A stretch of 48,933 nt of DNA. Origin: an uncultured Verrucomicrobiota bacterium. GTDB lineage: Bacteria > Verrucomicrobiota > Verrucomicrobiia > Opitutales > Seribacteraceae. A program made the position numbers and the translations under genes. The stretch spans positions 1 to 48,933 of the forward strand of contig CACMZN010000012.1 of assembly GCA_902618175.1 (NCBI GenBank), read 5' to 3'. The number at the start of each line of letters is the position of its first letter. Position 1 is the stretch's first letter. The notes below the pieces were generated by a model. The model saw nothing but the letters and a program-made list of their open reading frames with translations, was not told where the DNA came from and did no database searches. Positions 1 to 48,933 of this stretch are shown here, one piece after another.

Positions 1-732
1 AAAGGACAGGGCAAAACCCCCAAATTTTTCAGCTAACTCATCGGGTTTTCTTCTGCTTAGAGGGCACCAGTCAAAAGTTCTTCCAGTCACAGTTATTGCT
101 TGCGATCCTTTAGACTTGAAAGCTTCCATTGTGCTCTCAGCCACTTCACCGGCACCAATCACGAGCAGTCTGCAGTTTGAAACTTTTCCAAATATTCTTC
201 TGCCCAGTTCGCAAAGAACGTTTCCCATGCTGACCTGACCCTTGCAAATGCCGGTATTGGTTCTTGCCCATTTAGCCGCTTGGAACCCTTTTTGAAAAAG
301 TTGATTCAACATTTTACCGGCAACCTGCCGTTTACAAGCATCTTCGTAAGCTTTTTTCACTTGTCCAAGTATTTCAGTTTCGCCCACCATTTGAGAATCA
401 ACTCCAGAGGCAACCTCAAAGAGATGATTGATCACTTTTTCACCATAGTGCAGATAGGAATGACGGCGAAGAAAATCAGGTTCGATCTTTTGGAAATCGC
501 TAAAATATTCCTGCAGAAGATTGGGAGAAAAATTACCTTTCGAAGCACCGTATATTTCAGTTCGGTTGCATGTGTTCAGAAGCAAACATTCATCAAGTCC
601 AGGTAGATTCCGCAAACCAGTGTAAAAATCATCGACCAAATCCGAAGCTAAACTGATTTTCTCCCTCGCAGCCAGACTTGCAACCTTGTGAGAGCTTCCG
701 AGTAAATATAATTCATCTACTTTCCCCTTCAT
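1..732 (-). CDS. hemA: Glutamyl-tRNA reductase, C-terminal part outside the window
   Basis: HemA reduces glutamyl-tRNA(Glu) to glutamate-1-semialdehyde with NADPH, the first committed step of C5-pathway tetrapyrrole synthesis in the cytoplasm. I translated 244 codons on the minus strand; the frame is open to base 1, so the dimerisation domain is cut off by the window edge. The catalytic-domain signature LLNTCNRTEIY puts the nucleophilic cysteine near residue 55. A VGETEILGQVK segment follows, and a nucleotide-binding VIGAGEVAE motif lies near residue 190. The ATG shares one base with the TGA stop of the upstream membrane-protein gene (TGATG), so translation is probably coupled. It is the last visible gene of a heme operon. 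Identity is secure; only the 3' end is missing. Confidence 0.95.
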   Translation of the reverse strand, partial: MKGKVDELYLLGSSHKVASLAAREKISLASDLVDDFYTGLRNLPGLDECLLLNTCNRTEIYGASKGNFSPNLLQEYFSDFQKIEPDFLRRHSYLHYGEKVINHLFEVASGVDSQMVGETEILGQVKKAYEDACKRQVAGKMLNQLFQKGFQAAKWARTNTGICKGQVSMGNVLCELGRRIFGKVSNCRLLVIGAGEVAESTMEAFKSKGSQAITVTGRTFDWCPLSRRKPDELAEKFGGFALSF

Positions 733-1601
733 CACAGTGCCAAAGTTTTGTAAGCAGATTCTAGGGATGGTTTTGAGTGAGGTTTGCTCGAATTGACGAA
801 ACTCAAACTCATGATCGCAATGGCGAAAAGGAGGATTGAGGTTTTGGCAAACCTAGATCCGTACAAAAGATTGTGGAAACGAAGAAAATAAACAACTGCA
901 TATCCAAACCACAAGATAAGGGTAATCGCGAGTTTGATCTCAGTTACATACTCAGGATTGCGAATCCAGTGCATGCCGCCAACCACGATTGAAAGCGTAA
1001 GAAAAAGAACTCCGATGGAGAGGAGGCGAAAGGCAGCGTGCTCCAAATCGTGAATGGGTGGAAGAAAAGCTCCGAGTAAATCGAATTTACGGGAAAGCAA
1101 CGCTTTGCGTTGCGTGAGGTACATGATGCTGACAACGGCGAGGAGTGAAAAAAGACCGTAACTGAAGATGGCTATGGAAGCGTGCAATTCAATCCACGGA
1201 TTGGAGAAGAGTCTCTCATAGTTGGGGTTGATCCAATATTCACGGTCCCAGTTCGGAAGGCTTAGGGCAAACCAACCGGAAATGGTAGCCAAACCAGCGC
1301 AAAAAGTACCAAGTAAATTCAGCCTCCATGCCAACCTAATGATTAAAAGTGCCAAAATCAATGACCAGATGATGAACTGGATCCTTTCCAAGGGATTGCC
1401 CAAGGGGCAACCTTGGATTTCCAGACCCCTCAAGAAGAGACCTCGGGTTTGAATGATGAATCCAACGCTGATGCCCATGAGGGGGATTTCACGGGAAAGT
1501 GAGGTCTCCACTCTGAAAGTTCTTAAAATTCCATAGGTGAAAGCTAGACAGTAAAACCCTCCTGCTAACCAAAACAAATCTCGGGCTTCATGGAAATTCA
1601 T
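732..1601 (-). CDS. CcsA/HemX-like cytochrome c assembly family membrane protein
   Basis: This 289-residue protein has about eight hydrophobic segments and resembles the CcsA/CcmC/HemX superfamily, whose members handle heme at the membrane or modulate HemA. The early segment with GNPLERIQFIIW and the later HASIAIFSYGLFSLLAV segment fit the family. The tryptophan-rich WWD heme-handling motif expected before the last helices is not visible; that position reads GGMHWIRNPEY. This favours a HemX-type role in tetrapyrrole synthesis over cytochrome c heme ligation. It lies between hemH and hemA, with its stop overlapping the hemA start by one base. The ATG at 1601 directly opens a hydrophobic N-terminus. 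Family assignment is good, exact role uncertain. Confidence 0.75.
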   Translation of the reverse strand: MNFHEARDLFWLAGGFYCLAFTYGILRTFRVETSLSREIPLMGISVGFIIQTRGLFLRGLEIQGCPLGNPLERIQFIIWSLILALLIIRLAWRLNLLGTFCAGLATISGWFALSLPNWDREYWINPNYERLFSNPWIELHASIAIFSYGLFSLLAVVSIMYLTQRKALLSRKFDLLGAFLPPIHDLEHAAFRLLSIGVLFLTLSIVVGGMHWIRNPEYVTEIKLAITLILWFGYAVVYFLRFHNLLYGSRFAKTSILLFAIAIMSLSFVNSSKPHSKPSLESAYKTLAL

Positions 1602-1681
1602 TGTGTGAGATTTTAGCGTAACCCTACAGGTTGTGAAACGGATTATATGATGTTCTGAAAGAAATTTGAAAGATCAAAATG

Positions 1682-2797
1682 TTAACCCGTTTGGCGCAAA
1701 GGTTTGGAATGAAAGTACATTCGCATCGCCGAGCAGTCTTTTCCTTCGCAATTGACGCAACATGGACGAATTTTGGAAACAAAATCTTCCTGAATGTGTT
1801 CGATTACCAAACGAACGCAAAGATCTATGAATTTTTCCTCAAGATTAAAACAGTCCGACCGTTCGAAATGATCTACCACTTCGCTTGCATAACCGCGAAA
1901 CTCGATGTCGATTTCGTCAAGCGTTTCGATGTGATCCGTAGTAAAGGCGATAGGAATCATGAGGATGGCTTTTTGCTTTGTCTCCCTTATTATTTGGGGA
2001 GTGCTGGGAGTCAGCCATTTTGTGCGTTGCGGACCAACCTTACTTTGCCAAGCCAGTGCGTGTTCGTGGCGTAAACCATTTTTTTTCAACACCGCCTCAA
2101 TTCGGTCCACAGAACCTTGTATTTCCTTATTATATTTATCACCTTTTTTGTAACAATAATCTTCAGGCAAACTGTGTGCAGAGTAAATGATGCGAATGTC
2201 TTCATCTTGCAAACCATGATCTTTTTTCATTTCCTCGAATTTTTTCTTGATGAGGAATGCCCACAACTCAGAATAATCATCTCGATCCCACCATCGGTCG
2301 ATTACTGATATCTTATCGCGGAATGCCTCACCATTATGCTTTTCCAACCATCGGTAGGCATCGCATAATGAAGAACCGCTGGTAGAACAGCTATGTTGTG
2401 GGTATTGGGAAAAGAGAATGATTCGCTCAGCATTTTGAAAAGTTTCCAGCATCCTGCCAGTCCTAGGCTCAGAATAACGAAAACCCGATACGCAAACGTG
2501 AGGAGCGGATTGCGGATGACGCTTGTCGAGAACTTGAGAGATTTTGAGACCTTGGTCTTCCATTATCTTAAGTGTTGGAGAGAACTGTCCAATCTCTGCG
2601 TAACGCTGTTGAATCTTTGGAGTTCGCCTCCAGGCTATAAAATTACCCAAAATTTTTTGCAAGGGAAGTTTGAGCAGCTCACGGTCTTGAAAAAGTTCCT
2701 TCAGGTAGGGATGTACTTCTTCATTGGATTGGGGCCCACCCATGTTGAGCAGGATTACTGCGGTCTTTGGAGTGGAGTTCTGGTTATGGTCAGACAT
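1682..2797 (-). CDS. hemH: Ferrochelatase
   Basis: HemH inserts Fe(II) into a porphyrin at the end of heme synthesis. The 371-residue protein opens with AVILLNMGGPQ and contains SQYPQHSCSTSGSSL, the catalytic-histidine motif IYSAHSLPEDY, WQSKVGPQRTKWLTPST and FTTDHIETLDEIDIE, all in the order known for the family. The C-terminal tail carries four cysteines (about residues 346, 347, 350 and 355) in CCVNCEGKDC, suggestive of the [2Fe-2S] cluster found in some ferrochelatases; the cluster itself is inferred. The gene follows the protoporphyrinogen oxidase gene by about 100 bases and precedes the CcsA/HemX-like gene, so it belongs to the heme operon. The ATG is preceded by no clear Shine-Dalgarno sequence. 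Confidence 0.95.
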   Translation of the reverse strand: MSDHNQNSTPKTAVILLNMGGPQSNEEVHPYLKELFQDRELLKLPLQKILGNFIAWRRTPKIQQRYAEIGQFSPTLKIMEDQGLKISQVLDKRHPQSAPHVCVSGFRYSEPRTGRMLETFQNAERIILFSQYPQHSCSTSGSSLCDAYRWLEKHNGEAFRDKISVIDRWWDRDDYSELWAFLIKKKFEEMKKDHGLQDEDIRIIYSAHSLPEDYCYKKGDKYNKEIQGSVDRIEAVLKKNGLRHEHALAWQSKVGPQRTKWLTPSTPQIIRETKQKAILMIPIAFTTDHIETLDEIDIEFRGYASEVVDHFERSDCFNLEEKFIDLCVRLVIEHIQEDFVSKIRPCCVNCEGKDCSAMRMYFHSKPLRQTG

Positions 2798-2897
2798 GGC
2801 TAAGTATATGATAAAGAAAAGCTTTGATTACTGTTAACAAATAAATCTATCCGAACTTTGTTTCCAAGACAAAGCTTTCATTTGAATTTGAAAATTT

Positions 2898-4226
2898 TCA
2901 GCCTTCCAGACAATTTGGTAAAGAGACTCCCGTGAGATGAGAACCGGAGAAACTCAGCCCATTGTTCAAAGACGATAGTCTACGAGCAGCATCTTTCCTT
3001 TCTGACATCCTTGAGTCGGGTAGGGGAATGGAAAGCGGCCAGCGTTTGATTTTCTGAAATATAGGCTTTCCCTTTACACCCAATAAGCAGGAAAGTTCAT
3101 CTGAAACAGACTGGAAAAGACTTCCATCATTCATCTCAGCTAAATGAGGTTGTCTTTCTCCACCGACAAAGGTGGTAAGAAGAACTTTTCCCTCTGGCGC
3201 TCTATTAGAAAACAGGGTACTTGAAAAGAGGGTCCCCAAAATTTTCCTGTTCTCCAACTCCGGTACTAAAAATCCAAAACCATCCAGTGGATGTTCGATT
3301 TGTTCCCTTTCGAAGCCCAAAAAAACTAAGGAGAGTGGAAAATGAGGTGCTGTAGAAAGAACATTCAAATCTTTAGAATTCTTTACGTTTGTCCACTTGA
3401 TCGACGAAATTTGAGTCGCGGGCAATGTACAAATCAACTCGTCGAAATGAAGTATTGACTGACTGCCATTTTCAGAAGTGCACTTAATCTTCCATCCATT
3501 TTGATGAACCGATTCAATTTCCTTGGCAGAATGTTTTCTTAAGATGGAACACTGAACTTTCATCTCAAAGCGAGTAATCAATTCTTCCATTCCATTAGGA
3601 AAGGAAATCAGACGCGTCTTTTCCATTCGGTTGGATTTTTTTCTGGAAGCGAGAAAACCTCTGAAAATCGATCCATTTTGTCTTTCCATTTCGGCAAGGG
3701 CAGGGAAGGCGTTGGGTAAGGAAAGTGTTTCTGGACGGGCGGCGAAAACTCCTCCCAAAAATGGATTGGCTGCATAATCGAGAACTTCACGACCCAATCT
3801 TCTCTCAATGAATTGGGCAACGGATTCAGAATTCGATTTGGATTTTCGAATGAACGGTTCTAACAGAATTCTTAATTTTCCTATTGGACTCAGGAATCGA
3901 CTGGACAGAAAAGTGGGAAAATTCAGAGGTAAAGCCACTAATTTACCTGCTCTTACAATGAATCTTTTTTTTGCAATTACATTCGCGTCAATTGCATGGT
4001 CTAAAATGTCTAGCTGTTCGAGCATCTCGGATAAATTTTGTTTTCTCAAACTTAGAGAATTGGGTCCGTAATCAAGAAGAAAGCCCTCTTTTGTTCTTTC
4101 AGATTGGATAACGCCACCCAATCGAGAGTTCTCTTCAAAAATGGTAACTTTTTTTCCGCTTTTTTGGGCTTTCCAAGCTTGGGTAAGCCCTGAGAGACCT
4201 CCGCCCAAAATGGCAATGCTTTTCAT
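2898..4226 (-). CDS. hemG: FAD-dependent protoporphyrinogen/coproporphyrinogen oxidase (HemY/CgoX type)
   Basis: This enzyme oxidises protoporphyrinogen IX or coproporphyrinogen III with FAD and oxygen in late heme synthesis. The 442-residue protein starts at once with the dinucleotide fold IAILGGGLSGLTQAW, then FEENSRLGGVIQS and LLDYGPNSL, typical of the oxygen-dependent oxidase family. The C-terminus has LSFSGSHLTGVSLPNCLEG, matching the conserved second FAD-contacting segment G-x-x-x-x-G-V-x-x-x-x-C. Length is normal. It is the first gene of the minus-strand heme operon and is divergent from the small plus-strand gene at 4303, so the 4227-4302 gap should hold promoters for both directions. 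Whether it uses proto- or coproporphyrinogen cannot be told by eye. Confidence 0.93.
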   Translation of the reverse strand: MKSIAILGGGLSGLTQAWKAQKSGKKVTIFEENSRLGGVIQSERTKEGFLLDYGPNSLSLRKQNLSEMLEQLDILDHAIDANVIAKKRFIVRAGKLVALPLNFPTFLSSRFLSPIGKLRILLEPFIRKSKSNSESVAQFIERRLGREVLDYAANPFLGGVFAARPETLSLPNAFPALAEMERQNGSIFRGFLASRKKSNRMEKTRLISFPNGMEELITRFEMKVQCSILRKHSAKEIESVHQNGWKIKCTSENGSQSILHFDELICTLPATQISSIKWTNVKNSKDLNVLSTAPHFPLSLVFLGFEREQIEHPLDGFGFLVPELENRKILGTLFSSTLFSNRAPEGKVLLTTFVGGERQPHLAEMNDGSLFQSVSDELSCLLGVKGKPIFQKIKRWPLSIPLPDSRMSERKDAARRLSSLNNGLSFSGSHLTGVSLPNCLEG

Positions 4227-4265
4227 TCCAAAATTTTAATTTGTTGAGATTGGTTGGATTTAGGC

Positions 4266-4303
4266 TTGTCGAAAGTCACCATCAGGCGAAGATAATTATG
4301 ATA
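4266..4303 (+). promoter_or_regulatory. Candidate sigma-70 promoter placing the start site at the ATG
   Basis: TTGTCG at 4266-4271 and GATAAT at 4291-4296 are separated by 19 bases. The expected start site falls at or next to the ATG at 4303, so the small gene could be leaderless. The spacer is longer than ideal and this is pattern matching only. Confidence 0.25.
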
Positions 4304-4521
4304 TGAAAGAATTAAAAAGCTGTTTGCTGAAGATTACAAATCCAGAAAGGGTCAATCCAGGCGAACTACCTTTGATTCTAGCTAAGCTTGATGAATTTCT
4401 TCAAAACGAAGAGGACAGATTACATCCCAGACTGAGACATTTTCTTGAGAATCGAAGTTACGCGAAGGCATTGCTTTGGCTGAATGATGAAGAACCGCAA
4501 AAAGGATCATGCGGCAGGTGA
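4303..4521 (+). CDS. Small conserved-looking protein of unknown function
   Basis: A 72-residue acidic-to-neutral soluble protein with no signal peptide or membrane segment. It is rich in Leu, Glu and Arg and appears helical, with one HPRLRHFLENRSYAKALLWL segment. I do not recognise a family. Its last 13 bases overlap the start of the SUI1-family gene in another frame, and there is no other room for a SUI1 ribosome-binding site, so the two genes are probably translated together. The ATG at 4303 is the first available and lies a few bases after a candidate -10 element. It is judged real from the overlap and the clean orientation opposite the heme operon. Confidence 0.65.
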   Translation: MKELKSCLLKITNPERVNPGELPLILAKLDEFLQNEEDRLHPRLRHFLENRSYAKALLWLNDEEPQKGSCGR

Positions 4522-4928
4522 AATATAAAAGAAACCGCAAACCAAGAATTGCATCTGAAATTGAGAACGCTTTTGGCTTTTGCCCTTTTTCATCTTTGGA
4601 TTCAAAAAACCTTCCTGAATTACCTTCAGAAAAAGTGAAACCAATTTTGCCTGAATCCATGCAATTGGGAAAAATAGGCAAAGGAGTGCGTTTGGAAGTC
4701 AGACGAGAGAAAAGTGGTCGTGCAGGTAAAACAGTGACAACGGTTAGAGGTTTTCCTAACGAGTTTGACAAACAAGAAAGACAAAAACTCCTTGCGTCTC
4801 TTAAGAATAAACTCGGGACCGGAGGTTCATGTATGGGTAATGGCATGTTACTCCAAGGTGATCGAAGGTCGGAAGTTGTTGATTGGTTGCGAGCCTTGGG
4901 ATTTCAACCTCTTCTCGCAGGAGGATGA
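4509..4928 (+). CDS. SUI1/YciH-family translation factor
   Basis: A bacterial relative of eIF1 (YciH), which influences initiation fidelity at the 30S subunit. The 139-residue protein has a basic N-terminal tail of about 55 residues, then the SUI1 domain: VRREKSGRAGKTVTTVRGF, LLASLKNKLGTGGSCMGNG and LLQGDRRSEVVDWLRALGF, in the family order of a TTVRG strand, a GTGG loop and a QGDHR-like segment (here QGDRR). A good AAAGGA ribosome-binding sequence lies at 4501-4506, inside the preceding gene, and sets the start at 4509. It ends 7 bases before the convergent tatA stop, with no terminator hairpin visible between them. Biological role is known only from family knowledge. Confidence 0.88.
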   Translation: MRQVKYKRNRKPRIASEIENAFGFCPFSSLDSKNLPELPSEKVKPILPESMQLGKIGKGVRLEVRREKSGRAGKTVTTVRGFPNEFDKQERQKLLASLKNKLGTGGSCMGNGMLLQGDRRSEVVDWLRALGFQPLLAGG

Positions 4929-4935
4929 GAATGAA

Positions 4936-5226
4936 TCAAGAAGCAGTCTGCTTTTTGCCTTCCGAAGATACGGAATCCGAATCGTCATCCTTTTTCTTAT
5001 CAAAATCGTGATCTTCTAATGGTTCTTGATTCATAACTTCACTAATATCTTGTTCCCACTCGTTTTTGGCTTTTCTAAATTCAGTGACTCCTTTGCCAAG
5101 GGAACGAAAGAGTTCCGGAACCTTTTTCGACCCAAAGAGCAGAAGCACAATAAGAAAAATAATTATTATTTCCCCGCCTCCAAAGTTTCCGATAAATGCT
5201 AGGCTACCTGTTGGTGAACTAATCAT
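4936..5226 (-). CDS. tatA: Sec-independent protein translocase protein TatA
   Basis: TatA forms the pore-like assembly of the twin-arginine export system in the inner membrane. The 96-residue protein has a short N-terminus, one transmembrane helix (about residues 18-35, EIIIIFLIVLLLFGSKKVPE) with the conserved FG hinge and K-x-P-E, then an amphipathic helix (LFRSLGKGVTEFRKAKNEW) and a charged Asp/Lys tail. This matches TatA/TatE length and order; TatB is less likely because the tail is short. It follows rpoD by about 80 bases on the same strand and converges on the SUI1-family gene. No tatB or tatC is in the window. A shorter start closer to the helix is possible, but no nearby ATG supports it. 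Confidence 0.9.
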   Translation of the reverse strand: MISSPTGSLAFIGNFGGGEIIIIFLIVLLLFGSKKVPELFRSLGKGVTEFRKAKNEWEQDISEVMNQEPLEDHDFDKKKDDDSDSVSSEGKKQTAS

Positions 5227-5307
5227 TCTTATTATCTAATCGAGAGTGCTGTCCGAAGCAACTTCATTCTGTCCTTTGCTTGGAGGAGTGTAATGATCTA
5301 ATGGAAA

Positions 5308-7479
5308 TTAAAGTCCAAGTTGGCGAAGGGCTTCAGGTTTGGGCTTGTTGACGGAACTTTGATCGGCTTCAAAGAAACCATGAAGTTGGCGAATTCGGGT
5401 CGGGTGTCTCATTTTTCTTAAAGCTTTTGCTTCAATCTGCCTGATCCGTTCTCTCGTTACCTTAAATTGTCTGCCGACTTCCTCAAGCGTTCGACTGTAT
5501 CCGTCCTTTAATCCGAAGCGCAGGGACAGAACATTTCTTTCCCTTTCCGTAAGAGAATCCAAAACATCCAGTATTTTCTCTCGGAGTAAAGAGTAGGCGG
5601 TCATATCATAAGGGTTTTCTGCCCCTTTGTCTTCTATGAAGTCACCAAAATTGGTATCATCGCTGTCTCCGACGGGACTTTGTAAAGAAATGGGTTGCTG
5701 GGCCATCTTCATGATGCCCTGGACCTTATCCAAAGGAAGTCCCATTTCATTGGCAACTTCCTCCGGAGTAGGCTCGTGTCCGAGTTCCTGAAGTAGTTGT
5801 TTTTGAACCTGCATGACCTTATTTAAGGTTTCAATCATATGGACAGGAATACGAATCGTTCGAGCTTGATCTGCAATTGATCGGGTGATTGCCTGCCGTA
5901 TCCACCAGGTTGCATATGTGGAAAATTTGTAGCCTCTGCGATATTCAAATTTCTCCACAGCCTTCATTAACCCCATGTTTCCTTCCTGGATGAGATCGAG
6001 AAAAGACAAACCTCTATTAGTGTACTTCTTGGCTATGGAAATGACCAATCTAAGGTTTGCTTCTACCATTTCAGTTTTTGCTTTGTGGGCAAGTCGCATA
6101 TTTTGCCTCAAATCCTTAATCAACTTGATTAGTTCTTCAGGATCCATTCGAAACTTTAATCTCGCTTTTTCAAGATCCTCTCTGACCTGTTCAATCTTCA
6201 CACCTTTTCTTTTAATTTTAACTTTGTCTTTCTTGTAAAGTCCAAGGTTAAAGAGATTTCTGGCAATTAACTTGAGCTCAGGGTTTAGTTTCTGTAAAAA
6301 ATCCTCAAAAACCTTTAATTTCAGACAGCATTTCTTAAATATGGGAGCGAGTTCGGCCTCATAATTCCTAAATCTTGTTGTGGATCTTTTGCGTTGAGTT
6401 TCGTTTTTTGCGTTCTCGATGCTATTCCACGCATTGGTGATTTTTTTATTCAGGTCTTCAAGTGCGACAACTTGTTTTGCCAAATTTTTGAAATAAGATT
6501 CTCGGCTATCAATTTTCTTATCCAAAACCACACGATCAAACCGTTCTTCGCGAGATAGCAACTTTTGGCAAATATCAAGTTGAAAGTCAGATGCCAGAGA
6601 AACCGAATAAACAATTTTTAGAGCAGCACTTTCCGCAGATTCTATTCTTTTGGAGATATCCACTTCCTCTTCTCTGGACAACAGAGGAACTTGACCCATT
6701 TGCTTTAGATACATCCTCACAGGGTCGTCGAGCATGTCGCTTTGATTGGTGCGAGCGTTTTCCTCTTCCGTTTCTTCCTTTTTCTTCTTGTATTTCTCCA
6801 CTTCTTTTGAATCGAGGAGTTTAATTTCCAAGTTATTGAAAATGGATATGACGTTTTGAAGTTCTTCGGGTTTGTCGGCTATTTCAGGAAGGGCAGTGTC
6901 GACATCCTTGTAAGTCAAAAAACCTTGTTCGCGAGAAAGATGAATGAGTTGACGGACCTTCTCAGTGGATTCGTCGTCTAGGGCATGTGGTTCTATATGT
7001 TTACTTACATTTTTGGCCGCTTCCTTGGTGGATGAAATTTCTGAAATTGAACCATCCTCTCCAGATCTGGCAGATGATGATGGTTTTTTCTTGGAGTTTT
7101 TGCCTGTCTTGACTGGTGTAGTTTTCTTATTCGCAGAGGGCTTGAGTTTAGATTCCTTGAGTTTGGATCCTTTCAATGTAGAGTTCTCCTCGGAATCCCC
7201 AGCTTTGTTTCTTTTTTTGCTGGTGCTGGAGGATTTTGCAGAGATAGTACCGTTGTTTGCAAGATCCTTGGAGTCAGCGACAGAGGAAGTAATATCCTCA
7301 GCGGTCTTATTACGAAGCTTTTTGGAGGGAGAAGAACTGGATGTAAGTTTGTTTGGATCCTCTTTCCTAGGGGATGTTTTACGAGTTCTATTTGCTGTGG
7401 ATTTAGTAGAAACCGACTTGGTCACATTTGATGTCTTTTTGCTCTTTGACGTGGGATTGTTTGTCTTATTTCGGGGCAT
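5308..7479 (-). CDS. rpoD: Primary RNA polymerase sigma factor (sigma-70) with a long basic N-terminal extension
   Basis: RpoD directs RNA polymerase to housekeeping promoters. The 723-residue protein has a low-complexity Lys/Ser/Thr-rich segment at about residues 1-165, a region 1.1-like domain (about 170-225), and region 1.2 beginning [20 protein letters not shown] near 251. Region 2 follows with [20 protein letters not shown] and the -10 recognition segment [20 protein letters not shown]. Regions 3 and 4 end in [20 protein letters not shown] and KALRKMRHP. All core motifs are intact. The gene starts 16 bases after the dnaG stop, the classical dnaG-rpoD order. The basic extension is longer than in most RpoD proteins and has no recognised fold. 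Confidence 0.97.
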
Positions 7480-7495
7480 GAGAAAGTGGGTTCAC

Positions 7496-9343
7496 TTATT
7501 CGGATAAAATTAATACAGGTGGTGAATTTCGGTTTGATCGGATTTTCTTGAGTTGTGACCGGAGTGCCTTGATTTTATCTGCATCATCTACGCAATCTTT
7601 TATTTGCTCAAGAATACTTTGTTCAAACCTTTTAGTTTGTCTAAAGTGCAAGACAGACAAGCATTGGTTGACCAGTTGAGGCAAAAAAATATCTTCATGG
7701 GAGGAAGCGTCTAAGAAGAGAAATCGTTGAAAAGTTGATCTTTCACGATCATTTTCGAGCAGTTCCTCCAACTGATTGATGGATGAAAATCCCTCCGCCC
7801 GTACTTCTGACAAAATTTTGGCAAGAATTCGACCTGAAGTGGACTCCAAGTCGAGCAAGGCGAGGTCAAGAATTTGAGCAAGAGGACTTGCGAGTCGATC
7901 ATCATGCAGAACAGCATACAGTAAATCATCTTCAACAATTGTCAATCGTTGAGGCTTTGTAGAAACTTCTTTTTTTTCCGAGATGATTTTGTACTTACGA
8001 CGATTTTTCGATTCGTTGGCGAAGCGGAGATAATCCTTTTTTATCGAGTCGTAAGACATACTTAGCGATTTCGCCATCTCCTCCAGGTAAGAGTCTTTTA
8101 CTACGAATGATTCCAGCTTAGACAATGGTTCAAATATGAATTCGCTTAATTGTTTTCTTTCGTTTGGGGAAATTCGATTTTCTTTGTTTAATTTCTGACC
8201 AACTGCATAGTCGATCATGTTCTTCCCGCTTTCAATTATTTCCTTAAGTGCATCAGCACCCTTGTTGATCAATATTTGATCAGGATCAACTCCGGTTGGC
8301 AATGTTGCAAATCGAGCATCCAGACCAGCCTGTAAGAAAATAGGAATGTAGGAAAGGGCCGCTTTTTTTCCAGCATCATCTCCATCCAAAAGACAAACTA
8401 CGCGCCGAGGATTCGATTTCCGGAGCAAGTCTGCCTGCAATTCCTTGAATGCAGTGCCCTGTGGAGCAACCACAGTGCGGAACCCCTCTTCCCAACACCT
8501 GATTGCATCAAGTTGTCCTTCGACCAACAAGAAATCACTCTCCGATGATATTTCTTTGTTAGCCAAATCCAGATTGAAAAGAAGTTGTCCTTTTTTAAAA
8601 ATCGGGGTTTCAGGAGAATTTATGTATTTGGGTGATTTTTTGTCTCCCCATTCTGGAGTAAGGGAAAGTTTTCTTCCTGTAAAACCACAGATTCTTCCAA
8701 GTTTCTCACGTATGGGTATCATTAATCTACCGGAGAAAATCGGAAAGAACTCGCCGGTTTTTTCGTTACTACGAAATAAGCCTGACTTTTCTATGACTAA
8801 TCGTGAGATTTTTTTCACCATTAGAAATTCTATAAGGGCTTTGGGGTTGGTTGGTGCAAATCCAATTTGGAATCGCTGTGCCGTAAGAAGACTGAATTTA
8901 CGTTCTTCAAGCCAATAATTTCTGGCGATTGAACTTTCTTTCTTTTGGGTGGAAAACTGTTCGCAAAACCATGAAGTGACAAGCTCATGAAGGGAATATA
9001 ACTCCGATTTGATTGAATTGGAGAAAGGTTGAGTGGTGCCGCCTTTTTGGTAACGCAGAGGTATGCTAAATTCCTGAGCCAAGAATTCGATGGCTTCTTG
9101 AAAACTTAAATTTTCCATTTTTTGGATAAAAGTTATGACGTCGCCCTTTTCCCCGGAACTGAAGCAGTTAAAAAATCCCTTTTCCGGATGGATGTAAAAG
9201 GATGGGGTCTTTTCCTGATTGAAAGGACTGAGTCCGACCCAACTCGATCCACTTTTTTTGAGTTGAACGTATCTATTCGTCAAATCAAAGAGGTCTATTC
9301 GATCCTTTAGCTCATTTACAAAACCATCAGCAAACCGGGGCAT
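7496..9343 (-). CDS. dnaG: DNA primase lacking most zinc ligands
   Basis: DnaG makes RNA primers for DNA replication. The 615-residue protein has the three expected parts: an N-terminal zinc-ribbon-like domain, the TOPRIM core (LLVEGQLDAIRCWEEGF, then CLLDGDDAGKKAAL) and a helicase-interaction-like C-terminus. The usual C-P-F-H-x-E-K-T-P-S-F ... C-F-x-C-G pattern reads SPFNQEKTPSF and NCFSSGEKGD, so residues 39, 42 and 63 are Ser, Asn and Ser and only Cys60 remains; I checked this on the bases. The catalytic acidic residues are present. It is followed 16 bases later by rpoD and preceded by a TPR lipoprotein gene on the same strand. Identity is certain; the loss of zinc binding is an inference. 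Confidence 0.95.
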   Translation of the reverse strand: MPRFADGFVNELKDRIDLFDLTNRYVQLKKSGSSWVGLSPFNQEKTPSFYIHPEKGFFNCFSSGEKGDVITFIQKMENLSFQEAIEFLAQEFSIPLRYQKGGTTQPFSNSIKSELYSLHELVTSWFCEQFSTQKKESSIARNYWLEERKFSLLTAQRFQIGFAPTNPKALIEFLMVKKISRLVIEKSGLFRSNEKTGEFFPIFSGRLMIPIREKLGRICGFTGRKLSLTPEWGDKKSPKYINSPETPIFKKGQLLFNLDLANKEISSESDFLLVEGQLDAIRCWEEGFRTVVAPQGTAFKELQADLLRKSNPRRVVCLLDGDDAGKKAALSYIPIFLQAGLDARFATLPTGVDPDQILINKGADALKEIIESGKNMIDYAVGQKLNKENRISPNERKQLSEFIFEPLSKLESFVVKDSYLEEMAKSLSMSYDSIKKDYLRFANESKNRRKYKIISEKKEVSTKPQRLTIVEDDLLYAVLHDDRLASPLAQILDLALLDLESTSGRILAKILSEVRAEGFSSINQLEELLENDRERSTFQRFLFLDASSHEDIFLPQLVNQCLSVLHFRQTKRFEQSILEQIKDCVDDADKIKALRSQLKKIRSNRNSPPVLILSE

Positions 9344-9366
9344 ATAGCGACTTTAATTTCTAACCT

Positions 9367-10899
9367 TCAGAGGTCTTTGAGTTTAATTAACTCCATCTCT
9401 GCCTGGTAATGAACGGAACTGTCGGGAGATGTTATTCGGAGAAGTTTCCTGTATAGAACGGCCGCCGTTGCGGGCATTCTCTCTACCATTTGATAACGCC
9501 TAGCCAGTTGCCAGACAACATCGATTGATTCTGGGAATAACTCGTGAACTTTCTCAAGTTCATCCAAGTATCTTTCGGCTGAGAGTGTCTCCTGGGCAAT
9601 TCGCAAGTGATCCAAATGATTTTCCAAATTTAAAGGACTGTGACGAATTGCTTCCAAGATCGTCATTTCAGCTTCTTTGGTTTCACCCAATTGAAAGTGA
9701 GCTTGGGAACTGAGTCGCCAAGCCTCCGAATTCATGGGATTTTTCTTGATCGCTATCCTAGCCAGATTCAAAGTTTTTACGTAGTTTCCATTCAGGTATG
9801 CTATCCTGCCTTCCTCCAGAGGATTTGTATTGTAATCTTCAATCAATGGATCTGAGAAGGCGTCAGCAAGGCTAAGGTCAGCATAATCTCCGGTAAGGGT
9901 AGGATCGCTCAAAAGTAGAGTTTCTTCATCCAAGGTTTCCTTATCGGGGAGTGAAATAGACGATATTACAACATCATTCGATTGTAAGCTCAACTTAGGT
10001 CCGCTGGAAACGACCTTTTGAGTTTCGTTTGAGGTATTATTAAGAAGTGCGGCGGCCAACTGAGTGACATTCATCGTTGCAGGAGAAAACCCAGCTTTCA
10101 GAAAGTCACCCAAATTTCTTTGGCGAAGTAGATGTGAAGCCTCCTCATCCAAATCAGTTCCAAGGATGGAGCCAGGTTTGGATTTTTCGATGGTGAGGAT
10201 GAGAGACTCCGCCTCATCTAGTTCATTCCCCAAAAGTTTAATTCGCAGCAAACCAAGAAATGGGCCCGGGGAAACGCCTTCTTCCTTCTTGGCGGCGACT
10301 CGGTACCAATGTTCAGCTTGAACAAGCAATTTTTTTTGGTAGTACAACTCTGCCATTTTCATGCAATCCTCATGCTCGGCAAAGTCAGATCCCTTTAAAA
10401 ACGCATTTAGAGCAGCGGTGTCATCACCGTTAGTTGCGAATAGCCTTGCCAGATTCAACCAAACCCTGAAATCCTGAGGAAAAAACTCAAGATAGTCTTG
10501 GTATCTTTTCTGTGCGGACTTCAGATCACCGCAGAGTTCATAAGCTTGAGCAGCTTCCTTGAGAACTTCCCTGTTTTTTCCATCAGCAAGGGCTTGATCG
10601 AAACGAAATGCCGCGAGAGCATATTGTTTGGATTCGATCAAAGCCCTTCCTAACTGAATAAGAATATCCGCAGAATTCGGAAACTTGCCGTGTAATTCAT
10701 TCAACAGCTGTATTGCCTCTTCCGGCTTGCCTTCGATTCTTTTTTCGATGGCCTCTCCAAGTTTTGGTGTTTCTCTAGTTTCCAGTTCGATATTGTCCTC
10801 TTTCAAGGAACTCTCGCTCGGCTCTTCCCCGCATCCAAAAAAAGCGACCAAGATTGACCCAATCGAAAGCATCCTTAAGCATAAATTTCTATAAGGCAT
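9367..10899 (-). CDS. Tetratricopeptide-repeat lipoprotein
   Basis: A 510-residue protein with a hydrophobic N-terminus ending in SILVAFFGCGE, a plausible but imperfect lipobox, so it is probably anchored to a membrane from the periplasmic side. The rest is built of helical TPR-like repeats: one block at about residues 40-240 (for example GRALIESKQYALAAFRFDQA) and another at about 360-500. A poorly conserved acidic linker separates the blocks. No enzyme domain is visible; such proteins usually act as scaffolds. It precedes dnaG by 23 bases on the same strand. The ATG at 10899 shares a CATG with the divergent gene, and a second in-frame ATG at 10872 (MLSIGSIL) would give a more usual signal peptide and leave room for a promoter. 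Confidence 0.8.
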   Translation of the reverse strand: MPYRNLCLRMLSIGSILVAFFGCGEEPSESSLKEDNIELETRETPKLGEAIEKRIEGKPEEAIQLLNELHGKFPNSADILIQLGRALIESKQYALAAFRFDQALADGKNREVLKEAAQAYELCGDLKSAQKRYQDYLEFFPQDFRVWLNLARLFATNGDDTAALNAFLKGSDFAEHEDCMKMAELYYQKKLLVQAEHWYRVAAKKEEGVSPGPFLGLLRIKLLGNELDEAESLILTIEKSKPGSILGTDLDEEASHLLRQRNLGDFLKAGFSPATMNVTQLAAALLNNTSNETQKVVSSGPKLSLQSNDVVISSISLPDKETLDEETLLLSDPTLTGDYADLSLADAFSDPLIEDYNTNPLEEGRIAYLNGNYVKTLNLARIAIKKNPMNSEAWRLSSQAHFQLGETKEAEMTILEAIRHSPLNLENHLDHLRIAQETLSAERYLDELEKVHELFPESIDVVWQLARRYQMVERMPATAAVLYRKLLRITSPDSSVHYQAEMELIKLKDL

Positions 10900-12001
10900 G
10901 AATTGTTTTTTTCATAGGAACGGCAAACGTCAAGCCATGGTCTTGGTTTTCTTTTTATCTTTTTTTCTAAAGATCATTTCGGTCGGTCTCATTTCAGATC
11001 TTACTGCGAGTGTGGAAAAGTTTGATGCGAGAACAAAAAGAGTCATGGAAAATCATGATAATCATGTTTTTGTGGGACAATGCGGAGTTGACGCCGTGGC
11101 TTATTTCAAGTCGTTGAGCTTTTTGGTTGAGAGACTTGAAAAAAGCAGTGGGATTTTTATCGAACCCAAGAATTTCCCCAAGATTGCCATTAAGTTGGAA
11201 ACTGTCTTCGCTCCGGGCTTGCAAACTTCCTCGTACTTGGTTGATGGTTTGCTCGAGTTTCTTAGACGGCGCGGTTTTTCAAAGTCAAAGTTAATTATAG
11301 TTGATTACGGGAGGGGAGGATTGCTGAGAGGAGGATTTCTCAGACAGGATGAGATTTCGAAAGGCTACAAAGGTCATCGAGTAGTGACATTTCTAGATCC
11401 CGAATATACCGATATAAATTGGTTTCATGATAGCCCCTTACCTCCAGCAAAACATGATCGGGTAGCCTATTATCTTAGTCATCCGCAAAACCGAGATAAA
11501 AGGCTTGTTGAGGAAAGAAAAAGTTTTTTGCCAAGAATTCTTTTTCAAGATGACATTTATTGGATCAATTTATCGGTGGCTATGGATGACCCGCACTTGG
11601 GAATAGATGGGGCGTGTTCAAATTTGACTCTTGGCGCAATCAACAATTTTCAAAGATTTTTACAAAGTGCTACTCTAGCTCCTGCGGCAGTGGCGGAAAT
11701 ACTTGCTATACCCGAAATTTGGAGTAAGCGGCTCTTTTCCCTTATTGACTTAAGTAAGTTTCAATTTGCAGGTGGAAGGGCTTTTGATGCCGAATTCGTA
11801 CTCCAAGATAAAAAGATGATCTTGGGAAAAAATCCATTTTGCGTGGACTTCGCAGCTTGGACTATAATAGCGAAACATAGAGAGAAACATGGCTTTTCTC
11901 ATCGTCTCAAGCGGAATGCACTCCTCTTCAAATATGGCGAGGAGTTGGGAATGGGACCAATCCTTTCAACTCAGATTTTTGATGGAAAACAAATCCAATG
12001 A
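10898..12001 (+). CDS. Exported DUF362-like protein of unknown function
   Basis: A 367-residue protein with a hydrophobic signal-like N-terminus. From the second ATG (10937) it reads MVLVFFLSFFLKIISVGLIS, so that start is at least as likely as 10898. The body resembles DUF362-type proteins in pattern: an early KIAIKLETVFAPGLQTSSYL segment, a helix with FLRRRGFSKSKLIIVD, a central NLTLGAINNFQRFL stretch, and a late GKNPFCVDFAAWTIIAKHRE segment. No Fe-S cysteine motif is present. The similarity is judged by eye and is weak. Its TGA overlaps the ATG of the downstream beta-propeller gene (ATGA), so the two exported proteins are probably made together and may act on the same envelope target. Confidence 0.7.
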   Translation: MNCFFHRNGKRQAMVLVFFLSFFLKIISVGLISDLTASVEKFDARTKRVMENHDNHVFVGQCGVDAVAYFKSLSFLVERLEKSSGIFIEPKNFPKIAIKLETVFAPGLQTSSYLVDGLLEFLRRRGFSKSKLIIVDYGRGGLLRGGFLRQDEISKGYKGHRVVTFLDPEYTDINWFHDSPLPPAKHDRVAYYLSHPQNRDKRLVEERKSFLPRILFQDDIYWINLSVAMDDPHLGIDGACSNLTLGAINNFQRFLQSATLAPAAVAEILAIPEIWSKRLFSLIDLSKFQFAGGRAFDAEFVLQDKKMILGKNPFCVDFAAWTIIAKHREKHGFSHRLKRNALLFKYGEELGMGPILSTQIFDGKQIQ

Positions 12002-13296
12002 AGATCGGCGTAATCAAGAAGTCAAATCTCAAGCTGACAGTTTTCTTGTTGACGCTGTACTTTGTCTTTAGTTATCGGACTCACTGTCATGAAGCGGTTC
12101 GTGGAAAAGAAACCACTTGGACAAATTGGCTAGGTCCCACTTATGACGGACAAGCTGTCCAGACTGACCTGGGAATACCTTCGGAGGGTAAGGATTTCAA
12201 AATACTTTGGAGCATTGACGTCGGCAAGGGTTGGGCTTCTCCCCTTGTCGATCCCACATCTGTTTATCTGCACGATCGGATGAATCACCTAGAAAGGCTC
12301 AGAAAGTTTGACAAGGATTCTGCAAAACCCATATGGACCTTTTCCTATGATTCCAATTACAAAGATAACTTTGGAATGGAAGATGGTCCTCGTTCCACTC
12401 CCGCCTTGTCAGAGGAAGTGCTTGTTTCACATGGTCCGCAAGGAATGGTCCATGCGGTTTCAATTTCGGATGGATCACTCATTTGGCGGGTCGATTTGGT
12501 GAAACGTTTTGGTTCTCTAAAAGGTTTTTTTGGTCGATGCTCATCACCCCTGATTCTAGGTTCAAAGGTAATAATTGGTGCGGGTGGTGAAAATACCGGA
12601 TTGGTTGCACTTAACTTGAAAACTGGTGAAACTCTATGGACCAGCACTCCTTCGCATGATGACTATGCGTCTCCTGTTCCATTAAATTTTTTATCTGAGA
12701 CAAAAATAATCTCATTTATGCGGGAAGGTCTTTTTGTTCTGGATTCAGATGATGGAAAAAAAGCTTTTTTCGAACCCTTTCGTTCTCCCATCAACGCCTC
12801 AGTGCATGCAGCTACCCCACTTGTCTTCGATCGTTTTGTTTTTCTGTCTGCCTGTTACGACTTGGGAGCCGCTTTGTGGCAATATGACGAGTCTGAAAAT
12901 GGGCAATTTGAAATGAGTTTGAAATGGAAAAAAAAGAATGTCCTTGATTGCCATTACTCCACACCAGTCTTCGTTGATGGATACATTTATGGTTTTCATG
13001 GTAGACAAGAAAGGGGTGCTGAACTACGATGCATCGAATATTCCACTGGAGAAATTGCTTGGAGCTCACCATTGATCGGATCAGGAAATTTGATTGCAGT
13101 GGAAGAAAAGCTCATTGCTCTAGTCGAAACGGGTGAATTGATCGTTTTTGAAGCCAATCCCCGAAGCTTCAATACACTCCATAGACAGCAGATTCTTGGC
13201 TTCGATGCGAGAGCTCATTTTGCTTTTGGAAATAATCGAATCTACGCAAGAGACAAGCGTAGACTAATATGTCTCAGTCTTTGCGATTTGGAATGA
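11998..13296 (+). CDS. Secreted PQQ-like (BamB-type) beta-propeller protein
   Basis: A 432-residue protein with an N-terminal signal (about residues 1-30, hydrophobic core LKLTVFLLTLYFVFS), so it acts in the periplasm or outside. It has repeated blades of the PQQ/BamB type, each with a tryptophan strand after a G-x-x-x-W pattern: WTNWLGPTYDGQA near the start, then ISDGSLIWRVDL, LKTGETLWTSTP and YSTGEIAWSSP. No PQQ-dehydrogenase catalytic signature is visible, so it is likely a binding or scaffold propeller, a type common in planctomycetes and verrucomicrobia. It overlaps the preceding DUF362-like gene by four bases and is convergent with the sulfatase gene, which ends 48 bases downstream. Confidence 0.85.
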   Translation: MKIGVIKKSNLKLTVFLLTLYFVFSYRTHCHEAVRGKETTWTNWLGPTYDGQAVQTDLGIPSEGKDFKILWSIDVGKGWASPLVDPTSVYLHDRMNHLERLRKFDKDSAKPIWTFSYDSNYKDNFGMEDGPRSTPALSEEVLVSHGPQGMVHAVSISDGSLIWRVDLVKRFGSLKGFFGRCSSPLILGSKVIIGAGGENTGLVALNLKTGETLWTSTPSHDDYASPVPLNFLSETKIISFMREGLFVLDSDDGKKAFFEPFRSPINASVHAATPLVFDRFVFLSACYDLGAALWQYDESENGQFEMSLKWKKKNVLDCHYSTPVFVDGYIYGFHGRQERGAELRCIEYSTGEIAWSSPLIGSGNLIAVEEKLIALVETGELIVFEANPRSFNTLHRQQILGFDARAHFAFGNNRIYARDKRRLICLSLCDLE

Positions 13297-13343
13297 GACA
13301 ACAACTCGTTTTCTCCAGCTAAGTCCTTAAGAATACAACCTTT

Positions 13344-14789
13344 TTATTTAATTGAAAAGGAGGTCGAAAGGTCAAGAGGATCCCCCATCTGCTCCTGCAG
13401 ATCAATTAGCATAGGAAAAAGTTTCCCAATGATCTTCCTGCCTTTTTTGGTTTTGGATAAGTCGTTCCTTTCCAGAGGATCCGAACCCAAATCGTAAACT
13501 CTGAATTCGGATATCGCTGGGTAAGCGATAAGTTTTAAGTCTTTATGAGTAATCGATCTTTGAGCGTCTAAAAACGCACCGTAAATTGAAGAATATGGAG
13601 ATTTTACACTTTCACCTTTTGCCAGAGGAAGGATGTTGTGAAAGTCAACATGGTTGGGTTTGTCAATACCGGCCAAGGCTAGGGAAGAGGCCATGGCATC
13701 CTGAAGATAAATTGGATTTCGGACCGTCTTTCCCCCAGGAATGCCAGGTCCTTTAATGATGAAAGGAACGCGTGTGCTGTGCTCGTAGAGATTCTGCTTT
13801 CCGAGAAAACCATGTTGTCCCACGGCAAGACCATGATCAGAGGAATAGAATACATAAGTGTTATCTGCCAAACCAGATTTTTCCAGTTCCTCAAGAATCC
13901 TACCAATTTGTTCATCCATATGTGTTATGATTGCATAATATTCCTGCAGATGAACTTTGATTGCATTCTTTGTGCGTGGCATCGGTGCCAAACTTTCGTC
14001 CCTCAGTTTATGTGGACACTTTATCTGATCACGGAAGGGATATTGGGGAAGGAAATTCTTTGGTATCTTAATTCGGGTAAGTGGGTACCGGTCGATGAAG
14101 GACTTGGGAGACTGTCTGGGATCATGAGGTGCGTTGAAGGAAATGTAAGCGAAGAAAGGCTTTTTCCCAACATGGGATTTCGCTTCGGATAAAAATTTCA
14201 GGGTTTCGTCAGCAACTACTTCACTCCAGTGTTTGCCACCCTTCCAAAATCCTTCGAATTTTGGATCATAAGGGCTCCATGGGTCCGTTCCATCGGGGAG
14301 GGGTCGATGATATCCTTCTGGAGTTTGGTTCGGCATGCCTCCGCGTACCATAGTGGCCACGTCAAAGCAGAGTTCTGCTTTGGCACGCACATGCCATTTG
14401 CCTGTGAAATAGGTTTTGTATCCTGCTTCTTTCATGTTTTCGGACCAGAATCTACCTTTTTTTCTCTCTTCTTCGGCTTGTTTGGACGCAGCTTCTGCCT
14501 GCCAAATGAATCGACCGGTATTGAGCATGTGCCTGCTGGCTATGCAAACGGCCCCACTCCAAGAACCCATGTTGTAGGCACGGGCAAATGAAGTGCCTTG
14601 CTTCATCAGTCGATCAAGGTTTGGAGTTTCGATGTCGGTCAGTCCCAACTCACCTACCGTGTCATATGATTGATCGTCTGCAAAAAGAAAAAGAATATTT
14701 GGCTTTTGTGCACTGAAGATCGCGTTGGGCAGAGATAGAATGTAGACGAAGGGGATCAACAGCAGGTGGTGGAAATTTGATTTTTTCAT
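13344..14789 (-). CDS. Secreted type I (formylglycine) sulfatase
   Basis: Sulfatases of this family hydrolyse sulfate esters, often on algal polysaccharides or mucins. From the ATG at 14789 the protein has about 481 residues and a signal peptide (LLLIPFVYILSLPNAIFSA). It then shows the metal-binding start NILFLFADDQSYD, the active site CIASR (Cys82, the C-x-A-x-R variant that can be converted to formylglycine), TGKWHVRAKAE, and YVFYSSDHGLAVGQHGFLGK with later metal and substrate residues. An upstream in-frame start at 14873 adds 28 residues that look unrelated to a signal peptide, so I prefer 14789. It is isolated, with no sulfatase-maturing enzyme nearby. Substrate cannot be inferred. Confidence 0.92.
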   Translation of the reverse strand: MKKSNFHHLLLIPFVYILSLPNAIFSAQKPNILFLFADDQSYDTVGELGLTDIETPNLDRLMKQGTSFARAYNMGSWSGAVCIASRHMLNTGRFIWQAEAASKQAEEERKKGRFWSENMKEAGYKTYFTGKWHVRAKAELCFDVATMVRGGMPNQTPEGYHRPLPDGTDPWSPYDPKFEGFWKGGKHWSEVVADETLKFLSEAKSHVGKKPFFAYISFNAPHDPRQSPKSFIDRYPLTRIKIPKNFLPQYPFRDQIKCPHKLRDESLAPMPRTKNAIKVHLQEYYAIITHMDEQIGRILEELEKSGLADNTYVFYSSDHGLAVGQHGFLGKQNLYEHSTRVPFIIKGPGIPGGKTVRNPIYLQDAMASSLALAGIDKPNHVDFHNILPLAKGESVKSPYSSIYGAFLDAQRSITHKDLKLIAYPAISEFRVYDLGSDPLERNDLSKTKKGRKIIGKLFPMLIDLQEQMGDPLDLSTSFSIK

Positions 14790-14871
14790 GTTTCTTATTC
14801 CATGGAAAACTCTTCTGAATTCGCAACCAATAATCAACAAAAAGCAAAAAATACAAAGATCAAAGAGAAAC

Positions 14872-14899
14872 AAAAAAGGTCGTCTGCAGACGACCTTTT
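14872..14899 (-). terminator. Rho-independent terminator for the gene at 14922-15602
   Basis: A perfect 26-base inverted repeat (14874-14899, centred on CTGCAG) gives a strong GC-containing stem. On the minus strand it is followed by a run of six T (14877-14872), as expected for intrinsic termination of leftward transcription. It lies 23 bases past the stop of the acidic unknown gene. On the plus strand the trailing T run is only four, so it may work weakly in both directions. Confidence 0.8.
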
Positions 14900-14921
14900 A
14901 ACCGTGATGCAATAACCGAGT

Positions 14922-15602
14922 TTACTTTCGGCAATCTTGCATGATTCGAATCCAGATTTCTCGTAAGTCGTGCATTCTTACATCGGATTCCTCAAGGTAT
15001 TCGCGTAGGATCCTTGAATTCTGATGGCAGAACATCCTATTGATCCTCATGGATTCATTGAGTGCGGAGTGGGCTTTTTTCAAATGACAAACCGCGAGCA
15101 GAAAATCTCCCAAGTCAAGACAAGTGGCGGCTACAATCGAATGTCTTTCTGCATCAGCGAGGCTGGAGCTGTAACTCCATGCCAAATGACTTCGTGGAGC
15201 AACTCGATTATGCGTCATGAGATGTTCCCAAGAAGAGCGCAAATAAGAAAAAAGAGCGGTAGCAGAGACATAGACTGGATGGCGATGAAGAGTGTATGGA
15301 TCCATTTTTCGAACATCTTCGAGTTCAAGAGGTCGGACTTGGCGTGTAATTTCCTCTTCCTCTTCATCCAAATCAATCTCATCGATGGATGACCAATCAT
15401 CTCTGTGCCAACCCATAATGGCTGCAGCGGCGTCCAAACGATTCGGTTGCTTTCTTACTTTGTTGTAAGCAGAAATAAAGCGTGAAACTTCCTTGTCTGA
15501 CTTGCGAAGAAACTTTTGCCAATCTGCTTCATTCCACGCAACCTCTTCATTTTCTTCCCATTCATCGTCTTGGTTGTGTTCGAAATCATGGTGGCTCATC
15601 AT
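14922..15602 (-). CDS. Acidic conserved-looking protein of unknown function
   Basis: A 226-residue soluble protein with no signal peptide. The N-terminus is rich in His, Asp and Glu (HHDFEHNQDDEWEENEE), and a second acidic run DEIDLDEEEEEITRQ lies near residue 95. The C-terminal half is helical, with alternating hydrophobic and charged residues (for example DLGDFLLAVCHLKKAHSALN) that resemble a degenerate TPR or four-helix fold. I do not recognise a family; the helical part may bind another protein. It has its own terminator and a candidate promoter, and lies divergent from the acylphosphatase gene, so it is probably monocistronic. The first two codons are both ATG, so the start may be one codon later. 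Confidence 0.75.
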   Translation of the reverse strand: MMSHHDFEHNQDDEWEENEEVAWNEADWQKFLRKSDKEVSRFISAYNKVRKQPNRLDAAAAIMGWHRDDWSSIDEIDLDEEEEEITRQVRPLELEDVRKMDPYTLHRHPVYVSATALFSYLRSSWEHLMTHNRVAPRSHLAWSYSSSLADAERHSIVAATCLDLGDFLLAVCHLKKAHSALNESMRINRMFCHQNSRILREYLEESDVRMHDLREIWIRIMQDCRK

Positions 15603-15635
15603 TTGATCCTTTGGTTGCTAGAGATTTAAAAATAA

Positions 15636-15665
15636 CTTATTCATCCGTTTGCAAAGGTAGGTCAA
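15636..15665 (-). promoter_or_regulatory. Candidate promoter for the acidic unknown gene
   Basis: On the minus strand TTGACC (15665-15660) is a good -35 element. AATAAG (15641-15636) is a partial -10 match after an 18-base spacer. This would give a leader of about 25 bases before the ATG at 15602. It is pattern matching only. Confidence 0.3.
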
Positions 15666-15705
15666 ATAATTTTTCATAAATTTGGAATAATTCAAAAAAT
15701 TTTAA

Positions 15706-15981
15706 GTGAATGACTTGAGGTCACAGACCATATATCATGGGAACGTACAAGGAGTAGGATTCAGATGGCTTGTTAGTAAAGAAGTCGAAAATCACCTCGT
15801 CACGGGCTTCGTGAAAAACTTGCCTGATGGATCTGTTGAGTTGTTGCTTGAAGGAAATGAAAAGGAAGTTAAGCGTGCAGCTATGATGATTGATCGTAAG
15901 ACATCCCAATTTTGGGAGAAGAAATCAATCCAAGCCCGAAAAGGGGGACCCCACTTTGACTGTTTCTCAATCATGCATTGA
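15706..15981 (+). CDS. acyP: Acylphosphatase
   Basis: Acylphosphatase hydrolyses carboxyl-phosphate bonds such as those in acetyl phosphate or 1,3-bisphosphoglycerate. The 91-residue length is normal. The signature HGNVQGVGFRWLV holds the catalytic Arg20, and GFVKNLPDGSVEL holds the catalytic Asn38. The start at 15706 leaves a short N-terminal strand before the signature, as in the family. The gene is divergent from the acidic unknown gene, and its last 15 bases overlap the end of the convergent toroid-protein gene. Such a tail-to-tail overlap means that neither gene has room for its own terminator here. The symbol acyP is used by family convention. Confidence 0.93.
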   Translation: MNDLRSQTIYHGNVQGVGFRWLVSKEVENHLVTGFVKNLPDGSVELLLEGNEKEVKRAAMMIDRKTSQFWEKKSIQARKGGPHFDCFSIMH

Positions 15982-17139
15982 AATTGGCAAACATCTCCTC
16001 AGACTAAGCAAAGCCATGGAAGTTCCATATTGCTTGTGATAATCATAAAAAGGGAAATCCCACCAAGAGCCGTCTTTTTCTTGTAGGGGAATCAAAACCT
16101 TAGACAATTTTAGTTGATACTCTCTTTTGTCTGGACTGGAAAGGGCATCAATACAAAGGGAAGCATACATATGTCCGTAATAAAAAAAATAGCCCGCCAC
16201 TGCAAACCAGGATTCGTGAGGAATAGGTCTTTTTCGGGCAACATCCAACCATCCATTGCGATTGATCAATCGATTCAAACAAAGTTTATGAACCTCATCA
16301 TTTATGCTTTCGTCCCCCCAAATTTGCAACGCGTAATTACACGCCTGTGTCCTTCCCAAACTGCCTGCAGGTCGATTAATTCCTCTACGAGGCTGGTATT
16401 TTAGGTATTCACCATAAAGATAGCTGTGGTCGGGCAATCGTTGTCGGATGATAGCTGAAATTGCTCTTTGAATTAATTTTCGAGGAATCATTACGCCTGA
16501 CTTCTCTGCCTCCTTGAGGGCGACTAACCCAGTTGCATTGACAAACGAAATGGAAGATCCTGAAGGTTGCTTAGTCTGTGCGTTGAAATCATAATAACCC
16601 CACCCCCCATCAATGGATTCATACTTTTCAAGCATGGAAACTTGTTGAGCCATAATCAATTTGATTTCTCTCTCCTCCTTCTCGTTCGAAATGAAACCAA
16701 GCAAACGATGGAGGGCTTGAATACCGTAGCAATGGGCCCACACATTGTAGAGAGCCATTGGGGATGCTCTTCGTAATAGAGGAAGTTTTTTCAGAAGATA
16801 AGATTTTCCTCGATTGATTGAGTTTTGATAATTGCTGTCATCGCCTTTGTTTTCTACGAGCGCCGAGATCGACAGGGCGGTAACCGCCAAGCGAAAAGCC
16901 CGATGTGAACCAGGGACTGGGGCGAAAACATTTAATCCTTTTGTTTGTCTTGCCGATCCCCAAGAACCGTCAAGATTCTGATTCTCTTTTAAAAAAGAAC
17001 AACCTGCCTGAATTGAACTTTCAATCGAATCTCCTGTAATAAGTGTCGATTTTTCGGCAGCCGTGAGCTGAAGAATAGAAAAAATTGTTAGACAAAAAAT
17101 AATTCCCAATGCAGGAATGAGAAGTCTGATGAGATTCAA
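15967..17139 (-). CDS. Secreted squalene-cyclase-like (alpha/alpha toroid) repeat protein
   Basis: A 390-residue protein with a clear signal peptide (IPALGIIFCLTIFSILQLTA), so it is exported. The body has prenyltransferase/squalene-oxidase-type repeats, each a helix pair with a Q-x-x-D-G-S/G-W-G-like turn: FLKENQNLDGSWGSA near residue 55, YESIDGGWGYYDF near 180, and QEKDGSWWDFPFYD near 360. The D-x-D-D-T-A motif of true squalene-hopene cyclases is not visible, and export also argues against terpene cyclisation; a binding or structural role is more likely. It starts at a TTG one base after the stop of the adaptor-protein gene, so the two are probably co-translated. The end overlaps acylphosphatase tail to tail by 15 bases. 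Confidence 0.82.
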   Translation of the reverse strand: MNLIRLLIPALGIIFCLTIFSILQLTAAEKSTLITGDSIESSIQAGCSFLKENQNLDGSWGSARQTKGLNVFAPVPGSHRAFRLAVTALSISALVENKGDDSNYQNSINRGKSYLLKKLPLLRRASPMALYNVWAHCYGIQALHRLLGFISNEKEEREIKLIMAQQVSMLEKYESIDGGWGYYDFNAQTKQPSGSSISFVNATGLVALKEAEKSGVMIPRKLIQRAISAIIRQRLPDHSYLYGEYLKYQPRRGINRPAGSLGRTQACNYALQIWGDESINDEVHKLCLNRLINRNGWLDVARKRPIPHESWFAVAGYFFYYGHMYASLCIDALSSPDKREYQLKLSKVLIPLQEKDGSWWDFPFYDYHKQYGTSMALLSLRRCLPISMHD

Positions 17140-17140
17140 A

Positions 17141-18676
17141 TTATGGTTTTTTCAAAGTTATTTTCGATTTGGCCTTCAAGCCACCTAAGATCTCCACTCT
17201 TCCCCCGGATTTTCTCCCTACTTCCACATATCTCTTGCGAAACTTTTTTTTATCATTCAATTCATAAACAAACTTTTTTTCATGATCAAAATCCTCTTCG
17301 AAAACCGCTTCTTCAGGTAAAGTCAGTGCACTTTTGTTTTCATAGGAAATAAAGGTAAAGCTGCAAGCCGTACCAGTTGCAGGGGTAGAGAATCCTTCGG
17401 GAAAAGTAATTTCCAACTCAACATCGTAGAAACCAGCACTGATAGGTGCGGTACTAATTTCAACGACAGTCGCCGAAAGAAAATCAGATTGCTTGGTGTT
17501 AAATTCGAGTTTGCCTTTGGTATCTTGCTTGAGTTCATGAAGTAACTCCTCTGGTAGATCCATTCTTGCTCTCATTTTGGTCATTGGTGAGATGGTTATT
17601 ATGGGTTCGCCGGATTTTAAAGTTCCACCTTTTCTAAGCTTGCCCTCAAGCATCTTTTTTCCAGTCCATTTTCCCCTGTCGAAGGAACCCCAATATAGCA
17701 AACCATCCAGTGGACTTTTCATTGTCATCCTTTTCATGTCTTCTTCCAAAAATCTTTTCCTCAACGCCAAAAGCTTGCGTTTTTCACTCATTTTTTGTTT
17801 TTCCAATTTCTTTTTCTTCATTTCGTGCAAATTTCTTTTTCGCATCGCAGAAAAAGAAAGATGGTCTGTTTCAAAAGAATTCATGATTTCCTTAAGAGTT
17901 CTTGGAGCTTCTATTTCATTAAATTTATCAAATTCGTTCTTTGCTTTCTCCAAGTAGAATCTCATTTGTTCCACTTCGTTTTGAGCTCTCTTTAAAATGA
18001 TCTCTTCCGTTTCTTCGGTCATTTCATCGGCTTCATACATTTTCTTGAGTTGATTAAGTTCTTCCAGAGAATAAGCGAGCAAGTGCTCATACCTCCTGAC
18101 ATTCATCAGCGATGTTTTTTTCTTGAAGGGGAGTTCGGTAGTCCGGAAGCGATCAATATCCTCGTCTAGGTAGGATTCGAGTTGATCAATTTCATTTTTC
18201 CTTATGGGTAGTAAACTTTCGGCTAGTTCAAGTTCCACTTCGAGCATTTCTTGATTTAGATCCAGCATAGACAGATCATGAGTGAGATTTCGAATTTCAT
18301 GCCTAATCTTTTCGATATCAAGGCGAAGAATGATTTCACCTTTTACATATCTCTCGCCGTGAGTAGGTGAGTAAAGGACTTTTAACTCATCCCACTCCTT
18401 CAAGGAAAAAGCCATTTCTCTTGCATCGACATCCTCTAAATATCCATTGATTGTCGATTGGATTTTGAATGGTTTATGCTCAGGCGATAAAAGATTTTGC
18501 TCTTGGGTTTTCTCACTCAGGTCCTCAACGGAGGGTCGAGAATCATCTCTCTCTTTGGAGACAACTAAAGAGCTCTCATTCCCAGTATCTGCAGCAGTCT
18601 TTGTGGAAACAAAGAGAGAGAACCCATTACAAAACATCAATGCGACTACCTTCAGCAAACTTATCAAGGTTGGCAT
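17141..18676 (-). CDS. HlyD/RND-type membrane fusion (efflux adaptor) protein
   Basis: Adaptor proteins of this type bridge an inner-membrane transporter to an outer-membrane channel. The protein has an N-terminal hydrophobic segment (MPTLISLLKVVALMF, start at 18676). A long charged coiled coil follows at roughly residues 110-320 of the protein. A barrel-like C-terminus then contains GGTLKSGEPIITISPMTKM, SALTLPEEAVFEED and KRYVEVGRKSGGRVEILGGL, the usual beta-barrel and membrane-proximal pattern. In-frame alternatives at 18715 (ATG) and 18736 (TTG) exist; 18676 gives the best signal-like N-terminus. No transporter or outer-membrane factor is next to it. Instead it is followed one base later by a secreted toroid protein, an unusual pairing. 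Confidence 0.8.
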   Translation of the reverse strand: MPTLISLLKVVALMFCNGFSLFVSTKTAADTGNESSLVVSKERDDSRPSVEDLSEKTQEQNLLSPEHKPFKIQSTINGYLEDVDAREMAFSLKEWDELKVLYSPTHGERYVKGEIILRLDIEKIRHEIRNLTHDLSMLDLNQEMLEVELELAESLLPIRKNEIDQLESYLDEDIDRFRTTELPFKKKTSLMNVRRYEHLLAYSLEELNQLKKMYEADEMTEETEEIILKRAQNEVEQMRFYLEKAKNEFDKFNEIEAPRTLKEIMNSFETDHLSFSAMRKRNLHEMKKKKLEKQKMSEKRKLLALRKRFLEEDMKRMTMKSPLDGLLYWGSFDRGKWTGKKMLEGKLRKGGTLKSGEPIITISPMTKMRARMDLPEELLHELKQDTKGKLEFNTKQSDFLSATVVEISTAPISAGFYDVELEITFPEGFSTPATGTACSFTFISYENKSALTLPEEAVFEEDFDHEKKFVYELNDKKKFRKRYVEVGRKSGGRVEILGGLKAKSKITLKKP

Positions 18677-18841
18677 TCTTGAGTCTAGAAAATCATCGGC
18701 AAATCCTAAAATCATAAATCCTGACACACAAAACAAGAAGATGAATTAACAACATTGGATTTATCCCCTCAAAAAACAAGGAACACTTTTAATTCAAAGT
18801 CTTTCCAAGGATGAAATTATGAATTCAAGAGCAGAATCGGA

Positions 18842-19648
18842 TCAGTCGATTTGACTTACTTCGAGAGGAAAACTTAATTTGCCACCGTTTCTGGCAATCA
18901 TGCGTAAAATTGCTTGAATTCCCTTGTTAAGAAGAAAATCGGGCTCCACACCCAGTTGTGCGGCTGTCTTTTCCAAGCTCTCGGAAACCACTACAGTGTT
19001 CGTCTCACCATCCCTTTGTTGTTGGTCTGCGGAAGATTCCTCCATGTCTTGGGATTGAGGGTCAGAAGTTTCGTTCTTCAAACTTCCCAATTTCTCAGAA
19101 TGTATTCGATTTGTGGTAGATTTCATAGAAAGTGTAGAAGATATAGTCTTTACAGTTGAGGGAAATTTTTTGGGACTTTCAGGGGAGGTTCTTTCGGGTT
19201 CCTTTTCATTTGAAGGAGTTTCTTCAACTGTCAGTGATTCTAACAGTACCGGAATCTCCGCTGAATCTTCACGAGTTGGGTTATCATGGATTTCGGTTTC
19301 TGAGTGAGACCGATTCAATTTCTTTCCGAGTTCCTCAAAGTATTCCTCCTGTTCGAGAGACTCCAAGCGTTCTTCCGCTATCATAAATTTCTCTTTCACC
19401 TGCGAAAGATCATCTTCAATTTCAGAAACTGGTTTTTCCACTAATTCGGAAGAGACTCTCAATCCATCGTTTAATGCTGCAATTCTTTTTTGCAAAGCTT
19501 CTTTTTGATCATGAACCTCCTTGATGAGCGAACTTGTCTCATCTCGTTTGCGGGCGATCTTGAGCTTGCTTTCAAGTTCTTCCCGTTGCTTTGCCAATTC
19601 GCCAATTGCCCATTTTAAAGAGCTAACTTTTTGATTTACCGTTTCCAC
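18842..19648 (-). CDS. Coiled-coil protein of unknown function
   Basis: A 268-residue soluble protein. Residues 1-115 form a strongly charged heptad-like coiled coil (for example LAKQREELESKLKIARKRDE). Residues 120-215 are a Ser/Thr/Glu-rich, probably disordered linker. The last 50 residues form a small hydrophobic domain (LEKTAAQLGVEPDFLLNKGI, then AILRMIARNGGKLSFPLEV). The tail resembles the small helical dimerisation segments of DNA-binding or partner-binding proteins, but I do not recognise a family. It starts at GTG 19648, close behind a CGGAGAG sequence. It is on the same strand as the adaptor and toroid genes, separated by about 105-165 bases, and ends that envelope-related group before the polysaccharide locus. 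Confidence 0.65.
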   Translation of the reverse strand: METVNQKVSSLKWAIGELAKQREELESKLKIARKRDETSSLIKEVHDQKEALQKRIAALNDGLRVSSELVEKPVSEIEDDLSQVKEKFMIAEERLESLEQEEYFEELGKKLNRSHSETEIHDNPTREDSAEIPVLLESLTVEETPSNEKEPERTSPESPKKFPSTVKTISSTLSMKSTTNRIHSEKLGSLKNETSDPQSQDMEESSADQQQRDGETNTVVVSESLEKTAAQLGVEPDFLLNKGIQAILRMIARNGGKLSFPLEVSQID

Positions 19649-19701
19649 TCTCCGAGGCTACATCATATCCAAGTTAAAAAAAAGATTTATCTTGGGAAAA
19701 G

Positions 19702-20808
19702 TTAAGATTGAGTGAGAAACTTTACTTTTTCCAATGCTGCGCCAATCACTTGATGCATATCATAATATCGATATTGCCCAAGCCTTCCGCCAAAAGTTAC
19801 CTTAGGAAGGTCTTTTGCATAAGCTTGATATTTCAGAAAGAGGTTTTGGTTTTCATCTGTATTAACGGGATAAATTTCAATTTTACCGGGCGTCCATTTC
19901 TCGGGATACTCAAAAGTTATGGCTGTTTTAGTAGCTGAATAGTTAAGGTCGAAGTGCTTATGTTCATAAGTGCGGGTATAGGGAACAATGGCTTCAGTGT
20001 GGTTGAAAACCGCATTTCCCTGGTAATCCGGAGAATTCAGCACTTGGTGGTCAAACCGTAGGGATCGGTATTCTAAATGCCCCAAGGAATAGTCGAAGAA
20101 AGAATCAATGGGTCCTGTGAAAATGACTTGGTCGAATTTCCTTAGAAAAAAATCCCTTTCCTTGTGGAAATCGACATTTAACTCCAGTGGGATGCCTTCG
20201 AGCATTTTTTCGAAGATTGAAGTGTAGCCCCCAATGGGAATCCCTTGGTAACGGTCGTTGAAATAATTATCATCAAAATTAAGCCTCATCGGAATTCGCC
20301 TTATGATGGAGGCAGGCAAATCTCTAGGATGTTTGTCCCACTGTTTGGTTGAGTAACCTTCAATGAAAATCTCATAGATTTCCCTACCGACGTTCGCTAG
20401 GCACCACTCTTCCATGTTCTTAGGTTTTACGATAGGTATCTTTTTTTTCTCAAGGCAGGCTATGGCTTCTTGCGGAGTTTTGACTCCAAAAACCTGATAG
20501 AGGGTGAACAGATTAATGGGAAAGGAATAAATTTTTTCACGGTGACTGACCTTGACCCGGTTAATGTAGTGATTGAATCTCGCGAAGCGATTAACGTAGT
20601 CCCATATGCGTTGCGAGTTGGTGTGGAAGATATGAGCGCCGTAATGGTGTTCGTGGCAATTAGCTTCTTCCACATAGCGTGTGTAGCAATTTCCTCCTAT
20701 GTGAGTCCTTTTGTCAATGACGGTGCACCTGTGTCCTGCATCGGTCAGTTCTCTAGCGCAGGTTGCTCCGTAAAAACCAGCTCCTACTATGAGAAAGCTT
20801 TTACTCAT
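19702..20808 (-). CDS. glf: UDP-galactopyranose mutase
   Basis: Glf interconverts UDP-galactopyranose and UDP-galactofuranose with reduced FAD, supplying Galf for surface glycans. The 368-residue length is normal. The N-terminal FAD site reads FLIVGAGFYGATCARELTDA, followed by VIDKRTHIGGNCYT and YGAHIFHTNSQRIWDYVNRF, a hallmark of the family. GYSTKQWDKHPRDLPASIIR and the C-terminal FGGRLGQYRYYDMHQVIGAA complete the pattern. The ATG at 20808 is divergent from the plus-strand glycosyltransferase gene at 20856, leaving a 47-base promoter region for both. It marks the left edge of the polysaccharide locus; a Galf-containing product is inferred. Confidence 0.95.
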   Translation of the reverse strand: MSKSFLIVGAGFYGATCARELTDAGHRCTVIDKRTHIGGNCYTRYVEEANCHEHHYGAHIFHTNSQRIWDYVNRFARFNHYINRVKVSHREKIYSFPINLFTLYQVFGVKTPQEAIACLEKKKIPIVKPKNMEEWCLANVGREIYEIFIEGYSTKQWDKHPRDLPASIIRRIPMRLNFDDNYFNDRYQGIPIGGYTSIFEKMLEGIPLELNVDFHKERDFFLRKFDQVIFTGPIDSFFDYSLGHLEYRSLRFDHQVLNSPDYQGNAVFNHTEAIVPYTRTYEHKHFDLNYSATKTAITFEYPEKWTPGKIEIYPVNTDENQNLFLKYQAYAKDLPKVTFGGRLGQYRYYDMHQVIGAALEKVKFLTQS

Positions 20809-20855
20809 TTAAATTTGGAATGGATGAATGTTTTATAATCTTTTAAAAAAAGACT

Positions 20856-21956
20856 ATGGTCCGAAATTACATAGTCAGTCACAAAGAATTTTGCGAATAC
20901 GAAAGTGATTACTCCAGTGTAATTTGGGTGGGACCGATTGGCGGAACAAAGCTAACAAATGACAGAGGTTTAGGCTCGATATGGCAAAAAAACCCCAGTT
21001 ATTGCGAATTAACTGCATTACACAAGATATGGCAAAAAAGATCCAAACATGATTCGCAGATTGGTTTTTCTCATTATCGCAGACAACTTCTTCTGAAAAA
21101 AATTTCGAATGAAGAAAGGCTGATCGGGCATTACACCAAAACATCGATAATTCCAGTGGATAAGATTAAAGAAGCTGGGTTTTTTGATCTAGGTGTCGAG
21201 GAGTTGGAAAATCTAAGAAATTTTGACGTCGTACTTCCATACGAAGAAAATATCCAGTCATCTGTGCGGGATCACTATCTTAGCAAGCACGGTTCTGAAA
21301 GTTGGGATTTAATGATTCGTGTGCTTGAAAAAAAAGGTGAACTTGAAGCAATTGAACGATTAGTTGACGAACAAAATCAAAGTGCTCGCTGGGGAAATAT
21401 ATTTATACTCAAGGGCAGTATTTTGGAGGAATTGTGTGAATGGCTATTTTCAATCATTGAGGAAATTGAGCGTGAGGCAAATAGGATTTCCGGGTTTGAT
21501 GATTTACGAATCTTCGGTTTTCTTGCAGAAAGAATGACATCTGTGTATTTTAAGATTTTGGTTCCGGAGAGGGGACTCAAATTGCTGGAGAGACCAACGC
21601 TGCTGATCGATTATGAAAACCAAGAATTATGGAACCGCATTAATGCTATGGGCTCAAATGAACAATTTTGGATTTGGGGTGCGGGTGCATTTGGAGAAAA
21701 GTTTTTAAATGGTTTGAAGTTGATGGGGTTTGAAAGCCGGGTATCGGGCTTCATTGATTCAAAGGCATACAAAAGCACTGAATCATTCCTTTCTCTTAAA
21801 GTTTTAACCAAGGAATGTTTTTTTGATACCAAAATGCAATTGAAAGAAACTTTTGTTGTGGTGGCGTCTTCGGGATGGACGCAGATTGCAGAAGAACTGA
21901 AACTTCGTGGTCTGGTGTATTCGAGAGACTTTTATTGCCTCCAAGGACTATCATGA
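20856..21956 (+). CDS. DUF4422-type glycosyltransferase with C-terminal Rossmann-like module
   Basis: The first 255 residues match the DUF4422 family found in capsule and O-antigen loci and thought to be glycosyltransferases: YIVSHKEFCEYES, LGSIWQKNPSYCELTALHKI, and IGFSHYRRQLLL. The C-terminal segment from about residue 268 is separate: FWIWGAGAFGEKFLNGL, then GFIDSKAYKS, a PglD-N or CoA-binding-like Rossmann module. Related modules sit on four other enzymes in this locus. It is the first of two plus-strand genes, and its TGA overlaps the ATG of the next glycosyltransferase (ATGA). Donor and acceptor are unknown. Domain boundaries are estimated by eye. Confidence 0.82.
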   Translation: MVRNYIVSHKEFCEYESDYSSVIWVGPIGGTKLTNDRGLGSIWQKNPSYCELTALHKIWQKRSKHDSQIGFSHYRRQLLLKKISNEERLIGHYTKTSIIPVDKIKEAGFFDLGVEELENLRNFDVVLPYEENIQSSVRDHYLSKHGSESWDLMIRVLEKKGELEAIERLVDEQNQSARWGNIFILKGSILEELCEWLFSIIEEIEREANRISGFDDLRIFGFLAERMTSVYFKILVPERGLKLLERPTLLIDYENQELWNRINAMGSNEQFWIWGAGAFGEKFLNGLKLMGFESRVSGFIDSKAYKSTESFLSLKVLTKECFFDTKMQLKETFVVVASSGWTQIAEELKLRGLVYSRDFYCLQGLS

Positions 21957-23068
21957 AAATCCTTCATGCAACAACCTTTGTAAATGGTGGGGCAGGAAAC
22001 GTATTGGTTGATTTGGCAATGCTTCAAATGGAGGCAGGTCATGAAATTCGAATTGTGGCAAACAAAACAGAGTTTGATGAATACAGGCACTACCAAGAGC
22101 CCATTCAAAGATTACAACGAGCTGGAATACAACTTGAGACTTTCGACTCCCTCTTCAAGAGAGATACGGCTCTTAATCGTAACGCCGCAATGGATTTGCG
22201 GGCACATTTTTCGACCTTTTCCCCATTCGACGTGGTTCATGCTCATGCATCTGTTCCAGCGAAAGTTTGCAAGAAAGCTTTTATTCAATCTCAAGGAAGA
22301 CCACTCTTTATTCAAACCATGCACGGTTGGGGATTGAACAAAAACCAGCGCATGGAGAAGGACGATGTAAATACAATGAATACCTTGAATGGAGTAGCAA
22401 CATTAAATGAAAGTGGAAAAAAGTTGCTAATATCGAAAGGAGTTTCGAATTCGCGTTTGCATGTCATTCCCAATGGGATTTCCACAAAATTATCTACAAG
22501 TACTTTATTAAGCTCAAGTCTAAGCAGGTTTCTAGCAAGTCAAGATTGGGTCTTAAAGTTTTTGTGTATTGGAGAAATAGGAGTCAGGAAAAACCAAATT
22601 TTTCTAATGAATGCAATCCGGCATCTAAACGAAATTGGAATAAGATGTTGTGCAGTTTTTATTGGTCCCGAGCAGTGTGAAGGCTATTTTCAGGAGTGTG
22701 TAAATAAAAGTGCAACTGCAAAAATGACTTTTTGGACTGGCGAGATTAAGAACGCATCTTCACATCTTCAACACTTTGATGCAATGGTGCTACCAAGCAA
22801 GTCTGAAGGGATGCCTTTATCGATCTTAGAAGCCTTTCGGGCCAAGAAATTGGTGTTTGGTTCTAGGATTTCTGAAATAGAAGAACTAATAGGAAAACGA
22901 AGGGGAATCCTTTTTGGAATCGAATCTACGAGGGAGTTTGTCAAAAGCGTTGTTAATTTTGATACAAATGACGCACAAAAAATTACAGAAAATGCACACG
23001 ACTTTTTTCACAAGCAATTTTCTTTGGAGAGCATGTTTAAAGCCTATCTAAAGCTTTACCAAAGATGA
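21953..23068 (+). CDS. GT4-family glycosyltransferase
   Basis: A 371-residue GT-B glycosyltransferase of the RfaB/WecF-like GT4 class, acting at the cytoplasmic face of the membrane. The N-terminus ILHATTFVNGGAGNVLVDLA carries the glycine-rich acceptor-side loop, and VHAHASVPAKVCKKAF follows. The C-terminal domain has LHVIPNGIS, the donor-site region FDAMVLPSKSEGMPLSILEA with the E-x7-E pair, and a following FRAKKLVFGS. I chose ATG 21953 because it overlaps the upstream stop in an ATGA and begins the Rossmann strand directly; a longer in-frame start at 21875 lies inside the previous gene. It ends 5 bases before the convergent DUF115 gene stop. Sugar specificity is unknown. Confidence 0.88.
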   Translation: MKILHATTFVNGGAGNVLVDLAMLQMEAGHEIRIVANKTEFDEYRHYQEPIQRLQRAGIQLETFDSLFKRDTALNRNAAMDLRAHFSTFSPFDVVHAHASVPAKVCKKAFIQSQGRPLFIQTMHGWGLNKNQRMEKDDVNTMNTLNGVATLNESGKKLLISKGVSNSRLHVIPNGISTKLSTSTLLSSSLSRFLASQDWVLKFLCIGEIGVRKNQIFLMNAIRHLNEIGIRCCAVFIGPEQCEGYFQECVNKSATAKMTFWTGEIKNASSHLQHFDAMVLPSKSEGMPLSILEAFRAKKLVFGSRISEIEELIGKRRGILFGIESTREFVKSVVNFDTNDAQKITENAHDFFHKQFSLESMFKAYLKLYQR

Positions 23069-23073
23069 AGAAT

Positions 23074-24078
23074 TTATGTCTGGTTGAGAACCTTTTCAAG
23101 AGGAGTCCTGTCAAACACCTCAAGTTCACCACCTCTTGTAGAATTTATGATATTAATGCCCATATTTTTAGCAAATTCTTTTAACATCACATATTGGGAT
23201 CCTGAAATGTTCATTTTAGGAACATTCCATTTTTCACCTATTGGTCGATAATCTTTGTGAAAATGATTCTTTTCACCTTTTCCAATTAAAACATTTTTAT
23301 TTGAAATATTCTCGCCGCTCCACTCGAAATTAAAATCCACGCCCAGAAGGTGAATTTGAGAATATCCCATAAAAATGGCAGCTTGGATTGCAGTACAGGT
23401 TACGGATGAACCCCATCCAAAGTCAGTAGGTTCATGGGTTGGCAGAGTTGCCACTTCATTGTTAGAATCCGGTAAATTTAGTCCGAAAAGCAAAACTTCT
23501 TCGGATAACTTCAAGGTCCTAAGCAAATGCTCAGGATAGAATTTGTGAAAACCAATAAGTGAGTCTATTTTCTCTGCATTGTTTTCTGCAACCAAAGTAT
23601 CTTCAACCATGTAGTAGGTAGGTCGAAAATTACTTTCTTCGAAGATCAGATAAATTTTGTTGAAAGCAAAGCTATCTTCTTTCTTTTCGTGAAGCAGACA
23701 CAAATCATCCTCGGTTAAACTTGGACCATTTCCGATAATGAAAACTCGATTTTTTTTTCTAGCAGTTTTCAGTCTCGTCCACTTTTCCAAATTTTTTTGG
23801 GACCAAAGAGGGGTGGACATGATGCTTTTCTCAGGTATGCCAAGCTCGAGAATCTGTTCACGGATTCTAGTTGTATTGGAAAGTGAGCATATTTTCAGAA
23901 GGTCAAAATTATAATTGGAAATTTCTTGTGGTTTCGAAACTTTGAACCCGTGCTTTTCTTTGCCGTGCAAGGCAGGATTATTATCAAAAATACAAACGAT
24001 TTCGTATTCCTCTTTAAGCTTCTGAATCTCTTTTGAAAAATCGCTTCCGCAACCGAATACAGCTATTTTCAGGGGCAC
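23074..24078 (-). CDS. DUF115 (MptE-like/Maf-related) protein with N-terminal Rossmann-like module
   Basis: The central and C-terminal part resembles DUF115 proteins, a family that includes flagellin-glycosylating Maf proteins and pterin diphosphokinase-like enzymes: VFIIGNGPSLTEDDLCLLHE, FAFNKIYLIFEES, RPTYYMVEDTLVA, GWGSSVTCTAIQAAIFMGY and IHLLGVDFNFEW. The N-terminal 90 residues (KIAVFGCGSDFSKE, then CIFDNNPALHGKE) form a Rossmann-like module of the kind seen on four neighbours. I favour GTG 24078, just after the stop of the SIS gene; a TTG at 24120 would overlap that gene by 35 bases. It ends the long minus-strand operon. A second DUF115 gene at 32478-33200 lacks the module. Confidence 0.8.
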   Translation of the reverse strand: MPLKIAVFGCGSDFSKEIQKLKEEYEIVCIFDNNPALHGKEKHGFKVSKPQEISNYNFDLLKICSLSNTTRIREQILELGIPEKSIMSTPLWSQKNLEKWTRLKTARKKNRVFIIGNGPSLTEDDLCLLHEKKEDSFAFNKIYLIFEESNFRPTYYMVEDTLVAENNAEKIDSLIGFHKFYPEHLLRTLKLSEEVLLFGLNLPDSNNEVATLPTHEPTDFGWGSSVTCTAIQAAIFMGYSQIHLLGVDFNFEWSGENISNKNVLIGKGEKNHFHKDYRPIGEKWNVPKMNISGSQYVMLKEFAKNMGINIINSTRGGELEVFDRTPLEKVLNQT

Positions 24079-24085
24079 AATTTCT

Positions 24086-24655
24086 TTAATTTTCCGTAAC
24101 TGAGTACTCTCGCTTGCCAATTATTAGGTCGCAAAGAGCCACTAGCCAAAGCATATGTACTGTTTCTACGGTATTGTAGGATTTACTGTCAGCCCAAAGG
24201 TTTATGTCACCTAATTGTTTAAGAGGATTGTTTTGCTCGAAACCGCTGAGGGTAATCACTTGCAATCCAGCTTTTTTGGCGTGATTCGCACCGTTAATTA
24301 AATTCATGGATGTCCCGCTAGAGCTAATCAAAAAAGTGACGTCACCGAGGTCGGCATGATGCTCAAGAGCTTTTGAAACCCAGTGCTCGTAACCGTAGTC
24401 ATTTCCATAAGCGGTGAGAATAGCCGAATCGTTAAAGCTAATGGCTCGAATTCCCGCTTGTTTTGTAAAATCAAGGGCACAATGACTTGCGATCGTTGCG
24501 CTGGCTCCGTTGCCTGCAAAGATAACTTTGTTTCCTTTAGAACTCGCCCTCCTCAAAATCTTACTTAATTCGAAGAGTAAAGGTTCTATCGAGTTATCGA
24601 AGGCAACTCTCTTGAAGTGATCAAAGTAATCGGTAATGAAATTCTTTTTTTCCAT
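24086..24655 (-). CDS. SIS-domain sugar-phosphate isomerase, GmhA-like
   Basis: A 189-residue SIS-domain protein resembling sedoheptulose-7-phosphate isomerase (GmhA), which makes D-glycero-D-manno-heptose-7-phosphate. It has NKVIFAGNGASATIASHCAL and then FLISSSGTSMNLINGANHAK, the two phosphate-binding loops of this fold, and the AVSFND-like segment reads AISFNDSAILTAYGNDYGYE, close to GmhA. The C-terminal VETVHMLWLVALCDLI also fits. Together with the kinase/nucleotidyltransferase and GT9 genes upstream it suggests heptose metabolism, though other sugar phosphates cannot be excluded. It starts at ATG 24655, 5 bases after the oxidoreductase stop, and is followed closely by a DUF115 gene. Confidence 0.85.
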   Translation of the reverse strand: MEKKNFITDYFDHFKRVAFDNSIEPLLFELSKILRRASSKGNKVIFAGNGASATIASHCALDFTKQAGIRAISFNDSAILTAYGNDYGYEHWVSKALEHHADLGDVTFLISSSGTSMNLINGANHAKKAGLQVITLSGFEQNNPLKQLGDINLWADSKSYNTVETVHMLWLVALCDLIIGKREYSVTEN

Positions 24656-24660
24656 TGTAG

Positions 24661-25653
24661 TTATTTGTGTCTATAAATTTCGTCCATGATTTTCATTACC
24701 CTCAATGCATCATTTGAATTTCCCAGCTCAATCGGACTGCCTTCTTCAACTGCGTCTAAGAAATGCAGTACTTCAGAAGTCCAAGAGGTATCTAGATCGA
24801 AAATTTCTTGCACTTCACTTTCATAGGATGCGCTCGCCGAATGACTCTTGTTTATTTTTACGGTCAATTGTTCATCACCATAAGCACCTGAGCTTGTCTT
24901 AAGTCCGTTTAGTATGACAGAACCTCCCTCCAGAAAGACTTCCAAAGAGAAAATGTACCTCCATTGTGTCATAGTAGAATGAATAGAAGCACAAATGCCA
25001 GTCTTTTTGCTTCGCAAGTTGACGAAAACATTATCCTCAATCCCATCGGCCTTCCAATAAAGGTTTGAGACCATGGATTGAACTTCGTCGAAGCCACCGC
25101 TCAAGTATATCATCAAGTCCAACATGTGGATCCCTTGATCAAGCATAATGCCTCCACCCGCAAATTCGTGTTTCGCTCGCCAACCTTTGAAGAAATCCTC
25201 GTCAACCTCTTTTCCATATCGCCCCCTCATCCATAAGATTTTACCCATCTCCTTACTGTAAACGAGAGTTCTGATTTTTTTAATGCTTTCATGATGTCGA
25301 TGGTTAAAGCCATACATCAAGGTCATGCCGCTGCTTAGTTCGGCTTTTTGAATATCCTCGACTTCGGCAGCAGTGAATGCAGGGGGTTTTTCACAAAAAA
25401 CATGCTTTCCTTTGTTCAAAGCGAGCTTTGTCAATGGTTTGTTTAGATAATTCGGCGTACATACGAAAACCGCCTCAATTTGAGGATCATTAATCATTGT
25501 CTCCGGACTATCTGCGATAGCTATCTCATCTGACACAGATTTGGCAACGGACTTGTCGCATATGCATATAACTCGGCCTTTGTCGCTTGCATTAATGGCT
25601 TCGGCTCGAATTTGACCCATCTTACCGTATCCAATAATGCCTATGTTAATCAC
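24661..25653 (-). CDS. Gfo/Idh/MocA-family NAD(P)-dependent oxidoreductase
   Basis: A 330-residue oxidoreductase of the family that acts on sugars and sugar nucleotides. The N-terminus has the nucleotide-binding IGIIGYGKMGQIRAEAI, then AVFVCTPNYLNKPLTKLALN and the signature VFCEKPPAFTAAEVEDI (E-K-P). The C-terminal domain contains AGGGIMLDQGIHMLDLMIYL, with Asp and His placed as in the family's catalytic site. GTG at 25653 opens the protein exactly at the first strand, 9 bases after the preceding stop, and it is in the same reading frame as the three genes upstream. Its neighbours suggest a role in making or modifying a nucleotide sugar. The substrate is unknown. Confidence 0.9.
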   Translation of the reverse strand: MINIGIIGYGKMGQIRAEAINASDKGRVICICDKSVAKSVSDEIAIADSPETMINDPQIEAVFVCTPNYLNKPLTKLALNKGKHVFCEKPPAFTAAEVEDIQKAELSSGMTLMYGFNHRHHESIKKIRTLVYSKEMGKILWMRGRYGKEVDEDFFKGWRAKHEFAGGGIMLDQGIHMLDLMIYLSGGFDEVQSMVSNLYWKADGIEDNVFVNLRSKKTGICASIHSTMTQWRYIFSLEVFLEGGSVILNGLKTSSGAYGDEQLTVKINKSHSASASYESEVQEIFDLDTSWTSEVLHFLDAVEEGSPIELGNSNDALRVMKIMDEIYRHK

Positions 25654-25662
25654 TTGCGAATG

Positions 25663-26430
25663 TTATCTTTGATTTTTGAGCAAATCGAGAAAGTTACGAA
25701 AATCTTCAGCCGTAGCTTCAAGAAACTCTTGGCAATTGCTTGCAACATGAGGAGAAATTGAAATTCGCTCATTGGGCAAATCAAGCAACTTTCCTTTATA
25801 AGGTTCTTGCCAAAAAACATCTAAGGCTGCAAGCAATCTGCCCGATTCAAGTTCTTGGAAAAGATCTTCTTCGGACACCAATGCCGCTCGCGCGGTATTG
25901 ACCAAAGTAGTACCGTCTCTCATCCAACTCAGTTTTTCTGCATCAAACATATTTCTTGTTGATTCGGTAAGTGGTAGATGCAGAGTGATACATTCCGCAT
26001 GCTGAATCATTGCCTTCAGCTCACTCGGTTTGTTTGAGATAAGATCAAATGATGAGACCCGAACGAAATTTTTAAGCTTTTTCACCACTTTTGCTCCGAT
26101 GTTACCTCTGCCCACAACCAAGACTTGTTTGGTTGAAAGAGAGTTCCGTCCAATTTTTTTCCACGAGTCAAAGTCTCCGACATTCGAATAGAAGGATTTG
26201 AGCACAAGGTGGCATGCGAAATTTGCCGTCTCCTCGTGAATGATTGATGCGGTGGAAGGAGAGGGGAAACCGCAAGAAATTCCTAGTGATGCAGCTTGTT
26301 TCTCAGGAATATTATCCCGTCCGACTCCACACTTGAAGATACCCTTCAGTTTAGGAAATTCTAGTAGATTAATCGGTTTTCCACCAACTAGGAGCACATC
26401 TGCCTGATCGGGCAAAGAGTCAGTTGGCAA
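25663..26430 (-). CDS. D-isomer-specific 2-hydroxyacid dehydrogenase family protein, start uncertain
   Basis: The protein matches NAD-dependent D-2-hydroxyacid dehydrogenases: GIFKCGVGRDNIPEKQA, the NAD-binding LVVGRGNIGAKVVKKLKNF, the catalytic Arg in VNTARAALVSEEDL, Glu in ALDVFWQEP and His in ISISPHVASN. The first usable start, TTG at 26430, gives 255 residues and begins inside the usual first strand. The frame is open upstream to the TAG of the phosphatase gene (26509-26511), with KIHSLTSTLNRLIDDL lying upstream and looking like part of the same domain. No ATG or GTG occurs there; CTG 26442 and several ATT codons do. So the true start may be a rare codon upstream. Catalytic residues are intact; substrate unknown. 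Confidence 0.82.
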   Translation of the reverse strand: MPTDSLPDQADVLLVGGKPINLLEFPKLKGIFKCGVGRDNIPEKQAASLGISCGFPSPSTASIIHEETANFACHLVLKSFYSNVGDFDSWKKIGRNSLSTKQVLVVGRGNIGAKVVKKLKNFVRVSSFDLISNKPSELKAMIQHAECITLHLPLTESTRNMFDAEKLSWMRDGTTLVNTARAALVSEEDLFQELESGRLLAALDVFWQEPYKGKLLDLPNERISISPHVASNCQEFLEATAEDFRNFLDLLKNQR

Positions 26431-26508
26431 ATCATCAATCAGTCTATTTAAAGTAGAAGTTAAAGAATGAATTTTAATGATTAAAAGATTAAATAATTGT
26501 GGAGATAC

Positions 26509-27255
26509 CTAAGCGGTTGCTTTTACATTGAGCACAAAATTTTCAAAATCAGTAAATTTATGTTCGATCGATCCTCCAGCGGCTCTAACTATTGCTAACC
26601 CTGCGGCTACATCCCATAAGCGTATAGATTCTTCTTCATAAATATCAAACTTACCTGATGCAACATATGCTAAGGACAAAGCTGCTGATCCAATCATTCT
26701 TACTTTTTTGTATTTTTTAACTTTTTCGAAAAAACGATCTTTGGCTTTTGAATCTAAATCCATGGCTAGTGGGAAACCGGTGGAATACACAGCTTGATCT
26801 GTATCAATAATTGGGGATGTTTTTAACTGTTTTCCATCGAACGATGCATACATACTCCTTGTATCACCACTAAACATCTCATTTGTGTGAAAGTTAAATA
26901 CTACTCCGATTAAAGGGTTCATTTCATTCCATATTCCAATAGAAACACAGCAGCTTGGGTTACCTTTAAAATAATTAACGGTACCGTCCAAAGGATCAAT
27001 CACCCAAAATGATTTTGCTAAAAGATCAGTCCCTTCTGTGCCAAATTCTTCTCCAAGAACCGGCAAAGATGAGTTTTTTGCTAGTTCGTTACGAATTAGT
27101 TTCTCAACTGTGCTATCAACCCTAAGTTTTAAATCATGTTTTTCATTTGAATCTACCAGCAAGAGAGTCGCATATCTCTTTTTGAGCAGATCACCTGCCA
27201 TGCTTGCAACATGTTTTGCTAAGCCTAACAATTCTTCAGTTTTCAAATCGCTCAA
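26509..27255 (-). CDS. Inositol-monophosphatase-family sugar or nucleotide phosphatase
   Basis: A 248-residue Mg/Li-sensitive phosphatase-family member; relatives act on inositol phosphate, 3'-phosphoadenosine phosphate, histidinol phosphate or fructose bisphosphate. Motifs are LPVLGEEFG (metal-binding Glu), FWVIDPLDGTVNYFKGNP (D87-P-L-D90-G-T) and IRLWDVAAGLAIVRAAGG near residue 215. The start is TTG 27255, or an ATT a few codons earlier; no ATG precedes the domain. It follows the CMP-sugar synthetase gene in the same frame, separated only by its TGA and three codons. In this locus it could remove the 7-phosphate of a heptose bisphosphate, a job done by the unrelated GmhB elsewhere; this is an inference. 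Confidence 0.88.
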   Translation of the reverse strand: MSDLKTEELLGLAKHVASMAGDLLKKRYATLLLVDSNEKHDLKLRVDSTVEKLIRNELAKNSSLPVLGEEFGTEGTDLLAKSFWVIDPLDGTVNYFKGNPSCCVSIGIWNEMNPLIGVVFNFHTNEMFSGDTRSMYASFDGKQLKTSPIIDTDQAVYSTGFPLAMDLDSKAKDRFFEKVKKYKKVRMIGSAALSLAYVASGKFDIYEEESIRLWDVAAGLAIVRAAGGSIEHKFTDFENFVLNVKATA

Positions 27256-27264
27256 ATAAATAAA

Positions 27265-27936
27265 TCATTGAATTAGAGGTAGTAATGCTTCTGCAATAGA
27301 TAAATCCTCCTCATTTTTAATAACATGACCAGCTAAATGATTAACCTCAAAATAACCAATTTTTCCTGCATAAGTAGAGCACTTACCCTCTTGAGATGCT
27401 TCAAGAAAGGTTGATCTTCTCCAGCCAGAAATGCTCCATATTATTCTTTGAACTGGCTTAAGAAGTTGAGAGTTTGTTTTTTCCTTAAAAGTGAAGTTTA
27501 TTGGTTTATTTTGAAAGGCACACTCGATTTGTTCGCTAGTAAAACTAAGTAAAACATCATCACTGGAACTTTTGAATGTTTCCACAAATTCAGAAATTTC
27601 ACTTACAGTTAAAAGAGGTGCAATGCTGTGAACTTGGACAAGTAAGTCACATGGACGAAGTTTCAAAAATTCTTCAATATAATCTTCACTGGTTGCATTG
27701 TTGTTACCTAATTTAGCCGGGCGTTTATGAAAATTTACATCGTTTTGTTCCGCATATTTTTTGAAAGTAATATCTTCGGAATTAACCCATATTTCATCAA
27801 AAACTTTAGCTTTTTTACATTTTTCTACAGCTCTCTCGATTAATGTAACTCCGTGTAACCTTCTTAGGTTCTTTTTGTGCAGGCGTTGACTGCCTATTCG
27901 GACGGGGATCATCCCAATACATTTAGAAATTTTCAA
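27265..27936 (-). CDS. CMP-sugar synthetase (NeuA-like acylneuraminate cytidylyltransferase family)
   Basis: Enzymes of this family transfer CMP to 2-keto sugar acids such as sialic, legionaminic or pseudaminic acid. The 223-residue protein has the nucleotide loop MIPVRIGSQRLHKKNLRRLH, a variant of IPARGGSKRIPKKN, then DEIWVNSEDITFKKYA and LLVQVHSIAPLLTVSEISEF. The usual P-T-S-P reads S-I-A-P, and the loop lacks the second Gly (R-I-G-S in place of R-G-G-S). TTG 27936 is the likely start; ATG at the internal MIPVR would remove the first strand. No nonulosonate synthase (NeuB) is in the window, so the acceptor sugar is open. It heads a same-frame run of four genes. Confidence 0.82.
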   Translation of the reverse strand: MKISKCIGMIPVRIGSQRLHKKNLRRLHGVTLIERAVEKCKKAKVFDEIWVNSEDITFKKYAEQNDVNFHKRPAKLGNNNATSEDYIEEFLKLRPCDLLVQVHSIAPLLTVSEISEFVETFKSSSDDVLLSFTSEQIECAFQNKPINFTFKEKTNSQLLKPVQRIIWSISGWRRSTFLEASQEGKCSTYAGKIGYFEVNHLAGHVIKNEEDLSIAEALLPLIQ

Positions 27937-27990
27937 TTTAATACATCAACACTTCAGCATGAAATTGGTCTCTCAAATCATCACAATTTT

Positions 27991-28665
27991 TCAAGAAGAA
28001 GAGAGTAGGGGGGAGATTGACCAAAATCGTGGGCATTGGAAATGACGCATTATTTTGGGTGAAAGTCTGGCGACATCATTAAAGTGTCTAAGTAAAAGCT
28101 TAACGGAGTGCCTTTGAGAGTATCTCTGGTTTATTGAGTTGTTCACTATTAGAGGGACTTCTTCTCGAAATTGGGGAGGTTCGGAAGCAGCCCGATACTT
28201 ATACGGCCAACATTCTGGAGATGTGCTTACAAAACCTTCCAGGCCAAAGAAAAGAGGAGTAATAATAACTTTGCCCCCGGTTTTTAAAACGCGAGCAGCT
28301 TCTTTCAAAAAATCTAAGTCTGAATCACCTTCAAAATGCTCCCAAGAGTTATGAAGCAATAAAGCATCAAAAGATTCGTCATCAACTGCTAATGAACTGG
28401 CGTTTCCACCAAGAGTTTTGCTCGTCTTGTCGGTTGTGTAATTCCAATCCTGCCGCCAAGCTTCACTTATATCAAAAACATCCCGCAATATTCTCTGCAC
28501 AGGCGCGTTTGCGGCAGTCACAACAATGACTGAGCTACTCTCATTGATTTTCGATAAATTGAAGGTCAAGAAATGTTCGAATTGTTTCCGAGTCCAGTTC
28601 TCTGGAGATTGGTTTGGTGGACCATATTCTTTAAAATAAATTGGAAAATCGGTTTTCGTAATCAA
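27991..28665 (-). CDS. SAM-dependent methyltransferase-like protein, N-terminus in another frame
   Basis: This 224-residue frame is a paralogue of the protein at 33216-34097: both have EYGPPN or EFGPPN near the start and share FDALLLHNSWEHFEG and a following L-K-x-G-G strand. The fold looks like a class I methyltransferase, but the cofactor glycine loop is poorly kept (VIVVTAANAPVQRIL against TVADIACSNSPVHKIL). The frame begins only at TTG 28665. The region that should encode the preceding residues is open in another frame at 28631-28729, and the switch lies at a TTTT run (28645-28648). It is therefore either a frameshifted gene, a programmed +1 site, or a sequence error. The methyl acceptor is unknown. 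Confidence 0.7.
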   Translation of the reverse strand: MITKTDFPIYFKEYGPPNQSPENWTRKQFEHFLTFNLSKINESSSVIVVTAANAPVQRILRDVFDISEAWRQDWNYTTDKTSKTLGGNASSLAVDDESFDALLLHNSWEHFEGDSDLDFLKEAARVLKTGGKVIITPLFFGLEGFVSTSPECWPYKYRAASEPPQFREEVPLIVNNSINQRYSQRHSVKLLLRHFNDVARLSPKIMRHFQCPRFWSISPLLSSS

Positions 28666-28729
28666 ATCTTTTCAGCCAATTATTGAATTCTTGTATAGTA
28701 ATATGTATTTTAAACGAAAGTTCAGGCAA
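28631..28729 (-). pseudogene. Out-of-frame N-terminal segment of the 27991-28665 methyltransferase
   Basis: Read on the minus strand from TTG 28729, this frame gives FKIHITIQEFNNWLKRFDYE followed by NRF. It aligns with the paralogue segment IESINFPINLFNDFLVKVDY ending KKNY just before its GPP motif. The frame then hits TAA (28633-28631), while the +1 frame continues with PIYFKEYGPPN. Removing one T from the TTTT at 28645-28648 would restore one open frame. Confidence 0.6.
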
Positions 28730-28829
28730 TTATCTTCTGTTTCTTAACTTCCCACTCATGATTTGCCTTTGGGGGCGAACCATTTGTTGGGTGCCTTAAT
28801 AAATTTATCGTGATTTCCGAGAACCATTT
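28666..28829 (-). other. Gap after the GT9 gene, partly methyltransferase remnant
   Basis: This is the longest gap in the locus. Its right part reads as a 23-codon frame from the ATG on the minus strand (28827 to about 28757) ending in PNKWFAPKGKS; it may be a gene remnant or chance. Its left part is the out-of-frame N-terminus of the methyltransferase. No terminator or promoter is evident. Confidence 0.4.
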
Positions 28830-30275
28830 TTACTGGGAAATTGCAGGATGGAAAGGGAATACAATCTTTTCTGAATCGACCCCTAAACCTCTAAGTTGAT
28901 GATACATCTCTAGGGGTTGACTACTTGCAAGCAGTATTTCGTCAAATTCTATACAAAAAATTTCTTCAGGAGCCCTAATGGGTTTACCAGCAAAAACGCT
29001 ATTTATTTTTCGAGGATCATTATCAATGGAACAAATTAATTCTTTCTGATCGATGTTATCATCGATGATTTTTTTTGCCGTCGGGCCAGTCCCAAAGATA
29101 ATAATTTTTTTGTCTTTTGCATCTACGGTCATTTCTAAGCCACCATTGGATTCTGTGAAACTTGTGTTTTCTTCAATTTGTTTTGGTTGTGTACTCGCTT
29201 CTGGGCGTATTCCAGTGCTTAGCCTCCAAGCAATAGGGTAATTTTTGGCTTTATTATTCAAATCTAGTATGTGAGGAACATTTTCGTTTCTTAGTATTCG
29301 TAGAAGATACCTAAGTACCGAGTCAGGTTCGATGAAATCCAGGCAAAGATTCTCATTATGATGACAGCGCCATTCGCAATCGTAGCAATCCATGCCATGA
29401 TGAATTACAAACTGATTATCTTTTTTCGGCCATGGGAAAAATCGATGAAAAGTTCCGCCTCCCAGAATGATTAATACTTTCGAAGCACAAAGAGATGCCG
29501 CATGCGCTAAGCCGGTGTCATTTGCAATTACGCAGGCTAACTTACTGAATTCACTAATTGTTTGCTCAAGATTCAGTTGCCCGACAAAAGATTTTATTGA
29601 TTTAACTTTCTCGCATAACCGGTTTGCAAAGGTTAAATCGTGCTTTGAGCCAAATAAAACTGGTTGTAAGCCTTCTTCTACTATTCCTTCGAGTAGATGT
29701 AACCAGTGGAGGTATGACCATCGTGAAGATGCTCCGCTCAGACATATTCCAATATGATTCTTTGATTCCGTTGAATGCCTTGAGGATGTGAGATCTCTAA
29801 TGTCAAGCCGAGGTGTAGAATCTAGGGAACAGGACAACGCATGCTGACAGAATATTTGTAAATATAGAATTTCTGGGATCAAAGACTCAGAACCCTGCAT
29901 GTGTTTCCAATCTTTGCTCGCATTTTGAGCCTCTTTATGAGTTAAATTTGTCGGGTATTGCCAACAGCAAAACTTTTTTTTTGCTGAGACATTATGCATG
30001 ATTTTTAAAACATTCTTCCGGATAAATCTTCTCGGAACAATCGCTATATCATACTGATTCTTTCCACTTATCTCATATATAGTTTCATCGTCAACATGGT
30101 CTCGTTCAGCGAAGAAGATTTTTCTAAGACCAGGAATTCGATTTGCGATAGAGTAATTTTCTTTTCTAGTTACTAAATCCACATTCCCATTAAATTTTGA
30201 TGCTATTGAGGTAAGTAAGCCCGAGAATAATACAATGTCTCCAATCCCATCGTTTTTAATTACGAGGCAACGCAT
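28830..30275 (-). CDS. GT9 (heptosyltransferase-family) glycosyltransferase with C-terminal Rossmann-like module
   Basis: The first 360 residues match GT9 ADP-heptose:LPS heptosyltransferases: LVIKNDGIGDIVLFSGLL at the N-terminus, IGICLSGASSRWSYLHWLHL at the donor domain start, and VIANDTGLAHAASLCASKVL with the D-x-G-x-x-H signature. A further 93 residues (from 389) are not part of GT9: KKIIIFGTGPTAKKIIDDN and SIDNDPRKI, a Rossmann-like module also seen on neighbouring enzymes. ATG 30275 is clear. Its presence with GmhA-like and heptose kinase/nucleotidyltransferase genes supports a heptose-containing glycan. The protein probably acts at the inner face of the inner membrane. Donor identity is inferred from family. 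Confidence 0.88.
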   Translation of the reverse strand: MRCLVIKNDGIGDIVLFSGLLTSIASKFNGNVDLVTRKENYSIANRIPGLRKIFFAERDHVDDETIYEISGKNQYDIAIVPRRFIRKNVLKIMHNVSAKKKFCCWQYPTNLTHKEAQNASKDWKHMQGSESLIPEILYLQIFCQHALSCSLDSTPRLDIRDLTSSRHSTESKNHIGICLSGASSRWSYLHWLHLLEGIVEEGLQPVLFGSKHDLTFANRLCEKVKSIKSFVGQLNLEQTISEFSKLACVIANDTGLAHAASLCASKVLIILGGGTFHRFFPWPKKDNQFVIHHGMDCYDCEWRCHHNENLCLDFIEPDSVLRYLLRILRNENVPHILDLNNKAKNYPIAWRLSTGIRPEASTQPKQIEENTSFTESNGGLEMTVDAKDKKIIIFGTGPTAKKIIDDNIDQKELICSIDNDPRKINSVFAGKPIRAPEEIFCIEFDEILLASSQPLEMYHQLRGLGVDSEKIVFPFHPAISQ

Positions 30276-30330
30276 CAGATAAGGTCGAACAGATTTATAT
30301 TAAGTCGTTTTCTTATATTGGAAAAGATGT

Positions 30331-31152
30331 TTAGATGATTGATTTTTCTAAAACAAATTCAAAACTATATTCGGCAACTGGAAAACTCTCGTGGATAACT
30401 TTTAAACCGCCAATTAATTCCACAGTGTTTTTTAGGTAGTTAAGACTGAACTCTTTGTGAACATGGTGTTTGTTTGGTTCATTTCCATTTACTGCACAGT
30501 GCTCCCTGTATGTTTTTTCATCTGGTAAGAAAAGCACCATTTTACCACCTGGTTTGAGTACACGCGACCATTCGCGAAGTACCTCCTCCGTATCAATAAA
30601 GTCTTCCAGTACATGCGATGAATAAACATAGTCAAGACAATCACCCGCAAACCAATGTAGGTTTGATCCATCACCATGAAGGTGTTGTGGGTGAGATTTG
30701 TAGTGTGCATAGGGATTATGCAAATCGACGCAAATTGCTGAAGGAACAATAGGGTCGCCCCCATATCCCACATCCAAACCATTGCCTTGGCAAAATCGAG
30801 CTAATGAAGATCGACACTTTGATGTTTCTGATTCCCTGGTTCCACTTTGATTGATAATCCTAACTTTCTCATGATCTTTCTGAGGAGGAGCCAATCGCAT
30901 GTACTTGGGAGAAATTCCAATTGACTTAAGCTGACCTACAATCTCGCTAGCATATTCACTCGCAATCACAATTTGGCTAAACGAAAAGTCCTTTAAAGTT
31001 TCTACCGAAATTATAGGAATACCTTGAATTCTGAGTCCATGTTTGTTTGGGTCGTTATCACAGAAAGCAACAATATTTTCTTCACAACCAATTTTGTTAA
31101 AATAATTTTTCCCTCCTTCGGAAGCTCCAAAAATTACAACTTCATTATTCAA
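30331..31152 (-). CDS. N-terminal Rossmann-like module fused to a class I methyltransferase
   Basis: Residues 1-95 form the locus's recurring module: EVVIFGASEGGKNYFNKIG, then AFCDNDPNKHGLRIQG. Residues 110-273 are a class I SAM-dependent methyltransferase: RFCQGNGLDVGYGGDP as the cofactor loop region, DYVYSSHVLEDFIDTEEVL, and WSRVLKPGGKMVLFLPDE, as in the Methyltransf_11 fold. The start is TTG 31152 (an ATT lies three codons earlier); no ATG is in frame. It follows the glycosyltransferase gene by four bases. It is probably a sugar or lipid-linked-oligosaccharide modifier. The role of the module is unknown; it might bind a sugar nucleotide or phosphosugar. Confidence 0.8.
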   Translation of the reverse strand: MNNEVVIFGASEGGKNYFNKIGCEENIVAFCDNDPNKHGLRIQGIPIISVETLKDFSFSQIVIASEYASEIVGQLKSIGISPKYMRLAPPQKDHEKVRIINQSGTRESETSKCRSSLARFCQGNGLDVGYGGDPIVPSAICVDLHNPYAHYKSHPQHLHGDGSNLHWFAGDCLDYVYSSHVLEDFIDTEEVLREWSRVLKPGGKMVLFLPDEKTYREHCAVNGNEPNKHHVHKEFSLNYLKNTVELIGGLKVIHESFPVAEYSFEFVLEKSII

Positions 31153-31156
31153 ACTA

Positions 31157-32488
31157 TTAATTTTTTTTGCTTTTTAGGCTAGATGGAAACTCGTATTTTT
31201 GCAAAGTCACACCAACTTTTGGAGATTCCCCGGGTGCAATGCAAACTTTGTCCCACTGTCCGTTGTATACAAATTCCAGATTCTCGTATCGACGAGTTGA
31301 ACAACTTTTCTTTTTTATGCTAACGGAGTCATCAAAGTCTATTCTAGCGAATGAATTTTGAGTGATTCTAGTCCCTGAAGAGTTATCCGGCTTGCATAAA
31401 TCTTGGTACCGTCTGAATGTATTTTCTTTTTCACGAAAAGGAAAGTGATGAATCGTTATTGCCCGTTGAGATTCAAGAATTTTTTCGGGGCAATTAGCGG
31501 TGTGGAAACCGCTTAATGCTCTGATTGGTGAGGCATTTCGGTCAAACCGATGCAATGGGTGTTTCCAATGATTGAGTGGGCAATGTTTTGCTTTCAACTC
31601 GTTGCAATCAAAAGGTTCTCCAAAAGGCATTAATTTGCCTGGATGGGTACGGGTTTTGTAACAAGGGAGCGAAGTGGGGAAGTGGTTCACAACTTTAGCT
31701 CCCACAACACGGACTTCTTCAGGGAGTTCAGCTAAAAATGCAGCAATTGTTTTATTATCTGGACCTCTTGGGAACTCGTCAGCATCCATCCATAGCCACC
31801 ATGTTTTATTGTTCTTGCTATCGAGTGACACTTTTTCCACCGCGTCATTCATGAGGCGAATCCTTAGCATTTCATAATACTTGTCGGTTTCATAATTCAC
31901 GAATAATTCCGCTCCTGCTTCAAGTGCTTCTTCCTTTGTTTTGTCCGTACTTTGGTTGTCGATGAGGAACACTTTTTGACAACCCTGGTCGAAAGCGTTG
32001 CGTACGCAGGCGTAGATTATATCGTCTTCGTTGCGGGTGCCGATAATTCCGTATAGGGGCACAGGGTGTTTGCTTGGTTTCACTGATGGGGCGGATGATA
32101 CTTGCACCCAAGCATCCGGAATTTGGGATTTATAGGCTTCCTTGAGATTTCCGAATGGTCCACAAGAATGCATATACATTCTTGGTTTTTTAAAGCCACA
32201 CTCAATAATGAGAGCGAGTCTTTGAGTGTCAATCTCATGCTTTCCACTTAAAATCAGGACGGTTTCCGATGAATGATCCACTTTATCCGTTAACACCGAT
32301 ATGATTGCGGAATCATCGCTTCCAGAGTAAGTAATGCATGGAACTTCGTACAATTGCGAGGTATCTGACTGTCCCGCAACGAGAAGATGCTGATTGCAAC
32401 CCAACAAGTTGAGCCCTCGCAGCAAATTGATTAAAGGCGCGTCAAAGGCAAAGACAATGGTTGTTGGCCGAACCACATTATCGAGCAT
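31157..32488 (-). CDS. GT2-like glycosyltransferase with an unrecognised N-terminal domain
   Basis: A 443-residue protein. From about residue 150 it is GT2-like (GT-A fold): PLYGIIGTRNEDDIIYACVR, KVFLIDNQSTDKTKEEALEA, and the D-x-D site in WWLWMDADEFPRG, followed by a His-rich segment. Residues 1-140 are a separate alpha/beta domain (TTIVFAFDAPLINLLRGLNL, then ETVLILSGKHEIDTQRLALI) that I do not recognise. ATG 32488 overlaps the stop of the DUF115 gene by 11 bases (ATGCTCGATAA), which supports this start; a longer in-frame start at 32743 lies entirely inside that gene. It is a glycosyltransferase of unknown linkage. Confidence 0.82.
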   Translation of the reverse strand: MLDNVVRPTTIVFAFDAPLINLLRGLNLLGCNQHLLVAGQSDTSQLYEVPCITYSGSDDSAIISVLTDKVDHSSETVLILSGKHEIDTQRLALIIECGFKKPRMYMHSCGPFGNLKEAYKSQIPDAWVQVSSAPSVKPSKHPVPLYGIIGTRNEDDIIYACVRNAFDQGCQKVFLIDNQSTDKTKEEALEAGAELFVNYETDKYYEMLRIRLMNDAVEKVSLDSKNNKTWWLWMDADEFPRGPDNKTIAAFLAELPEEVRVVGAKVVNHFPTSLPCYKTRTHPGKLMPFGEPFDCNELKAKHCPLNHWKHPLHRFDRNASPIRALSGFHTANCPEKILESQRAITIHHFPFREKENTFRRYQDLCKPDNSSGTRITQNSFARIDFDDSVSIKKKSCSTRRYENLEFVYNGQWDKVCIAPGESPKVGVTLQKYEFPSSLKSKKN

Positions 32489-33200
32489 GGGAGAACAACG
32501 ACCGAAAGTCGACTTTTGGGAAAACCTCAAGATGGGAATCTGGAGTTGCATTGAATATAACTTCGCCATGTTCTTTGTTCCACTTGGCGGCATATGCAAA
32601 TGCTTGGTCCGTTTTATCAAACCGGGGTAGGTTCCAAATTTGGCCTTTCGAACCATTGCAGTACTCGGAAGTGAAGTGATTTTGAGAATTATTAGAAACC
32701 CATTTTTTACCGCCCTCCACCAAATCCTCTTTTGGGATTTCATAATTATAGTCTACACCTATGAGATAAATAGGAGTGCAACCCATAACTAAAGCAAGTT
32801 GCAAGAGTACATATGCCATGCACCACCCATCAAATATCCTATCGGGTTGGGTTGATAACTGCGGAAACGGATCCGGAGAGTAGATTATATTTACAGGGTG
32901 ACAATTCTTGAGACGGCTCAAGTCGAAGTGATGGATAAGTTTCTCGGGTATAAACTTAACCATTTCATTTGGCAATTCTTGTGAAAACTCTTTGCCTGAT
33001 TGTTTAATCAGCGTTTCGTCAACGGTTGACCAATAGGTAAAGGGAAATCCCCAATCTTTGAAACCTAGGAAAACACGATTTGCTCCAAAGGTAATTTCGT
33101 TCCTTAAAAAACTCATATCCAATTTTTCCAAGGAAGGACCGTTGCCAACTACAAAAGCCCGATTACCCATTCGTGAATTATGAAAATCACTCAAAGACAT
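32478..33200 (-). CDS. DUF115 (MptE-like/Maf-related) protein, module-less paralogue
   Basis: A 240-residue DUF115-type protein. It shares with the gene at 23074-24078 the same order of motifs: FVVGNGPSLEKLDMSFLRNE, FGANRVFLGF, TYWSTVDETLI, and IYLIGVDYNYE. It lacks the N-terminal Rossmann-like module that the other copy has. The family includes glycosyltransferase-like Maf proteins and pterin diphosphokinases; I cannot tell which activity applies. The start is ATG 33200, 15 bases after the methyltransferase stop. It overlaps the downstream glycosyltransferase by 11 bases, so they are likely translated together and may act on the same acceptor. Confidence 0.8.
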   Translation of the reverse strand: MSLSDFHNSRMGNRAFVVGNGPSLEKLDMSFLRNEITFGANRVFLGFKDWGFPFTYWSTVDETLIKQSGKEFSQELPNEMVKFIPEKLIHHFDLSRLKNCHPVNIIYSPDPFPQLSTQPDRIFDGWCMAYVLLQLALVMGCTPIYLIGVDYNYEIPKEDLVEGGKKWVSNNSQNHFTSEYCNGSKGQIWNLPRFDKTDQAFAYAAKWNKEHGEVIFNATPDSHLEVFPKVDFRSLFSHAR

Positions 33201-33215
33201 TTTTTACACAATTCT

Positions 33216-34097
33216 TTATCTCTTTTGAATAATCAATGAAAAGGGAAATTTGATGAAATCGTACTCTTTAAAGTCAGCAATGTAGAAAATCTTAAATTTC
33301 AACGAGCGTACTTTTTCTGAGTATCGAAATAGAGTTTCAACCGATAAATACTTGACCATACGCTGTTCAATTGAATCATCAACTACGATCGGATGTTTCA
33401 AATCGAAAAGTGGATATGAGTATTTAAGCGTAGGGTACTTTGAATGCCAGATGCTCGGCGATGTCACTTGGTACGTTTGCTCACTTAAAAAAAGAGGAAT
33501 AATTGCGACAATTCCTCCTTTTTTCAAAATCCTTTCTGCTTCAAATAGAAACTTTAGATCTGATTCACCTTCGAAATGCTCCCAAGAATTGTGAAGAAGA
33601 AGAGCGTCAAACTTTTCAGATTCAACTCGGAGATTGGATGCATCGCCACCAATTAGCCTATTCACTTGAGCAATGACCAAAGGATGATTTTGCGAAAATT
33701 GCAAATCTTGCCTAAAAACCTCTTCGCATCCATAGAAATCAGATAATATTTTATGAACTGGTGAATTGCTGCAGGCAATGTCTGCCACAGTTTTTCCTTT
33801 TTTGATATTAGCTAGTTGAAAGGAGAAAAAATGCTCGTAACACTTAGAAATGAAATTACATTCAGTATTATTAGGTGGTCCAAACTCTCTGTAGTAATTC
33901 GGATAATTCTTTTTGTAATCAACCTTTACAAGAAAATCGTTGAATAGATTAATTGGAAAGTTTATTGACTCAATATTTAACTTATGTTTTCCGGATCGGA
34001 TGCTTTGCGCTATTTCTGAGAAATTTGTGTTTTGCAACGAGATTACATTATTTTCACTAACTAAATTTTCTTTAATGTAAGAAAGTCTATCCATCAT
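33216..34097 (-). CDS. SAM-dependent methyltransferase, intact paralogue of 27991-28665
   Basis: A class I methyltransferase-like protein (about 293 residues from ATG 34097). Residues 1-80 form an N-terminal helical extension ending in DYKKNYPNYYREFGPPN. The core has TVADIACSNSPVHKILSDFY, LIGGDASNLRVESEKFDALL, LHNSWEHFEGESDLKFLFEA and ILKKGGIVAIIPLF. The region is homologous to 27991-28665, and shared sequence continues into the out-of-frame segment of that gene. ATG 34097 overlaps the radical SAM stop by 11 bases; ATG 34148 would overlap by 62, so I prefer the shorter start. The methyl acceptor is unknown, probably a glycan or lipid-linked sugar. Confidence 0.8.
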   Translation of the reverse strand: MMDRLSYIKENLVSENNVISLQNTNFSEIAQSIRSGKHKLNIESINFPINLFNDFLVKVDYKKNYPNYYREFGPPNNTECNFISKCYEHFFSFQLANIKKGKTVADIACSNSPVHKILSDFYGCEEVFRQDLQFSQNHPLVIAQVNRLIGGDASNLRVESEKFDALLLHNSWEHFEGESDLKFLFEAERILKKGGIVAIIPLFLSEQTYQVTSPSIWHSKYPTLKYSYPLFDLKHPIVVDDSIEQRMVKYLSVETLFRYSEKVRSLKFKIFYIADFKEYDFIKFPFSLIIQKR

Positions 34098-35199
34098 TTT
34101 CCGTTTGATTTGAAGGACACCCTTTGCACGCTTGAGGGTAAATTCCATGCAGAATCTGTTTTCTAAAATTTAGAGCGTTTTCCGAAAGATAAGAATTTGA
34201 AAAATTTCCCCCTGAGAGATTACCAAAACTGTAGTCGTTCTTATCAACGATCGAGCAACAAGGGGTTAGATGACTGTCAACCGTAAAATAGCTTGTGCCA
34301 AATGCTTGAATGCAAGGAATGTTTGGACGCACAAAATGGAAATGTAATTTTATATTATAATCAATTTTTTTATAGTAACCTCTAATTTGCTCTTTCATGC
34401 TTTCATAGAAACACCTTTGGTCGGATGCACTCATCTCTGAGTTTGTATAATTAGGAGGATCGATAAGTGGTTGAAGTTGATGACTCAGAAAATTCTTGTG
34501 TATTCCTGTTTCAATAAGTTCTAAAAAAAGATCACCTATTTCTTTTTCGTTGATTTTCGAAACAACTGTATTTAGGGAAATTTTCTTTGGATATTTATCT
34601 GCCAAAAAAATAATGTTATCCTTCAAACGATCTACATTTGTTCCCGTTCTTAACCTGTTGCTAGTTTCTTGATTGAGGGAGTCCACTGAAATCACAATGT
34701 TGTCAAGTCCAATTTCAAAAAGTTCTTCATAATACTCCAATGGTTTGGCAAGGGCATTTGTAATAATGGAAAGCTTCGCTTTTGTGTTTTCTTTTGCATA
34801 GCGAACCATTGCGGGCAAATCACGATTCATCGTTGATTCGCCGATTCCTTGTAATCCTATGTTTTTTACGGGAGGCAATGAGTCAACTATACGTTCAAAA
34901 TCACACATAGTCATCGATCGATTTTTTGAGTCATATTCATTACCAGTTCTAAAACATCCAGGACACTTCAAGTTGCATCTGGTAGTTGTTTCAATGTGGA
35001 GACTGTCGATTGGAAAATAATTTCCATAGTTCAAAACCCTATTGATTGTCTCAACTGGGTATCTGTATGGAAAAAGCATTACATCTTTGTCTCTACCATA
35101 AAGTTTTTCGAAGTCATCAAATTGCTTTAAGACTCTAGTATGAATTCCTGCTTCGTTAGCGAAATCTGATTTGGGCAAGGAAGGGTTTGCTGTATTCAT
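34087..35199 (-). CDS. Radical SAM/SPASM protein
   Basis: A radical SAM enzyme of about 370 residues from ATG 35199 (GTG 35238 adds 13). The [4Fe-4S] site is CNLKCPGC (C-x3-C-x2-C, about residues 75-82). Later features include NIGLQGIGESTMNRDLP, a TIM-barrel pattern, and a C-terminal SPASM-like set of cysteines (PCIQAFG, HLTPCCSIVD, ACKGCPSNQ). SPASM proteins often mature peptides but also act in carbohydrate metabolism. Here it lies in a surface-sugar locus beside a second radical SAM gene 99 bases upstream. The substrate is unknown. The downstream methyltransferase overlaps its stop by 11 bases, so they are likely co-expressed. Confidence 0.85.
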   Translation of the reverse strand: MNTANPSLPKSDFANEAGIHTRVLKQFDDFEKLYGRDKDVMLFPYRYPVETINRVLNYGNYFPIDSLHIETTTRCNLKCPGCFRTGNEYDSKNRSMTMCDFERIVDSLPPVKNIGLQGIGESTMNRDLPAMVRYAKENTKAKLSIITNALAKPLEYYEELFEIGLDNIVISVDSLNQETSNRLRTGTNVDRLKDNIIFLADKYPKKISLNTVVSKINEKEIGDLFLELIETGIHKNFLSHQLQPLIDPPNYTNSEMSASDQRCFYESMKEQIRGYYKKIDYNIKLHFHFVRPNIPCIQAFGTSYFTVDSHLTPCCSIVDKNDYSFGNLSGGNFSNSYLSENALNFRKQILHGIYPQACKGCPSNQTENDG

Positions 35200-35297
35200 T
35201 CTTACTACAACTTTACCAACTAAATATTGTTTGTTCACTCATAAAACTGACTAAATTTTTTTCAAATAAGCTTAAAAATTCTAAAAAGAAAAATTCC

Positions 35298-36572
35298 TTA
35301 CCTGAAATTACAAGTGTTGCATGGAAACCCTTTCTTTTCTCCGTAGTCTTTCAGAGAATTTCTCCACATCGCTGCCTTCTTACTGCCGTAGATCGCAAAG
35401 ATACTTTTCTTACTCGCATCACCTAGTATACAACTTCTGTGGGCTATTAAATCCGATCTTATATTGCAACATGGGACCAAACTACCATTATAATCAATAT
35501 AAATAGATTTTACTGGTTGAAAGCATGGATCTGGGAGTCCTTGGGAATGGATGGAATCTAATGAACCGCCCCTGTCATTTCCTACAGTATGAAAATCCAT
35601 GGACTCAAATGCTACGGACAAGCCTTTGTATTCAGTATCAACGCGTATTCTTTTACTACTGATAACTTTGTAACCGAAGTCTCTGAACAAATTCAGTTTC
35701 TTCATCTTCCTCTTAATTTTTTTATATGCGATTTCATTTGAATAAACTGAATTTTCACCAAAATAACATTGGATTTTTATTTCATCCAAACCAGATTTTC
35801 GAAGATCTTCTAGGTATTCACAATCCAAGTAATCGCCGTTAGTATGTGTGTATAAAGTCGCATTTGGGATCTTTGACTTTGCTTGTTCAATTCTTTTGAG
35901 AATTATTCTGTCCGCGGTAGGTTCATTATATCTACTGTAGCTTAAACGACCACCATAATCTATTTCTCCTAATTCACTCAAGATCCTCAAGTAGGTTTCT
36001 TCTGGCATGAAATGGTTCTTTGAGATGCGATCGATGGACGAATTTGGGCAAAACCAACATGTACGGTTGCAAAACGAAAAAGTTTCAATCTCAACCAGGC
36101 TAACAAACTTTTTGAAGAGCATTTTGGCCGTCATTTCATCTGCGAACTTCAAATGCCCAGGAGCATATGGAAGCTTTTTTGGTTTTGGATTAGGAGTATC
36201 CAAAACTCTGGCTTTTTCCCAATTAGAAACCTTTGAAGAAGGAGAGCATAGCCAAAATTTGTCTGCTGGAAGAGTTTTAACGAAATCATATAAATTAGCA
36301 GGACAGAAATTCTCTCTATCTGATGTTTGAACCAATGCATGATCAAAATGTTTGTCAGTAAATAGATCCAAATTATGTTCAGATGAAAAGGGAGTCTCAA
36401 ATGGATAAGAGATAATCGACTCAAATTTATCTTTCCTTTTTTTTAGTTCAGGTATGCTTTTGTGGTGCTCCAAAATATGAATGCGACTTCGGGGAAATTG
36501 CTTTGTGATTGAAACAAGATTCTCTTCAAACTGAAGCAAGGGAGCAGAACGAACTAAAAGGATTTCATTCAT
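35298..36572 (-). CDS. Radical SAM/SPASM protein with long N-terminal extension
   Basis: A 424-residue radical SAM protein. The cluster motif CNRTCWFC (C168, C172, C175) comes only after about 165 residues. The N-terminal part (EILLVRSAPLLQFEENLVSI, SRIHILEHHKSIPEL) reads like a Rossmann-type alpha/beta domain, vaguely like the acceptor half of a GT9 enzyme. The C-terminal SPASM-like region has LPDPCFQPVKSIYIDYNGSL then VPCCNIRSD and a final CNTCNFR. ATG 36572 is followed by a second in-frame ATG-like context and is the first available. It precedes the other radical SAM gene on the same strand. Its function is unknown; both may modify the same sugar or peptide. Confidence 0.85.
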   Translation of the reverse strand: MNEILLVRSAPLLQFEENLVSITKQFPRSRIHILEHHKSIPELKKRKDKFESIISYPFETPFSSEHNLDLFTDKHFDHALVQTSDRENFCPANLYDFVKTLPADKFWLCSPSSKVSNWEKARVLDTPNPKPKKLPYAPGHLKFADEMTAKMLFKKFVSLVEIETFSFCNRTCWFCPNSSIDRISKNHFMPEETYLRILSELGEIDYGGRLSYSRYNEPTADRIILKRIEQAKSKIPNATLYTHTNGDYLDCEYLEDLRKSGLDEIKIQCYFGENSVYSNEIAYKKIKRKMKKLNLFRDFGYKVISSKRIRVDTEYKGLSVAFESMDFHTVGNDRGGSLDSIHSQGLPDPCFQPVKSIYIDYNGSLVPCCNIRSDLIAHRSCILGDASKKSIFAIYGSKKAAMWRNSLKDYGEKKGFPCNTCNFR

Positions 36573-36697
36573 AAAAGAATGCTTTACTTAAAGAATGGAT
36601 AAAAATATGAATTGAATCTCTTCATTATTTAGGCATTCGAATTTTTGATAAAATGGAAGGATAGACTGTCTTTTGAGCATAAACAAAGTAATTCCAT

Positions 36698-37873
36698 TCA
36701 ATTGGTTTTTGACGAAATTTTCTCCTTTAGAAAAATGAGTGAGTTTCGAATTCCAGAAGTCACTTCGGATATTTTTGATGCATGTTTTTGCTTGTAGCAA
36801 TCTGGGATGATTTGATTTGAACAGCAAAGTTCATAAAGACAGTCAATGGTCTCCCTTATAATCAGGTCTGAGTTAATGGGTTCCCAAACAAGTCTCTGAA
36901 AATAATTTGACCCGATAAATTGATCATTTCTAGACAGTCCGAGTAACCTTTTAAGACTCTCTTCGCTTCCCCCACGCCCTTTATGCAATATGTTGAAAAT
37001 GATGTAATTAGCGTTTCTGTTGTAGACTGCACATGCAAAGGCTCCTTGATTTACAGCCAAATTAAGGGATGATTCCTGGTATAAGGCTGCCCTAAGAGAT
37101 AAATTCAAAACCGGATAGTCCCAGATTATGGAATTTGATCCAGAGAAAGGATTGTTTTCCATAACATGATGAAAATCTTTCAAAACAATAAATTTCACAG
37201 GCAAATCTTTAAACAAATTAAGTAAATCTTGCCATTCTTGTGGATTCGACAAACGATGATCAGAGAAAACTTTCCATTTTCTCATTGTAATCGTAACCGG
37301 TATTTTAGGAAAAATATTCTTGTTGATCCAATGTCTTGCATACTCTACCGCATCTCTCGGAGGAGTTACCGATAAGTCGCTTCCATCTTTGGATGCATTT
37401 TCCTGAAATGGGCGATGACAATGAATGGATAATCGATGAGTGATTTGCGTTTCATTGGGCCAATCAATATTGTAGTCAGGCGGATATACGGAGTAAAAGC
37501 TTTTGTTATTGGTGAAGAAAGAGATCCATTCATTTCTATTCGAAAAAAACAAAACACTTCCTACATTGGGAAATAGTCTCGTGCTTTCAAATCCAAGATT
37601 GTGAAGATAGGTTTTGTAGTTTTCAGAGTCCACATAGTTATGCCTCGGAGGGCTCGGATCTTCTGAATGAGAAATGAAGACAACAGTAATGCTTTCGAAA
37701 GAATTTTTTTTTCTTTCAAGTTCTGCTCTGGCAAGAAATGTAATTATGTCGTTTGAAAAAGGTAAGTCGAAGAAATCATAAATTGCGAGCATACTTCGAA
37801 AATTTGGGCCTTTATCCCCCCTTTGTTTTGAGAACCTTTCTAATTCCTCTCTTTTCACGATACTTAATTCCAT
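36698..37873 (-). CDS. Unrecognised protein of the polysaccharide locus, possibly GT-B-like
   Basis: A 391-residue soluble protein with no signal peptide, membrane helix or known motif. Segments such as FPKIPVTITMRKWKVFSDHR and SNPQEWQDLLNLFKDLPVKF followed by IVLKDFHHV suggest an alpha/beta fold. LRAALYQESSLNLAVNQGAF and NANYIIFNI read like the acceptor/donor cleft of some GT-B enzymes, but I cannot name a family. It starts at a clear ATG 37873, 31 bases after the kinase/nucleotidyltransferase stop, on the same strand as all neighbours. A role in making or moving the glycan is inferred only from position. A 125-base gap follows before the first radical SAM gene. Confidence 0.7.
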   Translation of the reverse strand: MELSIVKREELERFSKQRGDKGPNFRSMLAIYDFFDLPFSNDIITFLARAELERKKNSFESITVVFISHSEDPSPPRHNYVDSENYKTYLHNLGFESTRLFPNVGSVLFFSNRNEWISFFTNNKSFYSVYPPDYNIDWPNETQITHRLSIHCHRPFQENASKDGSDLSVTPPRDAVEYARHWINKNIFPKIPVTITMRKWKVFSDHRLSNPQEWQDLLNLFKDLPVKFIVLKDFHHVMENNPFSGSNSIIWDYPVLNLSLRAALYQESSLNLAVNQGAFACAVYNRNANYIIFNILHKGRGGSEESLKRLLGLSRNDQFIGSNYFQRLVWEPINSDLIIRETIDCLYELCCSNQIIPDCYKQKHASKISEVTSGIRNSLIFLKEKISSKTN

Positions 37874-37904
37874 TGTTTGATTGTATGAAATTAGATTTTC
37901 GTTT

Positions 37905-39341
37905 TCAATGGAAGTTCTTCAAGTCCTGAGGTTTGAGAGGCAAGTTTCCGAGGCGCGAAACTTGTACGGCTGCAGCCATGCTCCCAAGACAAGCAGCTTC
38001 CCATGGGTTTGCGTCTAAACAAAGAGCTAAAGCACTTGCAGACAAGAAAGAATCTCCAGCCCCTCCTACCTCCTTCGGTGCATTGTTTAGAGCAGGTATG
38101 CGATCGGTATGATGCAGTTTGTCTTTACCCTCAACATGAAGGAGGATTCCATTGGCTCCCAAAGTCAGGATGATGTTCTTAGAGTTAGTCTTGTTGCGGA
38201 GTTTCTCGCACAATACAACTAGTCCATCTTCTTGATTTCTTATGCTTGTTCTAGCCTCTCTTTCCGTTGGAGTGATCAAATGCATGTCATGAAATCTAGA
38301 TATGTCCCCAAGTTGCGATGAACTTTGGCTATCTGCGACCATTGTAACCTTTTCTTTTTTTGAAAAAGATATTATCTCTTCCACTACACATTGCGGTAAA
38401 CATCCGTAGTTAAAATCTGCAAAAATTAAAAGATCACACTCAGAAAGCGTGGATTTTGCCTTTGAAATTAAATTTCTATGGAGAGAAGAAGGTATTTCAT
38501 TTTGATGCATGTGGCTCACCTTAAGCAAGGTCCTACCATTACAGCGATAACGTTTTTTTAGCGTGGTTGGTCTGAATTCATCAACGATTAGAGACCCTCT
38601 TACGCCATTAAGATCAAGTGCATCTTTGGCGAATGAACTAGTCGAATCATTTCCAATCACGCTTATCAATTCAACGTCTGCACCTAAACTTGAAGCATGG
38701 GAAGCCACAATACCAGCACCACCGATAAATCTCTTCGAATCGTTTGGAGAGACAACAATGCATGGCTCTTCTTGAGACATCCCGATTGGTTCACTGTCAA
38801 TAAATTCATCAATGATAAGATCTCCTATGACACAAACCTTAATTTTAGAGAAGTTATCTACGGTTTGATTCAGATTCTCTAAATTAATGTCATGTCTTTT
38901 CATAAAGTTTACAGGTAGTCTGAATCTTTTGTCCTCCTTGCTTATGAGATCTTTTCTTAAGAGATCGGTGGAAGAAAATAGAACTTCGCCAGAACTGAAA
39001 ACAAGCTTTCCACCATATTTTTGGATCACTGCTTGTTCGGGATTATGACGGTCTTCGTATTCCTTGCCTTTCACCACCACGTCAGGACGTAAATCTTCAA
39101 TGATTTCTTCAATTCTGGAATCAATGATAAAGGCTTCGTCAACCCAGTTGTTACATTTAACTACTTCAACCCTCATCATTTCACCGACATAAACGGATCT
39201 ACCTCCTATTCGATCGCTGTTTACTCCAACAACCAGTTTTTCGCCTAAACCTTTGGCAAATCGCAACAATCTCAGATGACCAGGATGAAAGACATTGAAG
39301 TTACCAGATACGAAAACTGTCTTGGATTTATTTGTTTGCAA
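37905..39341 (-). CDS. Bifunctional nucleotidyltransferase/PfkB sugar kinase, HldE-like with swapped domains
   Basis: In HldE, a ribokinase-type domain makes heptose-1,7-bisphosphate and a nucleotidyltransferase makes ADP-heptose. Here, residues 8-135 are the nucleotidyltransferase (VFVSGNFNVFHPGHLRLLRF, with H-P-G-H, then VVKGKEYEDRHN). Residues 165-470 are the kinase (VCVIGDLIIDEFIDSEPIG, KRFIGGAGIVASHASSLGAD, then the catalytic GGAGDSFLSASALA). The order is reversed relative to E. coli HldE, where the kinase is N-terminal. The start is TTG 39341; no ATG is in frame upstream. With GmhA-like, phosphatase and GT9 genes downstream it fits nucleotide-heptose synthesis. The nucleotide (ADP, GDP or CDP) is not determined by sequence alone. 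Confidence 0.88.
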   Translation of the reverse strand: MQTNKSKTVFVSGNFNVFHPGHLRLLRFAKGLGEKLVVGVNSDRIGGRSVYVGEMMRVEVVKCNNWVDEAFIIDSRIEEIIEDLRPDVVVKGKEYEDRHNPEQAVIQKYGGKLVFSSGEVLFSSTDLLRKDLISKEDKRFRLPVNFMKRHDINLENLNQTVDNFSKIKVCVIGDLIIDEFIDSEPIGMSQEEPCIVVSPNDSKRFIGGAGIVASHASSLGADVELISVIGNDSTSSFAKDALDLNGVRGSLIVDEFRPTTLKKRYRCNGRTLLKVSHMHQNEIPSSLHRNLISKAKSTLSECDLLIFADFNYGCLPQCVVEEIISFSKKEKVTMVADSQSSSQLGDISRFHDMHLITPTEREARTSIRNQEDGLVVLCEKLRNKTNSKNIILTLGANGILLHVEGKDKLHHTDRIPALNNAPKEVGGAGDSFLSASALALCLDANPWEAACLGSMAAAVQVSRLGNLPLKPQDLKNFH

Positions 39342-39358
39342 AGCAAATGATTTTTTTG

Positions 39359-41065
39359 TTAAGGAACCATATCACTCAAGTTTGAAGGCGAAAATTGATT
39401 TGGACCTTTCTGGATATATTTTTGAGAAAAAAGTGTCGTTTGATCTTCGGAAGTAATTACTTCGCAAACCAATGGTTCTTGGCATTCCATAACCTCTTCT
39501 ATGATTTCATCCAATAATGTGGGATCATCGATTAACTTATACCTTATCCCAAAAGCTAAAGTCGTCATCTTGATCGATGGATTAGATAAACCCCACTCTG
39601 GGTGGGTACCATAAAATCTGCTTTCCTGAAATGATTTTTGAGTATGCCTAATTGCAAGTTGCCCATTATTGTTTATCACAGAAACGATAACCGGTATATT
39701 TAAGGACCGAATGGTTTGGAGATCTTGAATATTCATAAAAAAACTGCAATCACCGATGATGCAGAAATATTTTTCAAACATGTTTGTTTTGAAAGCACCA
39801 ATCGTTTCAGCTAAACCAGTTCCCATCGACGATATGCCACTCAAACAAATGATTCTTTGATTGATTGATTTTATAATGGAACTTTGAAAACCTGCATACA
39901 ACGCAGTTCCACCTCCATCAACTACGAAACAGGACTTTTCAGGAGATCGATTAGTTAATCTTCTGTTCCATTCGTTGGAATCGATAAACCCATTGGATTC
40001 TATTTTACGCCAATTATCGCATTTGTATTGATGCTGATTCAAAGAATCAAACTTAGTCACATCGATTGAAAAATTTTCAAGTCTTTCAAAAAAACATCTT
40101 ATGTCAGAATGTATGATCAAGTCGAATCTAACATTCAAATTTTCAATCTGATCGCTGTCTATGTTAACCAATACTTTCTTGGCATTTGGCGCATAGTTAT
40201 CATAGAGCGTGGTTGTATGTGGAATTGAAAGGTGAGTTCCTAAGCATATCAATAAATCTGAGTCAAATACCGCCTTATTTGCCCCTTTTTGTCCTGACAT
40301 TCCAATGACGCCTAGATTGAACTCATGATAAGTTGGAAAAAGATCCATCGCAGTCCAAGTGGTCACGTAAGGTAACCGCTGTTTTTTTACAAACTGACGA
40401 ACCTCCTGTTCGCAACGACTTAAGTGTATGCCATTGCCTAAAACCAGCAGAGGTCTGCGGGCATTCTCAACAAGATTAAAGAATTTCTCGTAAGAATTCT
40501 CATCTGCATGGATAAAAGTCCTGTCTTTATCTTTCATAAAAGGTTGATAAGGAATTTCTGCCCATTGATGCTCAAGTGGTATATCGATCCAAACCGGTCC
40601 AGGTCTGCCGCTCTTGGCAATTTCCAATGCTTGAATAAATTTGGAATGAAAAAGCTCAGGCTCTTCAACATAATAAGTATGTTTGGAAATCGGTTTGACG
40701 ATGTCAACTATTGGAGATTCTTGCGTTCCAAATTGTCTTATTTTTTTTCCGTACGAAACATGGGCAGACCTCACTTGACCTGAAATAAAACAACATGGCA
40801 AGGAGTCTTGCCAGGCACCAAGAAGTGCTGTCAATGCATTGGTTGATCCAGGGCCGGTGGTAGTCACGCAACAACCAATCCCATTGAGACGGGCGTATGT
40901 GGAAGAGGCAAAGCCAGCAGTTTGTTCGTGTTGAGTGTAAGTGACATCGAAACCATGTTTTTCAAGAGAGTCAAAAATGTGCACGACCGCACCTCCTTGA
41001 AGTCCAAAGACACATCTGACTCCTGAATCCCATAATACCTTTGCCAAAACATCGGTGAATTTCAT
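39359..41065 (-). CDS. Thiamine-pyrophosphate-dependent enzyme of the acetolactate synthase-like family
   Basis: A 568-residue TPP enzyme. The N-terminal domain has GLQGGAVVHIFDSLEKHGFD and YTQHEQTAGFASSTYARLNG with the catalytic Glu47. The central domain follows, and the C-terminal TPP-binding site reads CIIGDCSFFMNIQDLQTIR with VSVINNNG, fitting G-D-x ... N-N. I chose ATG 41065, which leaves a 19-base gap after the SDR stop; upstream in-frame ATG 41131 would overlap the SDR. Acetolactate synthase is unlikely, since no regulatory subunit or branched-chain gene is nearby. YerE-type enzymes, which add a two-carbon branch to a deoxysugar, are a plausible model beside the SDR. The reaction is inferred. 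Confidence 0.88.
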   Translation of the reverse strand: MKFTDVLAKVLWDSGVRCVFGLQGGAVVHIFDSLEKHGFDVTYTQHEQTAGFASSTYARLNGIGCCVTTTGPGSTNALTALLGAWQDSLPCCFISGQVRSAHVSYGKKIRQFGTQESPIVDIVKPISKHTYYVEEPELFHSKFIQALEIAKSGRPGPVWIDIPLEHQWAEIPYQPFMKDKDRTFIHADENSYEKFFNLVENARRPLLVLGNGIHLSRCEQEVRQFVKKQRLPYVTTWTAMDLFPTYHEFNLGVIGMSGQKGANKAVFDSDLLICLGTHLSIPHTTTLYDNYAPNAKKVLVNIDSDQIENLNVRFDLIIHSDIRCFFERLENFSIDVTKFDSLNQHQYKCDNWRKIESNGFIDSNEWNRRLTNRSPEKSCFVVDGGGTALYAGFQSSIIKSINQRIICLSGISSMGTGLAETIGAFKTNMFEKYFCIIGDCSFFMNIQDLQTIRSLNIPVIVSVINNNGQLAIRHTQKSFQESRFYGTHPEWGLSNPSIKMTTLAFGIRYKLIDDPTLLDEIIEEVMECQEPLVCEVITSEDQTTLFSQKYIQKGPNQFSPSNLSDMVP

Positions 41066-41084
41066 GTAATCGAATTGACGATTT

Positions 41085-41879
41085 TTAATCCATGTAGTTG
41101 AAATACATGAAATGCTTGGATTGACCGGCATCTATTGGAATAATCGCTCCATGACAAAAGGAAGCAAGTTCTGAGCAATAAACTGCAACTATGGGTCCGA
41201 TTTCGTCAATGTGCCCGAACCTTCCCAGCGGACATCTTTCAGATAGGTACTTTTCTGCATGTTGAGGATTCGTCCTCAGAATCTCATCCCAGTGCCCACC
41301 TTTCGTAATCACTACACCTGGGAAAAGGGCGGTCATAACTACACCGGGAGCCTCAATGGCAAGAATTCTGCCCATTGATCTGGTGTAGGCGGACAAAGCT
41401 GCTTTAGTGGTGCTGAAAGTTACTGGGCCACTATTTTCTAAGCCGGCACAGGAAGTAATGTTCACTATTCTTCCCCAATTTTTAGTTTTCATTTTAGGAG
41501 CAAGATGATTTACCAATTGCACTGGCACTTCGAAATTCAACCTAAAGATTTTTCTCCAATCATCTAGAGAGCACCATGGGTCTTTAATATTTAAAGTATC
41601 GCCTGCATTGTTTATCAATATGTCTACATCAAGGTCGTAATTTCTAATTTGTTCGATCAACTTTTCAATGTCATCAACTCCTGTCAGCCCAGTGTTGATT
41701 GTGAAGAGAGAATCATTGAAGTTTTTCAGTTCTTCTCTCAACTCAGTCAATGCATTTTCAGAACGACTTGTCGAAATCACTTTTGCACCTTCGAGGAGAA
41801 GGTTTTCAGTAATAGAACGACCTATACCCCTTGCTCCACCAGTTACGAGGGCGACTTTATTATTAATTTTGAGATTCAT
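41085..41879 (-). CDS. Short-chain dehydrogenase/reductase-like protein with Phe in place of the catalytic Tyr
   Basis: A 264-residue classical SDR. The cofactor site is VALVTGGARGIGRSI, with VDILINNAG and LNFEVPV (Asn115) as usual. The active-site region reads IVNITSCAGLENSGPVTFST then TKAAL: Ser143 and Lys159 are kept, but the Y-x-x-x-K tyrosine is Phe155 (codon TTC checked). The C-terminus has GRFGHIDEIGPIVAVYCSEL, typical. With no tyrosine it may be inactive, use another residue, or bind a ligand. It begins at ATG 41879, two bases after the methyltransferase gene, and precedes the TPP enzyme, a YerE/YerF-like pairing. Confidence 0.85.
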   Translation of the reverse strand: MNLKINNKVALVTGGARGIGRSITENLLLEGAKVISTSRSENALTELREELKNFNDSLFTINTGLTGVDDIEKLIEQIRNYDLDVDILINNAGDTLNIKDPWCSLDDWRKIFRLNFEVPVQLVNHLAPKMKTKNWGRIVNITSCAGLENSGPVTFSTTKAALSAYTRSMGRILAIEAPGVVMTALFPGVVITKGGHWDEILRTNPQHAEKYLSERCPLGRFGHIDEIGPIVAVYCSELASFCHGAIIPIDAGQSKHFMYFNYMD

Positions 41880-41881
41880 TC

Positions 41882-43030
41882 TTATATGATGTTTAGCGGT
41901 AGAATCACATTTAATGCTTTTCTTTCTATTAACTTTATAAGAATTTTCCGGGTCGCTTCTTTGGTGCTTAATGCTGTTACAATTAAATTATTTTCACTAA
42001 ACTGTAACTCTTGTTCACCAATAATTTCTTTATCAAAGTTAATGTAGCATAAATTGTGTTTTTTTGAGTTAGAATCGATTATTGCAATACATTCTATGAG
42101 ATTAGGTAAATAATAATTAATGATGGGTAACATTAAGGAGGCACCGTAACAATAGAAGTTTCCGTCAAGCTTATTCAACAATTCATTTGATAAGGTCATG
42201 TTGTCCTTAAATAGTTTGTATCTTGAGTGAATATATTCTTCTGTAATTAAGTCGTGTTTTACAAAGGATTTTTTGCCACCTTTTTTTCCAATCTGAGTGA
42301 TAAGAGTACCGTAGTGGGACCGATCATATTGGTAGTCAACTATTTTAAAACCATGTCTGGCTAATAAAATGCTGAATGAATAAAGGGAGAAATAGTTAAT
42401 ATGCTGATGATGAACTTGATCAAATCTCCCATCGATTACGAGATATTCCAGTGATGGGAACTGGAAGAAGAATAAGTCTTCATTATTGGAAACCTCATCC
42501 AGCTTTTCAAAGAAAGTATCAACGCAATATATGTGTTCAAGTGTATGGCTGCATAAAAAAATATTATTTTTATTATCAGAGAAACTCTTCTCCAGGTCCT
42601 CAAAATAACAACTAATTATTTCTATTTCCGAAGAGTCGGATTTTATGTTTGGGTCAATTCCGGTTAAACTTCGTGGTTTATCTCCGCATTTTGAAATCTC
42701 ACTTAACAGAGAGGTATCGTTTGCGCCGATGTCAACAACGTCAGCATTTCCAAAGTTAGCTCTGTCTTGTACAAATTGTAGGAAATTTACCAGGGCAAGC
42801 ACTGAACCACTGCTTGAACTTGATACGGTGTTGTAATTATTATAGATAAAGTCTCGAGGCAAATGCCTACCCAGCAATGCATGCGAACAAGAATGGCAAT
42901 ATTCAAAAGATTGGTCCATGTATGCAAGGGTCTTTTTGTTTTCTCCGAATTTCTTGTATATTTCGGTAACGGGATACTGATCCAGATCTATTGTAAAGTT
43001 AGCGGGCTTTGAGCAAACAGGACAATTCAT
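41882..43030 (-). CDS. Zinc-type sugar C-methyltransferase
   Basis: A 382-residue protein matching deoxysugar C-methyltransferases (TylC3/NovU type). The N-terminus has a zinc-binding set: MNCPVCSKPANFTIDL, then FEYCHSCSHALLG (C-x2-C ... C-x2-C). The core is a class I methyltransferase (VVDIGANDTSLLSEISK), and from about residue 286 a Rossmann-like C-terminal domain follows (FYCYGASLMLPIINYY, IIDSNSKKHN). The family adds a methyl to C3 of a keto nucleotide sugar, giving branched sugars. The ATG at 43030 is two bases after the epimerase stop. The C-terminal domain resembles the recurring module, although in this family it is expected. Substrate unknown. Confidence 0.85.
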   Translation of the reverse strand: MNCPVCSKPANFTIDLDQYPVTEIYKKFGENKKTLAYMDQSFEYCHSCSHALLGRHLPRDFIYNNYNTVSSSSSGSVLALVNFLQFVQDRANFGNADVVDIGANDTSLLSEISKCGDKPRSLTGIDPNIKSDSSEIEIISCYFEDLEKSFSDNKNNIFLCSHTLEHIYCVDTFFEKLDEVSNNEDLFFFQFPSLEYLVIDGRFDQVHHQHINYFSLYSFSILLARHGFKIVDYQYDRSHYGTLITQIGKKGGKKSFVKHDLITEEYIHSRYKLFKDNMTLSNELLNKLDGNFYCYGASLMLPIINYYLPNLIECIAIIDSNSKKHNLCYINFDKEIIGEQELQFSENNLIVTALSTKEATRKILIKLIERKALNVILPLNII

Positions 43031-43032
43031 TA

Positions 43033-43890
43033 TTATTTATGTAAATAACGTTTCATGCTTTGCATTTCTTCAACATACACATCTACAGTGCTTTCAACAG
43101 TCATAGATTTATAGAATTCAGAAACTTTGTCAGTGGAAATAGTGTAAAACTCATGCTCGGATGGGATTCCGATTAATTTAGATTCGGAACCCATTTTTTT
43201 CTTCATAGCAATAATCACTTTTTCAGAAGTTGAATGATCTGAACATCCCATTAAATATGTACCGTTATCGTCTTTTTTCTTCAGAAGAAAAGCCTCAATC
43301 ACTCGTGGAATCTCGCAAGCATGAATAATATTATTAAATGGTGCATTCTTGTACTTGATCTCTTCATTTTCTCTCAACCGTAAGAATATTGATCTAATCC
43401 ATCCATGCGTCCCGATACCAATTACTGATGGGAGTCTTAGTATTAAGTAATTACAAGTTTCCTTGATTAATGACTCAGCGACAAATTTCGTGTGTCCGTA
43501 GACGATGGGATTTATAATATTTGATTTTTCAGTCAAGACTTTGTCAACGACTTCTCCATAAACGTCTCTCGTTGAAGTATAAACTATTAATTGTGGTGAC
43601 AACCCCTCAATAGTTTTCAAAAGATTCCAAGTAACAATAATGTTGCTTTGTACATAATCGGAATTATTTCTCCCCATCCATGCCAAACCTGCTACATGTA
43701 TAATTATATCAATCTGATCCTTCAATTGGAGAGGTTCAAATGACAAATCATGTCTTATCCATTTAAATTTAGAATTAACAATTTGGGGGTTTGATCTTGA
43801 AGTTCCAACTACATGGTGACCCCTGAAAAGAAGGTGATCTATGATATACTTTGCAACATAACTGCTCGCTCCTGTAACAAGAAATTTCAA
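43033..43890 (-). CDS. NAD-dependent epimerase/dehydratase family protein
   Basis: A 285-residue extended SDR. The cofactor site reads FLVTGASSYVAKYIIDHLLF, with IIIHVAGLAWMGR, YTSTRDVYGEV and the active-site YGHTKFVAESLI (Y-x-x-x-K). Such enzymes epimerise or reduce nucleotide sugars. It starts at TTG 43890, where its start overlaps the cupin stop in TTGA, a clean example of TTG use in this genome. A WbuC-like cupin gene lies immediately upstream, and the C-methyltransferase gene follows by two bases. A second epimerase-like protein (44905-45783) lies two genes upstream with its own cupin neighbour. The exact reaction is unknown. Confidence 0.86.
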   Translation of the reverse strand: MKFLVTGASSYVAKYIIDHLLFRGHHVVGTSRSNPQIVNSKFKWIRHDLSFEPLQLKDQIDIIIHVAGLAWMGRNNSDYVQSNIIVTWNLLKTIEGLSPQLIVYTSTRDVYGEVVDKVLTEKSNIINPIVYGHTKFVAESLIKETCNYLILRLPSVIGIGTHGWIRSIFLRLRENEEIKYKNAPFNNIIHACEIPRVIEAFLLKKKDDNGTYLMGCSDHSTSEKVIIAMKKKMGSESKLIGIPSEHEFYTISTDKVSEFYKSMTVESTVDVYVEEMQSMKRYLHK

Positions 43891-44420
43891 CTTATTCCCA
43901 AATTACCATAGAGTCTCATCATATACTCATCAGATTCAGTAATACTCTCACCAACTGGTGACGATTCTAAATACACACTATCATCTTTTTGAACGAAAGG
44001 ACCAATTTTGGACTCATGAAAAATTACAAAATCACTGAGAATGAATGAAGTATGGTAAACTCCATTATTGATTCTATAAATAACATTCCCATTCGCAGAT
44101 AACTTTTCATTGGAAATTATTTTCCCGGTCTCATTCTGTAGGATATATTCTTGCGTCCCCTCAATCATGTGACAAGTTTCTACTTTTTTTAGGTGCTTAT
44201 GCGGTCTTACATAGGTACCTTTCCACTGGAAAATAATCATGTCATGGTAGGTGCATTCAGCAGAAGAGTGCAAATTGATCCTTACATTACTTTTACTTTC
44301 AAAGGCTATCGTCTTTATCGCTTTAGTAAGTTCAAGTCCAAATGTAATGCCTTCCTTTTGCTCATGAAAAAACGAGAGAGATTTACTTGTCTCGTCTTTA
44401 ATCAGTGTGCTGGGCAACAT
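43887..44420 (-). CDS. WbuC-like cupin-fold protein (second of a tandem pair)
   Basis: A cupin of about 177 residues from ATG 44420, which overlaps the preceding cupin by 23 bases; an upstream in-frame start at 44504 would overlap by 107. It has INLHSSAECTYHDMIIFQWK and the metal-like YVRPHKHLKKVETCHMIEG, where the spaced His residues and Glu are typical of cupin metal sites. WbuC-family proteins sit in O-antigen loci beside sugar epimerases, but their function is not established to my knowledge. It overlaps the epimerase gene by 4 bases (TTGA), so it is tightly coupled. The pairing with its neighbour cupin suggests duplication and divergence. Confidence 0.78.
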   Translation of the reverse strand: MLPSTLIKDETSKSLSFFHEQKEGITFGLELTKAIKTIAFESKSNVRINLHSSAECTYHDMIIFQWKGTYVRPHKHLKKVETCHMIEGTQEYILQNETGKIISNEKLSANGNVIYRINNGVYHTSFILSDFVIFHESKIGPFVQKDDSVYLESSPVGESITESDEYMMRLYGNLGIS

Positions 44421-44904
44421 TTGACATAAGCAAACTTTTGATTTTATCGCGACTGTTGTAGCGGCAAGACCACTTTGGATATTCAATGTCGCTATTTTTT
44501 TCAAATGGTCCGGTCAAGCATTCATGATAAACCATAAATTCCGAGGTTGGTATCGGAAGATGCCACGTATGACTGGAAAGTCTGTAAAATATTGGATTAG
44601 AATTTGGATATGAATCCAGTATTATATAATTTGTGGGATTCCCATCCTCATCAAAAAAAAATACTTTCATGCTGCCTTCTATGACATGATATGACTCGCT
44701 TCTTGACACCGGATGTCTATGTACAGGAACAATCGTTTTTTCATGAAAGACTATAATCATTTCATGAGTCAAATGGCTCCTCGCATGATGAAGGCATAGT
44801 CTTGATCTTTTATTCGGTGATGATAAGGCGTTTTGCTTGAGAATATTTATTGTTTCCTCTTTCAAGCAGTAAATATCTGATTGGTTTTGTAAAATATTGC
44901 TCAT
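44398..44904 (-). CDS. WbuC-like cupin-fold protein (first of a tandem pair)
   Basis: A 168-residue cupin. It has RLCLHHARSHLTHEMIIVFH, then VPVHRHPVSRSESYHVIEGS, matching the same positions in the next protein (RINLHSSAECTYHDMIIFQ and VRPHKHLKKVETCHMIEG). The H-x-H ... E ... H pattern suggests a metal site. ATG 44904 follows directly after the stop of the epimerase gene. The two cupins share little outside the core, so the duplication is old. WbuC proteins are thought to be linked to nucleotide-sugar modification, but no activity is established. The neighbour relation with epimerases supports a sugar role. Confidence 0.78.
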   Translation of the reverse strand: MSNILQNQSDIYCLKEETINILKQNALSSPNKRSRLCLHHARSHLTHEMIIVFHEKTIVPVHRHPVSRSESYHVIEGSMKVFFFDEDGNPTNYIILDSYPNSNPIFYRLSSHTWHLPIPTSEFMVYHECLTGPFEKNSDIEYPKWSCRYNSRDKIKSLLMSNVAQHTD

Positions 44905-45783
44905 TTAAAAGTTGTCGTCTAACAATTCGACCTTTCTTTTAACAATATCTTCCGGGTTTTTATATGAGTAATTATAAAGACTCCTGAAATAAGAATTGTC
45001 CAAGTTGTTTAACCTTGATCTTTTTTCAGTGTAGGGAATTTTGTCGAATGTCGTTTTTTGATAATTCATTTTTTCGGAGTGCTTGCTGTATTGCATTACA
45101 AGATCAGCAAGTTCAAATCTCAAAAGTGATTTTTCGGAAGCTATATGGCAGCATTTTACAAACTTATGTTCTACAAGTTCCGCCAAACATTTGGAAGTAT
45201 CATCAACATCCGTTATTGAAAAGTTATTGTCGGTTGCCATGAGAGCACCAGGTTTCATTAGAGTTTCATAAGTTAAGGTGACAACGCATCGATGATCTAA
45301 ATTCCATCCAACGTTCCATCCTGTTCTGACAATGCAGAAATGCTGGCTATGATTAACGAGATAATCCTCCACTTCTTTTTTCATGTGCCCATACACATTC
45401 AACGGATTGGGTTTATCGTTTTCACAATAATTACCTTTATTACCATCAAAAACCTCAACGGATGACATAAAGATCAGTCTACATCCTCTATTGTTAATAA
45501 AGTCCACAAATCTTTTTGTTCCCTCAACATTAATCAAGAACGAAGAATATTGATTGGCGTATATCCATGATGGGTTGCTTACAGCAGACATCAAGAAAAC
45601 TGTGTCTTCTTTGGAAACATTCAATAGTTCCTTGGGATAAGTCGTATCAGATAGGTCGTATTTAAAAAGGTTCTTTTTTTTGTTTTTAAAGTACGATCCC
45701 ACCGTTTTGTACCCTTTTTCCAATAAATTCCCGCAAAGGGAGGAACCGATTAAACCAGAGGCACCAATCACGTAAACTTTCAT
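44905..45783 (-). CDS. RmlD-like NAD-dependent epimerase/reductase
   Basis: A 292-residue extended SDR. The cofactor site is VYVIGASGLIGSSLCGNLLE, then FLMSAVSNPSWIYANQYS, RLIFMSSVEVFDG (active-site Ser), and VYGHMKKEVEDYL (Y-x-x-x-K). It resembles RmlD-type reductases that reduce keto-deoxysugars, or epimerases. ATG 45783 is about 9 bases after the alcohol dehydrogenase stop. Its stop is immediately before the first cupin gene. Compared with 43033-43890 it is distantly similar only. A deoxysugar product is likely, but which one cannot be seen. Confidence 0.84.
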   Translation of the reverse strand: MKVYVIGASGLIGSSLCGNLLEKGYKTVGSYFKNKKKNLFKYDLSDTTYPKELLNVSKEDTVFLMSAVSNPSWIYANQYSSFLINVEGTKRFVDFINNRGCRLIFMSSVEVFDGNKGNYCENDKPNPLNVYGHMKKEVEDYLVNHSQHFCIVRTGWNVGWNLDHRCVVTLTYETLMKPGALMATDNNFSITDVDDTSKCLAELVEHKFVKCCHIASEKSLLRFELADLVMQYSKHSEKMNYQKTTFDKIPYTEKRSRLNNLDNSYFRSLYNYSYKNPEDIVKRKVELLDDNF

Positions 45784-45792
45784 AACTGCTTC

Positions 45793-46824
45793 TTAGAATT
45801 CAATCATCGTATGCATCGATGCACCTTTTCTCATGATTTCAATAGAAGAATTAATATCAACTAATTTACTTCTATGAGTAATTAGATCTTTGTATCCAAA
45901 ATGGTTATTTTCGAATAAGTTCAAGTATCTTGGGATATCCTCTTCAGGTGCACTGCAACCACCTTCTGAGCCAGTAATTGTCTTACCAAAATGTAAGGGG
46001 AGGGTGTTGAAGCTTATGCTTGATTTATAATTGGGAACTCCGAACAATATGGTTCTGCCTGTTTTGGAAGAAATATTAAAGCATCTCTTTATTACTTTTG
46101 GGTCTCCCGTTCCGTCAACTGTCACATCTGCTCCTTTCCCTTTAAGTATGGACAAAATTTCTTTTTGCGAGCTTAGTGAGTTCGCATCAACAACATGAGT
46201 CGCACCGTGTCTTTTTATGATTTCCAATTTATTTTTTTGTATATCCACTGCGATTATTGGAAATGCTCCAGCTAATTTAGCACCTATGATCACACCTGAA
46301 CCAATCCCGCCAATACCAAACACAACAATAGATTGACCAATTTTTAGTTGGGCATTGTTGTTGATTATTCCAAAACCAGTTGTAATTGTATCCGCCAACA
46401 AGGCTGCAAGATCAAACTCAGTTCCGGTTGGTACTGGAGTTAGCCGATTTTCGGAAATGACCGAATACTCTGAGAAAGTGGAAATGTGTCCAGTATTTAC
46501 ATGTGAATTATTCCAAGAATACCTAGGCAAGGGTCCGGCAATTCCAGATGAAATACGCCAATGGCAAACAACATGATCTCCAGGTTTTACTCTTCTAACT
46601 CCTTCCCCAACCTCTAATACAACTCCACCAGCTTCATGCCCAAGAAGATGAGGAAGGTAAGGGTCATCCCCCTTTACCCCATCGATTTCACCTAATTGAG
46701 AACCGCAAATTCTGGTTGCTTTTATTTTCACTAGGACCTTTCCAAAATCAAGTCGTGGGATTTCGATTTCATCAATAACCAGATCTTTCTTTTGGGAAAC
46801 TAGAATTGCTGCAATGGTTTTCAT
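45793..46824 (-). CDS. Zinc-containing alcohol dehydrogenase-like (MDR) protein
   Basis: A 343-residue medium-chain dehydrogenase/reductase. The catalytic zinc ligands appear as Cys40 (RICGSQLGE) and His63-Glu64 (LLGHEAGGVV). The NAD site reads IVVFGIGGIGSGVIIGAKLA. The structural-zinc cysteine cluster of classical alcohol dehydrogenases is absent; that loop reads HWRISSGIAGPLP. Such enzymes oxidise or reduce polyols or keto sugars. ATG 46824 overlaps the preceding methyltransferase stop (ATGA). Its place beside epimerases and a methyltransferase suggests nucleotide-sugar or polyol chemistry. The substrate is unknown. Confidence 0.88.
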   Translation of the reverse strand: MKTIAAILVSQKKDLVIDEIEIPRLDFGKVLVKIKATRICGSQLGEIDGVKGDDPYLPHLLGHEAGGVVLEVGEGVRRVKPGDHVVCHWRISSGIAGPLPRYSWNNSHVNTGHISTFSEYSVISENRLTPVPTGTEFDLAALLADTITTGFGIINNNAQLKIGQSIVVFGIGGIGSGVIIGAKLAGAFPIIAVDIQKNKLEIIKRHGATHVVDANSLSSQKEILSILKGKGADVTVDGTGDPKVIKRCFNISSKTGRTILFGVPNYKSSISFNTLPLHFGKTITGSEGGCSAPEEDIPRYLNLFENNHFGYKDLITHRSKLVDINSSIEIMRKGASMHTMIEF

Positions 46825-47489
46825 TCAAAGTATATAAAGCTGTAATCTCCATCATAACCTGTCATTTCGAACCACCACTTCCATTCATCGGGAGTACAAA
46901 ATGATTCGCAAGTCAACTGCCAGAAAAGCAAGTTGGCCTTTTCTTCTTCCGATCGGTAAGACTCCACACAGACATATTTATTTTTCCTTGAAACCCTCCC
47001 AATCTCCTTCAATGCCGAATGTAATTTATAATTCTGCAGATTGTGTAAAGTATTTATCGATATTACTAGATCAAATTTGTTTTTTGGCCAAGGTAGATTT
47101 GTAGCGCAACCTAACGTTATCTTATCTTTAACTTCGTTTTTCGCATTATTCAGAGCGTATTCCGATATATCCAAACCATAAACTTTTATACCTGGACACA
47201 GGAGATTTATTTCGTGCATTAAAAATCCTTTTCCGCAACCTACATCAAGAACATGAGAATGATCGGTTAAAGAATAGGTGTCTATGATTCTTTTGGCAAC
47301 TGGCTTCCATCTTCCATCGTAATGCATACCGCCGTAACCTGTTCTCCTATCTCCGTCCCAGTATTCCTTGCCCCATTTTTTTGCAAGAAAAGAAGCTTTT
47401 GCTTTGGGGAATTCATTATCCATAACTCTTTCCAAGTAGTTCCTATTAGTTTTTTTGTGGAGAGTTGAAAGCAGGTCGATATACTTCAT
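46821..47489 (-). CDS. Class I SAM-dependent methyltransferase
   Basis: A methyltransferase of about 222 residues from ATG 47489. Cofactor motifs are SHVLDVGCGKGFLMHEINLL (motif I), VYGLDISEYALNNA, DLVISINTLHNLQNYKLHSA and IGRVSRKNKYVCVES. The start overlaps the kinase stop in an ATGA (47486-47489); a longer in-frame start at 47621 lies inside that gene. The substrate is unknown; a WYF-rich C-terminus (WKWWFEMTGYDGDYSF) closes the protein. It is co-transcribed with the alcohol dehydrogenase, whose start overlaps its own stop. A role in sugar methylation is inferred from context. Confidence 0.86.
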   Translation of the reverse strand: MKYIDLLSTLHKKTNRNYLERVMDNEFPKAKASFLAKKWGKEYWDGDRRTGYGGMHYDGRWKPVAKRIIDTYSLTDHSHVLDVGCGKGFLMHEINLLCPGIKVYGLDISEYALNNAKNEVKDKITLGCATNLPWPKNKFDLVISINTLHNLQNYKLHSALKEIGRVSRKNKYVCVESYRSEEEKANLLFWQLTCESFCTPDEWKWWFEMTGYDGDYSFIYFE

Positions 47490-48463
47490 ATCTGCGAAAG
47501 GTGAGTTTGGTAATAGTTTAGAGCCTTTGTTATTTGTGGATTTATCTCTGCTTGGTGAAGAGTTTCGGAATGGGCATATGAAAATTTTTTCATAGCCACA
47601 TTCAACATAATCAGACACCACCTGATTCTGTATAAAGGAAGTAGAACGTTCACTCTCTCGTGAAGGCTGTTCGATCCTAATATATTTGATAGGTTTTCAA
47701 CAAAACCATATGCATGATCATCCGAAATTGGGTTATCCGGTTGACAAATAAAATCACAACAAAGTTTTGCAGGATCATCCCAACCACTGTATTCAAAATC
47801 GAAAAAAAGAAGCTTATTTTGATGGATTTTAATGTTGTGGAATCCAAAATCTGAAGGTGAAAGAATAATGTCGACAACTCTACTATTCAAAATTGATTTA
47901 GAATGATTGACTATCCTGCTTTGTATAATACTAAATTTGGGAACAAACTCATTTAAGAGCCAGTCATAAATTTCAAAAAATCTAATCTTTTTTGAAAATA
48001 TAATTGAAGATTTAATTTTTAGATTTGTGAGTTCGATATGATCAAAAACCGTAAAGCTTGCATCCTTTGCTTTGAAAGTAATTCTTTCTAAGCTTTTTTT
48101 CTGTATCTCTTGGATCTTCCCGATAAAGTTTGCACAGTCTTGAACTATTTTATTATCTACAATTTCTACTGAATCACCAAGTAAATACGAATAAACTGAA
48201 TAATTCAAATCGTAGTTAATAAAATGTGCCTGTGCTACGCAATCGAAGTTTTGAATGTTTAATAATTTTGTAAAGAGGAATTCATTTTTGCAATAGTCCT
48301 GGGCATTTTTTCCTCTTGTGCGGAAATCCTTTAAAACAAAGTAGTTATCATTAGTAATTATTTTACAAACTTTATTGTTCCTTCCATTGTGGATTTGTTT
48401 GTAATATTTGCATTCTTTTTTTGTAGTGTCGAGAAAGTGTTTTAAAGCTTTTATAATACTAAT
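47486..48463 (-). CDS. APH/choline-kinase-like phosphotransferase with no canonical start codon
   Basis: An aminoglycoside-phosphotransferase-like kinase. From the ATT at 48463 the protein has about 325 residues: the N-lobe has YFVLKDFRTRG (Lys45, ATP-binding) and NEFLFTKLL (Glu61). The C-lobe has ILSPSDFGFHNIKI (Asp205, Asn210; the usual His two before Asp is not present) and LLFFDFEYSGWDDP (Asp222). The longest frame from a usual start (TTG 48208) would lose the whole N-lobe. I read the bases 48478-48208 and found no ATG, GTG, TTG or CTG; ATT 48463 or 48457, right after the HAD stop, is my best guess. Such kinases in glycan loci phosphorylate small alcohols or sugars. Confidence 0.72.
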   Translation of the reverse strand: MSIIKALKHFLDTTKKECKYYKQIHNGRNNKVCKIITNDNYFVLKDFRTRGKNAQDYCKNEFLFTKLLNIQNFDCVAQAHFINYDLNYSVYSYLLGDSVEIVDNKIVQDCANFIGKIQEIQKKSLERITFKAKDASFTVFDHIELTNLKIKSSIIFSKKIRFFEIYDWLLNEFVPKFSIIQSRIVNHSKSILNSRVVDIILSPSDFGFHNIKIHQNKLLFFDFEYSGWDDPAKLCCDFICQPDNPISDDHAYGFVENLSNILGSNSLHERVNVLLPLYRIRWCLIMLNVAMKKFSYAHSETLHQAEINPQITKALNYYQTHLSQI

Positions 48464-48468
48464 ATTCT

Positions 48469-48933
48469 TTAAATTATCTTAAGAAGATTTGTCCAACTAT
48501 CTATACAATATATATTCTCAACCTGAGATTTTTCTTTGGCATTAGTTCCAAAAAGAACTTTTATGGTGTTACTTTCAATACTTTCAAGAATATGAATCAG
48601 ATCATCGACAAATAGTTTAAAATTTAGTTCGTTGATCTTCTTTATTTTTGATTCCATTTCTGTCTCAAAGAATATGTCTTTATCTGTGATTCCGATATTC
48701 TCATCTGACAAAAAATCATTTTCCTTAATCCATTGTTTAGCTGCTTTATGCAAATCATATCTTTTGCCTAAATAAGGAAATTTGGTTCTGTGACTGACTA
48801 TTTTAATCATATAACCTCGCTTCTTTATTTCCCTAAATGTTTCCTTCACTCCTTTAAAAGGTTTGGCTCTGTGAATTTCCTTACCATAAACTTCGCCTTG
48901 AAGCTTAGTCCATTTTTCATTTCCATAATTATT
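48469..48933 (-). CDS. HAD-superfamily-like protein, N-terminal part outside the window
   Basis: The frame is open on the minus strand from 48933 to the TAA at 48469, 154 codons, so the start is beyond the window. The visible part has KPFKGVKETFREIKKRGYMI then KIVSHRTKF, and ends in LKLFVDDLIHILESIE, where VDDL fits HAD motif IV. The catalytic D-x-D motif would be upstream and is not visible, so phosphatase activity is inferred. It precedes the APH-like gene, an arrangement seen in polysaccharide loci where a HAD protein partners a small kinase. A GTG at 48849 was considered but the frame continues beyond it without a stop. Confidence 0.7.
   Translation of the reverse strand, partial: NNYGNEKWTKLQGEVYGKEIHRAKPFKGVKETFREIKKRGYMIKIVSHRTKFPYLGKRYDLHKAAKQWIKENDFLSDENIGITDKDIFFETEMESKIKKINELNFKLFVDDLIHILESIESNTIKVLFGTNAKEKSQVENIYCIDSWTNLLKII

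Follow-up and report, generated by a model that had tools for sequence, protein, structure and literature searches.

Small Rossmann-type domains with a nucleotide pocket form a superfamily that is known piecemeal, under several Pfam names; its members include the N-terminal domain of PglD, the C-terminal domain of TcaB9-type C-methyltransferases, the cytoplasmic domain of CapD/WbaP, 3nkl, and the N-terminal domain of 2g6t. In PglD-type enzymes, the N-terminal domain handles the sugar nucleotide substrate: according to the available part of PMC8040287, this domain of Pcryo_0637 is a platform for UDP, in which Ser11 and Asp40 contact the ribose and Asp41 contacts the uracil, the PglD equivalents of these residues being Ser13, Asp35, and Asp36. 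For the WbaP domain, the accessible sections of PMC10942596 report stabilisation by UMP, UDP, and UTP, and destabilisation of the isolated domain by UDP-Gal; the domain bears most of the dimer contacts, the dimer contact being a β-hairpin swap, and WbaP is inhibited by UMP, perhaps partly through competition at the active site. Structures of the TcaB9 type contain dTDP ligands, according to the entry titles.

Five modules in one glycan locus

The window considered here is a whole contig (C12) of 48,933 nucleotides from an uncultured Verrucomicrobiota bacterium, whose genome assembly comprises 2.03 Mb and is 67% complete; the contig contains a glycan locus. A small Rossmann-type segment of about 90 amino acids is found on five different sugar-building enzymes of this cluster (modules A–E, Table 1), the common layout being a first strand, a Gly loop, and a second strand ending in Asp. 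Pfam assigns the genes of the adjoining cassette to a SIS isomerase, a Gfo/Idh protein, a 2-hydroxyacid dehydrogenase, an inositol-phosphatase-like protein, and a cytidylyltransferase. The locus also encodes a second DUF115 protein, said in the sequence-only reading to lack the module, and indeed this protein starts at the catalytic domain. A sixth copy in the same genome, at the C-terminus of a GT2 protein on contig C31, was identified in a search with a five-row profile (E 2.4e-4).

Table 1. Modules and neighbouring features (positions in the window).
Feature	Coordinates	Strand	Basis or remark
Module A, C-terminal, DUF4422 protein (20856-21953)	21639..21953, edges approximate	+	HMMs, tree
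Module B, N-terminal, DUF115/MptE-like protein (23077-24120)	23788..24078	-	PF22674, HMM
Module C, C-terminal, GT9 protein (28833-30275)	28833..29117	-	HMM
Module D, N-terminal, Methyltransf_11 protein (30334-31152)	30859..31152	-	
Module E, C-terminal, TcaB9-like C-methyltransferase (41885-43030)	41885..42175, edges approximate	-	Resident family tail
Second DUF115/MptE-like protein, module-free	32481..33200	-	PF01973 at residues 3-154 of 240
Sugar cassette adjoining the modules	24089..27936	-	Pfam; conserved in G033

Homology of the segments and their known relatives

The proposal that the same kind of module sits on five enzymes was borne out by an HMM built outside the window and by comparison of disjoint profiles. 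The HMM comprised 26 modules (contig C31 contributed one, and other genomes of the class the remaining 25), which had first been picked up by the five-row window profile and thus are not an unbiased sample. Against the non-overlapping ORFs of the window, it placed the five modules in the first five ranks (D, 6e-15; B, 3.8e-14; C, 2.1e-9; A, 1.2e-8; E, 5e-4), module E being marginal and nearly level with further Rossmann proteins; the best score among 2000 shuffled segments was 8.9 bits. An HMM of GT2 tails matches module A (E 1.4e-8), and an HMM of 19 C-methyltransferase tails, E itself excluded, has D (1.3e-7) and E (4.5e-5) as its top window ORFs, followed by B (0.012) and C (0.041), with A unmatched at E 1. 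Small group HMMs leave some module pairs unlinked: module E scores 3.0 bits with five C-methyltransferase tails, and B and E score 7.2 and 8.9 bits with five GT2 tails, all under the best shuffles.

In the profile–profile comparison, sets without common rows match one another (E-values are for single comparisons): B, C, and D with L048 match A with the GT2 tails at 98.1% (7e-14), while E with the C-methyltransferase tails matches the former set at 96.5% (7e-10) and the latter at 88.7% (3e-6). A control Gfo/Idh profile, run against two sets, does not, yielding 10% (E 0.003) with B, C, D, and L048 and 0.1% with the C-methyltransferase tails, so that plain Rossmann look-alikes behind the matches are rejected. 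Taken together, these data support the homology of all five segments as members of one small Rossmann-type nucleotide-pocket superfamily.

Folds were computed for D and E. The enzyme carrying module E has the fold of TcaB9-type enzymes over the whole chain, the C-terminal Rossmann-like domain included (VIA-align on the top chains from Foldseek). The model of D has a pTM of 0.57 and a linker predicted with low confidence, and its structure comparison listing is dominated by the methyltransferase half. The fold test found the PF13727-type (WbaP/CapD) fold; at the sequence level, PF13727 (CoA_binding_3) matches none of the five modules at E≤1 for whole proteins or E≤10 for segments, and the residue following the β2 Asp is Asn in B–D as opposed to Asp in six out of six CapD modules.

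Other Pfam families are matched in part. For PF08484 (Methyltransf_14, the TcaB9-type C-domain; cut-off 23.5 bits), the E enzyme resembles TcaB9-type enzymes over its full length but has no match itself, and D exceeds the cut-off as a segment (25.3 bits) and falls just short of it as a whole protein (23.4). The D module precedes a Methyltransf_11 domain in its protein, and A, B, and C are unmatched as well. PF22674 (C2185-like_N; cut-off 27 bits), which presumably takes its name from the protein in 2g6t, is matched by B (28.5 bits as a whole protein, 32.2 as a segment); C remains under the cut-off at 13.9 bits, A, D, and E are unmatched, and 2g6t bears another, uncharacterised remainder. The N-domain of PglD/NeuD shares the pocket layout, that is, the GAS/GxG loop and the β2 Asp, whereas the window modules have no attached acyltransferase and none passes PF17836 (PglD_N; cut-off 23.4), where only B is listed, with 12.5 bits as a whole protein and 15.5 as a segment.

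Resident and accessory modules

The sequence-only reading had considered the module mobile between enzymes, which is supported for A–D, given their module-free relatives and relationships crossing partner enzymes, and is not supported for E. An E-like tail is present in 19 out of 19 extracted C-methyltransferase relatives (in 12 by the module HMM at E<0.01, in seven by eye); since this tail is the standard domain of TcaB9-type C-methyltransferases, module E shows no sign of mobility. The three close methyltransferase relatives of the D protein (61, 55, and 50% identity) align only from residue 98-102. Among the matches listed, the closest GT9 relative of the C protein, from genome G033 (39%), aligns over residues 3-331 and has no module, and no other GT9 row from outside the genome spans the module, one reaching residue 406 across a stop. 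Nine DUF115 genes from outside the genome were matched in 188 genomes, none of them including the residues of module B and two covering the C-terminal part only; five such DUF4422 matches for A end by residue 249, as judged from alignment extent only. Synteny of the cassette extends to G033 (Gfo/Idh, 58%; dehydrogenase, 49%; cytidylyltransferase, 55%; phosphatase, 42%; SIS, 39%), where it comes with a methyltransferase (61%), a DUF115 protein (30%), and the GT9 (36%), all three without the module.

Of the 79 named DUF115 loci with the best scores, three (Pelagicoccus, Gracilibacteraceae, and Lachnospiraceae) have a module–DUF115 fusion, and two more such fusions are found in G229. The best named relative of B is from Pelagicoccus. 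The best match of module D (44% over 88 residues) lies on a 553-aa protein of G418, whose homolog in the window (36701-37873, 24%) has no module seen. A tblastn search of plasmid and phage collections with module D yielded nothing at E 0.01 in either. With gain and loss judged by parsimony, the sequence comparison thus supports A–D as accessory domains, apparently acquired by domain swapping, the enzyme relatives examined being mostly without them.

The module tree (61 short rows, 102 columns, many long branches) places A with the C-terminal modules of GT2 proteins, near a long branch, and E with the C-methyltransferase tails, while B, C, and D lie in a part of the tree that is not resolved. 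The hypothesis that all five arose from one module spreading within the window is rejected (five as one clade, AU p=0.004), and a clade of B, C, and D is not (AU p=0.26). The partner label is clearly clustered over the tree, with 29 changes vs. a shuffled mean of 43.3 (none of 200 shuffles came as low), and hence swapping is not general for all modules. CapD modules form one clade (100/99), and C-methyltransferase and GT2 modules form a few clades; DUF115 modules require six changes for six rows, vs. 5.8 when shuffled, of which the starred branches force only one. The locus label requires 16 changes, a figure without a shuffled control. One starred clade (99/90), spanning two genomes of one family, has members from a sulfotransferase-like protein, a GT4-like protein (a label below the cut-offs of Pfam), an FkbM methyltransferase, and an ORF truncated at the end of its contig. 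The best BLAST match has the same partner for 27 out of 65 modules (C-methyltransferase, 12/14; CapD, 6/6; GT2, 6/10; the rest, 3/35, to be read with care because many labels occur once, forcing a different partner) and the same locus for five out of 65; the CapD, PglD, and some sulfotransferase labels were assigned by length, motif, or eye. Thus, C-methyltransferase, CapD, and most GT2 modules track their partner enzyme, and the others seldom do.

Loci with several modules were found in the same order by searching 110 relatives with an alignment of D, and these loci (G230:C25, G229:C48, G251:C48, G250:C15, G260:C57) were upheld by an HMM holding none of their modules. In G230, three modules (E 3e-12, 8e-9, 5e-14) make up an ORF of 313 aa that has no catalytic Pfam domain. 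Solo modules with a hydrophobic C-terminal stretch are encoded in G251, G272, and G418, their best 19-residue mean hydropathy being 2.15, 2.63, and 2.04, respectively, compared to 1.12 for module D; a 150-aa ORF of G230, named solo in the tree, is cut by a contig end and was left out of this count. In G418, which belonged to no profile used in finding it, about 39 kb of sequence contain six ORFs with a module, of which one is a weak match (E 7e-4).

Of the 273 genomes of the order that were surveyed, 152 gave matches at 1e-4, usually one or two per genome and many being CapD-sized, and 10 had three or more profile matches: the own genome (5), G229 (4), G230 (7), G250 (3), G251 (5), G260 (3), G272 (4), G309 (4), G406 (3), and G418 (6). 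Among the matches listed, at least seven of these 10 (the own genome, G229, G230, G250, G251, G260, and G418) have three or more within 50 kb on one contig. The rank of the own genome, G229, G230, G250, G251, G260, and G272 is not independent, because, together with L011, they supplied rows of the survey profile (A10), which, the own genome aside, represent six of the 10 multi-match genomes and five of the seven clustered ones. G309, G406, and G418 are absent from this profile; the four matches of G309 lie on four contigs, and the inspected ORFs of G406 resemble C-methyltransferases by eye. In a survey of 387 genomes of the phylum, 37 had a match at 1e-8, and three or more matches occurred in four (own, G229, G230, G418), each of which belongs to this order; the matched genomes of this draw do not include G250, G251, and G260.

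The pocket, the possible role, and the alternatives

The loop Gly is kept in 60 out of 61 rows (the remaining row has no letters there), as is the β2 Asp, and the residue that follows is Asn in 26 out of 61 modules, including B, C, and D. The full Ser plus Asp–Asp contact set of PglD is not reproduced: D has the Ser and the first Asp, followed by Asn, and the position of the second Asp is occupied by Asn in B and C and by Ser in A and E. As the uracil-contacting Asp is Asn in B, C, and D, the PglD ligand cannot simply be carried over, and the base bound by B–D may differ from uracil; cytidine would suit the cytidylyltransferase of the cassette, which is a guess. The third loop Gly is missing from B and C, the loop of E is GASLML, and in the triple-module protein of G230 two of three units depart from the pattern in the Gly loop or at the β2 Asp, and so some modules may bind nothing. 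Since the Gly and the β2 Asp are conserved and the relatives bind nucleotides, a nucleotide-type ligand is the best guess; by analogy with these relatives, it is plausible that the modules recognise one shared nucleotide, phosphosugar, or scaffold, as suggested.

In the reading that we prefer, with a probability of about 0.5, modules A–D would be accessory sensors or tethers, with a nucleotide or nucleotide-sugar putatively bound in the Gly-loop/β2-Asp pocket, and binding would serve to regulate or co-localise enzymes of one glycan pathway. The analogy is the homologous WbaP domain, which dimerises and appears to sense UMP, according to the available part of PMC10942596. Module E, as a resident domain, would most likely contribute to holding its NDP-sugar substrate, in line with TcaB9. 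From sequence alone, a sensing role cannot be distinguished from co-localisation or from the holding of a substrate. A bolder, rather unlikely version is a cytoplasmic plug-in system, in which transferases of several kinds (glycosyl-, methyl-, sulfo-, and LicD-like) encoded in one locus would exchange a small D-N-[DN] Rossmann module and catalysis-free hubs, that is, triple-module proteins and membrane-tailed solo modules, would set the flux or place of the pathway, a shared nucleotide signal or docking surface governing the whole of it.

A less probable alternative is assembly of the pathway enzymes through binding of the domains to one another or to a hub, membrane-tailed solo modules being the anchors and the triple-module protein the scaffold. 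The module-dense loci, the solo modules with hydrophobic C-terminal stretches in three genomes, the 313-aa ORF, and the dimer contacts of WbaP reported in the consulted part of PMC10942596 agree with it; on the other hand, neither the window nor, by profile, the own genome (67% complete) yielded a solo or triple-module protein, and the conservation of the loop Gly and β2 Asp points to a ligand as well. A substrate-handling function, with each module binding the sugar nucleotide that its enzyme uses, is unlikely, despite such a role of the domain in PglD-type enzymes (PMC8040287, in its available part) and the dTDP ligands of TcaB9-type structures, which fit module E: the closest GT9 (among the matches listed), Methyltransf_11, and DUF115 relatives are module-free, the module occurs at either chain end, and the linker of D is predicted with low confidence.

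Sensing of NAD(H) or redox state, as in Rex, is very improbable. The GxG and β2-Asp pattern and weak profile similarity to Rex NAD domains (3e-7 with the five-row profile, for which Rex was the best solved match, and 3.3e-5 with a larger one) speak for it, whereas the larger profile ranks 3nkl best (1.9e-10), the loop deviates in B, C, and E, where the third Gly is missing, and neither a DNA-binding part nor a redox partner in the locus is seen. Finally, unrelated folds or trivial family tails can hardly account for the five segments: for A–D, five unrelated tails are rejected by the HMM ranking and the disjoint profiles, with the structure comparison and the module-free relatives of B, C, and D pointing the same way, and the description is partly true for E only, whose tail belongs to the C-methyltransferase family. 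To the known superfamily, our data add one subfamily that is present on many unrelated glycan enzymes and accumulates at certain loci, some of which also encode catalysis-free versions.

Neither module-dense glycan loci nor swapping of the module was found in the searched open-access literature (subscription papers were outside the scope), and the available parts of PMC8040287, PMC10942596, and PMC12802240 describe neither; the spread over a whole locus and the catalysis-free versions look new. The authors of the WbaP study mention, in the part available, the tempting idea that regulation by such domains is not limited to a single enzyme in glycan pathways (PMC10942596), and loci of this kind make that idea directly testable using isolated 90-residue modules.

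Modules with and without attached enzymes

The family that pairs a protein of genome G418 with one of the window has no Pfam match; the C-terminal module of the former is 44% identical to module D, the N-terminal module of a window methyltransferase, and no module was seen in the latter. No catalytic Pfam domain was found in the triple-module ORF, and two of its three units deviate in the Gly loop or the β2 Asp. The solo modules (135–145 aa) have hydrophobic C-terminal stretches and are possibly membrane-tailed.

Features of the window and of loci in other genomes
Feature	Locus	Position	Strand	Remark
Pfam-less family, G418	L247	5048-6706	-	C-terminal module
Pfam-less family	window	36701-37873	-	no module
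Triple-module ORF, 313 aa	L152 (G230:C25)	6538-7476	+	three tandem modules
Solo module	L156	5987-6421	-	C-terminal hydrophobic stretch
Solo module	L158	5581-6015	-	C-terminal hydrophobic stretch
Solo module	L247	14315-14719	-	C-terminal hydrophobic stretch
Methyltransf_11	window	27994-28665	-	no module
Methyltransf_11	window	33219-34148	-	no module
Two radical SAM/SPASM proteins	window	34090-36572	-	adjacent, in glycan locus
HldE-like	window	37908-39341	-	nucleotidyltransferase, then PfkB kinase
TPP enzyme, SDR	window	39362-41879	-	adjoin C-methyltransferase

Surrounding genes of the glycan locus

By eye, the two module-less Methyltransf_11 proteins appear paralogous. ORFs 31157-32743 and 32478-33200 (both on the minus strand) overlap by 266 bases, and the initial ~88 residues of the former, larger ORF are probably non-coding. 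HldE usually carries the PfkB kinase before the nucleotidyltransferase, whereas this order is reversed in the window protein. As in the window, an SDR (41% identity) adjoins a C-methyltransferase (29%) in genome G034.
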